A DNA stretch of 64,000 nucleotides from Auricularia sp. M13. Taxonomy: Eukaryota > Basidiomycota > Agaricomycetes > Auriculariales > Auriculariaceae. The DNA lies in contig CM073197.1 of NCBI GenBank assembly GCA_037042915.1, forward strand, positions 3,968,001 to 4,032,000, in the 5' to 3' direction. Position numbers and translations under genes: made by a program. The number at the start of each line of letters is the position of its first letter. The stretch's first letter is position 1. The notes under the pieces are model-generated. The model made no database searches. It was not told the origin of the DNA and saw nothing but the letters and a program-made list of their open reading frames with translations. This document shows, piece after piece, positions 1 through 64,000 of the stretch.

Positions 1-960
1 TTACCCAAACCCCCTCTAACTGTCAAACTCGGACCTAATATCCTTTTCTGGACACACGCTGCGCTGGCAAGCTCCTCGCTTTTATACTGATCGCACTTGC
101 ACTTGAGACTGTCTCAAGCCCGATGAAACTGTGTAAGACAGTCACATCCCATGTCTCACTACAAGCAGAACGCTTGCAGGTCGCTGAACGGTCAGTGTCC
201 GCTGATTTGAGTTCGCGCCGGCCGCGCGCTGGACGCGCTCGGAGATGCGGCTCTTCGCGCTGCTGCATACGGCGGAGGACGTGACTGCGCGCGGGAGCCC
301 GGTCTGCGACACGGGCTGAACACGCTAAACTGGAAGCGCTTGGAAGCCCCATCTGCGACACGGGCTCAACATTCCGCAGGATGTGCCCGCGCGTGGCAGC
401 CCGGTCTTCGACCTAGCCGCGGAATTCTGTCCCGTGGTCTCAATCTGACTGCAGAAGCGTCGTTGCCAATGTGAACCTGCAATGAGGGATACCTTCATCT
501 GAAACAGTCTCAGTCCCTTCATTTGAAACTGTCTCAGTCTCACCGACACAGTCTAAGACAGTCTCACAATCCTCGCGCCACAGCGTGTCCCGCCACTGTG
601 TCTCCCCGCGGTTCGTTGCACGTGCCGCTGTCTCACTCTGCGAATGGCCTCGGAGTCTCAGTCTCCGTGACACAGCCTGAGACAGTCTCGGAATCCTCGC
701 GCTACAGTGTCTCCCTCACGCAGTCTCACATTGCACGTGCCGCTGTCTCACTCCGCGACTGGTCACGGGGTCTCAGTCTCCATGACACAGTCTCAGACAG
801 TCTCGGAATCCTTGCGCGACAGTGTCTCCCTCACAAACTTTCTGAATCAGTTTCGGAAGCCTTGCGTCACAGTGTCTTGCGCTGGTTTCACGTATATCCC
901 GAAATGTGCGCGTAGGATGCGCAAACCCCTTCGAGCCGTCGCGCGGTAGTCAGATCGCGC
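1..960. repeat. Dense TGAGAC/GTCTCA motif array
   Basis: No convincing gene lies here. The stretch carries many copies of GTCTCA or its complement TGAGAC, often as a near-perfect dyad (TTGAGACTGTCTCAAG at 103-118). Between about 560 and 880 the array is organised as an imperfect tandem repeat of roughly 120 bases; the block beginning TTGCACGTGCCGCTGTCTCAC recurs near 613 and 734. The same dyad sits upstream of most genes at 1-8900 and 39300-48204, so this is probably an expanded regulatory array or the flank of a gene beyond the left edge. Apparent reading frames here are Ser/Thr/Arg-rich repeat translations. Confidence 0.7.
240..420. repeat. Dispersed GC-rich repeat, copy 1
   Basis: This block shares phrases such as GCGCTGCTGCATAC and ATCTGCGACACGG, in the same order, with 41390-41530 on the far side of the Helitron. 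It does not look coding. The two copies lie in intergenic DNA between members of the same gene families. Confidence 0.45.
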
Positions 961-1014
961 GGTAGTCAGACCAAGATCCAATATTGGCGCGAGCGCCGAA
1001 TCAAATGTATAGAG

Positions 1015-1065
1015 GTCACTGCAACATTGCGGCGTACAGTGCGCGTTCTGCGGCGTACAGTGCGT
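1015..1065. repeat. Short tandem repeat GCGGCGTACAGTGCG
   Basis: Two adjacent near-identical copies of a roughly 21-base unit (GCGGCGTACAGTGCGCGTTCT, then a copy ending GTGTTCT). They lie just beyond the stop of the minus-strand gene at 1069-1482. No function is apparent. Confidence 0.6.
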
Positions 1066-1068
1066 GTT

Positions 1069-1482
1069 CTAAGGCTCTTTGTCGCGCTTGGGAATAACAG
1101 CGAGAGAAGTTACTGAGATCAGCCTAACCCCATATTCAATGTCGAACGCGTTTCCTTTCACTCGCACGTCGTCTCCACGTCCGGCAGACCGCAGCCGTTC
1201 CGCGTCTGTGCCCCGAACAATGAGGATAGGACTCTTTTCGTCTGTGAAAATGGTTAGGACGGACAACTAAGGTACGAATGTCAGCTTACAGAGGCGGAAA
1301 GTTGTAACGAAGATGGCTACGGCATCGGACTCGCGCGTAGGGCAGTCTATTGGTGACCAGTGCAGGATGCATTTGGCCGGCAGCTCAAACTCCGTAATAA
1401 TGCTCCCATCGCTGTTGCAGTCCTCGGGAGGCGGGAGCGACGGATCGTCGAGGTCTTCGAGCACGAGCCGGATGGGTACCAT
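1069..1482 (-). CDS. Small OB-fold-like protein
   Basis: Two open segments (1482-1267 and 1266-1069, minus strand) read as one small protein of about 125 residues if a short intron ending at 1267 (GT at about 1308) is removed; that donor is weak, so the join is tentative. The C-terminal half has the alternating hydrophobic pattern of an OB fold: a strand around LTIFTDEKSPILIVRG, then GDDVRVKGNAF, then VRLISVTSLAV. This resembles small single-strand-binding OB proteins in general layout only; no family was identified. It is transcribed away from the gene at 1964, and the spacer contains TGAGA-type motifs near 1570-1610 and 1750-1780. Confidence 0.45.
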
Positions 1483-1559
1483 ATGTAGCTGAACTGTGTG
1501 ACTGGATGTGAAAGTATTTTATAGACATCGCACCTGGGAACTCGGGGATGGCGGTATGC

Positions 1560-1920
1560 CTACCCCGCAGATCAGTCTGAGATCTCTCGCTGGCAAATCT
1601 CAGGCGATGAACTAGATATGATGGGTGAGTGAGAGAGGAAACGGTGACATCGTGAGCAACGTTGGTATGGTGAGACGATGTCAGTTGTGTCTTGCGCGAC
1701 GAACTGTGAGGACTCACCTTGCGTTCCTCGCAGCCAATGTCGTCATTGTCTCATACTAAATCAGTCTGAGATGAGAGAGAGAGTTCGCGCGCCCAACTCG
1801 GTGATCCTTCCTCCAGCGTTCGCAGGTGTGAGACTGCGAACTTGCACTCCAGCGCTCGTAGTGAGACTGCGGACTTGCTACGATCAGCTTCAGAGAGGGT
1901 CCGGCGGCCTATAAAAGGCG
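1560..1920 (+). promoter_or_regulatory. Promoter region with TGAGA motifs and TATA box
   Basis: CAGTCTGAGAT-type motifs occur near 1571 and 1760. A canonical TATAAAAGG lies at 1911-1919, about 50 bases before the ATG at 1964. The combination of TGAGAC-like dyad and TATA 30-60 bases before the start recurs at the other genes of this family. Confidence 0.6.
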
Positions 1921-1963
1921 CGCTTTTCCTCCCACTGTTGCACAGGCGTGGGTGAGAGCAGCG

Positions 1964-3016
1964 ATGACCGCTCTCCTCATCATAGGCTATTTGGCATTGT
2001 CAAATGGCCGGCGCGTTGCCTCTGAGAACCCAACCACCAAAAAAACAACTAACCATGTTTACTACGACACGATGATCCAAACCAGCGGCGTCGACATCAG
2101 TGCTGAGATCCGCTTTTGGGCGCCGGCGACGGATCCGTTGTTTCCCGACGGAACCGTCGTCGATGTGCTGGGCAAGGTCTACGCGCCACCCAATGCGGCA
2201 ATGCAAATCGATGCCGTTCAAGTTGTACCATTTCCCGGAGATCCTAACTCTGACACTTATGAAGACCAAATTCCTGATCGCCCGTTTCCCACGTTGATTG
2301 TTCTTGGCCATAGTAGTGGCACGCCCGAGACAATGGAAGATGGCTCTATTGGTTACTTTGTTCAAACCGCAGAGTATGTCCGTGATCAGTCCCGTACCTC
2401 ACGCGTATAGTAAGTCTATCATGATCTTATTTTTCTCGTGTTCTAAGATGCGCGTCAGTTGCCGTTTCGACGGCGCCAAACCTCGCTGGAAGAAGACACC
2501 GCGCCCACCGTCGGGCACGGCTGTTTTCATCCTCGGGCTGGCGCACGGCTTGCATCTTGCGGGCGGAAGCTTGATGGTGGACGTTGACCAGCTGCACCTC
2601 AACGTCGGTGGCATGTCCGCCACCTCGTCTGCGGCGCGCGCTGAAGCTGGTGGCCCGGCTGCCAAGCGTCGTCGCTTCCCAACCAAGACAGCACCTACAG
2701 ACGAGCCCTCCAGGTAAGTGATGCATAGGATGTTTTATCTAGGTCGACTTTACTCACTACATGCAGTAGCTCTTCGCGCGCTGTTAACCCATTCGCGAGC
2801 GGTATCGAGTTGACGGGTTCCGAGCCATTCGAGACCGCTGAGGATGCAGAAGAAGTGCCCGGCAGGTTCGCTGGCTCCACAAAGTCTTGAGCCATTCCGC
2901 TGATGCTGTGTAGTTCGCGTGCGCAGGTGCCTGGCACCGCGAAGACTAAGAGGGCCATCGGCACAAAGCGCAAGGCTGCTGCTCGTCGTTTCGAGCACGA
3001 TGAGAATGAGGAGTGA
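1964..3016 (+). CDS. OB-fold-like family protein (member A)
   Basis: ATG 1964 is the first after the TATA box. Proposed exons are 1964-2409, 2459-2713, 2767-2865 and 2914-3016; all introns are GT..AG and the joined frame stays open. Module 1 has the family signature LFPDGTVVDVLGKV followed by an alternating hydrophobic strand (MQIDAVQVV). Module 2 begins right after an intron with YCRF and continues AVFILGLAHG, then LMVDVDQLHL, equivalent to the 'V-lsG-l-GW---L-VdVH-i' pattern of its paralogues. The C-terminal third is low complexity with KRRR and KRKAAARR basic clusters (possible nuclear signal) and an acidic end. Function unknown; the fold assignment is inference. Confidence 0.65.
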
Positions 3017-3179
3017 GCGTATTATGGGATTGTTTCTCCTTTTCCTTCCTCTACGCCGAAAATGAACACTGAAAATGTAAAAAAATGCCTCTCTTGGTGA
3101 TGTCGCACTTGGTAGTTTAGTTTCGTGTCGGCTTCCCATCCTCAATGAAAGGAGCTTGCCGTGTAACCCGTGTCTCATC

Positions 3180-3300
3180 AGAGGCCATAATCTGAGACTC
3201 TGTGTCTCAGAGGTGTCTCGGCCGTGAGACAGTGACGTTCATGTCTCATGAGCGACGTTTAGAGCTAGAGTTTCAGCTCTTATATAGCGGCGGGTATTTA
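3180..3300 (+). promoter_or_regulatory. TGAGAC cluster and TATA box
   Basis: At least five TGAGAC/GTCTCA motifs occur at 3170-3250, followed by TTATATAGCGG near 3279 and ATTTAAGG near 3296. They precede the short gene starting at 3355. Confidence 0.6.
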
Positions 3301-3354
3301 AGGACGCCAGGCAGCACTCGCGACATCCCCCAAGACGTATTTATTGCGATTTAA

Positions 3355-3648
3355 ATGAACGCCCTGGAGGTAAAGACCCTTTTCAGTCAGAAGGGAAGTG
3401 TTATATGTGAACGAGAGCGCGGAATGCTGGTGTTCCGCATGAGAATTGACAACGTATGTTGGCGAAACTTAGTCCAGGACTACTCAGCGATTTCAACCAA
3501 GCTGACTTTATTGCAGGAAACGGTGGCGCTCATTAAGTTTGCAACGACGGTTGATCCCTCAGTGATCAGCTCAATGATCTCGGCGGCAGCGGTCGATAGG
3601 GTGCCGTGTTTCTGCATAATACCAGGTTCAATCTATAGGGCAGACTAA
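3355..3648 (+). CDS. Small uncharacterised protein
   Basis: A 97-codon frame starts at the first ATG after the TATA box. An internal stretch (3454-3516, GTATGT..TTGCAG, 63 bases) looks like an intron and is a multiple of three, so both spliced and unspliced forms stay open; the spliced product would be about 76 residues. No motif is recognisable, though LVFRMRID at the N-terminal side is a plausible beta strand. It may be a truncated relative of its OB-like neighbours. Promoter context is the main reason to accept it. Confidence 0.4.
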   Translation: MNALEVKTLFSQKGSVICERERGMLVFRMRIDNVCWRNLVQDYSAISTKLTLLQETVALIKFATTVDPSVISSMISAAAVDRVPCFCIIPGSIYRAD

Positions 3649-4195
3649 TGGCTGCGGCCGTATTAATGTATTATATATGTTGATTACATGTTGGCCGGGC
3701 TGTTCGATGTCTAATGTAATTTTTGTTCGGCAGCATCAGGGATAAAACCCGTATACTGGCTGAGAGCAAGCATATTTAGAAAGTAACAGACTTCAAACTA
3801 CACACTGAGACGCAATATTGTTTCATTCTTTGAATCAGACTGTGAGACACTAAGTTGAGACCTTCCTGCGTCATGCGCCAGCCTCTGGATGATGGGAACT
3901 GTTTCGCAATTGCAACTCCGCATTCGTGTCTCGCTCCTTGCCATTATAATGTTTGCGCGTCCGGAGCCTCGGAGCCCCTTCAGTATGCACCATGCCGATC
4001 CACACCCCCGGTGCGTCGTGCCCACTGCACGCGCGCGACGTCTGACTCTGGTACAGACTGCCCGTGCGCGTTATCCTGTGTGCGCATCAAGGCTCAGCGG
4101 CATGCGACTCTGGGCTCCTCTGACCAGTATCCGCGATGCGCTTTGCACGTACGTCCACCGCGGATTGTACACGGCTTGCTCTGACACATTCATAG

Positions 4196-4519
4196 TGCTA
4201 CTACGTCGCTCGGGCAGCCGAGTTCTTTTGCGGTCTTCCCAGCGTCGACTGGGCGCGCATCCATGACGACGGCTACGCGAGCGCCTGGGTTCAGCGTTGC
4301 TTGACTCAAGTTCCCCATCCCAGCATTATCCTGCGCCGCATTCGCTGTTCGCAAGTTGGTCTGGACGGGCTAGAGTTCGACGTTCAGCTTGAGCTCTGCG
4401 AGTCGGCTCGCTCGGAGCGCACCGCACGCTTCAGGCGTAACTTCTTCGAGACTTGGATCACGACGCTGTCATCCTTTCTGGACGCTGCCGAAGCAGAGGT
4501 TTACTATTCCATGTACTGA
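4196..4519 (+). CDS. Exon of a helical protein related to the gene at 47450
   Basis: An open segment begins after a good acceptor (CATTCATAG, ending at 4195) and ends with TGA at 4519. The product resembles the second exon of the gene at 47450-48204 in layout: 'GLPSVDW' versus 'DLPRIKL', 'YASAWVQRCL' versus 'YIREWVESAV', then a helical segment with an acidic/basic run before a final hydrophobic helix. Upstream exons were not resolved; TGAGAC motifs near 3840-3860 and a weak ATTATAATG near 3942 may mark the promoter. Function unknown. The relationship is by eye and moderate. Confidence 0.4.
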   Translation, partial: CYYVARAAEFFCGLPSVDWARIHDDGYASAWVQRCLTQVPHPSIILRRIRCSQVGLDGLEFDVQLELCESARSERTARFRRNFFETWITTLSSFLDAAEAEVYYSMY

Positions 4520-4904
4520 CTGTTCGTTTACTTAGTATTTTGGGTCTTAACCGTTATACATTTTTCGACCGTCATGTTCCACGCCGAGTCATTCGCACCA
4601 TTGGAGTGGGTCCGTATTGGTCGCTTTCAGTCGCAGAATGCATTTTGAGTGAGAGCATACGCACTTGCTGCTCGACTCGTGCGCTCATGTCGCGCTTTCA
4701 GTGTCAAGCCCCTCGTACCCCGCGGCGGAAAGGCGTTGGCCAAGCGCGTCGATGAGCAGTTTACGAAGGGCGCGGCCCTGGAAGGCGGTGAGTCCAACGA
4801 TGAGCAGCTTGGCCGGGTCGGCCAGCGTGACCGTAAGCTTGGGATTGCGCACACGGCGAGCGAGTGGCTCGCGTAGTATGACACAGCGCAGCGTCGACCG
4901 TTGC

Positions 4905-5125
4905 CGCTGGTCTCAGCATGAGACTGTCTCTGTACGCCTTACAACATGGGAATGTTCTTTCACAGTGAGACTGTCTTTGTTTGGGCAGTCTCAGACGCAC
5001 GCACGTGTGTTTCGCGTCGGTGTTTCGTGCACAGAAGGATTCGCGCTGCGTGCTCGCATCCAGTTTCGGACCAAGTACCAGCTGCGTTTCACAAGTAAGT
5101 CTCACCGGCTGAATAGCTATAAAAG
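4905..5125 (+). promoter_or_regulatory. TGAGAC dyads and TATA box of the gene at 5167
   Basis: TCTCAGCATGAGACTGTCTC at about 4913, GTGAGACTGTC at about 4966 and CAGTCTCAG at about 4986 precede CTATAAAAGCG near 5118. The ATG is at 5167, so the TATA-to-ATG distance is about 50 bases. Confidence 0.65.
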
Positions 5126-5166
5126 CGTGATATCTGACCGCTGGAGGTCGTTGCAGCTCCTACGAC

Positions 5167-6060
5167 ATGTCTGGCATCGAAAGCAGCGCATTCTACACAC
5201 TGTTCAATCCTTGCACCGTCGCGGCGACAGACACTGAGCCCAAATTCCACACGTACTTGGCCGTCACAAAAGTCGAGCGTGAGTTTTCCACTGCAGTGAT
5301 GGGTTGTGCATGTATCTCAACGAATTACAGGCGGCAACTTTGCGGTCTCAATCGCGCATCCGGTGGACAAACATCACGACACGCCACTGCTCTCGCAGGG
5401 TACCATCGCCTATGTTATGGGCTCCTTGGTCGTGGTCGATAGGGCCATTTTCATCACCGCCAGTGCCATTGTGGATGTGTTCCTTGCAGCCAGCCCAACG
5501 CTCCGCGCGGAATACCCCAAGCTTTTCCGTCCCTATCTATCCTTTCACGGCGTGGTCTCTGCCAAGATCATTGATGTCAACAAACCCGGCGTCAAGGTCT
5601 TTGACGTGACCGTCGATTGCAAGGACCGCTGGCCGAAGATCCCGGTCGTACTTCGGTGAGCAGTGTACGCGTTACCTCGCTGCTGCTTATCATCCCTCAG
5701 GTGCTTCTTCGACCGTGACGAAAAACGATTCCGCAGCCTGCTTGCGTTCGACGTCAACACGGCTCTTGAGCTCTCTGGGGTTCTGATGGGTTGGATCGAT
5801 GGGAAGCTCTGCATCGACGTGCATCAGGTCGACAGCGACAACGAGGGGGATCTTCCCGACGATGCCCTCGCTTCCTACCCAAGTCCCTACGAGAGCCGCG
5901 ACACTAGCGGAGGATTTGCAATCTTCAACGATCCGTCGACTTTGCCGCAGCAGCCCGGTCTGCCACAGTACGTACTGTAAGCTAAGTGATTGTAATGCCC
6001 ATCTCCTGATCGCCGCACAGGCTTAGTCGCTGCCCTCCTGGAGTGTCCGCAATGGTTTGA
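5167..6060 (+). CDS. OB-fold-like family protein (member B)
   Basis: Proposed exons are 5167-5278, 5331-5655, 5701-5967 and 6021-6060. If the last intron is not used the frame stops at 5980. Exon 1 ends in the conserved 'H-Y----' strand (FHTYLAVTKV). Exon 2 opens with NFAVSIAHPV and carries the signature LLSQGTIAYVMGSL, a second strand (IFITASAIV), then YLSFHGVVSA and VFDVTVD. It ends at the conserved R|C intron position. Exon 3 has module 2: CFFDRDEKRF, ALELSGVLMGW and LCIDVHQVD. This is the clearest family member, with every conserved intron present. The C-terminal tail is polar and probably disordered. Role unknown; single-strand nucleic acid binding is a fold-based guess. Confidence 0.7.
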
Positions 6061-6129
6061 AGCTGGCGCTGATGGTTTACAATAGTTAGTCTTTTTCTCC
6101 TTACTGTGATTGCACTTCAATACACGTTA

Positions 6130-6318
6130 TTTGCCTGAGACATGCTGCGGTATAATCTGCGTTTGAGACCCTTTCCTGAAGCGGCAGCTGTGTCTGAGAC
6201 GGTTTCTCGAAGTCAATTCGCAAGTGAGACTCGGATCTGCGCGCATTTCGCTTGCTCTGGGCTGTTTCGCACACACAAACTGAAACATGGGTTTACTGTC
6301 CTAGCCTGCCTATAAAGG
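6130..6318 (+). promoter_or_regulatory. TGAGAC cluster and TATA box of the gene at 6332
   Basis: TGAGAC occurs at about 6136, 6163, 6191 and 6223, and CTATAAAGG near 6310. The ATG follows at 6332, closer to the TATA than in paralogues. Confidence 0.55.
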
Positions 6319-6331
6319 TCCATTGGTCACT

Positions 6332-6978
6332 ATGCGCAAAATGGTCATGGTCCTCATCGTTCGAGGGACCTTCTTACTGATCCGGAGATATGGATCAAGT
6401 CGCATAGCGTCATCCCGCACGGTTGAGGAGGTGTATGAGACGCTACTAGAAGGCGAACGAGCTCTCCCACTGGATGCTATGCTGCATCTTACACGACCAG
6501 TGAACGAGCAACTCGGAGAGTTCACCTTCAGTGAGGGGACATACGTAGATATCCATGGCTCTATCTTGCTGCCTCGCACGGGGAAAGTGACTATCGAAGC
6601 CAGCCGCGTTGAACTTACGCAACGCTGTTCGAGCGACCGGTTCTCGCCCTCAGATCCAATTATATTCGCACTCGGTACAATTTGCGGTCCAGTTCAACCT
6701 TGGATGGGCAGTAAAAATTGTATTCACGGAGTGTCGGTTGCTGTAGGAGGCAATGATGCTAGGGTATTGTATGCCAGGACCCTCATCTCCCACATGTGAC
6801 TAACACTATCATCAGCTATACTCTCAGTTATAAGCCTTCGTCCTGGGTCAGAGACGGAGTGATGGTGTTGATTGGCGGTAGATTCTGTGGATGGTATTAC
6901 AATGAGGCATGGCCAGTCATCTCCGAAAGATACATGGCCATTGGCGTCGGTTCGCACGTGCCCACACTAAATTTGTAA
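6332..6978 (+). CDS. OB-fold-like family protein (member C), possibly degenerate
   Basis: From ATG 6332 the first exon keeps the module-1 pattern (FTFSEGTYVDIHGSILL, then VTIEASRVEL and GVSVAVGG). A second open piece, from about 6816 to the stop at 6978, carries module 2 (WVRDGVMVLIGGRFCGWYY). I could not find a GT..AG pair joining them in phase: the natural donor after 6763 and the acceptors near 6815 disagree. The gene may therefore use a non-obvious splice or be decaying. The N-terminus is hydrophobic/basic and lacks the usual first exon, so the true start may lie elsewhere. Confidence 0.5.
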
Positions 6979-7059
6979 ACAATTCAATGAACTGGTTCAT
7001 CTGTAATAAATCTTTAGTCTACGCTGTGTTCCTCTTCACGTCTGACTGTTAGGCCGGGA

Positions 7060-7290
7060 AGTGCTCGCCGCTTGCCCGAGTAAATGCGGAACAGCATGAT
7101 GAGCCCGATTCGGCGCAGCCTCGAAAGGCGGACGACACAGCGAGCTCGTTGAAGTCCGCACGGAGACCATCAGGCTGCGCTCAGAGTTGCTTGAGTCGGA
7201 CGCGAGCTCCTTCACCGCCGCCAAGGACTGCGTCCAGACCCTCTGCGAGTTCGCGAGCGACAGGAACACGGCTACAACGGCTAGTCTGAC
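7060..7290 (+). other. Coding-like remnant with heptad-like helix
   Basis: The frame reading RHSELVEVRTETIRLRSELL and continuing to about 7270 looks like an amphipathic helix, but it has no clear start, promoter or splice context and sits between members C and D. It could be a last exon or a gene remnant. Downstream, 7300-7560 holds repeated GCGCGACAGGCGCG-type phrases and TGAGAC motifs that probably belong to the promoter of the gene at 7684. Confidence 0.25.
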
Positions 7291-7479
7291 AGCATGGTCG
7301 CGATGCGTGAGATGGGCGCGACACAGGCGCGCTGGGGATACGTGAGACCGGCGCGAGACAGGCGCGTTGGGGATGTATCAGGACTGCTTCCTCTCAGGCA
7401 TACCGTGCTCGCTGTCTCACAATGTAATGTAGTGATTTGGGAGCTAATGGTATGGTAACGAAGTATTTGCTACACTGTG

Positions 7480-7660
7480 AGATGTCTCAGCTCAGCGGGA
7501 GAGACGCAGAACTGTTTCACATACAGCGTCAGTGCGAGACATCAGCGACTCAGGTGAGCGCATGTAAGACATCGAGAATTCCTGCGGCCTGTCTCGCGTT
7601 CGACTGAGAGCAGCACGTATGTCTGCAACTGACTGAGATTATGGCATAGAAAAGGCCCTC
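7480..7660 (+). promoter_or_regulatory. TGAGA/GTCTCA cluster of the gene at 7684
   Basis: GTGAGATGTCTCAG near 7480, a GCGAGAC near 7532 and CTGTCTCGCG near 7588 are followed by a weak TATA-like GCATAGAAAAGG near 7644. The ATG is at 7684. Confidence 0.45.
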
Positions 7661-7683
7661 CACGAGCTGCTTGCCTCTCTGAG

Positions 7684-8723
7684 ATGGCGTCCGTCAGTTT
7701 CGAGTCCTTTGTCGTACTTCTCACCCCCGGCTTTCTCCCGCCTAAGGGCTTCAACCAGCCATGGATGCACACCTATACGTCGGTGATTGGCATTAAGGGT
7801 GAGATAAAGATCGGCCATGCTCACCTCACATTTTGATTTGCGTCGAAGGCTCGAGTATTACAGCTCATATCACAATGCCTGTTCGCCAGCATAGCATTCC
7901 CGTTTTGCTTTCGCACGGCACTATCGCACGTGTGGTAGGATACTTGACGTTGAAAGATGCGGCTCTGGTCATCGAGGCGTCTTCCATCCACGCTTCGCTG
8001 CCTCCAAAGCTGGTCCATACTCCCGAATTAGCGCCGCTGTTTCATCCCGTAGTTATTTTCGAGGCACTCGTACTCACCGACGAGCTCGCGACTGGTGAAA
8101 AGCAGTCACTGATCGGTGTTGCGGTCGATTGCACGTACGATCGCGCTCAGGGCATGACGATCATGAGGTCAGTACCATTGTCACAGCCAAAATAATCCGT
8201 GCAGTACTGACAGTGTGATTAGGTGCTCAATCGATAGAGCGCGGTGTGAACATCTTCGAAACATCGAGCTGCTGCACTCCGGTGATCGCATCGTGCTTTC
8301 CGGTATTCTGCAGGGCTGGTATATGGGAAAACTGGAGGTAGTTGTACACGACATTTCGACGGATGATAGGGCCGTGTGCGCGGCACCGAGCACGGATCCG
8401 TGCCATTCCGTGGATACCCTCGGGTCACACACTATTCGGCGTTGGTGAGTGAACCACAACTCAACTGAACCTGGCTCAGCTTTTGTTAGGCTAGCGAAGA
8501 TGGTGCGAAAGAAGGCATCCACGTTGCAGGACACCGAGAGGTTCGTTGCGGTATCTTTAGCTCAGCGGCGTACCTATGATTCCTTATTTGCAGTGAAGTC
8601 AACGCAGCGAAACCGGGCGTGGGAAACATGGTGACGGCGCGTCGCGCGGTTGCAGGCCGAGGTTGTCGCCTGAGACGTCGCGTGCCATCGACGAGTAACC
8701 CGAGTCTGCTGAGATATCCGTGA
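7684..8723 (+). CDS. OB-fold-like family protein (member D)
   Basis: Exons 7684-7798, 7849-8167, 8223-8444, 8490-about 8540 and about 8595-8723 join in frame. Exon 1 ends in MHTYTSVIGIK. Exon 2 carries ITAHITMPV, VLLSHGTIARVVGYL, a strand LVIEASSI, then VVIFEALVL and LIGVAVD. Exon 3 starts with CSIDRAR and has RIVLSGILQGW and LEVVVHDIS. The RRW codon is split by an intron exactly as in members F and I, followed by LAKMVRKK, the counterpart of their 'FA--VRRGL' helix. The last exon is arginine-rich. The Helitron Rep gene starts only 178 bases downstream on the same strand. Confidence 0.7.
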
Positions 8724-8759
8724 TCAGACATGTCGCACCTATTCCGGTAGCTTGATGTA

Positions 8760-8860
8760 CATACGAGACTGTCTCGCATATGCAGCTGTTTTCAGGCTGT
8801 CTCAGCTGGGCGGAGAGGCATTATGTCAGATACCCTGTGAAATTCTATAAGAAGAGCGAG
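8760..8860 (+). promoter_or_regulatory. TGAGAC-type dyads and TATA-like box upstream of the Helitron gene
   Basis: ACGAGACTGTCTCGC at about 8762, GGCTGTCTCAGC at about 8796 and TTCTATAAGAAG near 8843 precede the Helitron ATG at 8901. This is the same arrangement as at the OB-like genes, which is why the helicase and those genes may be co-regulated. Confidence 0.6.
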
Positions 8861-8900
8861 CTCGAACCTGTCAGAGAGCCCACCAGCCCATCTAAACGCC

Positions 8901-11900
8901 ATGTCCGAGACGCGCAACTGGCAGATGAGCCGCTTGCGGAAAAACACGCTATGGTGGGGCATTAACAAGCGAACAAATACGCCTCATCGCTGCCCGTACT
9001 GCAATATCGAGCTGCTAACCGGTGAAGCGCCCGGCTTTTGCTGCGGCCCTCGCGGTGAGAAACTGCACGAAGTGACACCATTGCCACCGCTGCCAGAAGA
9101 GTTTGCGGCGTTCTTAAACGATCCAAATGTGTCGTCGTTGTCCCGAATCCTCAACCTCATCTACACGTTCGCACAGCTTGAGTCGTCGCACCGATTTCCA
9201 GAGTTTGTCGGAGCGCCAGCGCACTTTGCTGTTGAAGGTCGTCTATTCCACAGAGTGCGGCCCAGTCATCAGAATTCGGCTGTACGCTGGCTATTGTACG
9301 ACGGGTTCATGCGCACCGCGACGCCCCATTCGGCGGCCAGCTGGTTCAGCAAGTTGCCTTCGGCGTGGATCGATGCGCTTGGAGCGGCTTTAATTCGAGT
9401 GAATCCTTATGTACGATTGATAAATGTTTTCCGAAATTGCCCGGAGAGCGATCTCCCAAGCGTCCAGCTCGTAATACGGGACGCAGGTGCAAACGAAGTC
9501 GCTGGCGTTATGTGCTTTGAGAATACGATTGCAGCAGACGTAAAGGTAACACGCGCCTAATACATGTAACCTAGCTGCTAACCAGCTGCTCAAGGTTCGG
9601 TCGGTGGTCATTTCCAAGAAGCGGCGGCCTGACGCGAGCTTTGTGGACGATGTCGAGGATACGTCGTCGGACATTCAATACATCTCCGTGATCAGCCGCT
9701 TCTGGGAGCCGCTCGTGTACCCTCTCTTCTATCCGCACGGCACTCTTGGCTGGGGACGCGCGTCCAGCGCCGACATGCCCGCCGACCACGCCGATGACGA
9801 CGTGATTACCAGCCAGATCTGGCACTGTCGCGCGCGACTGCTACGCGAAGAGCGGTTTTCCATCTTTGGACGCTTGACCAACGAATATGTTGTAGACATG
9901 TTCACACGGAATGTCGAATCTCGCCTTCAGTATATTCGCTTCAGTCAGGCAGCGGCACGACGCGAGGACGCAGCGCTGATGGGCTTGGACGCACCCTGCG
10001 ACTCTGAGAACGTGTTCTTGCCCGCATCCTTTCTCGGCTCCAACGCATGGTGCTCTGATCAGATTGCAGATGCACTCACGATTGCTGCCCATTGTGGTGT
10101 CCCGACGTTTTTTGTTACGATGACTTGCAACCCAGATTGGCCAGAAGTGCGCGCGAAGCTTCGCCCTGGACAGAAATGGCATGATATCCCCATCGTCGTT
10201 GCGCGCGTGTTCAAACAGAAACTCGGAGTCCTCCTGAAGCTGTTGAAGACCATGTTTCCGAATGCTGGAAGAGTGGTGCGTCCCCAGTTTATTTCCTACG
10301 CTAATAGCTTATAAATATCAGGTTTACCGTCTATTCGCGGTCGAGTTCCAGAAACGCGGCTTACCGCACTGTCACATATTGATCAAGTACAAACATGAAT
10401 GCATCACTGCTGATGACATCGACACCGTGGTCTCTGCGGAAATGCCCAAGGATCCGAACGACGCTGCGTTAGTCAAGAAGTTCATGATGCATAACCACCC
10501 AACAAACACTGCGAGTGGCGACACCAACGAGCTTCCTGAGTACTGTAAACCTCGAGCTCGTGTGTTTCCTGGCGACAAGCCTCAATCCCAGAGTTGCCGC
10601 TTCGGCTATCCGAAGCGTGTGCAAGAGGGTACGATCCTGGCGTTCGACGGACGTCCTCAATACAGGCGACGTACAGCTGGCGACAATATGGTAGTGCCAC
10701 ACTGTCTACCGCTGCTCCCTGCTCTGCAGTGCCACATCAACTTTGAGGTAGCAAATTCATCTCACATTTCCCAGTATCTTTTCAAGTATATCCGAAAAGG
10801 TGAGCTTCTGTTGGATGGCGATGGCAGGTTCTAACAATGTTTTCTAGGTGTCGATCGCGCGCACGTTCGCTTTCGTGAAGTCGGAAGCCAAGTAGTGGAC
10901 GAGATCGAAGACTACTGGCGAGCGAGGTATCTTTCTGCTGGTGAGGCTGCCTGGCGCCTCATGGGATTTCGCGTGGCCAGTAAATTCCCCGGCGTGACTG
11001 CCTTGGCCATCCATTTGGCAGAGTCACGCAAACATCGGCAATATCATCGCGTGCGAGGCCCTGTCAGTACATACTCGACTTTGGATCGCTACTTTCATCG
11101 GCCCCGCGGTCAGTACGAATGGGCAAACGAACATTATGCATTCGAAGACCTCAGCTATATGGAGTTCTACACCAAATTCCGTCACGTGCCCTGGGACGAG
11201 CGTTTACTCGCGCGGCCTGATGTCTACGTGGAGCATAACATTCCTGATGGCGAAGTCAGGCGGCTCGTCCTGCGCAGGACTGAGAAATACCGCCATTTCG
11301 TACGCGTCATGACGGTGAAGCCGTCTCAGGGCGAGTTATTCTACTTGCGGGCTATTCTACTTAATCGGCCGGCTATATCCTTCCTTGATTCCCGCACTAT
11401 CAACGGCATAACTTATCCGTCGTACCAGGAGGCCGCGCAGGCTATGGGCTTATTTGCCGAGAAGAATGAGGCCGAGTTTGCGATGCGAGAGGCCGTCGAT
11501 ATGTTCAAGACACCACGGCAAATACGTCTCCTGTTTGTGCATCTCATCATCCACGATCCCAACGAGGTCGACTACCCTCTCAACCTGTGGCAGTCCTTTC
11601 GCGAGGAGATGAGCGCAGATTTCTATCTTCGCAATGGCGGACAGCAAAATCTGGCGTATTCACGAGCCCTGGAAGAAAATTCATACATGCTGGAGGAGTT
11701 CGGTCGCAGTCTCAAGCATTACAACCTCCCAGCACCCACAGAATTTGTTGGCGAAGTCGCATACGAGCGCGACCGGTGGGCTCCGCATCTTCTCAAGTTC
11801 CAGCAGAACGTGGCCGCAGCACGCGGGCGTTTTACGCCCGAGCAGGCAGCCATCTTGGATGAAGTCACGCGCGCGATTATTCGCGACGAGCCGCTGCTGA

Positions 11901-13104
11901 TCTTCCTGGATGGAAAGGCTGGCCGCAGGAAGACATTTCTTATTAATGCCATCTGCGATTTCATACGCGCCCGCGATGAAATAGTTCTACCTACCGCGAC
12001 ATCGGCATTTGCTGCATTGCTATACGAGGGTGGACGTACGACGCACTCGTGTTTCAAGGTATGTGCAAAAATAGAGTTCATCTACGCTTAAGTTGACAAT
12101 CATTTTGCCAGATCCCCGTGGACGAGTACAATGAACTGCTCCGCTCGCCTATTGAGCCGGGCGACTCTCGTGCAAGTTTGATACATGAAGCTCGTGCGCT
12201 CATATGGGATGAAGCACCCATGGCCAACCGTGCGGCATTTAGCTGCGTGGAAGAAACACTGCGTCGTGTGTGCGGCAATGATGTGCCCTTCGGCGGCAAG
12301 ATTGTCATTCTCGCCGGTGATTTCAGGCAAACATGCCCTGTCGTTCGTCGGGGGACGCGTGCGCAAGTGGTAGATGCGTCCATTCGCCGGTCGCATCTGT
12401 GGCCACTCTTCAATGTTCGACACTTGACCGTCCCTATTCGCAACGCAGAGGACATCGCTTACGCCAACTGGGTGGACACTATAGGCGACGGCGCTGGACC
12501 CGAGGTTCCGCTAGATCTACTGCGCCATGTTCACACAGACCAGGAGATGGTAGACTTCGTCTACCCACAAACTGTCATTGATAATCCGACGGCGTGCTTG
12601 AAGCGCGCGATTCTCGTGCCAACAAACAGTCAAATCGATCACTACAACGCACTCATCCTTGCGCGTGTTGGCGGAATAGCAAGAACATATCTCTCCGCTG
12701 ATAAAATCAAGGAGGAGGACGAGGTTGGTATGCCGGAGAGCGCTGGGGCTACGCTGGATTATGCATCGCGTGCTTCCCTGCCGGGGCTTCCTCCCCATTC
12801 AACTGTGATCAAGACCAATGCTGTATTTCGCCTTCTCCGCAACTTCTCTCTTTCTCGGGGGCTAGTCAAGAACGTGCGCGTAGTAGTCGTGGATGTCGGC
12901 ACACGTCTCATCACTGTGAGACTCCTGCGAGACACAGCCGCCGGTGTGCAAGTCGATCCTGAAGACATATTGATTCCCCGCATAACATTCGAGTGTTTTC
13001 TGCCGGAGACCCGGCGCACGCTCCAGCGTCGTCAGTTTCCACTGGCACCGGCTTATGCTACGACTTTCAACAGCTGCCAGGGATTAACCCTGGACCTTAT
13101 TGCG
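8901..13104 (+). CDS. Helitron Rep/helicase, 5' portion (interrupted)
   Basis: Exons 8901-9545, 9586-10275, 10322-10799, 10848-12058 and 12112 onward, all with GT..AG introns. Order: an N-terminal zinc-like CPYC..CC cluster; a Helitron_like_N region with FFVTMTCNPDWPEVRAKL; the HUH Rep core with EFQKRGLPHCHIL (HxH) and the tyrosine motif in SQYLFKYIRKG; then a PIF1-type helicase with P-loop DGKAGRRKT, Walker B LIWDEAPMAN and GDFRQTCPVV. The usual P-loop has Gly where this has the second Arg, so ATPase function is doubtful. The frame is cut after TLDLIA by the KDZ insertion; the missing C-terminus is at 39102-39248. Such proteins drive rolling-circle transposition. Confidence 0.9.
13097..13104. 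repeat. Target-site duplication TTATTGCG (left)
   Basis: An identical TTATTGCG is found at 39094-39101. The shared string can be extended to CCTTATTGCG, so the exact length is slightly ambiguous. Eight bases give equal spacing from both element ends to the inner inverted motif, and eight is the size known for Zisupton-type elements. Confidence 0.8.
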
Positions 13105-13129
13105 CAGATATGTTAGACACTTGTATTTT

Positions 13130-13300
13130 GGTTTGCTACTCCCAGCTCCCAGAACTCCCAGGTCCTGACTTTGACTGCTCCTGACTCCTGAACCCGAGAC
13201 TTGTACTCCCAAAGTTAATGGTGAAATAAAACTTGTACTCCCAGAGAGCAACTTGTAAGGCGGAATAAAACACAAGTCACTCCTGACTCCCAAAATGGTC
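13130..13300. repeat. Left subterminal ACTCCC array of the KDZ element
   Basis: ACTCCC or CTCCCAG-type units repeat about eight times with CTCCTGACTCC spacers. On the opposite strand this equals the GGGAGT array at the right end, so the two arrays are inverted relative to each other, as expected for subterminal transposase-binding repeats. Confidence 0.7.
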
Positions 13301-13393
13301 AAAGCAGAGCAGATGTATTGCGCGAGTTGTGTGCGAAAGATACAGTGTGTCGAGATGAGAAAAAAACGAGCTACGATACAGCTATAATACAAC

Positions 13394-14280
13394 TTATGCT
13401 ACAGCTACAGGCAATTCCGGACGAAGGTGAGGCACCGGCGGCAGTCTGTGACGATAGTCCATGAAGGACTGGGCGAAGCAATGCCAAACGCTGCTCTCCA
13501 GATTATAGAAGAGCTCGGACTCGCAGTTCACGGAGTGGATGTTGCCGCCGATGGCGACGAGCTCATCCCACGGTTTGAGGAACTGGTCAGCTCGAGGCCA
13601 AGGGCGCATGAACGTGTAGAAGTTCCACAGGCTCTCGAGGCGCTCGGTGCGATCGACGACAGTCAGCTTGTTGATCGCATTCCGGTCCGTGCCAGGGACA
13701 AAGTCGGAGCCACCCCAGCAACCGCGGCATTGTCTATATCGCTGCTTTGCGTCGAAGTGGAGTGGCGCGTGGTCGGGGTGACTCTGCCGGATCGTGAGGT
13801 CGAGGTAGAAGAGCTCATAGCGGAACTCTAGCTCCGTCAGTTCCCACATGATGTACCTGCGCCAATCCAGCGACGGCCAGACAGCATCGTCGTCCTTGCC
13901 CGCCGTGAAGGGAGGAAGCTCGTAACCGTCAAAGGTCGGGTGGTTGATTCGGTCGATATATTGACCGATGCGCTTCAGCGGCTCGGCGGGCGGCATCTCG
14001 ACGGGCGGCTCAGCAGGCGGCTCGGGCGGCGTCTTGTTGGCGGGGGGCTCAGCAGGCGGCTCAGGCTGCGTCGTCAAAGGCTTTGGACCAGCAGTGGGAG
14101 GTGGTTCGAGTCGTGACGAGCTCGACGGCACCGCTGGCGGCTCGGGCCCGACAGACAACGGCGGCACAGACGGATCCTCGAAACGCGAACGGCGCCACTC
14201 GACGATGGTGCCAAGGGGGCCCATAACCGCAACGGGACCCTGCTTGTTGGCCTTTGGTTGCGGTTTTTTGACACCCGCAC
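13394..14280 (-). CDS. Proline-rich uncharacterised cargo protein
   Basis: The main frame runs from 14224 (or an in-frame extension to about 14280, reading RAGVKKPQPKANKQGP) to the stop at 13394. The N-terminal part is a Pro/Glu repeat (PEPPAEPPAN, PPEPPAEPPVEM). The C-terminal 180 residues are globular, rich in Trp and Tyr (DWRRYIMWELTELEFRYELF, LWNFYTFMRPWP) with a CRGCWG pair. No domain was recognised. It lies directly downstream of the gene at 14383-17280 on the same strand and could be its final exon(s): the intervening frame is shared apart from a TGA near 14383. The join is unresolved. Confidence 0.5.
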
Positions 14281-14382
14281 GTTCCCAGCATCTACAATTT
14301 CATGAGTGATTAATGACTGAGCACAACTGCGGACATACCCATCCCAATCTGCCCGCCAAATCCGTCGCGATCGAGGTGCCAG

Positions 14383-17280
14383 TCACGGATGGTCATCGTT
14401 TGTCCGCCACTCAATCGAGTTCTTGAGCAGCTGCTCGCCTTCGAGGTACTGCGTGGACAAGGGCAGATAGATGATGCGCTTCGCCTTGTAGTCCCACCAC
14501 TCCGTCATGCCGCGCTTGATGTTGTGGAAGTCGCGATGCTTGCGACTGATCAGCCAGAACGTTGGGGCGTCGTCGTTTGCCTCATCCACGCTGAAGTACC
14601 ACACAGTGTAGTACGTCAGCGGGCGCGTCTTCTTGCTCTTGGGCTCTGAGATATACCAGGTCTTGGGTTCGACCTGGCGCCGCTCAGCCTCGCTCCGTCG
14701 AGCTACTTCGCCTTGTTCGGGTTCGTCGAAAAGGTCGCGAATGAGCGTGTCCTTGAGCTCAGAGACGGTCTTTGCCTGGACGGGGGGACTAGGCGGACCG
14801 TACATTTCGTTCATTTCCTCCTCGCAAGAGTCAGAATCTTCGTCGATGTCGAAGACTCTCGCCGGCCGTGGACGGTTCAGACGGGGCGGAGGCGGCGGCG
14901 CAGGCTGGGGTGGAGGCGGCGGCGGATGCGGCGGCGCTGGCGCATGTACGGCTTGACCGGACTGTGCAGCAGACGGTTGGGATGCGGGCGGTAGCGGAGC
15001 AGGCTCGTCTTCGTCCTGCACACTATCATCCACAGGCTTGGGCAACGATGTGACCTTAGGTGCTGGTTGCGGCAGGCTCGCGTCCAGACCGAGCAAGTTG
15101 ACCATGCGAGCGACATGCTGCTCCGGCACGACCAACTTCAACAAATTTCGCCAATGAGGCGCGGACATGCCTGGATTCTGACTGGCATCCGTCGCCGCCA
15201 GTCGCCGAAGAAAATAAGGACGGATCTTGAGCCAATGCAGCAAGGGTTTAGCGGTATTCAAGTTTCCGCTCTTGACTTCCTGGGGCCGCGTGGCACTGGC
15301 GAGGGGTACACCGCCCTTGCCCTTGCGTAAGTTAAAGCCGGGCTCCTTTGCGGCCTTCCAGGCGTTGACGAAATACGATGCCAAGGGGACCTTGTGCAGC
15401 TGCAACTTGCCGATGTTCGGCGGCACAGGCAGCACGTCGGCGGTCATGAGGTCCAGCTGCCGCTCCCGCGATACATTCACGCGCCCGGAGACGTTATGAG
15501 CGGGCATGAATACCGTTGGGAACCAGTGCGGCCGCTCCGTGCTCTTGTAAGCCGAAATCCTGTCTGGCGCCACGAGCACAATGTTGTCCAGGCCAATTGT
15601 CGAGTTCTTCCCTTCGAGCAGCTTCGCGGTCGTTCCGCGGTTGCGCTTCTTTGGCGGGGCATCCGCTGGAACCCGGGTCTTTGCAGTTCTGGTCAGTAAC
15701 CTATCATGAGAAATAGCCAACAGATACATACCCTGTCTTTTGCGCTTGGACGACATGCCCGACCCTTTCGCGCCTGTCGATGGCCCGGCTGCTGACAGCT
15801 GCGGCGCTGGAGGCAGATGCCCTGCAAGATGCGCTGGCGCGGGAGGAAGATGCGCTGGCCGGGGAGGAAGATGCGCTGGCGGGGGAGGAAGATGCGCTGG
15901 CGGGGGAGGAAGATGCGCTGGCGGGGGAGGAAGTGGCGCTGGCAGTGGCGGCTTAGCCAGCCTCGGGTCATGGCTCGTCGAACTCGGACCTGCAACGCCG
16001 CTCGACGAGCTTGCGACGGGTACAGGCGCGTTGTCCTGGAAGCCGACGTCCTCGGTGCCGTTCCAGACGGACTCGGTGACGGCGACGTTTGATCCAGAGA
16101 AGTTCGTGATGTCGCTGACGGGCTGCGCCTCGACATAATGGTTGCGCTCGATGTCGTGTATATGAGCGCATTGCTGACTCCCGTACATCCTGTACATGGC
16201 TCGTCGGATGACTCCCGCCCGCTGCTTCTCAAGGAGCTCGTTGAAGTGTGCTCGAGTGAAAGGCAGGAGCTGCCACACAGGAATGTCTCGCGATCGTAGA
16301 ACATGGCGAACTTGTCACTGGTGGTGAAGCAGCCCCGATAAGGCGCGACGTGCCGAGTAGCCTGATATATATGCGCCCGGCGAGCAACCTCGTATGACGA
16401 GACGGTGGGAATGTATGCGTCCAATCCCGCCTCGAGGTCGCCCGTCTTCTTCTCCAACTCCATCCAGCCCCGTATCTCGTTCAGACAGCGCTGCCACTCT
16501 GCGAAGTTGACGTGACAGTCCCACTTCTTTAACGACTGTCGTCTCAGGCTGCTTGTGAGCTCAACGAACTTGTCGTACCGCTCCGTTGGAATACGGGCCA
16601 ACGCAGTCCTGCGGCCTGGCTTCTCCACGGCTGCCCGCCAAAGGGGTGTCGTCTCCAGCTCCGTCGTTTCGATACGATTTAGAAGCAGCGTGGGCAACTT
16701 GAAGAGCTCGCTGCCTGCTGGTCGGAGGTGCTCGTCTTCGAGACGATACCAACCCAAGTCTCCGAGCATGTCGGTGTGCCGGAGATTCCACCAGGCGCGG
16801 CCAATCTGCAGCGGAACTTGTGAGCCCACTGGCTTGAGCAGCGGCACGAACGCCATGTGCAGGTTGTTCTCGTCGTGCATCTGCGGCAGTTGGCTTGCCT
16901 CGTAGAGACCGAAGCGACCGTCGACGCAGCGCGTTGGGTCGACGACGGGGTAGTCTGGTATCTCGGGCACAACGTCTCGATTTGTCCGCACGATGTATCT
17001 GGCCTCCCGCAGGCTGGGCCAGGCGCAGAAATACGGCAGAGCGGTGAACGAGGGGTCCTCCCTGAACGAAGCCATCAGAGGCTCGTCTGCCAGTAGAAAC
17101 ATCTCGAGAACTCACGATTCATTCTCGTCGATGTCCATCTGGACGTCGACAGCCTGTGCCTGCGCGTTCGGATTCGACGCTGGCTGGCTGCGAGGTCGTC
17201 AGCATCAGATCGAGACGGCATACTCGAAACACTCACGCATTGTCGACGTCCATATCGACGTCTCGAGAGTCCACGTTCAT
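14383..17280 (-). CDS. Large proline-rich cargo protein, apparently frameshifted
   Basis: It begins with ATG 17280 and two short acidic exons (MNVDSRDVDMDVDNA; then about 17185-17120), followed by a long exon from about 17090. The first part has a Trp-rich globular segment (AWWNLRHTDMLGDLGWYRL). Near 16290 the sensible frame changes (AMFYDRE to PVWQLLPFTRAHF) with no visible intron, suggesting a one- or two-base frameshift. Downstream come five PAHLPP-type repeats (about 15960-15820), a short KRKRQ, a region with NIVLVAPDRISAYKSTERPH, a long Pro tract (HPPPPPPQPAPPPPP) and a C-terminus with TYYTVWYFSVDEAND. Function unknown. It occurs only as KDZ cargo here. Confidence 0.5.
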
Positions 17281-17339
17281 TTTCGTTTGCCTGAGCGACT
17301 TGTAAATAAAAATTGACATGGTTTCGGTCTAGATGGCTC

Positions 17340-18870
17340 ACTGAAATATGAGTTCGAGAATATCTACTAGTGGATCTGTGGATGATTTCTATACTACGTC
17401 TAATATACGACAGGCTGGATACTTGGGACGATTCTGAGTGGTGGGAGGGGGTGGAGAGAGACGGACGGTACAGGCGGTGACTGTGCGATGCACGAACGAA
17501 CGGGACGCTTGAGCGCTGATCGCGGCAAGCTCAACAGCCACGTTCACTGATGCGTGAGCGTGGTGCTAATTTATGTTCACTTGCGAGGGACAGACGGACT
17601 GGGGGTGCGCAGGCAGCGTGACTGTGTGATGCACGGACGAACTGGACGCTTGAGCGCTGATCGCGGCAAGCTCAACAGCCACGTTCACTGATGCGTGAGC
17701 GTGGCGCTGATTTATGTGGAGTTGCGAGGGAGAGACGGACTGGGGTGCGCAGGCTGCGCAGTACAGGCGGCGATTGTCTGACGCTCAAAGACGCTGGTGT
17801 CACTGATGCGTGAACCAGGTCGATGGTGCAGGAGCTCCCAGTAGCGCGTCCAGCTACACGTTCGCTGACGCGCGAACGGTCCACTGGCACGATACTCTGC
17901 GTCGACTGACTCGTCTACGCAGCGAAGGAGAGCTTGGAGAGCGCCCGGCGGCAGCCGGCGGCTGACTCGGGCACTTCGAACTCCGCTCAGCCAAATCGGT
18001 CGTCTAAGTTGTCGAATGGCCTTGCCTCGACGAAGAGGCCGAGAATAAATTTATAAAATTTCGAAAAAAATAAGAAAACTACAACAAGTTCAAATGAGCA
18101 CACTGGAATAATATCTCATGAAATTTCCGCTGTGCCCTTCCTGTCTCACACTCCTGACTCAACCTCATGGCCTGAGATAGCATTATTTTAACTGAGAAAC
18201 CCTCAATTTAACTCTCAAAGGGGTCTTGTAGATTAGTTAAGTCATCTTGAGCCCTGCATTGGCTGAGCTTTCATTTCCAGAGTTCGCGTTCCCGAACGGG
18301 ACACGTCACGTGACGCTGTTGACGGTGACGCAATGAGCAGTGAGACGCGACTGCGACCGCACGTTGAGGATCCTGGCCCGGATACTTGCCGCAATATGTT
18401 CGGAATAATATCTTAAATACAATCCGTCGGTCGTGGGCGCGGGACGGACGCGTCGCGAGCAACGGACGCGTCTCGCACCGACAGCGACGAAAAGGGTATT
18501 CAACCGCTGCTCTGGCTGCCGTTCGCGACCACCCTGAGCTGCCGCAACGGCGTCACTGGCTTATGCTAGGACCCTAGAGCTCCCTCAAGCCGCAGCGGCG
18601 AAGGTTGCTCCGGGGTATGCGGCCAGAGCAGAAGTTGAACACGCGGTTTAAAGTCCGCGTGTTCGCGGCTTCTGCGCGCCGGGTTGCACGCACCACGTGA
18701 CCTGCATTCCCGATATGGCAACGATTCCGTGCCTGCACCGGTCCGCAAAACACGCGCCGCACATGATGTGCTGGCGTTGCTCTTATCGATCCTCGATCTC
18801 TCCCTAATAACCCACGTCGCAGCGAGCACATAAGCCGTGCTTTTCCGCAGCCGATCTCGCGCACATCCGT
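17340..18870. other. Gene-poor spacer with tandem repeats inside the KDZ element
   Basis: No convincing gene was found. The stretch contains the 141-base tandem repeat described separately, further single copies of a short hairpin (ACGTTCGCTGACGCGCGAACG near 17861), an A/T-rich segment near 18040-18090 and an unremarkable remainder leading to the start of the dioxygenase gene. Confidence 0.5.
17475..17756. repeat. Two-copy 141-base tandem repeat with hairpin
   Basis: The phrase GACGCTTGAGCGCTGATCGC begins at 17504 and again at 17645, a period of 141. Each unit contains the imperfect palindrome CACGTTCACTGATGCGTGAGCGTG. Related hairpins occur at 23998-24025, 29605-29632, 29790-29810 and 29883-29900, all within the KDZ element. 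Confidence 0.7.
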
Positions 18871-18877
18871 CCTGCCC

Positions 18878-20455
18878 ATGGCCGACACTCCAGGTGCGCA
18901 ATTCATCGTTCTGGCCATTGCGACTCATCAACTCGTCGGTAGGACCATATCCCGAGAATGAGAGTATCCCGGTGGACTTCGCCGAGTTATTCCAGAGAAT
19001 CGTGCAGCAGGCACAGCTCAGCGGTGGGGAAAACTGCGAGATCTCTTTGGCATTCAACGCGACGGTACGGAGGAAGCTCTATCGGACGACGATGCTGGAC
19101 AGGTCACTGAGCAACCTGTGACTCCGGTACAAGCTGCTGGGACTCTCGCGGCTGGCGAATCAGCTGCTGAGCCGCTCGCGGAAACTGGGACAAAAGCTAA
19201 AGGCCGCAAGCATAAGTCAGCATCGCCTGAACACTCACGCACTTGCTCTGACTTGCCACGAAGGAAATCCAGAGCACTAAATCCCGAGAAACTCGAGGCG
19301 AAGATGCTTACAAGCTGGCATCGTCTCAATAAGAAGATGCTAGAGACTGCGCTGAAGCCCGGGAATATACGTACGTACTGTTGAGAATACATGCCCTCAC
19401 CAACTCCTCCGTACAGACCGCGTTCCCGAGCTCGACCTCGCCGCGCTCGTCGACAGGAATCAAGAGCGCAACAGCAAGCCTTACCCCGCCTTCGAATCTG
19501 TGACGGCCAGGGTCAGCGATGAGCCTTTTGTCCTCGTGGACAAGAAAGACGTACCTGCTGTCATCGTTTTCCCGAACTGGTTATCCAAAGCTAGTCATGT
19601 GCGTCCGCGCTGCTGCGGAAACTCCTACTCACGTGCGGAATAAACTCAGGACATCCTATTCAAGAGTCTCATGGACTTCGGGCGCAGTGTCGGTGTGAAA
19701 ATTCGCGCTGGCGCAGATCAGAATGCGAGAGACGCGGAAGAATGCTATACTCGGCAGGAGCATCAAGACGAACTGCACGGCGTATTCCAGTTGGTATCCA
19801 TCTGGAGGGCCCTCGGTCGATCGGTGAGCTCAGATGATCAGCCTAGAGTGTGTGTGCTCACCGGGTGAAGGCGAACAATGGCCCTGCGGGGCCCGCTCGC
19901 GATCTCTTCAAGAAAACAGACAACCTCAACGCGGGGCTCGCGTTGCTTCGAGAGCTGCGGCTCGTGACCATGCGACTCATGGACATGTTCCAGCTCATCG
20001 ACCCCGAGCAGTACAACCTCTTCAACGATGCCTCGGAGAAGTTGAAAGCCATGTACCCCGCATATGCCGCGCTGGCCGCTGCCGACCCCTCCTTCCTCCA
20101 CGGGAGAAGTCTCATCTACAATCGAGAGACCGGCGAACACACTGACCGCCGCGATATGAAGCTCGCATGGACGCCGATTCTCACAGTGGGTAAATACCGC
20201 GAAGGCACGCTTCGTGTCGCGGGTTCGGACATTAACTATCTCCCCGGAACACTTGCGTTCATTAGAGGGGGCATCTTGAAGCACTCTGTTCAATTCGCAG
20301 GCGGTCAGCGCATCGCGATTGCGCACTTCATGCACAAGAATGTCCTTGCGGAGGTCGGTGCAACGAAGGTCAAGCTTTTCACATACAAAGAAATGGCGGG
20401 CTATAAGCCGCCTTTCGACGAAGGCAACGGTGACTGCGATGAACCGATGAATTAG
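18878..20455 (+). CDS. TET/JBP-like 2-oxoglutarate/Fe(II) dioxygenase
   Basis: The catalytic end is clear: RDLFKKTDNLNAGLALLREL, then the HxD motif in NRETGEHTDRRD, TPILTVGKYREGTLRV, LPGTLAFIRGGILKHSV with the distal His, and GGQRIAIAHFMH with the Arg expected to hold 2-oxoglutarate. TET/JBP enzymes oxidise 5-methylcytosine or thymine in DNA. Exons resolved: about 19424-19598 (ELDLAALVDRN, VIVFPNWLSKASH), 19651-about 19823 (ILFKSLMDFGRSVGVKIRAG) and 19869-20455; upstream is a Lys/Arg-rich segment to about 19377. The N-terminal exon(s) are uncertain; ATG 18878 is only a candidate. Its presence as cargo of a KDZ element matches a known basidiomycete association. Confidence 0.8.
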
Positions 20456-20639
20456 TTTCTGAAGATCGCATGTATTCAACTCACCCTGGCAAGCATATAT
20501 GCACTCATATCTCACCTTACTAATTTTCGGGCACTCATTCATCATGAACAAATGAAAGCATTAAGATTGGCGGTTAAGAGGGTCAAGGACAGGCTCATCG
20601 AGATTACAAAGTGATTAAAATAAATTAAGGGAAGGGTAT

Positions 20640-21608
20640 TCAAGCCGAACGAGACTTCTTCGTCACCGGCTGGAGTTCCTGCTGCTCATCGACCTCGCCC
20701 TGCATGTCTCTCTTGCGCTTGTCCCTGCTCGACGGTGCCGCGGGTGCCTGCCTGGCACTGGCGACGTCGCGGCTCTTCGACGGGCCGGGAACGGGCACCG
20801 GGGTGGCGAACGGGTTAGGTTTGGGGCGGCCATTGCGGCTGGCCGAACCAGCCATTGGCCGCTGCATGATTGCCGTCCCGCTGGCGGCGCCACCGCGGAG
20901 GCCAGCGTTGGCGAGGGGAGTGGCAGCGGTGGCGGCGGCGGCGGCGGCGGCGGTGCTTCGCGGCACGGTGGCGGGGGCGACGGCGCGTTTGGTGCGTGGA
21001 GGGGGAGCGGTGGCGGTGGGCACGTGAGCGGGAGCGCCGGTGGCGGCGGGGTTGGTTCGTGGAGCGGCAGCGGCAGCGGTGCGGGCGGGAGCGGCAGCGG
21101 CTGCGGTGCGGGCAGGAGCGGCAGCGGCGGCGGCGGTGTCGCCAGGTAGTATCTCCGGGATTCGGGTTCTCGGTTGGAGGATAGGATCTGGCAGCTCGGA
21201 TCCGCTGTACGGCCTGCGCACAAGCCGGAGCTGTACGACGATGGACATGCCGTCACAGTCATGGCCATCCCGGCCCATGTCCATATCGTCGCCTTCCTTC
21301 AGGTGCGCATAGCGAGGAATATCCTCACCGTAACTTGGGTGCACCTGCAACACCTCGACGAACAAGTTTTTCTCCCAGTCGTTCAGGAGAGAGAGCACGG
21401 TGGGCGGCAGCTCGTCGTAGCTCAACCACCGGTTGAAGCGCGGCGTGTTCACGATGATCGTCTCGCCAGTCTGATTGACTTTAGTCTCGCGCAACATAAG
21501 AAAAGCGCGGCGGATAATACGCACCACCATCTGACAATAAAACTGCCACTCGCCGTTGGGGCGGGTCGGTTTGTCCGGTAGAGAGTAGAGCGGAAGCTTG
21601 GGGGGCAT
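20640..21608 (-). CDS. Basic Ala/Pro-rich cargo protein with C-terminal nuclear signal
   Basis: A single uninterrupted frame of 322 codons starts with MPPKLPLYSLPDKPTRPNG. Residues 1-140 look globular (WQFYCQMVVRIIRRAFLML, WLSYDELPPTVLSLLNDWEK). Residues 155-235 are runs of Ala with PART/TNPA spacers encoded by GCN repeats. The C-terminus has KRKRD and KKSRSA. No family was recognised. Base composition is very GC-rich in the repeat, so the mirror frames on the plus strand are long but artificial. It lies tail-to-tail with the dioxygenase gene, about 185 bases apart. Confidence 0.6.
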   Translation of the reverse strand: MPPKLPLYSLPDKPTRPNGEWQFYCQMVVRIIRRAFLMLRETKVNQTGETIIVNTPRFNRWLSYDELPPTVLSLLNDWEKNLFVEVLQVHPSYGEDIPRYAHLKEGDDMDMGRDGHDCDGMSIVVQLRLVRRPYSGSELPDPILQPRTRIPEILPGDTAAAAAAPARTAAAAAPARTAAAAAPRTNPAATGAPAHVPTATAPPPRTKRAVAPATVPRSTAAAAAAATAATPLANAGLRGGAASGTAIMQRPMAGSASRNGRPKPNPFATPVPVPGPSKSRDVASARQAPAAPSSRDKRKRDMQGEVDEQQELQPVTKKSRSA

Positions 21609-21866
21609 GGAAAGAGGATTAAAGAGCGGGGTAATGTCAAGTCTGTAACTGCGAGACCCAGACGCTTAAGTACGTCGCTGCGCGGTCCCACGATCTGGAC
21701 CCAAGAATATTCCGATTGGATAGAGGACTTGAAACGTGAAAGAGCTTCCCTCGCGTGGATCGCAGGCCATCACCGCATGACCTTCACCTTTTACTCATTT
21801 CTTTGAGGACGCGCCACCCAGATTTTATCCCTTGCTGCGCGAACGCGACGACGGCCAGCAAATCCC

Positions 21867-23523
21867 ATGTCACCCCGGACTACTCGCAGCGGCCGGAGCG
21901 CGATCGTTCAGCAAGCTCCAGCGCAGGAGACGATCAAGAGGGCCTGCAAGCGTTGCTCTGCCGCACAAGGCACGAAGGTCAGAGCCCATGGAAGAGCCCG
22001 TTGCCCGGTACGACGCTCGCGGTACGCGCTGCCCACAAATGCTGAGCAATTTCTTAGCTCGCGGCCGATGAAGCCGCGAACCATCTCGAGCGGAAGCAGG
22101 AGTACATGGAGGCTACGCGTGCTCAAAGAGACAAGCTCATTGCCAGCCGTCGCACGAAGGTCGACGAGCAGGCTTCGGATTCTGACGCCGAGCACGAGGG
22201 CGACACAACGCTCGACGAGAGCGAGAACGATGGCGACGTGACCCGAAGCACCGCCGCTACCTCCCTCATGGACGACGAGCAAGAGCAAGACGTTGCTCCC
22301 GCCTACGACGACAACGAGCACGAGCAAGAGCAAGACGTCGCGGACGAGCAAGAGCAAGATGTCGCTCGCGCCTACGACGACGACGAGCACGAGCAAGAGC
22401 AAGATGTCGAGGACGAGCAAGAGCAAGACGTCGCGGACGAGCAAGAGCAAGATGTCGCTCGCGCCTACGACGACGAGGGCTTGCAGGACGACGGCGCAAG
22501 CGTCAGCTACGCCGGCAGGAGGCTCGACGACGACAACTTCTTCAATAGCGAGGATGGGCTGTATGCCGCGCCGCTGATGCATGAGCCGCAGAACTTCGAC
22601 AACGCCGATGCCGTTGCCTCTCAAATCGACGAGTTCACCGAGCAGGCCGCGCACGAGTCTCAAATCGAGGACGCGGAGAACCAGGGCGACGACAATCAGA
22701 CCTCTGATGAGGACGAGGACGACAACCCGTACACCGAAGCCAAAATCAAGAAGATGGCTATTCACAAGCTCGGGTCGGCGCTCGCGTACATCTGGAACTC
22801 CAGCAAGGACCGCAAGTCCAAGATGAACGAGGCCGTGCAGCATATTGTACAGGTGCGGGAGGACGTCGACACGAGCTCGTGCACGATACCAAACCTGTGG
22901 AAAGGCACGAGTACGGCGGGGGACTTCATTACAAGTAAAGTCCTTGCGCATATACCGTGCTTCATTAACGTGCCGCTCGCAGGTATAAGTCACGCCTCGG
23001 ACGCCACTCGCCAGAGTCGGGTCCTCACACAGTGGTCGAAGAACGCCACGAGCACCAACAGGTGGCACGACACCCTCCCCAACCCGGCAGTGTTTGCCTG
23101 AAGGTGAGCCCTGTCCGCGCCGATGTGCTGTCTGCTGCTGACGCGCGCACCTCGCAGATGGAGAAGCTTGCCGACTGGTGCCCGTCGTGGGCGTTCATCG
23201 CCTTCCTGCCCAAGGACGGCAGCGGGCAAATGTACACTTGGGTCTCTGAGTCGATCGCGGACGAGAAACCCGAGCTGGCGGAGGCCATGCGCAGCACGAT
23301 GTTCGAGCAGCTGTACAACCTCCGCAAGCAGCGGGCTGCTGAGGACATGAAAGCCCGCGCCGATCTGACGGCGAGGGCTGAGGCCGCCGAGGCATGGATG
23401 ATGGAACAGCAAGCAAAGTTCGACGCGATGGAGGAGCGGCTGGAGCAGGCAGAGCAGGCTCGCAAGGAGCTCGAGGAGGCCGCGCAGTACTGGCGGGAGA
23501 AGGCGCAGAAGCGTTCGAAGTAG
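21867..23523 (+). CDS. Acidic repeat and coiled-coil cargo protein
   Basis: Exon 1 (21867-about 21978) reads MSPRTTRSGRSAIVQQAPAQ. Exon 2 starts about 22051 (LAADEAANHLERKQEYMEAT) and contains tandem DEQEQDVA/ARAYDD repeats (about residues 90-150 of the product), followed by a segment with YTEAKIKKMAIHKLGSALAY. Later exons are less certain; the last (23158-23523) gives MEKLADWCPSWAFIAFLPKD and a strong coiled coil rich in Ala, Glu and Gln. The repeat units are near-identical at DNA level, so recent expansion is likely. Function unknown; architecture suggests a scaffold or nuclear acidic protein. Confidence 0.55.
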
Positions 23524-23929
23524 CAGTATCGCAGTACAGATACCTCGATACCCCCCCACATTCCTTTCTTTTTTCCTGGTCTCCTCGTCACACATCCGTC
23601 CGTCCGATTAATATCAGTCACTCGTTATCGCACTCGCCCACCGCTCCAGGAAATGCAAACAACAAATCATTTCATTGCACCACATAACAGGAAAAGTAGA
23701 TCAGAGAGCCTGGTCCGCCGTGTCCCAGTGCTGCATATATGCATGTATGCTGATAAGCGAGCATATAGCGCGCGGTGGTACTTCGTCAACGCCGTTCCGT
23801 TCCTGGACGTCTGAACAACACAGAACATCAGAAAATAGCACCTGATGCTCTTCAGGGAAGGGATCTTCCAATGCTCGAGCATATCTTCTGACTGTGGGCG
23901 CAACACTGATTTCGTCGGGGGAATGGATG

Positions 23930-24082
23930 CGAGGAACGGGAATGAGATGTCCAGGGACGCCAAGGAGGGTATATTGACGCATATACCCTCCTTTGACCGC
24001 CCACGCTCACTGATGCGTGAGCGTGTATGCGGGTGGCGTCCTTGTGCGAGCCGGCGATAGCGTCGGGGGGAATGCATGCGAG
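23930..24082. repeat. Tandem-repeat copy left of the copia insertion
   Basis: The unit contains GAGGGTATATTGACGCATAT (the left part of a palindrome completed by ACCCTC) and the hairpin CTCACTGATGCGTGAGCG. The same unit reappears immediately after the copia element at 29537-29690 and again at 29695-29820, so the retrotransposon landed inside a tandem array with a period of roughly 155-170 bases. Confidence 0.7.
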
Positions 24083-24351
24083 TGTTAGACTACAAGCGAA
24101 GTGCCACTTGCACGCTCCCATTATCTCCGTTCTCATATAATGTTCCGCGTTCCCATCATCGTGCCCCCAGTCTCTTTGCTTTGCATCTCTCGACTGGGGG
24201 TACGTACCAAGTCTTTCCTCTCCCATGTACAATGATTCTCACATGTCCGATAGTCACTCACGCGCTGCTGCATCTAATAGGTTCGCTCTAATACAGTCTC
24301 TTTGCTTTGCATCTCTCGACTGGGGTCACTCACGCGCTGCTGCATCTAATA
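24083..24351 (+). repeat. 5' LTR of the copia element
   Basis: The LTR contains an internal duplication: CTCTTTGCTTTGCATCTCTC occurs twice, as does CACTCACGCGCTGCTGCATC. CATATAATG near 24134 could be the TATA box. The 3' copy at 29268-29536 matches along its full length by eye. Confidence 0.9.
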
Positions 24352-24589
24352 GGTTATGAGCACCCTTGCGCTATTCTAGCGCGTTGCAGGCAACTCCAGT
24401 TCGACTTTCAGACTCACTGAGCACACTTCCCGTGCTTCTACGCGCTGTGCCCGTCGCTATCGCCGGTGCTTCCCACCGAGTGGCACAACGTCGGCATATC
24501 CCGCTTACATTGTCTCTCCTTTGTCTCGGCAATCCGATCCGGCTGCTGCCCTTTGTGCTTGACTCCCATCGTCGACGTACTCTACCGCT

Positions 24590-27500
24590 ATGGCCATTAT
24601 CTCGCGTCTCTCGCAGTACCACGGCATTACGCTCCGCGGCAAGGAGAACTTCATCGCTTGGCATTCCGCTGTCCGCGACTGGCTGACCACCAACGGCCTT
24701 CTCTTCAACTATGTCGACGGCATTAACGTGATGGCGCCCAGTGTTCGCGCTGAGGTGTGGAAGCACGGCGAGGACCAGAAGGTTGAAGCGGCGAAGGCCA
24801 AGAAAGAGACGTACACGCCGCTACCCCTTCCTAAAGTCGCTGCCGAGGCCGCTGACGACGAAGAGTGGATCGTGAATTGCCAGATCATCTCAGCGGCCAT
24901 CCGCACCACTATCGCTGAGAACTGCCGCACTGCGATCAAGGACACCAGCCGCGACAGCCCCGCAGAGACCTTCAACGACTTGCGCGGACGCTACGGGACG
25001 GATACGACCTCGACGCGCATTCTGCTCCTTCGCTCGATGCTGACTGCGCGCAAGCCTGCCGACAAATCCTGGTCGGACTGGCATGATCACCTCGTTGAGA
25101 CCACGAAGCGTGTGTTCCCAGGCGGCATCGGCCTCTCGGCGGACGAGTTTCTGACCGTCGCGATGATCGTCTCGGTGCCTGACGACTGGGAGCAGAGCGT
25201 CAACATCATTTCGCACAAATGGTCACTCAACGAGCACGAGCAGATCACCCTCGACCTCTCGTCCGAAGAGACACGTCGCGCGCAGGCTGCATCGGACGAG
25301 CGGCGCATCCAGGCACTCGTTGCCACGCGCTCTGGAGGCAACACAACGCGCGCGCCAGGCAAGAACGGCACCGGGTGTACCAACGGCATCTGCATCAAAG
25401 CACGCCGTCAGCACACGCACGATATTGACCACTGCTGGGAAGAGGGTGGCGGTAACGTTGCCGGACGTCCTGCAAACTGGAAGTCACGCGCGCCGAAGGC
25501 CAATACCGCGACCACGTCTCAGGCCAGCACTCCTGCTCAGTCTACCACGCCTGCTGCGACTCCCGTACCCCAGGCGCACACAGCTCGTGTTGAAGACGAC
25601 TCAGACTCAGACTCTTACGAATCAGGCGTCTCGCTTGGACTCGCTGCACGCGTCGCGGGCACTGCCACTGCAGATCTCGTGCAAGTGCATCCCGATTTGG
25701 TCGATCCGGTTCCAGCGTACACCGAAGATACCAGCCCGCGCGAGAAGTCGATCCTCGACCTTATTGTGCCGACCCGCATTGCTCTTGTCGCCGCGCACAC
25801 GAAAGGGGGGGCTATGGACTCTGGCGCCAACGGCCACTTCGAGTCGGATGTCTCGCGTTTTTACTCGTACACGCCCATCGCTCCTGTGACCGTCGCTGGA
25901 TTTTCAGGCAACACGGTCGGTATCGGCAAGGGTGAGGTCCACTACCGCATCGGCAAGGGGCGCATCCTCAAGCTCAAGGACGTCCTGCACTGCCCCGGGA
26001 CGAATCTGTCGCTCATCTCGATCTCCAAACTCATCGCCGACGACGACACTCTCGAGGTCCTCTTCGATGCTGACGCCTGCACTGTTCGCCGCAAGACAGG
26101 TAGCCGCAAGACCATCGCCGTTGCTAAGCGTTCCCCAGACGGCCTGTACATGCTCTACGATACGCCGATCCAGGTGGCTTATTCCGCTCGCCAGTCCGTT
26201 TCGTCGCAGTTGCTCACCTGGCATAACCGTCTAGGACATCCAGGCATGGATGCTGTAATGCGTCTCGCTCAGTCTGGCGCTATCCCAGGTCTGCACGTCC
26301 CTCCCTCCACGCCAGTTCCGATTTGTGAACATTGTCTCGCAGCTAAGGGCAAAGTCTTGCCCTTCCCGCGTGAATCGGAGAACTTGGCGAAGGAACCCCT
26401 GGAGCGTCTCATAGTCGATCTGACTGGCCCTGTTGATACGGAATCTCTCTCGCGGAAGCTCTACGCCGCGAACGCTATTGACGAATTTTCTGGCTACTTG
26501 GTCTACGACTTCCTGCGTCTGAAGAAGGACATGACCGATGTCCACCGCGCGCGCTTTTCTGAACTCGAGGCTGCAGCTGGGAAAAAGATACGCTGTGTTC
26601 GTTCTGACGGTGGCGGCGAGTTTGAGAGTGCCTACCACACCATGCTAGGCGACCGCGGCATCGTGCACGAGACGACGGCTCCGGAATCCTCGGAACAGAT
26701 TGGGAAATCCGAACGCGCGCATCAAACCATCGCTCGTCGCGCGAATGCAATGTTAGACGCTGCTGGGCTCCCGAAGACGTTCTGGGCTGAGGCTTGGAGG
26801 ACTGCGACGTATCTTGCGAATCGACTACCGTCTCGCCGTCACAAGGGCAAAACTCCTTACGAAATTTTCCACGGCAAGAAACCGCGCTACGTCCAAATCC
26901 GCGAATTCGGCTGCGTCTGCTATGTTCTGAAATCCAAGAAGAAGCGCAAGCCGAAACTGAACAACAAGGCCATCCGCTGCCGCTTTATGGGTTACTACGA
27001 GAACAGCAAATCGTACCGCTGCTGGGATCCCGCTACGCGATCGATAATCAAGGCCCGCAATGTTACATTCATTGAGTCTCACGATATCCACCGCCTTTCC
27101 TCCAATTTGCACACTACTGATCCGGATCTCGTTATTCCAGATCCTCCTTTGACCGACGCGCTCGACGATGACGCCGGCGCGCACACCGACTCTGACTCCG
27201 AGTCGAGTTCTGACGCGGGGGGTGATACACCTCCCGCTGCACCTCATGCAGAAACCCGCCGTGCAACGGTCACGCGGAGCGGCTCTCCCCCCTCGCGCGC
27301 CGGCACTCCTCCTGCTACTCCCTCTGCCGTTCATCCACCTGCTGCTGAAGGCTCTGGACTGCGTCGTTCTAAACGCGTCCGAGTTCAATCGCGCAAGGTG
27401 ACTGAAACTACAGACCCTGCGACAGGGCGTGCTCAGCACGTCTCCGGGGCGCGTATGACGACAGAACAAGCTATGGCACTCGCGGATGACTTGAACGCAG

Positions 27501-29260
27501 TGCGGAAAGCTGAGAATCTCGTTAACGAGGTTCTGGGAGAGACTCTCACGTCTGGCAGTTCCCTTCGCGGCCTCATGGCAGTGGCGGAGACAGTCGGCGA
27601 CCCTCTCTTCGCGCTTAATGCCATGGGAGAGTTTCCTGACAAAGTCCCGTTTACCTACGACCAGGCTGTCAATTCTCCATTTGCACGCCAATGGCGAGAC
27701 GCGATGGACGTGGAGCTCCAGTCAATGGAAGACCACGGTGTTTGGGAGAAGGTCCCCATGAACAGCGTCCCCCCGGATAAAAACGTCGTGGGATGCCGCT
27801 GGGTTTATGACCTCAAACACGATGATACGGGGAATCCGGTTCGCTGTAAAGCCCGTCTCGTGGCGAAGGGATTTACCCAACGCCCGGGCATGGACTTCGC
27901 AGAAACAGCTGCTCCTACCTGCCGCTCTGAATCTGTACGCGCACTGCTGGCTCTGGCGTGCCTCAGAGGATGGGAAACAAGGCATATCGATGTTAAGACA
28001 GCGTTTCTCAACGGCGAGCTTGAGGAGGAAATCTACATGCAACTTCCCCCGGGCCTAGGAGTCAGCGCGGACGAGGTTCTACGCCTGCGAAGAGCCATTT
28101 ATGGACTCAAACAGGCGGGCCGCTGCTGGTATCTGAAGCTCAAGGAGGAATTGTTGTCTATGGGATTCCGCAGGTGCGACAGCGATCCTTGCGTTTTCAT
28201 TCGCAGAAAGGATGGTCAGACGTGCATCATAGCTGTTCATGTTGACGATATGTTGCTTGTGGGCGATAAGACCGCAATCTCGCGCGCCGTCGAATCACTG
28301 GCGGATCGGTTTACGATTACGGATCTTGGTGAGGTACGCTGGTTCTTGGGCATGCGGATTGTGCGGGATCGCACTGCGCAGACTATTCACATATCCCAGC
28401 GCGCGTATGCCGAACAGGTTCTCAAGGACTTCGCCATGTCTGACTGCCACTCCGTGACGACACCTGCTGTTCCTGCGCAGTACCTCTCAGCTGGCTCGGA
28501 GATCACTCCTGCAGAGCGCGAGTATATGCGCCGCGTACCATTCAAGGAACTCGTCGGCAGTCTCACCTGGCTTGCTATTGTCTCACGGCCTGACATCTCG
28601 TATGCCCTGCAGCACGTTGCACAGTTTACCGCGTGCCCTCGTCCTGCGCACTGGCACGCGGCAAAGCGGATTCTACAGTATGTCAAAGGCACCATAGATC
28701 ACGGCCTGCTCTACGCTCCTCACGCATCTCCTGGCGTTTCCCTCCCGACTGGCTTCGTTTCCCCTCAACTGGCTCAGTTCCATGACGGACACGAGGCGTG
28801 CGCATTCACAGACGCAGACTGGGCGAACTGTCCGGATACGAGACGCAGTACCTCCGGCTATGCTTTCCTTCTTCACGGCTGTCTGATCTCTTGGTCCTCG
28901 CGCAAGCAGAAGACTATCGCGCTCTCCTCTACCGAGGCGGAGATACAGGCCGCGAAGGAAGGTGCGAAAGAAGCGATCTGGCTGCGCGACTTGCTACACG
29001 AACTCGACGGCGCTTCGGGCTCGCTACCGCTACACATGGACAACCAAAGCTCGATTGCGCTTACCGGCGATACCAGACACCACGATCGGACGAAGCATGT
29101 GCACGTCCAGTCTATGTGGCTGCGCGAACGAGTCGCGGACAAGATTTTCTCAGTTCAGTATACTCCTACAGACGAAATGGTCGCGGACATCTTCACAAAA
29201 CCACTCTCCCCGATGAAGCACCGATACTTCTCACAGCTTCTCGGGCTGCGCTCCGCTTGA
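24590..29260 (+). CDS. Copia Gag-Pol polyprotein (1556 aa)
   Basis: The frame is single and uninterrupted. Order: Gag (about 1-300) with a Cys/His cluster near residue 270; protease active site AMDSGANGHF; a GAG-pre-integrase HHCC segment (LTWHNRLGHPG..CEHC); integrase with IVDLTG and SDGGGEFES; reverse transcriptase with CKARLVAKGF and the catalytic VHVDDMLLVG; and RNase H with FTDADWANC. This order (integrase before reverse transcriptase) defines Ty1/copia. The length is typical for fungal copia elements. Confidence 0.95.
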   Translation: MAIISRLSQYHGITLRGKENFIAWHSAVRDWLTTNGLLFNYVDGINVMAPSVRAEVWKHGEDQKVEAAKAKKETYTPLPLPKVAAEAADDEEWIVNCQIISAAIRTTIAENCRTAIKDTSRDSPAETFNDLRGRYGTDTTSTRILLLRSMLTARKPADKSWSDWHDHLVETTKRVFPGGIGLSADEFLTVAMIVSVPDDWEQSVNIISHKWSLNEHEQITLDLSSEETRRAQAASDERRIQALVATRSGGNTTRAPGKNGTGCTNGICIKARRQHTHDIDHCWEEGGGNVAGRPANWKSRAPKANTATTSQASTPAQSTTPAATPVPQAHTARVEDDSDSDSYESGVSLGLAARVAGTATADLVQVHPDLVDPVPAYTEDTSPREKSILDLIVPTRIALVAAHTKGGAMDSGANGHFESDVSRFYSYTPIAPVTVAGFSGNTVGIGKGEVHYRIGKGRILKLKDVLHCPGTNLSLISISKLIADDDTLEVLFDADACTVRRKTGSRKTIAVAKRSPDGLYMLYDTPIQVAYSARQSVSSQLLTWHNRLGHPGMDAVMRLAQSGAIPGLHVPPSTPVPICEHCLAAKGKVLPFPRESENLAKEPLERLIVDLTGPVDTESLSRKLYAANAIDEFSGYLVYDFLRLKKDMTDVHRARFSELEAAAGKKIRCVRSDGGGEFESAYHTMLGDRGIVHETTAPESSEQIGKSERAHQTIARRANAMLDAAGLPKTFWAEAWRTATYLANRLPSRRHKGKTPYEIFHGKKPRYVQIREFGCVCYVLKSKKKRKPKLNNKAIRCRFMGYYENSKSYRCWDPATRSIIKARNVTFIESHDIHRLSSNLHTTDPDLVIPDPPLTDALDDDAGAHTDSDSESSSDAGGDTPPAAPHAETRRATVTRSGSPPSRAGTPPATPSAVHPPAAEGSGLRRSKRVRVQSRKVTETTDPATGRAQHVSGARMTTEQAMALADDLNAVRKAENLVNEVLGETLTSGSSLRGLMAVAETVGDPLFALNAMGEFPDKVPFTYDQAVNSPFARQWRDAMDVELQSMEDHGVWEKVPMNSVPPDKNVVGCRWVYDLKHDDTGNPVRCKARLVAKGFTQRPGMDFAETAAPTCRSESVRALLALACLRGWETRHIDVKTAFLNGELEEEIYMQLPPGLGVSADEVLRLRRAIYGLKQAGRCWYLKLKEELLSMGFRRCDSDPCVFIRRKDGQTCIIAVHVDDMLLVGDKTAISRAVESLADRFTITDLGEVRWFLGMRIVRDRTAQTIHISQRAYAEQVLKDFAMSDCHSVTTPAVPAQYLSAGSEITPAEREYMRRVPFKELVGSLTWLAIVSRPDISYALQHVAQFTACPRPAHWHAAKRILQYVKGTIDHGLLYAPHASPGVSLPTGFVSPQLAQFHDGHEACAFTDADWANCPDTRRSTSGYAFLLHGCLISWSSRKQKTIALSSTEAEIQAAKEGAKEAIWLRDLLHELDGASGSLPLHMDNQSSIALTGDTRHHDRTKHVHVQSMWLRERVADKIFSVQYTPTDEMVADIFTKPLSPMKHRYFSQLLGLRSA

Positions 29261-29267
29261 GGGGGGG

Positions 29268-29536
29268 TGTTAGACTACAAGCGAAGTGCCACTTGCACGC
29301 TCCCATTATCTCCGTTCTCATATAATGTTCCGCGTTCCCATCATCGTGCCCCCAGTCTCTTTGCTTTGCATCTCTCGACTGGGGGTACGTACCAAGTCTT
29401 TCCTCTCCCATGTACAATGATTCTCACATGTCCGATAGTCACTCACGCGCTGCTGCATCTAATAGGTTCGCTCTAATACAGTCTCTTTGCTTTGCATCTC
29501 TCGACTGGGGTCACTCACGCGCTGCTGCATCTAATA
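29268..29536 (+). repeat. 3' LTR of the copia element
   Basis: It matches the 5' LTR by eye over all 269 bases and is followed directly by the GCGAG target duplication. It overlaps no other gene. Confidence 0.9.
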
Positions 29537-29900
29537 GCGAGAAACGGGAAGAAGATATCCAGGGACACCAAGGAGGGTATATTGACGCATATACCCTCCT
29601 CTGATCGCCCACGCTCACTGACGCGTGAGCGTGTATGCGGGTGGCGTCCTTGGGCGAGCGGGCGACTGCGTCTGGGGGTCTTGGGGGAATGGCTGCGAGG
29701 AACGACAAGAAAATGTACAGGAGCACTCTGAGGGACGCCAAGGAGGATACATTGACGCATGTACCCTCCTCTGACCGCCCACGCTCACTGGCGCGTGAGC
29801 GTGTATGCGGGTGGCCGTGCAGGTACGCCTAAGCGAAGAACCTGTCCCCATCATCTCGCCTATGAGGAGAACGCCGAGAAGCCGCTCACTGACGCGTGAG
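29537..29900. repeat. Tandem-repeat copies right of the copia insertion
   Basis: Two further units of the array seen at 23930-24082 lie here, with GACGCCAAGGAGG near 29730 and hairpins such as GCTCACTGACGCGTGAGC near 29883. The hairpins share a CTGACGCGTGAGCG-type core with the 141-base repeat at 17475. Confidence 0.7.
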
Positions 29901-30270
29901 CGGCCTCGTCCACAGGCCCGCAGTTAAGCGGGCCTGGCCGTGCTGTCGGACGGACACTGACCCGTGGCGTCGACAGCAGCGGGCGGGCGGTGAGTCTGGG
30001 TCGGAGTTCGAACGGACTTTGGTCTTTCATCCGCCCTCCCCTCCTCCGCACACCCCCATCCCCGTCACCCACCCGCCTTCCCCTTCCCTCCTCCCTCCCT
30101 CCGCTCCGCCGGTGGCAACGCGTCAGTTGCCATCCAGAGCTCAGGTCGTTGGTGAGCGTGGACACGCGTCAGTGTCTGCGCTCTCTTCGGCCGTCCCTCC
30201 TGCCCCACTGAATACATCGTATAACCCCCTAGTGCCAGGCATAAATTTTCTTTATACTCTACCTTTGCCC

Positions 30271-30655
30271 ATTCCCCTCCGTGGTAGTCAACGCGTCAGT
30301 TGTCTGCCCGGAGAATTGTCGAGCACGCGTCAGTGTCCGTACGCCCCACCATCCTCAAATTAAATAATAAAACCTTGCCCATTGCTCTCCATAGCAGCCA
30401 TAATCTCTGATTAATAATTTCTCTGTGTCCATTCCCCTCAGTGGCAGTCAACGTGTCAGTTGTCTGCCCGGAGAATCGTCGAGCACGCGTCAGTGTCCGT
30501 ACACCCCACCATCCTCAAATTAAATAATAAAACCTTGCCCATTGCTCTCCATAGCAGCCATAATCTCTGATTAATAATTTCTCTGTGTCCATTCCCCTCA
30601 GTGGCAGTCAACGCGTCAGTTGTCTGCCCGGAGAATCGTCGAGCACGCGTCAGTG
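30271..30655. repeat. 160-base tandem repeat upstream of the KDZ transposase gene
   Basis: ATTCCCCTC(A/C)GTGG begins at 30271, 30431 and 30591, an exact 160-base period with two full copies and a partial third. Units contain GTCAACGCGTCAGTTGTCTG and an A/T-rich end (TTAAATAATAAAACC, CTGATTAATAATTT). The third copy ends about 25 bases before ATG 30681, so the repeat may supply promoter elements. The preceding 29990-30270 is C/T-rich with no gene seen. Confidence 0.8.
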
Positions 30656-30680
30656 TTCGACGTCCCAAATCCAGATCCTC

Positions 30681-32445
30681 ATGGCACGCGATATCTTCGT
30701 CGAGCCCACCTATGCGCGGCGGCGAGGAAAGAACAAGACCTCGCAGCCCACGAGCTCGTCAAGCGCTGCTCGCAAACGCAATTCCACGAAGGCGACAGCG
30801 GCGGGCAAGCGGGCAGCACCTGCTCTCGACGTCGACCGTCCCGTGAAGCGGCGCAGGATCTTGGCGTCCCAGCGCGCTCCAGAGAGCGTTTATGAAGCCT
30901 ACCGGGAAGCGGTCGATTCGCGTCGACTCGCCTTCTTCCACATCGATCCCTCAACCTGGGTCGCCGAGATATGCGACCTCGACACGTTGGCTGCGCAAGG
31001 CAGTTGCGTCAACGGCTGGGCTGTCCTGCGCAGCGAAGTCGACGAAGCAGAAGCCGTGTCGTATAACTGCACCTGCCCCGACTACCTTCGCAACTCGGAC
31101 GTCGACCAACGATACTGTCTTCACACTATGCTGCTTTCGTCGGACCATCGGCCGCCGTTCAAGTTGTTCACCGAGAAAGGTACGTTGACTATCTGTAGTG
31201 TCGTCGAGCCTCGCACTGACTGCTGTAGACGATCCCTCCTCCGTCTTGTTCGAACATATTCCAGCTACACCCCAAGCACCCGCCCTTTCGTTCTTCGTCT
31301 CCTTCGTCCCAGGGCACAGCAGACAAATCGTCCAACATTGCGGGCGATCCTCGAACCAGGGTCACTGGACTTGCGGCAAGCATCGCGACAACAACTGCGT
31401 GCACATCAAAGCCGCTCGTGCCCGCGACGCGTTGAAGTTACTGCTCGAGGAGGCGGAAGTCGATGAACACGAGGGTGACGATCTAGCTGAGAGAGCGCGA
31501 CTACGAGGTGAGCTCGCGTGTTCAATGCTTGGCCGGCCGAATGCTAATGGCCCTGCAGCCGAAGCCAAGAGTCTGAGGGATTACGATGATGAGCGGAGCG
31601 TATCCCGCCTCAACGTCGGCCCACCGGCGTGGGCGCGCATTGCCTCAGATTCTGACGAGGATGCACCCACGTTCGCTCTCGTTGATCCTATCCCGGACTA
31701 CTTCTGCCTCGGCGAAGATCCTCGTTGCCGCTGTGGGAGTGGTCCGAAGGAATCGGCGCCAGTCAAGGTCATCGACTGCATCGTATTCGGACTCTCGTCC
31801 GCGTGCGCTGCCCAAATCGAAGTCCAAGTCTGCAGCACCTGCGAGCCCCAAAGCCATCAGAATGCCGGGCCAGACCTGCGCGAGTTCGGTATCTTCAACT
31901 TCAATAATTCCCGCCTGTACACGCACGAGCTTCTCGACAAGTACACTAGCCTCATGACGCTCGCCGAGGTTCCCTTCCACGCGTTCCATATATCCGTTTG
32001 TCGAGATTATACCAAGTCGTCAATTCCCTTCGTCTGCGAGCGGACGTTCGAACAGCATATTTCTCGTTCTCCAGACTCCAGAAGCTGGACGTTAGCTTCG
32101 TCTGCGACATCTGCGGTGAAGAACCCGAGGTCGTCGTGTGTGATGGCGTGACTGCTGGCTTCAGAGCCGACTTGGTGACGGAGTCTCTGCGACCTCCTAC
32201 GACCATCGATGCGCACGCGTCATCGATACTCAGCGTGAAACCGATGCCGGGGGAGACGTCGTTGGTGAACGGCGATGTCAGAAAGCGCGCCCAACAGGCA
32301 GTTCGATGGCGCCTGAAGTTGCGGCAGGGAAAGACGCCTCTCGCTCCGGGCGACGATTCGGAGGAGTCCCTTGACGAAGATGTCGATGCTGAGGGAGCGG
32401 AGCGCGTGGCGAATAAACGACGCAACAAGAGAGATGCGGAAGATA
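30681..32445 (+). pseudogene. KDZ transposase, 5' portion (split by Tc1/mariner)
   Basis: Exon 1 (30681-31179) has basic clusters (KRRRILASQR) and a SWIM-type zinc finger, CTCPDYLRN followed by CLHTMLL. Exon 2 (from 31229) has cysteine pairs typical of CxC modules that accompany KDZ transposases (CGKHRDNNCVHIK, CRCGSGP, CSTCEPQ) and the conserved GIFNFNNSRLYTHELLDKYT. Near 32055 the frame changes without an intron (RTFEQ to AYFSFSRLQKLDV), so the gene is broken. The new frame continues through FVCDICGEEPEVVVCDGVTA to the Tc1 insertion after 32445. Role when intact: DDE/RNase H-fold transposition of the KDZ element. Confidence 0.8.
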
Positions 32446-32519
32446 CAGCCGTTTGCAAAAGATACTGGACACGCGAAAATAAATGTATATTCGGAAAGAG
32501 CCGTCCCGAGCAACTCCGA
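32446..32519 (+). repeat. Left TIR of the Tc1/mariner element
   Basis: 74 bases, identical to the reverse complement of 35841-35914. It includes an ATG (32483) in frame with the transposase, so translation could begin inside the TIR. Confidence 0.9.
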
Positions 32520-32533
32520 ATCCGTCCCGGGCG

Positions 32534-33593
32534 ATGACGCCGCCGATGCAGCTCCAGATGCGCCAATGCGTCGTCAGATGGTTTTTCGACGAGCAGATCC
32601 CGGCCTCAGAGATTGCAGCCCGTACAGGCTATTCAAAATCTACCATATATACCATTATCAACTACTGGAAAGAGTTCCGCGAGGTGTCTAATCCGTATGC
32701 TTTCAAGACCGGTCGGCCGCCCGCGTTGAGCGACGCAGCCATTGGATTCCTGATCGAAACTGCTCACCGCGAGCCTACGCTCTATCTCGACGAGCTCCAG
32801 CAGAGCCTCGACGAAGCAACGAACGAGTGGGCCGATATCTCGCTGATCTGGCGCGTGCTTGAGCGTGCAAACCTGACGCGGAAGGCCATACACTCCGTTG
32901 CCAATCAACGAAACGACCAGCAGCGCAGCGAGTGGCTTGCTTGGTTCACAGAAACATACACTGACCCTACGATGTTTGTCTTCATCGACGAAAGCGCGGT
33001 CAACGAGCGCACTGCCCGTCGCAGTCATGGGTACTCCCTCATCAACACACCGTGCGTGCAGCGCGAGTTGCTTGCTCGCGGCACAAGGTTCTCTGTCCTG
33101 CCTGCATTGACTCTGGATGGAATTATTGCACTTGACATCTTCGAGGGCTCTGTGAATCGGGAACGCCTCATGGAGTTCCTCCGCAATGAGCTGGTGCGTA
33201 CATTCTCCCGCGTTTGACAAAATCCAGACTGAATCAAAATAGTGCCCACAGCTTAACCCCTTCCCTGGCCCTCATAGTGTGGTCATCATGGATAACTGTA
33301 GCACACATCATGCGGAGGAGATTCGAGCACTCATTGAGGATGAACATGGTATGTTCATCTACTTGTCACCTTCCCTACTCACTGTAGTAGGTGCTAAGCT
33401 CGTGTACTTGCCGCCATATTCCCCGGACTTGAACCCCATTGAGGAATCCTTCTCAGCATTGAAGGCCTGGCTCCGCCGCCATGAAGCTCAGCTCTTTCAG
33501 CGTGCAGATCTTCCTCACTTGATTCTTCGAGCATCCTTGAGCATCACCGCGGCGATGGCGGCTGCCTGGTTTTCCAACTCAGGATACATGTAG
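32534..33593 (+). CDS. Tc1/mariner transposase
   Basis: Exons 32534-33193 (or from 32483), 33252-33348 and 33391-33593; both introns are GT..AG and in phase. The N-terminus has a helix-turn-helix ([20 protein letters not shown]) and the GRPPALSD linker. Catalytic residues: D in [11 protein letters not shown] in [12 protein letters not shown] and E in [11 protein letters not shown], with about 35 residues between the last two by my count, near the DD34E of Tc1. [14 protein letters not shown] across the first splice is a typical family phrase. No stop interrupts the exons, so it may be functional. Confidence 0.85.
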
Positions 33594-33747
33594 TGCAAAG
33601 GCTGTGTATTACGGCGCGTGTGTTCATGGAGCAAATGACAGTGTGTATTAGATGAGTGCAAGGACGGGGAAAAGAAAGGGAAAGAGTGTGTCATTAGGGA
33701 AGTGATTACGGGGACGACAGTATCCTGGCAGCGGTGGCACGAGTAAA

Positions 33748-34480
33748 CTAGAGACGACGGCGCTTGATCTTGTTCTCGACGGCATTGCTCCACTTCACAC
33801 AGAAAGCGTGCAGTGCCGCCGCCTTGCCCTCATCGAGTCCTGTGACCGAAACGACCTTGTCGACCGAGATGGACGCAAAGGCCTGCGGTACGTAGTTCCT
33901 GTCCCGCAGCGCCGTGTACGCATCGCGGACCTCGCTCGGTGACATGACTGCTGATTCCTTTGAGAACTTCTTGAGTGCGATGTCGAGGTGATCGTCAAGC
34001 GGTGCCGGTGGGGAAGAAGAGCGAGGTGGAGGAGATGGAGAGCGGGGCCGCTTCTGCCCGACCAGTGCCGCAGCAATGACCTCGAATGGATCGGATTTGG
34101 AACGGGAGAGGCCACTGCGCTTGATGGCCTGCAGCGTCTCCTTCGACGGATGCTCCAAGGTGCCCCTCCCCGTTTCCTAGGCGATATAAGCCGGAGGCAG
34201 GCAGGTGAAATGTGAGCGGGCGTACAATGTCAACAGCGATGTTCTTGATGTGGTAGTTCGACATCTTGTGGTGTGCGCTGCCATCGATCCAGCACTGGCA
34301 CTGGTGCTTCTCGCACCAAGTCTTGTCCTTGATCTCGGCCATTAGCTTTGCCCGCTCCGAATAGGTCGAGGAGTACAAGCCGGCGGTGCCAACCTGCTGC
34401 TGGATCAGCATCACCCCACAAAGACACAGCAAGCACGCACAGTCGTCGATCCTGGACCAGGCAAACCGGAACCTGGCGGC
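33748..34480 (-). CDS. Antisense cargo of the Tc1/mariner element, 3' part
   Basis: One frame (34158-33748) encodes a polar protein with KRPRSPSPPPRSSSPP, helical segments (LDIALKKFSKESAV) and the C-terminal basic run NKIKRRRL. Upstream in another frame a cysteine-rich stretch reads KCPACHGACAA, CACLLCLCG, TWCEKHQCQCWIDG and SNYHIKNIAVDIVRP, which looks like a zinc-binding domain. Splicing between the frames was not resolved. No family was recognised. The gene runs opposite to the transposase and ends about 155 bases from its stop. Confidence 0.5.
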
Positions 34481-34539
34481 GGCACAGGCGCCATGGCAAG
34501 CTGGACACTTGCTCCGGTCATGAGCGCCTGGGAGGCGTT

Positions 34540-34989
34540 AGCGTGTGCACAAACGAAGGTGATGTCACATACCACGGTCGAGCGCCAGTGGTCCCAGGCA
34601 CTTGTGTCGAACTCAATGTCGACACGACGGGCACGGCCAGTCAGGAGTGGATTAATGGCACGACGGAACTGCTCGTCTGTGCGAATGGTTGGCGCCTGCG
34701 GCTTGGTGTTACTGCAACGGGTCAGTTCGAGGACAACGTAAGACCTGGAACTCAGGACTCACCCAAACCAAATGATGAACGGCGGGCCATCGGCGGACGG
34801 AACAAACATGTCCTTGATGCCATGTGCGTCGAGAGCGGCCTCAAGGAGCTCGATGCGCGAGTGCTTGAACAGCTCGTAGCCGATGGTCTGCGTGAGCTTG
34901 TTCTTCTTCGGCTGTTTCTTCGATGTGTGGGCAGCAGCGGGCTCGGTGAACTTCATCGTCACATAGATGTTGTATTCTGTCGCTGTCAT
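34540..34989 (-). CDS. Antisense cargo of the Tc1/mariner element, middle part
   Basis: ATG 34989 starts MTATEYNIYVTMKF. The exon ends near 34760 at a GTGAGT donor (FIIWFG), and the next exon begins near 34711 with NTKPQAPTIRTDEQFRRAIN and continues RVDIEFDTSAWDHWRSTVV. The frame join is clean at this intron. It is probably the 5' half of the zinc-cluster protein annotated downstream. Function unknown. Confidence 0.5.
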
Positions 34990-34994
34990 TTGCG

Positions 34995-35624
34995 TCAGCC
35001 TGTGTAGAAGCGCGGAGGAGACGAGAACGTACCCCTACGCTTTGCGGACTGCGCGCCCTCCTTCGCTGACTTGTCGACCACTTCTACCACCACCTCCTCG
35101 TCAGACTCGTCGAAAAATGGTTCATCCACCCGGGGAGCGCGAGGCGCAGTGGTGGCGGTCGGAACGGGGGGCACTGGGATGGTGACAGATGGCGCCTGCT
35201 CGGCGGGTGCAGCACGCATGATGGCGAGGGCTGGGTTCTCCGATGGCGGGCGCTGCTGCCAAGGAACGATAGCGAGGGTGCTGGTGCTTGACGTGGAAGC
35301 AGGCGGGCATGCTGGAAGTCCAGTGCGTCGAGAAGGTGCCTTCTTGCCGTTTGAGATTGGCGCGAGAGGGGTGGGCACGTTGAGCGGCCTGAATGGCATG
35401 TGCCTGAGGTGCGAGGGCAAGCCAGGAGGATAGTGCGCAGGTGTAGTAGGCGGCATCCACGCTGGGTGGAAGGGCATGCCAGCAGCGACGGGTGGTGGAG
35501 TAGTAAAGTAGGGCGGGGCCGTGTGCTGGCCGTAGGGTACCGCAGAGCTGAGTATGGCTGACTTATGGCTGCCAGATACTTTTTGAGCGCCTCTGAGGGA
35601 CTTGCTGTGAAGAGGTTCGCTCAT
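34995..35624 (-). CDS. Antisense low-complexity protein of the Tc1/mariner element
   Basis: A 209-codon frame rich in Pro, Ser and Thr with an acidic patch (FFDESDEEVVVEVVDK) near the C-terminus. It ends at 34995, six bases before ATG 34989 of the next frame. A possible intron (GTACGT.. CACAG, about 35 bases) near its end does not join the two in phase, so they may be separate genes or one gene with a frame error. No domain recognised. Confidence 0.45.
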   Translation of the reverse strand: MSEPLHSKSLRGAQKVSGSHKSAILSSAVPYGQHTAPPYFTTPPPVAAGMPFHPAWMPPTTPAHYPPGLPSHLRHMPFRPLNVPTPLAPISNGKKAPSRRTGLPACPPASTSSTSTLAIVPWQQRPPSENPALAIMRAAPAEQAPSVTIPVPPVPTATTAPRAPRVDEPFFDESDEEVVVEVVDKSAKEGAQSAKRRGTFSSPPRFYTG

Positions 35625-35840
35625 TAGGGAGAGATTATGGGGGAGAAATTAGCACAGAGGCGCACCGAGTTGAAGCGTGCACGCTATTTAACGCCCCAGG
35701 AAGCCGCTTAATGCCTGGCCCGTGCACAAGAAAAAGCGCAATCGACGGCCATGACGCTAAGCGGTTGCGCAGGCAGCGCAAGCGAGGCTGTCGGCTGCTG
35801 CATACAGAGCGCGACGGCGCGGAAAGCGGGACGGACCAAG

Positions 35841-35914
35841 TCGGAGTTGCTCGGGACGGCTCTTTCCGAATATACATTTATTTTCGCGTGTCCAGTATCT
35901 TTTGCAAACGGCTG
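35841..35914 (-). repeat. Right TIR of the Tc1/mariner element
   Basis: The exact inverted copy of 32446-32519, followed by TA at 35915-35916. Confidence 0.9.
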
Positions 35915-35916
35915 TA

Positions 35917-37060
35917 AGGCCATGAGAAAGAAGTTGCCTGGGATTGTGGACGAACTCGCGAAGCAGAGCCGTGAATTAGCACAGATGTTCGGCATATATG
36001 TAGCGACCGATTTGAAGAGCCTCAACAGCACCGTCTTAAAGAATTACTTGCATCTATTGGAGCAGGTGGGTTCGTTTCCTTTCCAGGGTAATGTTGTCTC
36101 TAACATCGTATTTAGCTGCTGGCATATGAGTCGGTGCTACAGTTCGCAAACAAATCGGCGTGGCCCTTTCTCGACATGCTCAAGGACGGCGACGCGGAGG
36201 GCATCCTGCCGCTTCTCTCACTCGTTCCCGCCCTCGCCGTCGTCGCTCGGTATGAAGTGAAGACGACGAAACAAATCAGCTCTACACTTCAAGGCGTCGC
36301 GGGATTCGTTCTTGACCGATCGCAAACGGTCTTCGTCGCTTTCGCACCACGACCCGGATGAACACCTGATCGAAGAGCATGAGGATTGGCGCGAGGTTCG
36401 TTTTTATAATGATCCCGGACAGTGACAAAGTTAACACGCATTTCAGACTGGCACCTTCTACGGACGGCCCCGCATTCGAAACAGATCGGTGTACCCCAAC
36501 ATTCCCGGAGACGGCGCAACCGATCGCGCGACGGTCACGGCGTCGGGCGGGAAGATGGCGTGCTCAAGTTTTATCAGACCTATGGCAAGAAAGGCTTAAC
36601 GGGTGGCTTAATGGCCATCTGGTGCCCGCACAGTGTCTGCTACGGGTTTCACTGCATCCCGAAAGGCGAGGGGCGGAACGACGTCTTTTCCGCGCTGTAC
36701 ACTCACTGGGTCCGGCCACCCAAAGTCGTCGTATACGACTTCGCCTGCGCGCTGTCCCCGTACTGCATGATTCGGGAACCCATCTACTTCGGCGACACTC
36801 TTTTTGTCATCGACGGCTTCCATGAGCACGACCACACGCGGTGCTCGCCTGCGTGTTTCCTCAGCGCGTACACAGAATGGTGTGAAAAGTATCGCAACAT
36901 CAACTCCCAGCGGGCCAATGTGGGAACTCCAGTCTGCTCAAGATCCGCAAGTCGCTCAGTTACATGGGCCAACGGCACGGCATCGTTCTCGTGTACACGT
37001 TCCTTGCCATTTGGAACCGCATGCGGCAGAAATCGCGAGAGGCAGCTGTTTAATCACGTG
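35917..37060 (+). pseudogene. KDZ transposase, 3' portion
   Basis: Continues the KDZ gene after the Tc1 element: KAMRKKLPGIVDELAKQSRE, an intron ending at about 36115, then LLAYESVLQFANKSAWPFLD. The catalytic-fold region reads LTGGLMAIWCPHSVCYGFHC, GEGRNDVFSALY, VVYDFACALSPYC, and FVIDGFHEHDHTRCSPACF; a final part has LLKIRKSLSYMGQRHGIVLV. At least two more frame changes without introns (around 36560 and 36915) and an in-frame stop show decay. These motifs match the KDZ superfamily and its CxC-associated fungal branch. Confidence 0.8.
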
Positions 37061-37213
37061 GCTTGAGACCCTGTCGATCGGGCGATCATAGATAATCCTG
37101 TATAATCCCAAGTGCCTGAACTTCCGTCTGCATTACTGGTGAGTCATTTTATTATGTCTGTGTGCTCAATATATAACAAAACCGTACAGTCGCAGTAAAC
37201 GTTTTAATAGACC
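37060..37213. other. Short spacer after the KDZ gene
   Basis: An A/T-rich stretch with ATATATAACAAAACC near 37170 that may be promoter or terminator sequence for the neighbouring genes. Nothing else is visible. Confidence 0.3.
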
Positions 37214-38753
37214 GTGCTTTACAGACGAAATGAGCCCGGAGTATCCGCAACGGTCTCCCTCCGCCCGCCGCCCTCCGTTCGCCCTCCCTCGACGTCGAGT
37301 CCGTTCTCGGGCTCGACGTCGCGTCGTCCGCCCTGCGCGCGTCAGCGCAAGGCGCGACGCTCGCCCGTCACGCGCCAGCCCTCGACCTCGCGTCGGGCGT
37401 TAGCGGCGCGACGCTCTCGCGTCACGCGCCCGCCCACCACCCGCCTGCCTTGGATGTCGAGCCCTTCACTGGGCTCGACGTCGCGTCGTCCGCCTTGCGC
37501 GCGTCAGCGCAAGGCGCGACGCCGCCCGTCACGCGCCAGCCCTCGACCTCGCGTCGGGCGCCAGCGCAGGGCGCGACGCTCGCCCTCGGCCCGTCCGCCC
37601 GTCACGCGCCCGCCTTCGACGTCGAGCCCTTCGCTGGGCTCGACGTCGCGTCGTCCGCCCTGCGCGCGCCAGCGCAGGGCGCGACGCTTCGCCCTCGCCC
37701 GTCCGCCCGTCCACGCGCCCGCCTTCGACGTCGAGCCCTTCGCTGGGCTCGACGTCGCGTCGTCCGCCCTGCGCGCGTCAGCGCAGGGCGCGACGCTCGC
37801 CCTCCCTCCGTCCGCCCACCGGTCGCCCACCTTCGACGTCGAGCCCATCGCTGGGCTCGACGTCGCGTCGTCCGCCCTGCGCGCGTCAGCGCAGGGCGCG
37901 ACGCTCGCCCTCGACCCGTCCGCCCACGGCTCGCCCACCTTCGACGTCGAGCCCTTAGCTGGGCTCGACGTCGCGTCATCTGCGCTTGCCCATCCGCCCG
38001 TGCTCGCCCATCCGCCCGCTCTGGTCCATTCCGCGCTGGCCCTCAACGCCACAACCGGCGCCGTTCGCGAGTCAGCGTCCGGCGCCATGCCTGGCACCGC
38101 TATTTACCCAGCCTTCGACGGGCGCGCGGCCACGTTCCAGGCTGACCACGGCCTGCCAGCCTCACCGCTGTTCCCGGACTCGTCAAGACTCGGTGAGCCT
38201 TTCTTTGATTTTTATTTTGGTCAGAACGCTGGCTGACTGCAATACTTCACGCCCAGACTGCAGTGTCCCCCTCCAGCCCGCCGTCCTTTATCACACCATC
38301 TACTCGCCGTTCCAGGGTCAAGTGGACGGCGGGACGCTCGACGTGTTCACCAGAGTGCTCGGTGCGCGCTCCCCTCTTGGGGGCAGCTGGACGCGCGCCA
38401 GCGCCGATGCGGTTGACGCACTTGTCGACGAATTCATTGGCGAATTCATCGACCCGTCCGCACTCATGCCGATTCTCAAGCCCGTTCCCATCCCGCGCGT
38501 CGACGCCGTCGGGCGCCCTGCGGTCGATTCGCTTGCCGCTGACAGTGCATCAGCTCGTACAAAAACAAGGCGCGCTGCGAGGTCTCGAATGGCTGTCGAA
38601 CATCCCGCAGAGCATGCAGCACTCAGCTCGCGCCGCTTCGATCCACGCACTTGGCAAGGCAAAGGTACTAATTTCGCAAAAATCGCCCGGACCCGCTATG
38701 CGCGCCTCGACGACAAAATGGCCCTTCTGAAGGACTCTATGCGGGAGTTCTAA
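37214..38753 (+). CDS. Repeat-containing cargo protein at the right end of the KDZ element
   Basis: The upstream part is a GC-rich tandem repeat encoding copies of FDVEPFAGLDVASSALRAS-type units (37300-37980; starts near 37300, 37460, 37624, 37733, 37841 and 37946). One spacing is 109 bases, not a multiple of three, because one copy has an extra base (GTCCACGCG versus GTCACGCG); the repeat therefore changes frame near 37715. After the repeats comes a region with AIYPAFDGRAATFQADHG, an intron (GTGAGC about 38193 to CAG about 38255) and a final exon to 38753 with VPLQPAVLYHTIYSPFQGQV, RVLGARSPLGGSWTRAS, a basic cluster (KTRRAARSR) and a helical end. No family recognised. Confidence 0.5.
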
Positions 38754-38764
38754 GTTGACGGGCT

Positions 38765-39055
38765 CTGGAGTTTGGGAGTATGGGAGTTTGGGGAGTTTGG
38801 GAGTACTGACTTAGTTCGGGAGTCTGGGAGTCTGGGAGTTCGGGAGTCTGGGAGTTTGGGGAGTATGGGAGTACTGACTTAGGTAGACTTAGTGGGAGTT
38901 TGGGGAGTACTGACTTAGATAGATTTACAGGGGTGAAGAAGCCCAGGAGTGGGCCAAAAGAGTCCAATGGACTCTGGGAGTTGTGGGAGTTGGGAGTGGG
39001 AATATGTACATAGGAGTAGGAGTAGAGAAATTCAGGAGTATTCCTGAGAAAAAAG
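38765..39055. repeat. Right subterminal GGGAGT array of the KDZ element
   Basis: About 20 copies of GGGAGT, often GGGAGTTTGGG or GGGAGTCTGGG, with recurring GAGTACTGACTTAG spacers. They are inverted relative to the ACTCCC array at 13130-13300. The last copies approach the inner terminal motif GAGCAGCAAACC at about 39059-39068. Confidence 0.8.
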
Positions 39056-39093
39056 GGAGCAGCAAACCAGAAAGTAACTCAAGGCCATAACCC

Positions 39094-39101
39094 TTATTGC
39101 G
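39094..39101. repeat. Target-site duplication TTATTGCG (right)
   Basis: It matches 13097-13104 and is followed immediately by the missing C-terminal coding sequence of the Helitron helicase. Confidence 0.8.
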
Positions 39102-39248
39102 ATGGATCTACGGCGGCCTGTGTTCTCACACGGTCAACTTTACACTGCGGTTTCGCGAGTTAGGCGACGTGAGCATGCCGTCGTGAGGTTGCCGTTTGGA
39201 CAAAGACTTGCGGAGAACATCACGTACATTGAGATTTTGTTGCAGTAG
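39102..39248 (+). CDS. Helitron helicase, 3' portion
   Basis: This piece reads MDLRRPVFSHGQLYTAVSRV and continues to a TAG at 39246-39248. FSHGQLY-A-SRV is the standard C-terminal motif of Helitron/PIF1 helicases and is missing from the 5' portion. If 13105-39101 is removed, the last exon runs without a break from TLDLIA into MDLRRP. The next OB-like gene starts 185 bases downstream. Confidence 0.9.
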   Translation: MDLRRPVFSHGQLYTAVSRVRRREHAVVRLPFGQRLAENITYIEILLQ

Positions 39249-39289
39249 TCTTTTCTGATCAAGAATATACAGAATCTCACTTTCATGTG

Positions 39290-39395
39290 CAGTCTCAGTT
39301 GGGTACAAATGTGAGACAGGGGTCTAAAACCGTCGGAGAACTGAACGTAGCTGTGAGACAGTGTGAAACTGTCGGCTGCAGCCATATATAACCCA
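39290..39395 (+). promoter_or_regulatory. TGAGAC-type motifs and TATA box of the gene at 39433
   Basis: CAGTCTCAGTTG at about 39291, GTGAGACAGG at about 39311 and GTGAGACAGTGTGAAAC at about 39352 are followed by CATATATAACCC at about 39383. Confidence 0.6.
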
Positions 39396-39432
39396 TTACA
39401 AGCTCGTTGTGAAGCGAGTGGCTAGCTCGAAA

Positions 39433-39991
39433 ATGGGTATCACTGCCCTTGGCATCTTTCGCGTCACTACTGCGCATCTCTCTGCGCGGAAAGTCATATA
39501 CAACTCATCCGCAGCGTACGATCCGCAGTCTGTCCAGTACGAATTACATATGCGCGCGCCCCACCCGGCAGAGGTCTACGCTCCCGACACCTTACTCATA
39601 GTTTTCGGCGGCGTTGCACTCGACACAGAGAACCAAAGGATCATGATCCACTCTGAAGTCGTACTACCGTGGAATGGCCCCACGCACATGGCCTTTGTAT
39701 GGTTCTCTGCGATTGGGCGCGTGGTTCGCTGCGGAGGTATAGAGGAATGGACATCCACCTTTCCTCTCGTTGCGGCGTCCCGTACACTTGGCTACTCTTC
39801 GTTCGTGTAAGTCGTTCCTCCTCTCAAATCTCAATGCTGAATTCATCTGCAGATGCCGTGCACAGGCAGCGTCGCGGTTTGAAGGACTTACTGTACACGC
39901 CAACGAGCGTCTGCGGGTGGCGGGGAAGCCTTCTTACTGGAATGGGACTGTGCTGGTGGTCAACTTCTGTGCACTAAAGAAATTATATTGA
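39433..39991 (+). CDS. OB-fold-like family protein (member E)
   Basis: Exons 39433-39806 and 39853-39991 join in frame, with the intron at the same place before the module-2 'CR' as in paralogues. Module 1 reads YAPDTLLIVFGGVAL, then RIMIHSEVVLPW and FVWFSAIGRVV. Module 2 reads CRAQAASRFEGL, ERLRVAGKPSYWNGTVLVV. It lacks the C-terminal tail of the larger members and ends soon after module 2. It lies 185 bases after the Helitron helicase stop on the same strand. Confidence 0.65.
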
Positions 39992-40142
39992 AGATAAAAA
40001 TGTATTGCAGTTTTGCATGATAAAAATGACGTCGAGAGAGAAAGAGAGGTGAGAGAGAGAGCCTCGACTAGATGTCACATAAGCTTAGCGCCACCGGGGT
40101 CGATATAAGCCGTGGTTCGAGGGAGAAGCTCATTCGCCCCCG

Positions 40143-41170
40143 ATGTCTGAGCCTGACACAATCCCTCTCTTCCTCGACGCGTTCGTCCTTCTCGAGTTCC
40201 CCGGTCGCTGCGGTCCCTTTGAGGCTGGCGGAGCGGTCACGGACACGTATAGAGGTGTTGTGGAGCACGGGCGTGAGCATCCTTTCATTTATCTCCGAGC
40301 GCAAGTAACGTCCCTCAGGTTCTTCCCTGCGAATTTCGCTTTCGGTCAAAGTTTTGGACCTATCCACGGCCGTACTCTTCCCCCACGGCACCGTTGCACA
40401 TGTCGTTGGCCCTATGAAGACTATCGGCACATCGCTCTTCGTCACGACTACTTCGGACTTAATCACGCTCGGGCCGACGGAGGCAATCCGACCGGAACTG
40501 AGCGGGATTTTTGATCCCATCGTTCTCTTCGCTGGAGTCGTCTCGTCACCGTATGCGTCTTACGACGCAGCATCTGGCCTTATCTTCGTCGACCTGAACG
40601 TCAAGGACAGCGAGAACACGCTTGGCGGGCCCACTGTCATCAGGTCAGATCTGTTACTTCTATTGCTCCTCCACCCTAGCTGATCTGTCTGTAGATGCAA
40701 GCTCAATAAGAACTACGTCCACTTGCGCACACTTCCGCAGCTGAAATGGAACGACAAGATTGTAATCTGCGGCGTACTCGAAGGCTCTGACAGCCATGAG
40801 CTCGTGGTCGACGTTCACGACGTTGGACTCGGTGACGAAGACTACGTGTGCGCTACCGCCGGACTCGCGCGCGTGTCGACGCCCATCAAGTGTGTGGCCA
40901 AGTCTGCTTGCCGTTGGTACGTAGCATGCGTGTGTTTCTTGGGTCTTGCTCATGCATGCCAGGTTCGCGTCAGCCATTCGTCGCGGTCTGGAAGGCGTCG
41001 AGGAATGTACGAATAACAGGCAAGGTTCTTTTCATTTTGCCACGTAGATAATCTAACCAGCTCACAGGACCGCGCCTCAGCGCCGCACTCGAGCTCATGC
41101 AAGCCTTCCTCGCGCGCCGCCGCAAGTTCTTCACGCGCAGGATCAGAACGCCGGCGCTAGCGGCTCGGTG
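40143..41170 (+). CDS. OB-fold-like family protein (member F)
   Basis: Exons 40143-40272, 40319-40643, 40695-40916, 40963-about 41024 and a last basic exon ending about 41160-41170. Module 1 has LRISLSVKVLD, VLFPHGTVAHVVGPM and LFVTTTSDLI, then PIVLFAGVVSS and LIFVDLNVKD. Module 2 has CKLNKNYVHLR, KIVICGVLEG, LVVDVHDVGL. It shares the C-terminal segment DYVCATAGLA..KSACRW, a split Trp codon, then FASAIRRGLEGV with member I, its closest relative here. The final exon (RRRKFFTRR in one frame) is strongly basic, but its splice phase is ambiguous. Confidence 0.65.
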
Positions 41171-41389
41171 ACTACTGGGTAAGTTGCTTGACATGCGTAC
41201 CTGGCTGGTTTCTTACTGGCCCCAGCGATAATGTAGTGTCGTGACTTCTGAAGATATTGCGTCTCCCGTTGATCCCAATCTGTAATTTGACTCGCCCTCG
41301 AACTATGAATCTTCTTTACAATCGTGCGCCCGCACAGATCCGTTCATTACTCAGCGTGCTACAAAGTTTTCTCGTGCTGCCGATGAAGC

Positions 41390-41530
41390 TGTGCGCGCTG
41401 CTGCATACACTGCAGGACCTAGCGGAGCGCGGCAGCCGGATCTGCGACACGGCTGCACACGCTGACCTGGAAGTGCACGGAAGCGCAATATGCGACACGA
41501 GCTGCATACGCTGCAGGACGTGGCCGACTG
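41390..41530. repeat. Dispersed GC-rich repeat, copy 2
   Basis: Resembles 240-420 (GCGCTGCTGCATACACTGCA, ATCTGCGACACGG) and contains its own partial duplication (CTGCATACGCTGCAGGACGT at about 41501). It lies in the 41230-41750 intergenic stretch, where no gene was seen. Confidence 0.45.
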
Positions 41531-41679
41531 CGCGGGCGGTCGATACAATACGTTGCCGCTCCTTGGCGCACCGTCAGACCACGGACGCGTAAGGATCGCT
41601 GCAAGACAATGCTGCTCGTAGCAATTCCCCCCGCCGGTGGCGCAGCGTGAGACCACGCACGCTGGTTTCGTCCATGTAA

Positions 41680-41950
41680 GACTCGTCTCACTGGTGTCAT
41701 TCACGCTGTCTTACCCCTGGCTCCGCTCGGCCTATTCACAGATGTCTCAAAAGTAATTGAATATGGGATTCTGCGTCTTAGACTGCGACAGCATGCCTTC
41801 GGCGTCACCTTGGCAGGAATATTCGTACGGTACAATAGAGACATCGCGCAACGCTGCAATTACGCGACTTCGATCTCATCGTCAGCGCACAGTGCCCACA
41901 TTGGCAGAGTCGATATCAGTTGATGTCTCTTCATTTCCCGACTATAAATA
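41680..41950 (+). promoter_or_regulatory. GTCTCA motifs and TATA box of the gene at 42002
   Basis: AGACTCGTCTCACTG at about 41677, GATGTCTCAAAAG at about 41740, TGATGTCTC at about 41921 and ACTATAAATATG at about 41940. The ATG is 62 bases after the TATA. Confidence 0.5.
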
Positions 41951-42001
41951 TGAAGCATTCACAGGCAAGCTTGGCTCTGTCCCCGCCTCGAGATCTACGA
42001 C

Positions 42002-42834
42002 ATGCCGTCCTTTACGTGCTCGATGATGGCTTTCCTCTACGAGCCCGCGCGTGCAAGTGCCGATGCGCCCGGTCTCAAGGGCTACAACGTCTACCACAGC
42101 AAATTTCAGCTTCAAGGTTTGTAACGAGCAATCCACAGTTTCATCATTAACTTAGTGTAGGTTCTGAGATTGCGGTCTCCATCGCTCACATGACTCTCAA
42201 GACCAAGTACCCGCATGGCACGCTCGCATACGTCGTGGGCAGCGCGAATTTCTACGAAGGAAGTCTCTTAATTGTGGCTACCATCGTCATTCCTGCTGCC
42301 CTCGCACCGCGACCCGACTCGACATGCCGAGGGCTCTTCTATCTCCCCCGGTTCACCTATTCCGGTTTCGTGTCCTCAGCCTATCAAACCATTGACATAA
42401 ACCCGGAATGCTTTGGCTTCGACGTCACAGTTGTCCGTCGCAACGTTTGGCCTGCAGTACCGGTTGTCATCTCGTGCGTGCACTACGGAGTGTTTGTAGC
42501 ATACTCACCTTTCCGCAGTTCGTGGATTAACCGCGACGCAAACCGTCTGACTCTGCATGGCGACGCATCTCCGGGCACACCAGTCACAATCACAGGAATC
42601 ATTTGCGGTTGGACTGTCGACAACACGCCAATGGTGGATGTGCATACCATCTCCTTCACCAGATCCGGCCGCCCGTCACCTTTCCTCGCGACCGACGCCC
42701 GCAACCCGTTCGAGCGTGCAGACTTCCGCGATGGCTATGCGCTGTACGACGAGGTTCTTACTCATCCGGGCAAACCTCAAGCGAATATTCTATCTCTCAA
42801 CGCACCCGCGACTCTCATTCTGCGCCCCATGTAG
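42002..42834 (+). CDS. OB-fold-like family protein (member G), C-terminus cut by a MITE
   Basis: Exons 42002-42116, 42161-42473 and 42519-42834, all in phase. Exon 1 ends YNVYHSKFQLQ; exon 2 has EIAVSIAHMTL, KYPHGTLAYVVGSANF and LLIVATIVIPA; exon 3 starts SWINRDANRL with VTITGIICGW and PMVDVHTISF. Module 2 lacks the usual Cys at the splice. The present stop (TAG 42832-42834) is the first three bases of the inserted hAT MITE. Before insertion the frame ran on into 43393 onward (..RPM to RAPPSDPRIQPGTP..), so the C-terminus changed with the insertion. Confidence 0.7.
42824..42831. repeat. hAT MITE target-site duplication GCCCCATG (left)
   Basis: Repeated exactly at 43385-43392, directly after the right end of the MITE. 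Eight bases is the hAT standard. Confidence 0.9.
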
Positions 42835-43384
42835 TGTTTTGAAGTCCCGGCCTCAAGCCGGAAGCCGGCCGGAGCCGAGCCCGTCTGAGCCGAGCCGGAC
42901 GTCCGGCCTGAGGCTCGGGCTTGGAGTTTGGCAGGCCCGAGCCGCCGGCTTTGCTGACGGCCTGGTATTACTGGTAATATATTTGGTCCTGATGTGCTGT
43001 TGGCAACCTAACTACAGTCCATAATACAGTAGATCACTAGAAGCCTCATTCTTGGCACCCGGAGTGTCTGGATGCACCGTCGGTTGTTGGCCCGGACGCA
43101 TTTGCCTCCGAGCCGCGGCGGCGGTCGTCCGAGTTTGAGCGTTCCGGAGCCCAAACAACCTGCCTAGAAGACCACAGAAACAGTGAGCAGAGGTCTCATG
43201 ATAGTATGAGCTCACATATACCCTTATATGGCCGCCATTATTGCATGTTGATGCATACACCAAAGCCGCGGCTTGAGCCCCGGCTTCGGGCTCGGCTCGG
43301 GCTTTGGACGGCTCCGGCTCCGGCCTGACCCCTGGTAAGCCCGAGCCAGCCCGAGCCGAGCCGAGCCGGGCTTTTAAAACACTA
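42832..43384. mobile_element. Non-autonomous hAT element (MITE, 553 bases)
   Basis: It starts TAGTGTTTTGAAGTCCCGGC and ends GGGCTTTTAAAACACTA, flanked by the 8-base duplication GCCCCATG. Both subterminal regions are extremely rich in GCCGAGCC/GGCTCGGG repeats; the centre (about 42960-43260) is of ordinary composition and carries no transposase. Ends and subterminal repeats match the full hAT at 52960-57913, the likely source of transposase. Confidence 0.9.
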
Positions 43385-43392
43385 GCCCCATG

Positions 43393-43510
43393 CGCGCCCC
43401 GCCTTCCGATCCCCGTATTCAACCTGGGACTCCTTTCCCGTACGTGGAGAGTATTTTCAACTATGTATGATACACTGACAGATCACAGTTCCCCGACTGA
43501 GGGTGAATAT
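43393..43510 (+). other. Displaced 3' end of member G
   Basis: RAPPSDPRIQPGTPF in frame with the pre-insertion gene is followed by a strong donor (GTACGT at 43440) and an acceptor near 43486. In the phase I read, a stop follows soon after. An open segment to about 43675 in another phase is Ser/Asp-rich and could be an alternative tail. Confidence 0.4.
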
Positions 43511-43989
43511 TCAGTGTCGAAGGATGATACCGTTCAAGAGTCTGCTCCTTCATCGCCCGTGTCGTCCGAAGGGATTTGTCGCTCTCGCGCCATCCAGCGC
43601 AGTCGCGCGAACCGTCGCGCAATGGCAGCGCCTTATGACACAGCAACCCGCGAGGTCTCTCCTCTGACGGTTTGAAGAGCATGGTAAGTTCGGGAATTGA
43701 TATTTCCAATAACGCGCGGATAACAGCCCGGACTTCGTAGAACCAGAAGTGCTGGGGGGATTGAACGAGTCGCAATAATAGTAGTCTTGATGTACTCTAA
43801 TGTTACTCAAATGAGGGGTAATCTGAATGCATCCTAAAGTTCATGTGTTCTTTGCTCTTTCGCGGCGTGCACGTCCAAATTCAACTTCCGACCAAATTGG
43901 CTCCGTCCCATCCATCCTCTTCCGCGTCGCGCTCGGCGTCGCGCCGTCGCTTCGCCGCGACAGACGCTGCTTCTACTGCTGCACCCTCA

Positions 43990-44120
43990 TGTCTCGAGCT
44001 TGAGACCCGGACTGCGCGAGAGACGTGTTTCAGCTGTGTCTCAAGAGCGGCGGAGCCCTTCATTCGAGACACCCATGCAAGACATCATCTAATAAACTCG
44101 GCTGCTGCTGTATAAAGACC
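43990..44120 (+). promoter_or_regulatory. TGAGAC cluster and TATA box of the gene at 44158
   Basis: ATGTCTCGAGCTTGAGACC at about 43989, GCGAGAGACG at about 44019, GTGTCTCAAG at about 44036 and GAGACACCC at about 44065; CTGTATAAAGACC at about 44108. The ATG is about 50 bases after the TATA. Confidence 0.6.
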
Positions 44121-44157
44121 CTGTGCGAGACAACGCCTCCACTCCACCTCGTGCGCC

Positions 44158-45803
44158 ATGTCTATCACCTGCCTGACGTTCTTCCTCGTCGTTGAGCCGT
44201 CTGCACCCAGCCAGTTGGCCCAGGGCGGCGATGCCTCGCAACTTCAGCATCACACCTGCACCGGCATCTTGCAAGGTGCGTCGTGCTCGCTGATGTGCTG
44301 CTCATGCTGACCGCTATGTCTCAGACTGCGGGCTGAACATCTCGGTCTACTACGAGCGTGCTGGTCCTCCATTTCCGCGCGGTACCGTTCTTCGCGTTGA
44401 AGGCGCATTCATCATGTTTGGAGGCAGCTCCATGATATTCGCCGAGAACGTCGAGGACCTGCACTGCGCGACTGCTATATGCGGGCAGCTCATCCCGTTC
44501 AGACCTCGGCTTTGGGTCGACGGCTTCCTTATTCACGCCGAATTGTCCATGGACATCGACGGGTCGCGCGCACTGGTTCTCGATATCCTCGTCGAGGGAC
44601 CAATCTCTGCCACCGTCCGGTACGCTCGCATCGTTTCTATACGAGCACAGCTCACGCGTGTATAGGTGCAAGTTCTTGCGCTCTCGTCACCTCATCGCCG
44701 CTCTTCCGGCGCTCTACAAGAAGCACAAGCTGTCCGTGATGGGCGACGTCTGCGGCTGGTCTAGCCAAGACGTCGTCGACATCGACAGATGCAGCATCAA
44801 CTACATTGTTTATCCCAAGTACACCGCCATTTGCGAGGTCCTCTATCAGCCTTTTCAAGTCGACGACGCGGCCAATGTTTCAACGCCGTTCAACGCCGCC
44901 ATCTCTGCTTCCAAGTTCATCGGTGCCGCAAGCGATATGTACAGGTGCGCAGAATCTCGCGTGTGTCATAATCTCTGCTCACATGTACCCACAGTTCACC
45001 AGGCGCAGAGTTCGTGCACGCTACTCAGGGCAAGAACATAGGCAAGGCCAACGACGTCGACAACGCGGTTACTGCGGCTTTTGGCCCAAGCAATCTCCAT
45101 TCAACGGTCTCGGGATGGTCTCCACCCGAAGCTATGGCACCCGCCTCGACGACTGCTGGGACGTATACCTCCAGGTTTGTTGGCGTTCAATACAGACTTT
45201 TGCTTTTACTTATGTTGGCCTCTGCAGGCTGGTATGTTCGGACCCATCCACCCATCCTCCTCGCAGTGACGCTGTCAAGGCCGCTGATCGTCCATCTGCC
45301 ACAATCGCTCCACGCGCGTTCGGCGGCAGCATGGGAGCGGTCCCCCAGAACCCTTCGGTCAACGTTTACGGGTGGCAGCCCGCCGCTGACTCGACAGTCT
45401 CTGGCGCGGCTACGGGCAATTCTCCTGTGGGCATGGGCGGCGTCAGGAGCGGCGGCGCAACCAATACCTCGTGCGTCTCTTTTTACCTTATCATATGATT
45501 GTTCACGCGCATCCATATAGGTCGCGCTTCGCAGAGCTGTCTGCTCAGTCCAGCAGGAAGGGGTGAGCAAATGTAAATTGCGTCAGAGCCGTCTCGCTGA
45601 ATCCAAGCTTTACAGTGTGTCGGGCGGCTCTGAAAGCTCGAACAATCCTTCCTTGAACGTTCATAGTCGGTCGCCAGAGAAAATCAAGAAGTCGACACTG
45701 GCCGGCAACTTCGAGCGTCCCGAGTAAGCTATATTTCTCTTCCTTTCGCATTCTTCGTTTAATGTCCCTCAGCGTCTTCAAAACGAAAAACATTAGTCTC
45801 TAA
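44158..45803 (+). CDS. OB-fold-like family protein (member H), long C-terminal tail
   Basis: Exons begin 44158-44275, 44325-44619 and 44666-44944, all in phase; later exons near 45000-45175, 45235-45470, 45520-45562 and 45616-45803 are less certain. Module 1: LNISVYYERAG, PPFPRGTVLRVEGAF, MIFAENVED, then LWVDGFLIHAEL and ALVLDILVE. Module 2: CKFLRSRHLIAAL, KLSVMGDVCGW, VVDIDRCSIN. The tail is long, Ser/Gly/Ala-rich and probably disordered, ending with KIKKST and a short basic stretch. It is the longest family member in the window. Confidence 0.6.
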
Positions 45804-45993
45804 GTAACAGTAGCTCTCACTTCCTTTGTAGTCCGTGAATGAATGCCAGTGGCTTATGCTCGCTTCTGCTCAGCGTGTGAAGGTGGTGGTGAACCCGAAC
45901 AGCCGGAGCTGTTCGTCATGCTCCTGGGAGACATTGGATAGGCTCGTGCCGTCAACACTACAAAAGTGACTCACTTGCAACCCACCATGGAAA

Positions 45994-46950
45994 ATGAATG
46001 CCTCTCCCGCGTCAGCGAGCGATTCCCCCGCAACATCGACTATCCACATCGACGCTATTCTCGTCCTTCTCTATCCAGGGACCATCCCGCCGAGAAGCGT
46101 CAACGACCACTTCTGCTTTACTTACAGCGCCGTCGTCACCTGCAGTACCGGTGTGCCACGTCGTACCCACTGTTTGCATTTGCTCACATACTGCAGGTCG
46201 CGTCCTTCATATTGACGTTGTTTTGGCCGCTGTGAATCCCCGCTCGACGCTTCTGCCTCACGAGACCTCCGCGCACGTGGTTGGGACAGCGAACATGATT
46301 GGGAATCGACTCACGGTTACGGCGTCGTCCATCTCCCCCGGACCATCCGCGGTGCTCAGTCCGGCGCTGGCAGACCTACTCCAGCCGCTCGTCCTTTTTG
46401 GAGGCGTCGTGACTGGCCGCAACCTTGCCGTCGCAAACGGCACGCAGTCCGGTCTTCAAGTCGTCGACGTCACGATACAGCGTACATTGGACTGGCCTCA
46501 CGCGCCTATCACAATCAGGTATGTTCTCCTTAATAGTATGATCAGCCGCGGCCTAATTATCCACGCAGGTGCAAGCTTGACCAGGCCAACGAGCATGTAC
46601 AGTCTCTCAATCACGTCGAGATGGACGCCGTGGTCATTATTTCGGGCGTGTTGTCTCCATGACATCGGTCTGGAACATGATGATGGCTTCGTCTGCACGA
46701 CTCCAGCTCTAGCTGGCACTCCTGGACCGTTCAAGTCGACGCTGAAATCCACTTGCCGCTGGTACGAGGCCTCTTTACTACAACCAAACTATCTGACGTT
46801 GCCGAGGTTCGCCAACACGGTTCGCCGCGGACTGCAAACCTTTGACAAGAAATCCCCGTGAGTACTGCTCGTGCTTTCATCGCCGTGGTTGCTAACGCTA
46901 TCATTAGCAGACGTGCTCGTGCCTCTGAGCCCAACGAGAATACCGCATAG
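45994..46950 (+). pseudogene. OB-fold-like family gene (member I), disrupted in module 2
   Basis: Exons 45994-46150, 46197-46518, 46569-46761, 46807-46858 and 46911-46950 have good splice sites and family positions, including the split Trp codon before FANTVRRGL. Module 1 is well kept (LLPHETSAHVVGTANM, RLTVTASSIS, LVLFGGVVTG, LQVVDVTIQ). Module 2 starts normally (CKLDQANEHV, VVIISGVLS) but then hits TGA at about 46660; the expected GW..L-VDVH segment is missing and the family frame resumes at DIGLEHDDGFVC. A short deletion with frame change explains this. ATG 45987 in another frame was rejected. A TATA box was not obvious. Confidence 0.6.
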
Positions 46951-46999
46951 CCAGCTCCTGTACATCTGTAGTCGCGCTCCCGTCTCAATCTATTGATGT

Positions 47000-47425
47000 C
47001 TAACCCGTCTCTACGTCTGACTTTTTGAGATTTTGTACATGGGTGCCCATTGGATGAGTCTAAGGCGGCATGAACGGCCTCTGGAATTGAGCGAAGTCTC
47101 GAATGCTCTCGTGCGGCTCTCATCACGTCTCACTTTGACAAAATCGCTGCTGGGCCGATGATCTGTGCTCCCGCGTCGGTTGTCTTGACGAGCTCAAACT
47201 GTCTGAGACGTGGTCCCATGCTGTCTCATTTCAACCTAAGATTGGCTAGGTGCCGCTGGATGCTTTTCCACAGTCTCTGAGACCTGAGTCGCGATCCTCA
47301 CACTGTTTCATTAATGTGTGAGACGTTTTGCGACATGAGACACTGAGCGGAACCAGTCGTTGCGTCTCAAGACATGGCCATTGAGAATAATATGGAACTT
47401 CTGGGACATGCGCGGTATATAAAGG
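47000..47425 (+). promoter_or_regulatory. Long TGAGAC/GTCTCA cluster and TATA box of the gene at 47450
   Basis: More than ten motifs occur between 47100 and 47370, including GTCTGAGACGTGG, CTGTCTCATTTC, GTCTCTGAGACC and ACATGAGACACTGAG. GGTATATAAAGGG lies at 47413-47425. This is the densest motif cluster after the one at 1-960. Confidence 0.65.
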
Positions 47426-47449
47426 GTGCAGACCAGGCCAGCTCTGTCC

Positions 47450-48204
47450 ATGCCAATGATGGAAGACCCTGAGTTGATCCAGAAGTACGAAGCTATTGAG
47501 CACAGCAAGTGCTGCACCATAATAGCTCTCAAAGACGTGCCTGTGTGCACCTGCGCTATTAAAATTGCGAACAGAGCGGCCCGCGAACGTCGCCAAGCCG
47601 CGAGAAGCACTCGTGCTGCTCGCACTTCAGTGACTCCGGCTGCTGCGAATGCCGGTCACCATGCACCTCCTCGAACCACTGTCCCCGCACGCCGTGAGGA
47701 AGGGACAATGAGCTCGTCCGGCGGGACACAGCGCCTTGCATGCGGGAATGGTCGCAATCTATCGTCATCTCGCCAATTCGATGGTGTGGCTATTGATCTG
47801 ATCCCGACCAAGGACCTTGAGGTAGGTAGTATATAGCAGATTTGTACCTAGCAAAAGTAACACATGGTCAGCGCTACTTCGCGTTCCGTACTCCACGATT
47901 GCTATCGGATCTTCCTCGTATCAAGCTTTCCGGTCTACAGAAAGGAGCATACATCCGAGAGTGGGTAGAAAGTGCGGTACGGCGCACCAAAAATGCAGAC
48001 TATGTGCGGCATCGCCTTCATCTTCTCGAGTCTCTCATCAACAACATCGCCGCGTTGTTGATGGTTGAGGTCGCATGCAGTGAATGCGCTGAGCGGAAGG
48101 GGAAGAAGTTAGAGGATGCTGTGGAGGCATGGCAGTCAAAGTACATTTTCTTCATTGACTTTGCTGTTTGGGTTTGTGACACTTTGTATGATCACGAGAA
48201 GTAG
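47450..48204 (+). CDS. Uncharacterised helical protein, relative of the segment at 4196
   Basis: Exons 47450-47821 and 47872-48204, joined in phase (DLE to RYFAFRTPRL). Exon 1 has a Cys-containing stretch (CCTIIALKDVPVCTC), an Arg-rich helix and a low-complexity Thr/Ala/Pro region. Exon 2 has DLPRIKLSGL, YIREWVESAVRRTK, a hydrophobic helix (SLINNIAALLMVEVA) and a final FIDFAVWVCDTLYD. Not an OB-like member, but it shares the same promoter type. Function unknown. Confidence 0.6.
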
Positions 48205-48890
48205 TCCAAATCTAATATTTGAAGTTTGCAGTTTACTTCAGGAACCGTAGCGAAGTGCAGGTTGGTCTTGTAATTAATTAACAGCCTATATAAATATAAT
48301 TAAAGTATGGACTCGTGTATTTTTGAGTAATTAGTTATAATTAATTGTATCTACATGTCAACTTAGTGAGGGCTCAGATCAACTGAGATGCACCTAGAGA
48401 TAGGTGTTCTAGACCTGATCCACATTTATAGAGACCTTCCTGCCATGGGAGTGGAGGTCCTTGACGATATGCAAGACTGCCAAGTACCTTACATGTTGCC
48501 AGAGTCAATTTCTGAAGTATCCTGAGGCTGTAACGCATACGGTATCGAGCCATAAGGAGTCCTATTAACCGATCATATACCTGAGGAGCAGGTATGGTAT
48601 CCCAATCATCAGTCATGCTTCATCTTGGATCGTCTTTCCCAATTTGGTAATACTCTCACCCAAAAAGTTTCTTGCTTCACCCTCACATTGCAGGCATCCC
48701 AACACCTCAGGGACCTTGTATGATCCATAGGTATAGTTATAGAAGCATGTATGATGTAGTCATTAGTTGCATACACCGAGTATAACTTGTCATCAATGGC
48801 ACTTGATTTGATTCAGATATAACTAGTTATAATTAATTAATACTAATTACATACTAAATCTAAATAAAGTACGGCGAGGTGTACTTATAT
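48205..48890. other. AT-rich stretch without a clear gene
   Basis: Composition drops abruptly to A/T-rich, with TAATTAATTAAC, GTTATAATTAATTG and AACTAGTTATAATTAATTAA. A minus-strand frame at 48616-48374 (MTDDWDTIPAPQVYDRLIGL) looks somewhat protein-like but matches nothing I know. The block adjoins the point where the DUF6589-type gene loses its expected C-terminus, so it may be inserted DNA. Confidence 0.4.
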
Positions 48891-48909
48891 TTAATTTAGT
48901 TTCAGCCTT

Positions 48910-50357
48910 ACCTTGGTAGAGCTGAGGCCGCGGCGATCGATCGCGTTGATCTCGCGAGCAAGTCCGTCGCTGGATGCAGTACCGCGGTGAGTCGTATAGA
49001 TGGCAGACGCAAGGTTCATCTGGACATGAAACCAGCCAGGAGCAAGGTCCATATAAGCCTTCCTGTCGTAACTGTTCTCGTCTTCAGACTGAAGCTGCTG
49101 CAACGTGCGAAGGCGTTTGATCGTCAAGAGATCACCGCAGAACGGAATGCCGTAGCCGCGACAGATTTTGACCATACCGTCGTTGCTGTCGTAGCCAATC
49201 TGCCACATGAACTCGTCAATGACTTGATCGTTGCCGTCGAGACTGGATTCGTCAAGGGGCACCGTGCCAAGCATAAAGTATTCAGTTCGACGCGGGGAAA
49301 GCTGATGAACAGGAGCAGGCGGTCTCAGCGCAGGGTGGTCATGATGCGGGTAGTCTCCAAGCTCCGGCCAGTCCAGTAGCACACGCAAAACACGGTCAGT
49401 ACCGAAAGCATGAAGTGTGCCACGCTCGTTGGTTTCAGTAAAGTCGTTCCAGTCGATGTACGGCGGCTTAGATCGTTGAGATTCGGCCATAATTAGCAAA
49501 CGCTCGCCACGGCGAGTCAAGGGCTCGAGGCAAGCATCGTCTACGAGTACAGCCGTCATAGCCGTGCAGTTGACACCAACCGACTGGTTGTGAACGCGCT
49601 GGCTGTCGACGTGGAGGTTGAAGCGCATGTTATCGTAGCCACCAAAGAAAGGACGGTTCCAGAGCGTGAGGCGCATATCCTTGACAATGGCAACCTGAAG
49701 CTGCTCGACCAGGTTCCCGACCCATCTAGCACTCATAGAGATCCCGAAGCACTGAAGCAAGTCAAAGACGCGAGTCGGGACACCCTCGGCCTTGAGAAAT
49801 AAAGCGTTCATCTTCTGCATCTTGTTCTGACGAGCCGAGTGGGAGAAGGTGATGATGTTGATGATCACCGCAGCCATCTGGTCGGGTGCCTTCATTGTGT
49901 TGCGCTTCTGACGCGTTGTGCGCATCAGATCACAGAGCAGCCCATAGAGCGTCGGTGCGGTAGCAAGAATATCTGACGTGATACTGCTGAGGGTAATGCT
50001 GCGTACGGAAGCCATGTCGACATCTTCAGTATCGTAGAGCGTCGTTTTGCCATACGCGGAGAGCTCGGAACGCAGGACCTGGGTAGCACGGGTGATAGCA
50101 AATGTTTCCAGAGGTTGGCGAGCACCGTGCACGTGTTTGCCGGCGTTTCCAGTACGCGGCGGGGTATGGAGGCGAGTAACGAGCTCAAGCAGGCGTTTGT
50201 CGCGCGTAAATGAGGTGCGGACGCCGCGCAGTGTGTTGTTGGCGGTACAGAGATCATCGCCCCAGAAAAGCGCGTCCAGGAAGTCCATGAGCTGCATATC
50301 TTCCGCTCTAAGCGCGTCAATAACGTTCAACACACGGTCCAAGATGACTGCGCTCAT
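48910..50357 (-). CDS. DUF6589-type protein, C-terminally incomplete
   Basis: I place the start at ATG 50357 (MSAVILDRVLNVIDALRAED) because a TATA box (TATATAAGCC, minus strand, about 50480) lies inside the longer possible frame. Family features: NMRFNLHVDSQRVHNQS, FMLGTVPLDESSLDG, GDLLTIKRLRTLQQ, SEDENSYDRKAYMDLAPGWF. DUF6589 proteins are abundant in Agaricomycete transposon-rich regions; their role is unknown. After RGLSSTK (about 48910) there is a strong donor (AAGGTAAGG) and no recognisable next exon in the AT-rich sequence beyond. The gene follows the Plavaka transposase on the same strand. Confidence 0.75.
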
Positions 50358-50859
50358 GGTGGTGTCGCAGAACGCGTGGAATCGGCGGGTAGTTCTGCTG
50401 CTCAAGGCGGCGGGCGCGTACACGCGCGGCGCGGTTTGCACGCAGGGTCGGACGGCCAAGACGCGCGCGTTGGGCTTATATACGATGTAGGAGCTCGAGT
50501 ACAAAAAATGGGGGGAAGGGGACGCGAGATGACGGTGCTAGGAAAAGATGGGTCCCGGCTCTACCGGATTTCTCCAGGCCCTCTGTCGCAAAAGTTGCAA
50601 TTGCCTGATCATCGCAGGCACTGCGGGTCAGAGCTCATATGAGCCCGATTCGGGTGTATCGAGCCCCGTCAACGCCGCTCAGCGGGCGGGGGGGTTGGAC
50701 CAGACTGAACCAGCGCCGGTCAGTGCCGATCAGAGTGCCGCGGTGCGCTGACCGACTCCTTTCCGAAAGTATCAACATTCGCTGAGGGCCTGATCCTCTC
50801 TGAAGGACGCCTGACAGTCAATACTGTGGAAGTGTACAAAATAAAGAGCGTTGTATTGA

Positions 50860-52951
50860 TTACAGCAAGTCTGGAACGGACAAACGGTTGAGTCGAAGGA
50901 ACATGTCGTTGCCACCGATGCTATCCAGCAGGTAGAAAGTATCCTCTGGGCCGCCAAATGCAGGACATACAAATGCACCACGTACAAACCGTTCGGGCTT
51001 CATGAACTCGAGGCTGGGCAGCTCCTTGAAGACGCGGCACCCGCGGTATTTCGTCCGCGGTGTCCAGGTGCTCTTCACAAAACGAGTAACTGCAGCGATA
51101 TCCATGGTCTCACCTGTCATCATGAGTTTGCAGCGCATGAGCAGCTGAAGACGCGCTGGCTCGTGCTCCGGCTCTTCCAGGAGAACGCAGTCATGTCGTG
51201 AATCGTGCTTCTGCCACGTTTCCGAGCAGCGGAGGATATCACGCGCGCTGCGGAAATCTTCGAGCGACGAATACTGAATGTACAAGCACTTGTGGACGTC
51301 GATCTGAATAGCTGATCAGTATTGAAGAGCGAGAGATGCATACTTTTAGCACCTTGATGTTGCCCGTAAGACCACGTGCAAACTGGGGGTAATTGTTGCC
51401 GAGGTAGTCGCGAAGCCGCGACTCGAGGTTCCGGAACAGGGGATCGCCGCTGAGGAGCTGCTCAACGTCAGCAACATGCGTCCAGCGCCGTGATGAAGAT
51501 CCCAGTGAGGCTGGACCGCTCTCAACATCCGCATTGTCTGACTTCTCGGTGTCGGACTCGTTGGCAGGTGAATCATCTAACGCGGCTGAAGCAGCTGCCT
51601 CAGCCTCATTGACGGCCGTCCGAATCTGCGCAACGGCCTCAGCGTAGACGTCCTGTCGTGTCATCTACAACGCTGTCAACACCGCAAGGGGTATCTGGAG
51701 GTTAGCGCGCACCTGCTTCGCGGCATCACGTCCGTTCGTGCGTTTGTATTGTTGCTTGACCTCTTGTATGAAGCCTTCTCCGGTGCGTGTTGTCTGGTTC
51801 TCAAGGGCGCCTTTAGACTGGATACTCGATATTACGTGCGAAGCAAAGTGCTGCTTGAGGAAGTCGAACGATTTGTCATGATCGTTGGTTACTTTCTGTT
51901 TAGGGATGAGATGATTCTCAAACACGAGCGTACACGCACGCACCTTGCACCAGTATTGATATTTCTTCATGATAGTCGTATCGAGGTAGGTCATTTGCGC
52001 GGTGGAAATGCAGCAAAGGCTGGCCATGACACGATACACCTGGTACCACGAAATGCACTGAACGAGCGACGAGTTGTCGGGCATGACCTGCACAATGCTC
52101 GGAAGAACACTCTGTCAACCAAGTCAGTTTCTCAGAGTTCAAACCCAATCTGTACGAACATGGGCCATAGAATTGAAGGTATTGCCATCGGAGAAATCTA
52201 CCTCGGAAAGGCGCTTGCTGTCACCATGTCCAAAGTGAATGAGTCCGGGCCAGCGCGGCATACAGCTCATATTGAAGTCGACCTGCATCGCGAGCTTGTG
52301 ATCTTCGAGATGTCCACAAAGTACACCCCAGAGGTGATAGCCAAACTTCCCCAAATCGTCCGTGTGCAGGACATCGTACGCGTATGCAGCATATGGATCT
52401 GAATGGCTGAATGCCCAGAGAAAGTTCTGAATGCGTGGTCAGCTGCAAACGAGATGTATTTGTTGAGAAAGAATACCTTTATCATGTGCAAGCCGTGCTG
52501 CTGCAGGATAGCTTTGCGTTCTTGAGGTGGCGCCGAGAGCGCTTGTTCTACCACCTCTTTCATCCATTCCGATGTGCGGGCGCGGGCAGTGGTGGTTAGA
52601 GACGACAGGTTGCCTTTGTAGATGAGGCACTTGGGACATGGGTGGTCCGCAGTTGCAGCGCGGCATCCACAAAAATACGCAGCTTCTTCGGCATCCATTG
52701 ACTCAATAACGACACATGGATGCACGGTGCGCTGCTGCTGATCACCGCATCGCATGAAATGCCCGACTTGATTGGGCACCAAGCAGGAGCGGAAGATGCG
52801 CTCGAGCACCGCATCGTAGACGCGGCGCTTGTACAGTGCAAATTCACCCTCATCCGCGGGGGTTTCGTTCGTTGGATCGAAAGGATCGAGAATCTGAGCG
52901 ACGGATGATCTGCATTAGGATAATCACAGGACTCAAGGGTGCAACGCACAA
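50860..52951 (-). CDS. Plavaka transposase, 3' portion
   Basis: Reading leftward from the hAT insertion: FALYKRRVYDAVLERIFRSC, PNQVGHFMRCGDQQQ, a Cys-rich CGCRAATADHPCPKC, then AYAYDVLHTDDLGKFGYHLW, which is the hallmark Plavaka phrase. After further exons come FDFLKQHFASHVISSI, EGFIQEVKQQYKRTNGRDA and a C-terminal domain ending with FYLLDSIGGNDMFLRLNRLS at 50860. Plavaka is a fungal CACTA-related superfamily of cut-and-paste transposons. Introns are short and frames stay open, so apart from the hAT insertion the gene looks well preserved. Confidence 0.8.
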
Positions 52952-52959
52952 GAGGCATG
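52952..52959. repeat. hAT target-site duplication GAGGCATG (left)
   Basis: Repeated exactly at 57914-57921. Confidence 0.9.
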
Positions 52960-55900
52960 TAGTGTTTTGAAGTCCCGGCCTCGAGCCGGAAGCCGGCCGT
53001 GTCGGGCCGCCGGGAGGCCGAGCCGAGCCGAGCCCGAGGCGCCGGCTTCGCTCGGCCTGCGGCTCGGGCTCAAGGGTTGACAAGCCCGAGCCGCAGGCTC
53101 AGGCCGCGGCCTGAAGTGCTCAGATAGCTCAATTCCTGGATTGTATACGCTGGCGTGCGATATTTTTTTTGCTATGCAACTCTTCCAGCGTCCGGTCAAC
53201 GAGCGGAGTTCAGAATAGCTCCGACCAACACAGCGCTGCTGCGCCCACCAGACCCGCGTTCACGGCGCATCGCCAGCGCGCAATGACGGTCCTGCATCAC
53301 GGTTACTTGAGCAACATACGATAGCCTTCCATCAGGCTCCTATTTTGACTCAGACGATCATCGTACGTCTCTTCGTCTTGCCTGTCCTAGTTGTGCAATC
53401 TGCTCATGTTCAGTCGGCCACTGCTGTTGCCAGGTACCCAGATATCTGAGCAAGCGATGGAAGGTGATTCATCTTCTGTTCCCTGGCAATGCTGACGCTG
53501 TGCAGTCCTGGATGTGGCCCACGCGTGCATGCGGCAAATCCTTGCGTCATGGGGTTCGTGCACTCATACGGCCAACTGTGCGTGTGAATACATCTTCCTT
53601 GTGATATATCTTGACCAATTGCAGATCAAGATCAGCCTGCGGACGCGCACGCGCGTAACATAGCAATATGAGACGCGTCGCGACGTGTCGCGCCTGGCCG
53701 AATCGCAGACGCGTCACAGCGCGTCCCAAGCGCGCCAATTCACTCCCTTCATATCTGCGTGTGTATGTCGCCATGCTATACATCTAAAACGCGCAATCGA
53801 CACGCTTTGGAGCCAGCCTTGGATAATATAGAGCAAATCCTGACCACTGATGCAAATTCACCGGCATCGGCTTCGCAAGATGCTCTGACCAAGACCAGGC
53901 AATACAGGGTGCGCTGCGCGAGTTCAATGACATTTAGGGGGCTCTCATTGCTCATATGTCATCGTCTACGCGTGATATAAAATCGGGAGTCAGTGCTGTA
54001 GCATCCCCCAGCTCAGAATACCCACGTCTGTCGCTTGCGCCCTCCCCTCCCTCATCTGCACCATGCCCCCGCGCAAGACACTTTTCGGCGGCACGACCTC
54101 GTCAGACGACGAGGATCATAGTGTCCGTCTGTCTCACGTCCGAGCGCCCGGTCGTCGTCAGGTCAAAGCGCCTGCCGACCGCGACGCTGTTCTTCAGTTG
54201 CCTCTGCCGAAGAACGCTGCGCCCGCGAGTAGCGTTCCATCGATTTCTTCTCAGGATACTGACGTCGACGCCGGCGCCAAGGCGGGTAAGCGCTTACGCT
54301 GTACACTCGAAGTCATCCTGATGCCCTTCCTTGTCTCTCTGCAGCAGGCAATGCACCCCTCGGTATGTCCGATTTGTAATGTTTGGCGATAGCTTATGAT
54401 TCCCATGTAGCCTCACCGAACGCTGTCACTATGGAAGACGCTCCGGATGAGGATGACGCGCGTGCTCGTGAGAAAGATAACTGTGCGTTCTTTTCTGCCT
54501 TTCTCACTCATTAATGACGCTTTTGATAGTGCCTCCTGATTCTCCGCGCATCTTGGAGGACGTTGGGGACATGGGCGTCACAACGGCAGCGGCTGCTTCG
54601 CAGTCTGCGTCGCACGCTAATCCTATCGAGATCGGCGACTCCGAGGACGAAGAAAGCCCTCCGCCGCCTGCGAGACACAAGAACTCAAGGCCAATCGTCG
54701 TCGAATCCGGCGACGAGGTCGAAGAGCCGCCCAAGAAAAAGAAAAAGTCCAAGCGCAAGTCTAAGGACAAGACCAGCGGTATGTTTCTATTCCCGGTCTG
54801 CCGTCTCCGCCAGCCTGATGCAATTCGTAGAACGTGCTGATCCTACGGCAACGGACCAGGACGGAATACTCAAGGATGTTAGCAACAGCATCGATCTTGC
54901 GGACGACCTACGAGATGACCGTCGCGACCGCACGCTCGATATTCACGAGCACTTCTCGAAGGTTCACGCCGTGAAGCAGGGTGGTGTTCAGCGCCATGTC
55001 CGCGACTGTCTTACTTGCGGGTCAGTCATTATCCATTACAATTTCGTTTCTCACATGTAATAGTCGCCACCGGGATGCAGCAACGCATATCGTTGCCGAA
55101 GTTACAACACTTCGTCGCCATCTCGAAGCATTCCATAAGGTGTGTGCATTCCCGTATTTTAGGGTGCGACTCACGCTGTTCAGGAAAACTATCTTAAATG
55201 GTGCAAGCGCAATAACTTCGAGTCCAAGCTCCCGAAGGACGTCCGTCGCCGCAAGAACACCGCACGCGCAGCCGCTGAAGATGCACTGGTTCAGACCAGT
55301 CTCGACGGGCACCTCGTGGAGAAGGAGAAAATCGTTCCCTACAGCGATGCGGCATTCAGAGAGGCTGCACTTGAATGGCTCATCGCCACCGACCAGGTAG
55401 GAGTAATGTTTCAATGGAGTGTATTGAGTCTGACATCTTCAGCCAATTGCTGCCCTCGAGCACCCGAAATTCAGGGAGATGATCGCGATCGCCGCACGCG
55501 CTAAAGACGGTGTCAGGATTCCGAGTGGTTATGACAGTCGCAAGGCCATCCTGCGCGCGTTTCGATCATATCTCTCTGACCTTAAACAACGTTTGGAGGT
55601 GCGTTTTGCCGCAGTTTACAACAGGCCATTCTGACGTCATATCAGAGCCCATCTGTTAAAGGGAAGGTGTCGACGACGTGCGATGCCTGGACATCCATTC
55701 CTGGCGACAGTTACTTCGCCGTTACAGGACACTGGGTCGAGGAGACCGGGGCAGGGACCTGGGAGCTCAAGAGTGCCCTTCTAGGCTTCACGCACATGCC
55801 TTACGCGCATAACGGGCGTCGCCTTGGCCAGGCGTTGTTCAAGATTCTCGACCGCCTCGGAATAGCTGAGAAGGTCCGGCTCTGTTCTCTATCGGTTATG

Positions 55901-57913
55901 TCGCAGCCTCTGACACGGTTCACAGCTTGGTTGGGTTACCTGTGACAACGCAACCAACATGGATTCAATGATGCGCGAGCTGCAAGTTCATATGCACCTC
56001 CGTGGCGTCACGGAATTTGACGCTCGCAAACGTCGCATCAGGCAAGTCGCTGCTACCGAATGCGATCTTCAGGGATGTTGCTAACGCTCTCCCTAGATGT
56101 CTTGCCCATGTGATCAACCTTGGAACGCAGGCGTTCCTCAAAGCGCACGACGATCCTCAGAATCGACCGGAGGGCATGCGGAATAGCATCGAACTTGTGA
56201 GGGAGATCGCAATCAAGGTCCGTACAACTAGCTGTCCGGCAGAACATGCACTGATCCATGAATAGGAGCAATCGTCGTCTCAGCGTCGCCAGGGCTTCGT
56301 TGACATTCAAGCCGCGGCTGGCGTCTTGCACCCCGTCCATCTCATGAAGGATATGCCAGTGCGCTGGTCATCCACAAAAAACATGCTCAAGCGAGCATAC
56401 GAGAATCGTGTGGTATGTCTGGTGCAAAATTGTGTCCTCTCAGCTCTAATATGCCGTTTACACAGCACATATCGCAGCTGGTGACTGAACTGGAGCGTGC
56501 TGAGAAGAATTGGCGGAAGCGCGGAGCTATCTCTGCCCTCCATGTCTCGGACGGCGAATGGGCGCATGTGAAGTTATTGCTGGAGCTACTGCAGGTATCT
56601 AGCATCGATTTAGTGATCTAGTTTGCTTTACTGACCATTCTCAGATACCGGATTGCGCCCAGCAGGCTTTCTCCGCAGAATCGTATTCCACCTTGTACAA
56701 CGCCGTCCCCGCTCTTCTCAGCCTATGCCGGGCATGGGAAGCGCGCATGAACGATGCGCACTACGTCGATCTATGGGATTGCCTCGCACCTGCTGTCGGG
56801 AAGCTTCGAGAATATGTTGACGACATCCAGGCATCACTCAACAATGCTTATTATATGTCCATGGGTCAGTGTTTGATTAGCTCCTTGGAGCATTCGCTAA
56901 TCAATCTCTCCAGCGCTTCACCCGTCTATAAAGCTTGGACCCGTGTTCAATGCCTGCTGGCCAGACTCGGACAACAAGATCAACGACGTTGAGCGGATGG
57001 TACGCTGAATCCCATGGTGAATGCGGTCTCACCCCTGATGTTCTCACCCTCAGTTTTGCGAACGCTATGAGAAGCTCAATAGTAGCCCTCAGTCCGCTGC
57101 GCCTGCGAATCCCTAAGCAGGTGCTCTGCGCTCGTTACTTGCAGAGTTACAGCCGAGCACGTCAACAGCTGCTGAAGCTACACCCTCTTCTGAGATATGG
57201 CGCATTGAGTTCGATAGCTATCTGCGAAGTGACCACGATATCCCGGATGGTATGTCGCTTGTCCGCTGGTGGGGGGTACGTCAGAGTTCTATTGTTTTCC
57301 GCACACACGTTCTAACTGCCAATAGATGAACTCGACCCGCTACCCAACATGGGCAAGCCTCGCTGCGGACTGCATGGGAGCAATGGCATTGTCCGTCTCC
57401 TCCGAACGCGTCTTCTTGAGCGCCGGCATTACGATCACGAAACGGCGCAACCGCCTTCAGGCGGACATCGTCGAAGCTCTCCAGGTTCTCAAGGTCGCGA
57501 TCCGAAACGATCTACTTGTTCGTGCCCCAGCTCCGTCCTCAACGCTGGAGGAAATTCTCGAGGAGAACGAGGAAAGGGAATCCATGGCCGCGTTTGGCGA
57601 TGGATCGGGCGACACTCAGGTTGCGGCCGCACGCGCGGATATGCTGGAAACACTCACTCTTGCGGTTCAGTTCAGCGACTCAGAAAGTGTTTCTTCGGAT
57701 GACGAGATGTGATTCATGTAGCCCAAAGCAGTATGCCTATGCAATGATATCTAGGTTCTCTTGCACTCACGAGCCGCGGCCTGAGCCGTTGAAGCTGGGG
57801 CCTGAGCCCGAGCCGCCGGCCTGCGGCTCAGGCTCACTGTTCTCTGAGCCTGAGCCGCTGCAAGCCGAGCCCAAGCCGGGGCTTTCAGGCCGAGCCGGGC
57901 CTTCAAAACACTA
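52960..57913 (+). mobile_element. Full-length hAT transposon
   Basis: 4954 bases, beginning TAGTGTTTTGAAGTCCCGGC and ending CTTCAAAACACTA, flanked by GAGGCATG at both sides. Subterminal regions (about 52975-53120 and 57770-57905) are packed with GCCGAGCC/GGCTCGGG-type repeats, as in the MITE at 42832. One multi-exon transposase gene lies inside; 53130-54060 holds only promoter-type sequence. Removing the element and one duplication restores the Plavaka frame (GYMPL to VRCTLES on the minus strand). Confidence 0.95.
54063..57712 (+). CDS. hAT transposase (many introns)
   Basis: More than ten exons with regular GT..AG introns. The N-terminal region is disordered with KKKKKSKRKSK as nuclear signal; then a BED-type zinc finger (CLTCG ... 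LRRHLEAFHK), ENYLKWCKRNNFESKLPKDV, the catalytic block CDAWTSIPGDSYFAVTGHW, CDNATNMDSM with the second acidic residue, and CLAHVINLGTQAF. The C-terminal dimerisation domain is ALSVSSERVFLSAGITITKR followed by RNRLQADIVEALQVLK, ending in an acidic tail at 57712. No stop breaks the exons I could follow, though splicing around 57060-57310 was not fully traced. It is probably the autonomous partner of the MITE. Confidence 0.85.
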
Positions 57914-57921
57914 GAGGCATG
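57914..57921. repeat. hAT target-site duplication GAGGCATG (right)
   Basis: Matches 52952-52959 exactly; the Plavaka coding sequence resumes directly after it. Confidence 0.9.
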
Positions 57922-59222
57922 TAGCCGACAAGAACGCCACCACCATTGCCCGAAGCGTTGCGGATCCTGCAAGGCTGCCATAGCGGCCGAAGAACCATCG
58001 GGTGCATCTTGACCTTGTTCGTGACACGGCATTTGTCAAGCCAAATATGTAGTGGGAGAACATAATGTCCGGGGCCGAGTTCAGTCTGGTTGATGAGCGT
58101 TAATATGATTTTCACACATACAATCAGGGATTGATACCTCAATATCCCACCAAGTATCCGCCGAATTGGTCTCGTCAATCAGGCGGTCCTCCTTCCCATC
58201 CTCACAATAGTATTTCCGTGTTGAATGCCATATGTGCGTCTTGGCAAGCACTGGGTCCTTCGTGAGCGAGACGCACCAGCGCCACGGGTCCCGGAACAGG
58301 AACTGGTGCGTGTACATCTTGCCACGGTACTTGACGGACACCTCGCCGAATTCAAACTGCAGGCCTGTGAGTCGAGTGGATAGGCAAAGAAGAATTACTT
58401 GCATCGGGAACATAACTGCGTGCTTGTTCAAGCGCCTTGATGACATCGTCATATGTCCTGAACGAGACTCGAGCGCCGTCACGGGACCACGAGTGGTGGA
58501 GGTACGATAATAGTGAGTTGACGTCGGTGCGCGACATCAGAGTCTTGACAATAAATTCTGCGAACTCGAAGTCCTCCTTCAATGCAAATGGTGCCCATGG
58601 ACACTTTGGCTTTGATGGGAAAGAATCAGAAGCTGGCATATTCGACGGCGCAGAAGTCGAGGGGGCGGCGGACGATGTAGATGTGTCTGAAGACTCTGGC
58701 TCCTCAGGATGCTCAGTATCCTCGGGTGTGAGCGGGATGATCTCTGGCTTGCGGCCACTATTGGGGTGGAATTCGATGCGTATGTAGGCGCGAGGGTGAC
58801 GCGGCGCCTCGTGTGAAGCTGCATCAGGAGCAGGTATATCAGAGCCCTGCACATCCGCGCTGCTCATGTTATCGTCTAACCATACCGTCAATGTATATTA
58901 TCCTCGTGACATTGACCACTTACTGTGCAGACACTCTATACCCTCCATGGCATCTTCCGCGATGTTAGACACCATACGAGGCCCCTGTTTGCGAGTAATG
59001 AGCACATTGACCGAACGCGGAACACAATACACATACCATATCGTCAACGGGCATCTCGGGAGGCGTATCGTCTCTATGACTCTGTAACGAGTTCTTGACT
59101 GCTTGCTCATGCCGCTCCTTGCACTTCCTGAAATGGGACGAGAAGCCGCGCGGCTTGAGGTTTTTGCGCGGGCAATAGTCGCATGCCCGCAGCTCTGTTG
59201 CTCCCCGTTTACCCTTTGACAT
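57922..59222 (-). CDS. Plavaka transposase, 5' portion
   Basis: ATG 59222 opens MSKGKRGATELRACDYCPRK with a C2H2-type finger (CDYC...SSHFRKCKERH). After an acidic Ser/Pro-rich segment comes CPWAPFALKEDFEFAEFIV, FEFGEVSVKYRGKMYTHQFL, DPWRWCVSLTKDP and ELGPGHYVLPLHIWLDKCRV..GGGVLVGYMPL, a typical Plavaka progression. The frame meets the hAT duplication at 57921 and continues at 52951. The start of the unknown gene at 59341 lies 118 bases away on the other strand, so the two probably share a promoter region. Confidence 0.75.
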
Positions 59223-59340
59223 TGGGATGGAACGTTGGCTGCGACGAGAAGAGTCAAACTGGCTGAGTTTGTTGACTCCACAGTCTGAAGCTTAATCCGT
59301 GACATCATCATCGTACACTATCCACGAACACATTTTCACG

Positions 59341-61113
59341 ATGGGCAGCAGCCGCAAGAAGCAGCTCGAAGAGACCCAGGCGAGCAACACCAAGGTGAGC
59401 CAGAGTCCCTGTGACCTGTGTTGATGCTGACAGTAGTAGTTACAGAAACGTGTTGCGCAGCTACAGAATGCCGTGCGTCCGACATTGAGTTGTCATGTGC
59501 CGCTGCTTGGATCCTGACCCAGTCTTTAGCTTGTTTCTGTCCAAGAGCAGGCAAATGAGGCATCCGAGGGTCGGGAGGACGCTATCCGACAGCTAGCAGA
59601 AATTAACAACGAACGGAACGCGCACTCGAGCAAACGGCGCACCCGCAGCGAACGGTCCGAGACATCCGACGGGTCCGATAGCGAGAACCAGCCTCCCGCA
59701 AAGCGAGTAGAGACTGACATGGACCGGGATACGCCCAGCAAGGCCGTCGTCAGCCGCGTTCGTGACGCTGCTGTCAAGTTTGCGCTGGTGTACGGCTTTT
59801 GGTTTGCAGATCGCGATGTGCTCGGCACTTCGGATTATCCATACCGACGCGACTACGACGAGTCAAAGCGTTTCGTAGAACTGCCTGACCAGGATGCAAC
59901 TACGAAGAGGCTTGCTCAGGGGCAAGCACATGAATTGTGCCAGCTCTTACCGATGGACCTCCGTCATAGACGCTCGGAGCTGTGGTTTGCAAGCGAGGTG
60001 CGCACGCACACCATCAGCTGAATCTGCAAAACTTGACGCAAGATCTAGTTCCATCAGGCCATGCGTCAGCAGGTGTCAAACGGGGCCACTCGAACGCGCT
60101 CTCACCCGAACGAGATCCTTGGTCCAGAGATTGCGGCGCTGCTGGGCGATGTCGACGATTCTGGCCACCACATGAAGTTCAAGCACTTTGCCGTCCGAAT
60201 CGGCTACCAGCCACCGACAGAGAAGAGTCCCGCGCGGTATTCGGCCTTGCGCTGCCCGATCCTACATCGCCCAGAAACGGGAACGTCCCCGGATACGATC
60301 TTCCGCAGCGTTGAAGTTAAATGTGTACGTCGGTTCTACTGGGAATAAGATGAGTAGGGTATATATCTGACACCTCATGCAGACCGCAGTTGGAATGCTG
60401 CGCGGCGTCATCTCCGCGCAGGTATCCCGCTCGTCCAACTTCAAGAAGATTCACGTACCCGCGCAAACACATAACCAGCGGACACATAAGGTCGTGCGCG
60501 CGCAGCCCGGTCTTGTCGCTGGAGCCAGCATTTATGTGCGTCAGTTTGCAGGAAGCTGGAGGCACGCACTCACTTGTGTTAGCTTCGATTCGGCTTGTCC
60601 TGCGATAAGCAATTGACTGAGCGCGGCGATACAACGTTCATCAACTACCAAAAGGACTACAACACATACCTTTCCCTGCTTTACGACGGCTTGCGGACCC
60701 GGAGCAAACCAATCATGGACCTCTTCGACGAGTGGGATCGCGACGTTTTCGGGCGGACGGACTCCCGGTTTGCCACAGCTGCGCAGGCTACGGCGGACGA
60801 CGCTGATCATGACGAACTGGCGGAAATGCGCGCCGAGGTGCTGGCGCAGGCTCTTCCGCAGACCAAATCTGGGCAATCCGAGCCATCCGCCGACGCGCCA
60901 GACATGGACCTCGACAATGAGCTGGACGGCGGGCCTAATGGTAGGGAACAGTCACCTTCCCAGCTAGGCGAGAAGGGCGGGGAACAAGACGAACCAGATG
61001 ACCTTGAGGCTCCAGGAGGGTCGCAGAGCAAGGCAGGGCATGCAGGAAAGCGGAGGTCTTCACGGGTTGTGGCCGGAAGCTCGGGCGAGAGCGAGGCAGG
61101 TGACGACGACTAG
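59341..61113 (+). CDS. Uncharacterised protein divergent from the Plavaka gene
   Basis: ATG 59341 (MGSSRKKQLEETQASNTK), short introns near 59394-59444 and 59474-59528, then a coiled-coil-like segment (VQEQANEASEGREDAIRQLA), a basic/acidic region and a globular part (AAVKFALVYGFWFADRDVLG, HMKFKHFAVRIGYQPPTEKS, INYQKDYNTYLSLLYDGLRT). The C-terminus is acidic and Ser-rich with KRRSSR. Proposed exons end at about 59997, 60322 and 60536. No domain recognised. Its divergent position suggests it is the second gene of the Plavaka element, but a host gene cannot be excluded. Confidence 0.6.
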
Positions 61114-61398
61114 CCGGCCGTAATGTCTATATTCCGAGCCAGAACTCATCTATTTGCCCGCAATACAGCTTGTTGCTGCAGTTGAGAGATGGTGGTCAGG
61201 AGTCAGGACCGGGACCGGGACCCAACACAGTCCGGCAAGTCCGGCGATGGTTTGGCCGGCAGATGTCAGTTGTCACCTATTGTGACGCGTTACTTTTGCG
61301 CGACCGTCCGCGCAAAACCACCACTGAGCATAGCACGAATAGAATAGACTTGTCTCGTCAAAATCAACCTGCTCAGCAATAAGTTCATCGGTTACAAG

Positions 61399-61829
61399 TG
61401 TGATGACACAATTTTATTAGCTCCTGTGTGCTCAAATCGTTGAAGGAAGGTGGTTAAACTGATTGAATATATACCTTCAACTGTAAGGACCGTAGCTTCC
61501 TTGTACGGTCGCAGGCCTCCTATTCGCGCAGTCCCGACTTCTTGTATTTAGCTTTCTTTCTTACTGATACACATCCTGATAGTCGGGCAAAGAAGCACAT
61601 GAGAGAATGAGTAAGCACTAACGTGGAGTTTGCAGCGCGTCGTGTAGCTACGTGGTTTGCTTAGATAATGCAGAGAGAGCACATGTATTTAAAGGAGGCT
61701 CGTCTGAACGACGAGCCTCAGTCTTATATTACTGGAGCACTTGTGCCACTCAGTTTCTACGAGTGATACGCGAGCCGGTAAACTTAAGATTCGAAGCGCA
61801 AGTCTAACTTACAAAGCTAAGACTTACAT
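61399..61829 (+). repeat. Candidate 5' LTR of a gypsy-like element
   Basis: The segment starts TGTGATGACACAATTTTATT and ends GCTAAGACTTACA (TG..CA type), with ATGTATTTAAAGG at about 61684 as a plausible TATA box and a short palindrome GGCTCGTCTGAACGACGAGCC just after it. The matching 3' LTR would lie beyond the window, so the borders are a proposal. The preceding 61114-61398 holds no gene I could see. Confidence 0.4.
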
Positions 61830-61867
61830 TTTTTGAGTGTCAGTACTCCACTAACGACGCCACCCAG

Positions 61868-64000
61868 ATGTCTAAGCAACGTAGGCCTGATCAACCGAAG
61901 TTGCCAGGCATGGGCGGCATCGACCCAGTGGTAGGAACACCCTCGCCGCGTCTCACTCGTCGGCAACGGCAGTTGGTTGGCGGAAGCCAGCTTACTGATC
62001 AGGTAAAGGGCCGTGGAAACGTGTCAGCTGATGAGTCAGACAGGAGAGGCAGTTCGGAGGCCACGAGAGCTGACGTGGCAGGCAATCAGGGAGATCCAAC
62101 ACAAGTGGCTCTTCCGGATTCACCACTCAGCGATCTCGCTCGTTCGTCGAATACACCGTCGAATCACGGTGCTCGAGAGGTGAGTGATGAAATTGAAATC
62201 GATGATGCCCGTCATCGAACGGATGCCCGCGGGAATGCGGATGCCCACATAGATGTGGATGAGGCTCGGGAAGAGAATTCCCCGACGGTCAGTACCGCGC
62301 GGTTGGTTAGCGCAGGTATAGGTATGGCCGAAGAGCACATAGAGGGCAGTGTAGCTCAACTGGAGCGCAGCCCGCGTCGCGATAGATCCGCCCGTACGAG
62401 TGACGGGCTGGAGGGCGGGTCGGTTGAGAACAGCACAGAGCGCTCGCTGTATGCTACGCCCGCACCTGAGCCCGTAACGCCACGTAGGCGTTATAGCGTA
62501 GGACCGGGAATACACAGTCCATTCACGCATGAGGAGGCTGTGGATGCCCTGAGAAGCGGGCTGCGACTTTGGATTCTGGGAACTCGGATTCGCGCGCAAA
62601 CTCCCTTTGAAGCCATTGAGCACGCGACCGAGACACGAGCGCGATATGGACTACCTGTTCGAACTCCAGTTACACCTCCAGCGTCAGTCGCAACAGCTCC
62701 GAGCGAGGAGCTTAGTCCTGGATGGGTGACACAGCGAACAATTGCTGAGTTACCTCCTGTGACAAACGAGAACTCGGGAACGGCTAGCGCAACGGTTGTG
62801 GAGGATTTAGAGACAACTGAGAAGGTTGACTCGTTCTGGGATTACGGGAAGATCAAGGACTGGTCGGCAGAGTTCGATTCGGACTCTTCGTCTGACTGGG
62901 AAACGATGACCACGTCAACCCAGCTCGAGTATACGGATGCTGGGCGATCTTTGACGCCACTGGATGAGCTACCGCAATCCAGTCCACCTCGTCTGCCGCG
63001 CACTGTCGAGTTCGAGTTGGGGTCGGTAAAACGAGAGCCTGACGAGACCCTGATACGCGAGCACGCGCTCAAGACGCCGGTGAAGGGTATACCGATCTGG
63101 GGGTCGAGTACCGCGAGTAACAGCCGTGCGGTAATGACGAACAAAGCACTGCCGGGAGCGGTGCCAGTGCGCGCAGTCACTATTTCTAAGACCAAGGTAA
63201 AACGGGCGCGATCCAGATCCAAGTCGAAGTCGCGGAAAGCGACCAAAGATAAGGGCAAGGAAAGGGCTAAGACGCCCGAGCGAACACCATCCCCAGTGGC
63301 TGGACCGTCGACAGTACTCGAGAAAGAGACGGCGGTGCCGGTGGTGTTAGATCCAGGCGGTGACCATTCAGACGGCAGTACCGAGTCCAGCAAAAGTTCC
63401 AGAGCTCATAGACATAGCCATAAGCATCGTTCTCAGACCCAGGACCGGTCAAGTCGCCGCAGAAGCTCCCAACAGCAGTCCAGACCCATTACTCGAGCGG
63501 ATATCCCGTTGAGAGATCCCGCGGACAAGCTCAATAGACACAGCAAGCGCGCGCATACCGAGCGCGATGTACCACCTGGAGGATTATATTCGCGACGGTT
63601 GAATACACCTGGACCTGAAGAAAGAGTGCGCCGACGTAAGACGGTCGACACCGAGCCTTCGGACGATGGAAGTGGCAGTGACAGTGGCGGAACAAGTTCA
63701 TTCTCCGGTTCCGACTCGTCGAGCTCTAGTGGTAGAGAATATGGATCGTCCAGTGATGATCCTGGATCCTCTGGTAGCAGCAGTGAATCTGAGAACTCGA
63801 ATGAACTTCCTGATGAAGAAGAGTTGGAACGCCGGAAGCGTCGCGGCCGCACTGCACTTTGTAAAATGAAGATGGAAACGCCCAAGTACGACGGCAAAGC
63901 CGATTTGGATATTTTCGAAGCCTGGATATTCAAGTATGATACGTATTGCAGAGCTAAAGAACTGTATGGTTCATATGCTGTTGAAGCAATGGCCTACGCA
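61868..64000 (+). CDS. Gypsy-like Gag polyprotein, 5' part (runs off the window)
   Basis: The frame opens at ATG 61868 and stays open for 711 codons to the window edge. The first roughly 670 residues are polar and low complexity (Ser, Arg, Glu, Pro; KRARSRSKSKSRK; a Ser/Gly/Asp-rich stretch near 63680-63800). Only the last 40 residues resemble a retrotransposon Gag N-terminus (MKMETPKYDGKADLDIFEAW, then a further predicted helix). The element belongs to the Ty3/gypsy group by this resemblance; protease and polymerase are not in the window. No statement about wholeness is possible. Confidence 0.65.
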   Translation, partial: MSKQRRPDQPKLPGMGGIDPVVGTPSPRLTRRQRQLVGGSQLTDQVKGRGNVSADESDRRGSSEATRADVAGNQGDPTQVALPDSPLSDLARSSNTPSNHGAREVSDEIEIDDARHRTDARGNADAHIDVDEAREENSPTVSTARLVSAGIGMAEEHIEGSVAQLERSPRRDRSARTSDGLEGGSVENSTERSLYATPAPEPVTPRRRYSVGPGIHSPFTHEEAVDALRSGLRLWILGTRIRAQTPFEAIEHATETRARYGLPVRTPVTPPASVATAPSEELSPGWVTQRTIAELPPVTNENSGTASATVVEDLETTEKVDSFWDYGKIKDWSAEFDSDSSSDWETMTTSTQLEYTDAGRSLTPLDELPQSSPPRLPRTVEFELGSVKREPDETLIREHALKTPVKGIPIWGSSTASNSRAVMTNKALPGAVPVRAVTISKTKVKRARSRSKSKSRKATKDKGKERAKTPERTPSPVAGPSTVLEKETAVPVVLDPGGDHSDGSTESSKSSRAHRHSHKHRSQTQDRSSRRRSSQQQSRPITRADIPLRDPADKLNRHSKRAHTERDVPPGGLYSRRLNTPGPEERVRRRKTVDTEPSDDGSGSDSGGTSSFSGSDSSSSSGREYGSSSDDPGSSGSSSESENSNELPDEEELERRKRRGRTALCKMKMETPKYDGKADLDIFEAWIFKYDTYCRAKELYGSYAVEAMAYA

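What the first reader, a model, noticed from the sequence alone, without database searches (positions are those of the whole stretch)
1069..48204. Helitron Rep/helicase flanked on both sides by arrays of OB-fold-like genes with the same promoter design
At least nine paralogues (A-I) plus a small OB-like gene at 1069 surround the Helitron gene, with about 180-base gaps to the nearest ones and the same TGAGAC dyads plus TATA. Some plant and animal Helitrons carry RPA-like OB-fold proteins. Inference: these genes may be accessory single-strand-binding proteins of one very large Helitron, a multi-paralogue arrangement I do not know from the literature.
Basis: inference. Interest (0 to 1): 0.9.

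Follow-up and report, generated by a model that had tools for sequence, protein, structure and literature searches.

The report
Giant fungal Helitrons carrying OB-gene arrays
A mushroom-type fungus carries unusually large rolling-circle jumping genes (Helitrons) that move together with a whole set of related genes whose proteins probably have the fold used to bind single-stranded DNA, which suggests that the jumping gene brings its own DNA-handling kit.

Summary
The window holds one Helitron almost entirely: it starts 13 bases before window base 1 (5'-TCCATTCG...) and ends at 48270 (...GGTCTTG-3'), set between A and T; a gapless 184-bp empty site lies elsewhere in the genome. It is 48,283 bp, of which 25,988 bp is a later insert that splits the Rep/helicase gene and makes the 3' array look detached. 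A 28.4-kb relative occurs in four copies, 99.4-99.6% identical, arrays included. Genome-wide, all 64 matches to member B fall inside such elements, at 14 of 43 Rep loci; 29 Rep loci have none. Orthologous array genes keep their order and are under purifying selection. Member A is modelled as an OB fold nearest to SSB/PriB/RPA, at moderate confidence; the core family is profile-related to A. ssDNA binding is inferred, not shown. A second paralogous family was also matched only inside these elements. The fungal Helitrons in the papers I saw reach 13.7-14 kb with one to four passengers. New variant of a known kind.

The parts
1..48270 (+). One Helitron, nearly whole: its 5' end lies 13 bases before window base 1 (C5:3967988), its 3' end at 48270; 48,283 bp with the later insert, 22,295 bp without
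   Evidence: ends aligned with 14 other left and 18 right ends; empty site gapless over 184 bp; lengths
1..47 (+). 5'-terminal sequence shared with the 28.4-kb element (85% over 47 bp)
1069..1482 (-). small gene S0 (121 aa, two exons); no support as an OB member
   Evidence: model; Pfam none; no hit with the core profile
1964..3016 (+). gene A, two-OB-type protein with basic tail (292 aa); lies near the 5' end of the elements
   Evidence: AF2 model of exon 1; homologues
4017..4520 (+). second-family gene (approximate limits)
   Evidence: X 2780-3085 vs window 4196-4501, E 4e-25; C5b vs window E 6e-29
5167..6060 (+). gene B, core family
6332..6978 (+). gene x6332, divergent family member; relative at the same place in the 28-kb element
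   Evidence: vs A E 1.7e-4; E 4e-12
7684..8723 (+). gene C, core family; only member with a weak OB Pfam match (PF01336, E 0.008, under cut-off)
8901..13104 (+). Helitron Rep/helicase gene, five exons, up to the insert
   Evidence: PF14214 125.8 bits, PF05970 182.1 bits; model
13105..39092 (.). later insert of 25,988 bp in the helicase gene, 9-bp target duplication CTTATTGCG (13096-13104 / 39093-39101), imperfect inverted ends; not part of the Helitron
39093..39248 (+). 3' end of the helicase frame beyond the insert (starts with the duplicated 9 bp)
   Evidence: uninterrupted in the other two elements read
39433..39991 (+). gene D (170 aa); relative in the 28-kb element; no support as an OB member
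   Evidence: X 21589-21792, E 8e-7
40143..41172 (+). gene E, core family (last exon uncertain)
42002..42834 (+). gene F, core family; its tail is cut by a small insert at about 42835-43386
   Evidence: relative at the like place in X, E 1e-27
44158..45803 (+). gene G, core family (3' exons uncertain)
45994..46950 (+). gene H, core family; its frame breaks off in the second domain at about 46663
47456..48204 (+). second-family gene I (231 aa, two exons)
48244..48270 (+). 3' terminal motif ACCGTAGCGAAGTGCAGGTTGGTCTTG, element end
   Evidence: not caught by the pattern scan
48271..48913 (.). right flank: repeat that also holds the C5b Helitron, and supplies that copy's unoccupied counterpart at about 48740

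Best explanation
The window holds one member of a family of 22-28-kb Helitrons in a fungus. Each of the three elements read in full carries, on the strand of the Rep/helicase gene, an array of diverged paralogues with two OB-type domains (eight in the window, A, B, x6332, C, E-H, with D unproven; about nine in the 28-kb element X; six or seven in C5b) and one to four genes of a second family. SHOWN: precise ends, A|T insertion, presence of the whole unit at different sites in near-identical copies, matches to these genes only inside such elements in this genome, conserved order, purifying selection, an OB model for one member. INFERRED: after RepHel nicks one strand and unwinds, the 20-30 kb single strand is covered and handled by the element's own OB proteins. 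Since several paralogues (A, B, F) have counterparts at the same place in other elements, they more likely act as different parts or stages of one apparatus than as spare copies. In the window's element one promoter design would switch them on together with RepHel.
Against: No member tested has a Pfam match over cut-off, and neither the core nor the A profile matches PDB chains by sequence at E <= 0.001 (best 0.22, superoxide dismutase; none to E 10). Only two of five AF2 models of A exceed pLDDT 60 (67.0, 60.8, 41.4, 38.3, 35.1), Foldseek's best E is 7.2e-3, none <= 0.001, and the F model failed. No ssDNA-binding residue pattern was tested. The TGAGAC motif does not extend to the other elements. 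Only 3 of about 15 elements were read in full. Many weaker B matches (E up to 0.67) are counted among the 64. The window's own copy has a split helicase gene.
Confidence: 0.67

Rival explanations
1. The OB proteins are Helitron genes but not ssDNA-coating proteins: they act as scaffolds, RepHel partners, anti-silencing or regulatory factors.
For: OB folds serve many ends (recalled); core members are only about 20-33% identical to each other, A has a long basic tail, and two elements are enriched in different short words.
Against: Nearest solved folds to A are mostly ssDNA-binding proteins; the carrier is a ssDNA-making transposon; RPA genes are known in plant Helitrons (PMC4683698).
Confidence: 0.25
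2. Passenger genes captured from a host and carried along without a role in transposition.
For: Helitrons capture genes; Pleurotus HELPO1 elements carry one to four captured genes, some of unknown function, found only inside Helitrons (PMC4289320).
Against: Same order in elements whose synonymous sites are near saturation, with purifying selection; no B, C or second-family match outside elements; gene A recurs within 1.3 kb of 10 detected left ends.
Confidence: 0.12
3. A host gene cluster of OB paralogues into which Helitrons inserted by chance.
For: In one window the arrays surround the helicase and the insert separates them widely.
Against: Element ends lie outside both arrays with an empty site; arrays recur at 14 Rep loci on 8 contigs; four near-identical copies including arrays stand at different sites.
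Confidence: 0.01
4. A composite: a former plasmid- or virus-like replicon with a gene set for replication, which now uses Helitron-type Rep and ends.
For: Many co-oriented genes per element and paralogue families of unknown descent.
Against: Apart from the nested copia, no viral gene among the ORFs given to Pfam; not every ORF was given. Ends and target are Helitron-like; no viral structure match to A at E <= 0.001.
Confidence: 0.05

Closest known systems
HELPO2 Helitrons of Pleurotus ostreatus (Castanera et al. 2014, PMC4289320; abstract and whole Results section)
   Same: 3' end CTTG, AT insertion, RepHel of about 1400 aa with Helitron_like_N and PIF1 domains, basidiomycete host
   Different: Intact HELPO2 copies are 6.4 kb and only contain RepHel; the sister family HELPO1 reaches 13.7 kb with one to four captured genes; no OB-gene array is described in the section read
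Plant Helitrons with RPA-like genes (Mothra family and sister, PMC4683698; abstract and passages)
   Same: A Helitron encoding an OB-type single-strand-binding protein, beside RepHel in the sister family
   Different: There an RPA homologue recognisable by sequence; here many mutually diverged two-domain paralogues per element without a Pfam match over cut-off or a PDB sequence match
FoHeli Helitrons of Fusarium oxysporum (PMC5148889; passages)
   Same: Fungal Helitrons with ends confirmed by empty sites; FoHeli1/2 insert next to AT
   Different: The authors found no RPA-like genes; the larger group spans about 9-11 kb; termini differ
Large maize Helitrons with captured fragments (as told in the review PMC6431247; passages)
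   Same: Size (up to 39 kb) and several genes inside
   Different: Those hold captured host gene fragments, not a conserved paralogous set under selection

Membership tests
Helitron | Rep (Helitron_like_N) and PIF1-type helicase in one protein | tested here: met
   PF14214 E 3e-36 and PF05970 E 1.5e-53 in the window's gene model; the gene is split by an insert in this copy
Helitron | Insertion between A and T without target duplication | tested here: met
   Empty sites for the window copy, C1 and C9 copies; 15 of 15 left and 18 of 18 right ends fit A|T. The C5b target fits only if its copy differed by two bases from the window's repeat (38, 48)
Helitron | 5' terminus TC | tested here: inconclusive
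   TC in 5 of 15 left ends, among them the window's and C5b; TA in 10 of 15, five of them copies of X. T[C/G] is reported for Pleurotus
Helitron | 3' terminus CTRR, or CTTG as reported for HELPO2 | tested here: met
   CTTG in 17 of 18 right ends listed and in the window's own; CCTG in one. Strict CTRR is not met
Helitron | Subterminal hairpin before the 3' end | tested here: inconclusive
   Five 3' ends folded as DNA: -1.3 to -3.2 kcal/mol, none clearly better than shuffles (z -0.63 to 0.40); instead a conserved 18-nt motif
RPA / SSB (as protein family) | Sequence match to an RPA, SSB or other OB profile over its cut-off | tested here: not met
   Pfam: only C against PF01336, E 0.005-0.008, under cut-off
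OB fold | Five-stranded barrel matching solved OB structures | tested here: met
   First domain of member A only, at moderate confidence. Core members by profile relation to A; F model unusable; no other member modelled
ssDNA-binding protein (function) | Binds single-stranded DNA | not testable with these tools
   needs protein and gel shift

The most novel reading that the evidence does not exclude
These Helitrons encode their own multi-subunit single-strand machinery: a heteromeric RPA- or CST-like complex built from orthologous, non-redundant OB paralogues plus second-family partners, made under a promoter code private to each element lineage, which lets a rolling-circle transposon move 20-30 kb at once.
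Probability: 0.3. Interest if true: 0.88.

Novelty: new variant of a known kind. Interest (0 to 1): 0.74.

Why it matters
How Helitrons protect and process the long single strand they make is little known, and I know of no proven role for the RPA-like genes of plant Helitrons (recalled). Here is a lineage in which an OB-type module has grown to a conserved array, in near-identical recent copies with clean ends and empty sites, so the role of element-coded single-strand proteins and the upper size of rolling-circle transposition become testable. The private promoter words would also bear on how transposon genes are co-regulated.

Tried and rejected
Host-cluster reading: rejected. The pattern scan for right ends missed the window's own; it was found by reading and the flank comparison. 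A first reading of the target as ATA (three placements possible) was settled as A|T by aligning all ends. Public homologues: B alone none, core alignment none among the 8000 candidates scored, gene A ten, six of them named Auricularia subglabra; the search has limited sensitivity, so absence for the core says little. PDB by sequence: nothing for A to E 10, only superoxide dismutase rows at E 0.22 and worse for the core. F structure: failed. Viral structure library: best E 4.4e-3, phage polymerase and SSB among others. A common promoter word for all elements: not found; X is rich in TGACGT(CA), whose place relative to starts I did not test, and C5b's CCTCGCCC mostly sits in one tandem cluster at element bases 17807-17947. 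Hairpin: not supported. I first counted six second-family genes in C5b and three in X; a BLAST check split off four of them as a third set. Literature: eight completed searches of the held open-access library; from the listings and the passages I saw (PMC4289320, PMC4683698, PMC5148889, PMC6431247, PMC12730594) no fungal Helitron with an OB-gene array is known to me; subscription papers were not searched.
Full report
WHERE IT IS. The window is C5:3968001-4032000 of an unnamed 52.1-Mb, 14-contig genome. The host is probably an agaricomycete fungus near Auricularia: six of the ten public relatives of gene A are named Auricularia subglabra (order Auriculariales).

THE GENE. Pfam finds Helitron_like_N and PIF1 in a five-exon model at 8901-13116. 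The frame does not end there naturally: a 25,988-bp stretch, 13105-39092, is flanked by the 9-bp repeat CTTATTGCG, has imperfect inverted ends, and is followed at 39093-39248 by the rest of the helicase frame, which is uninterrupted in the two other elements read. The insert carries a KDZ-associated CxC4 domain, a copia element with two identical 271-bp LTRs and a DDE_3 gene inside an 84-bp inverted repeat. So the two arrays of the finding flank one helicase gene; the downstream one was pushed away later.

THE ARRAY GENES. I modelled A, B, x6332 and C upstream and D, E, F, G and H downstream. B, C, E, F, G and H are linked by BLAST (best pair E 2e-24; each has a partner at 9e-7 or better; G-E is only 0.014). 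A matches x6332 at 1.7e-4; D is not among the 40 rows shown. A profile of the six core members finds three pieces of each of them in the window, weakly gene A, but neither D, x6332 nor the small gene at 1069. In the two other elements read in full it finds genes at about 418 (gene A), 1587, 3962, 13073, 15378 and 21147 in C5b and at about 784 (gene A), 3903, 5612, 11100, 13424, 17624, 19214, 20270 and 23028 in X (the 28.4-kb element), some of them weak (E up to 0.46), all on +. A further C5b gene at 5082 scores only E 0.83. The order A, second family, B, RepHel, F is kept in window, X and C5b; x6332 has its relative between B and RepHel in X.

THE ENDS. X copies on C7, C1 and C9 align to the C2 copy at 99.4-99.6% over 24.4 to 28.5 kb; the right ends stop together in all four and the left ends in three. 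The C7 copy's left end lies 48.9 kb before the aligned part instead of 4.0 kb, so about 45 kb has come between; that stretch was not examined. Window bases 1-47 match X bases 15-61. Patterns made from the ends gave 15 left and 18 right places with no match to the reversed control patterns. Aligned, every left end reads A|T[AC]...CGTAT[AT]G, and the right ends read CTTG|T in 17 of 18 and CCTG|T in one. The window's own right end was not in that scan; it lies at 48270, and the left flank plus right flank of the window's element match C5b DNA without a gap over 184 bp. Empty sites for the C1 copy (in a gypsy-like gene, named from its translation as recalled) and the C9 copy likewise show no duplication. 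A 1-kb pair of ends on C8 (L056) looks like a non-autonomous relative.

GENOME-WIDE LINKAGE. The Rep domain rings at 51 places, which I merged to 43 loci by hand. Of 64 matches to B at E <= 1 (all 54 first-look candidates scored), 59 lie within 20 kb of a Rep locus; at most 3.3% of the genome lies that near one. The other 5 are three in the window beyond the insert, C1:8379904 and C7:2059946 (E 0.67). Held against the detected ends, 49 of 64 lie between two ends, 13 between a gene A and a right end, 2 in an element with only a left end, none outside. 14 Rep loci on 8 contigs have such genes and 29 have none; most of the 29 have long open frames, but four are under 400 aa (C7:3731797, C9:868754, C2:4352077, C11:2607126). 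C as query gave 15 matches, 15 between two ends. Gene A rings at 34 stretches in about 15 places; 10 places lie within 1.3 kb of a detected left end, four more lie 8-11 kb before a Rep locus without a detected left end, and one, C2:3024127, lies 1.2 kb beyond a right end with no Rep locus listed.

OTHER GENES. A second family (window 4196-4501 and gene I; C5b 2984, 6062, 19784, 20617; X 2762) is linked by BLAST at E 1e-30 to 1e-4; the C5b member as query found 17 places, all inside elements, none of them in X. A third set (X 15765, 16572; C5b 6641, 18361) is linked within itself at E 1e-10 or better. Both look helical to the eye; no fold was predicted.

SELECTION. In A exon 1 (all 10 pairs of 5), B (3 pairs), F (1 pair) and a RepHel exon (3 pairs), synonymous differences are near saturation (pS 0.66-0.89) and nonsynonymous ones lower (pN 0.08-0.27, 0.39-0.40, 0.30, 0.13-0.15). 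The array genes are therefore old and kept; B and F change faster than the RepHel exon.

PROMOTERS. TGAGAC is enriched in the window's element (66 against 17.9), mostly before genes. X is instead rich in TGACGT (TGACGTCA 9 against 0.9), C5b in a word that is mostly one tandem cluster.

AGAINST THE LITERATURE. HELPO2 of Pleurotus has the same CTTG end and AT target but only RepHel; HELPO1 holds one to four captured genes and reaches 13.7 kb. A review gives 14 kb as the size reached in fungi. Plant Helitrons with an RPA homologue are the nearest idea; FoHelis have none. In eight completed searches of the held library I saw no OB-gene array in a Helitron, judging by listings and passages.

VERDICT. 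A real, large, recently mobile Helitron lineage with a conserved array of OB-type paralogues and further paralogous families. Membership in Helitrons is met on RepHel, A|T target and the CTTG end; the hairpin is unproven. The mechanism (element-coded single-strand handling) is the best reading, not a shown fact.

Noticed in passing
window 13105-39092: 26-kb composite insert with 9-bp target duplication: CxC4 (KDZ-associated) gene, three minus-strand ORFs without Pfam match, nested copia with 100% identical LTRs (24082-24352 / 29267-29537) and a DDE_3 element with 84-bp inverted repeats (32444-35916).
   Followed up: partly
window about 42835-43386 and 52956-52999: Small repeat with TAGTGTTTT...AAAACACTA ends and an 8-bp GCCCCATG repeat at its borders (hAT-like look, recalled); it cuts the tail of gene F; its end sequence recurs at 52956.
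   Followed up: partly
window 4017-4520 and 47456-48204; also C5b (L033-L036) and X (L010): Second paralogous family with a core of about 105 aa, one to four per element read; all 17 genome matches of one member lie inside these Helitrons; no Pfam match.
   Followed up: partly
X element bases about 15765-16883 (L011); C5b element bases 6641-6952 and 18349-18660 (L034, L035): Third small set of paralogues shared by X and C5b, function unknown.
   Followed up: partly
L056 (C8:1813500-1814650): About 1-kb pair of matching Helitron ends with no array gene matched in it: likely non-autonomous relative.
   Followed up: partly
28-kb element, bases about 26546-27503 (C2 copy, L012): ORFs with an AT-hook-like KKKRGRKPK stretch and cysteine pairs, no match seen in the window's element or C5b; no Pfam match.
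   Followed up: partly
window 48271-48913 and L033: One repeat family serves as target for two different Helitrons of this lineage (the window's and C5b), at different positions.
   Followed up: no
window 48891-50357: Gene with DUF6589 (PF20231), E 2.5e-42, outside the Helitron.
   Followed up: no
C2:3022872 and C2:3024127: A right end with gene A 1.2 kb beyond it and no Rep locus listed near: possibly two elements head to tail or a broken copy.
   Followed up: no
C7:2056035-2104928: About 45 kb of extra DNA inside the C7 copy of the 28-kb element.
   Followed up: no
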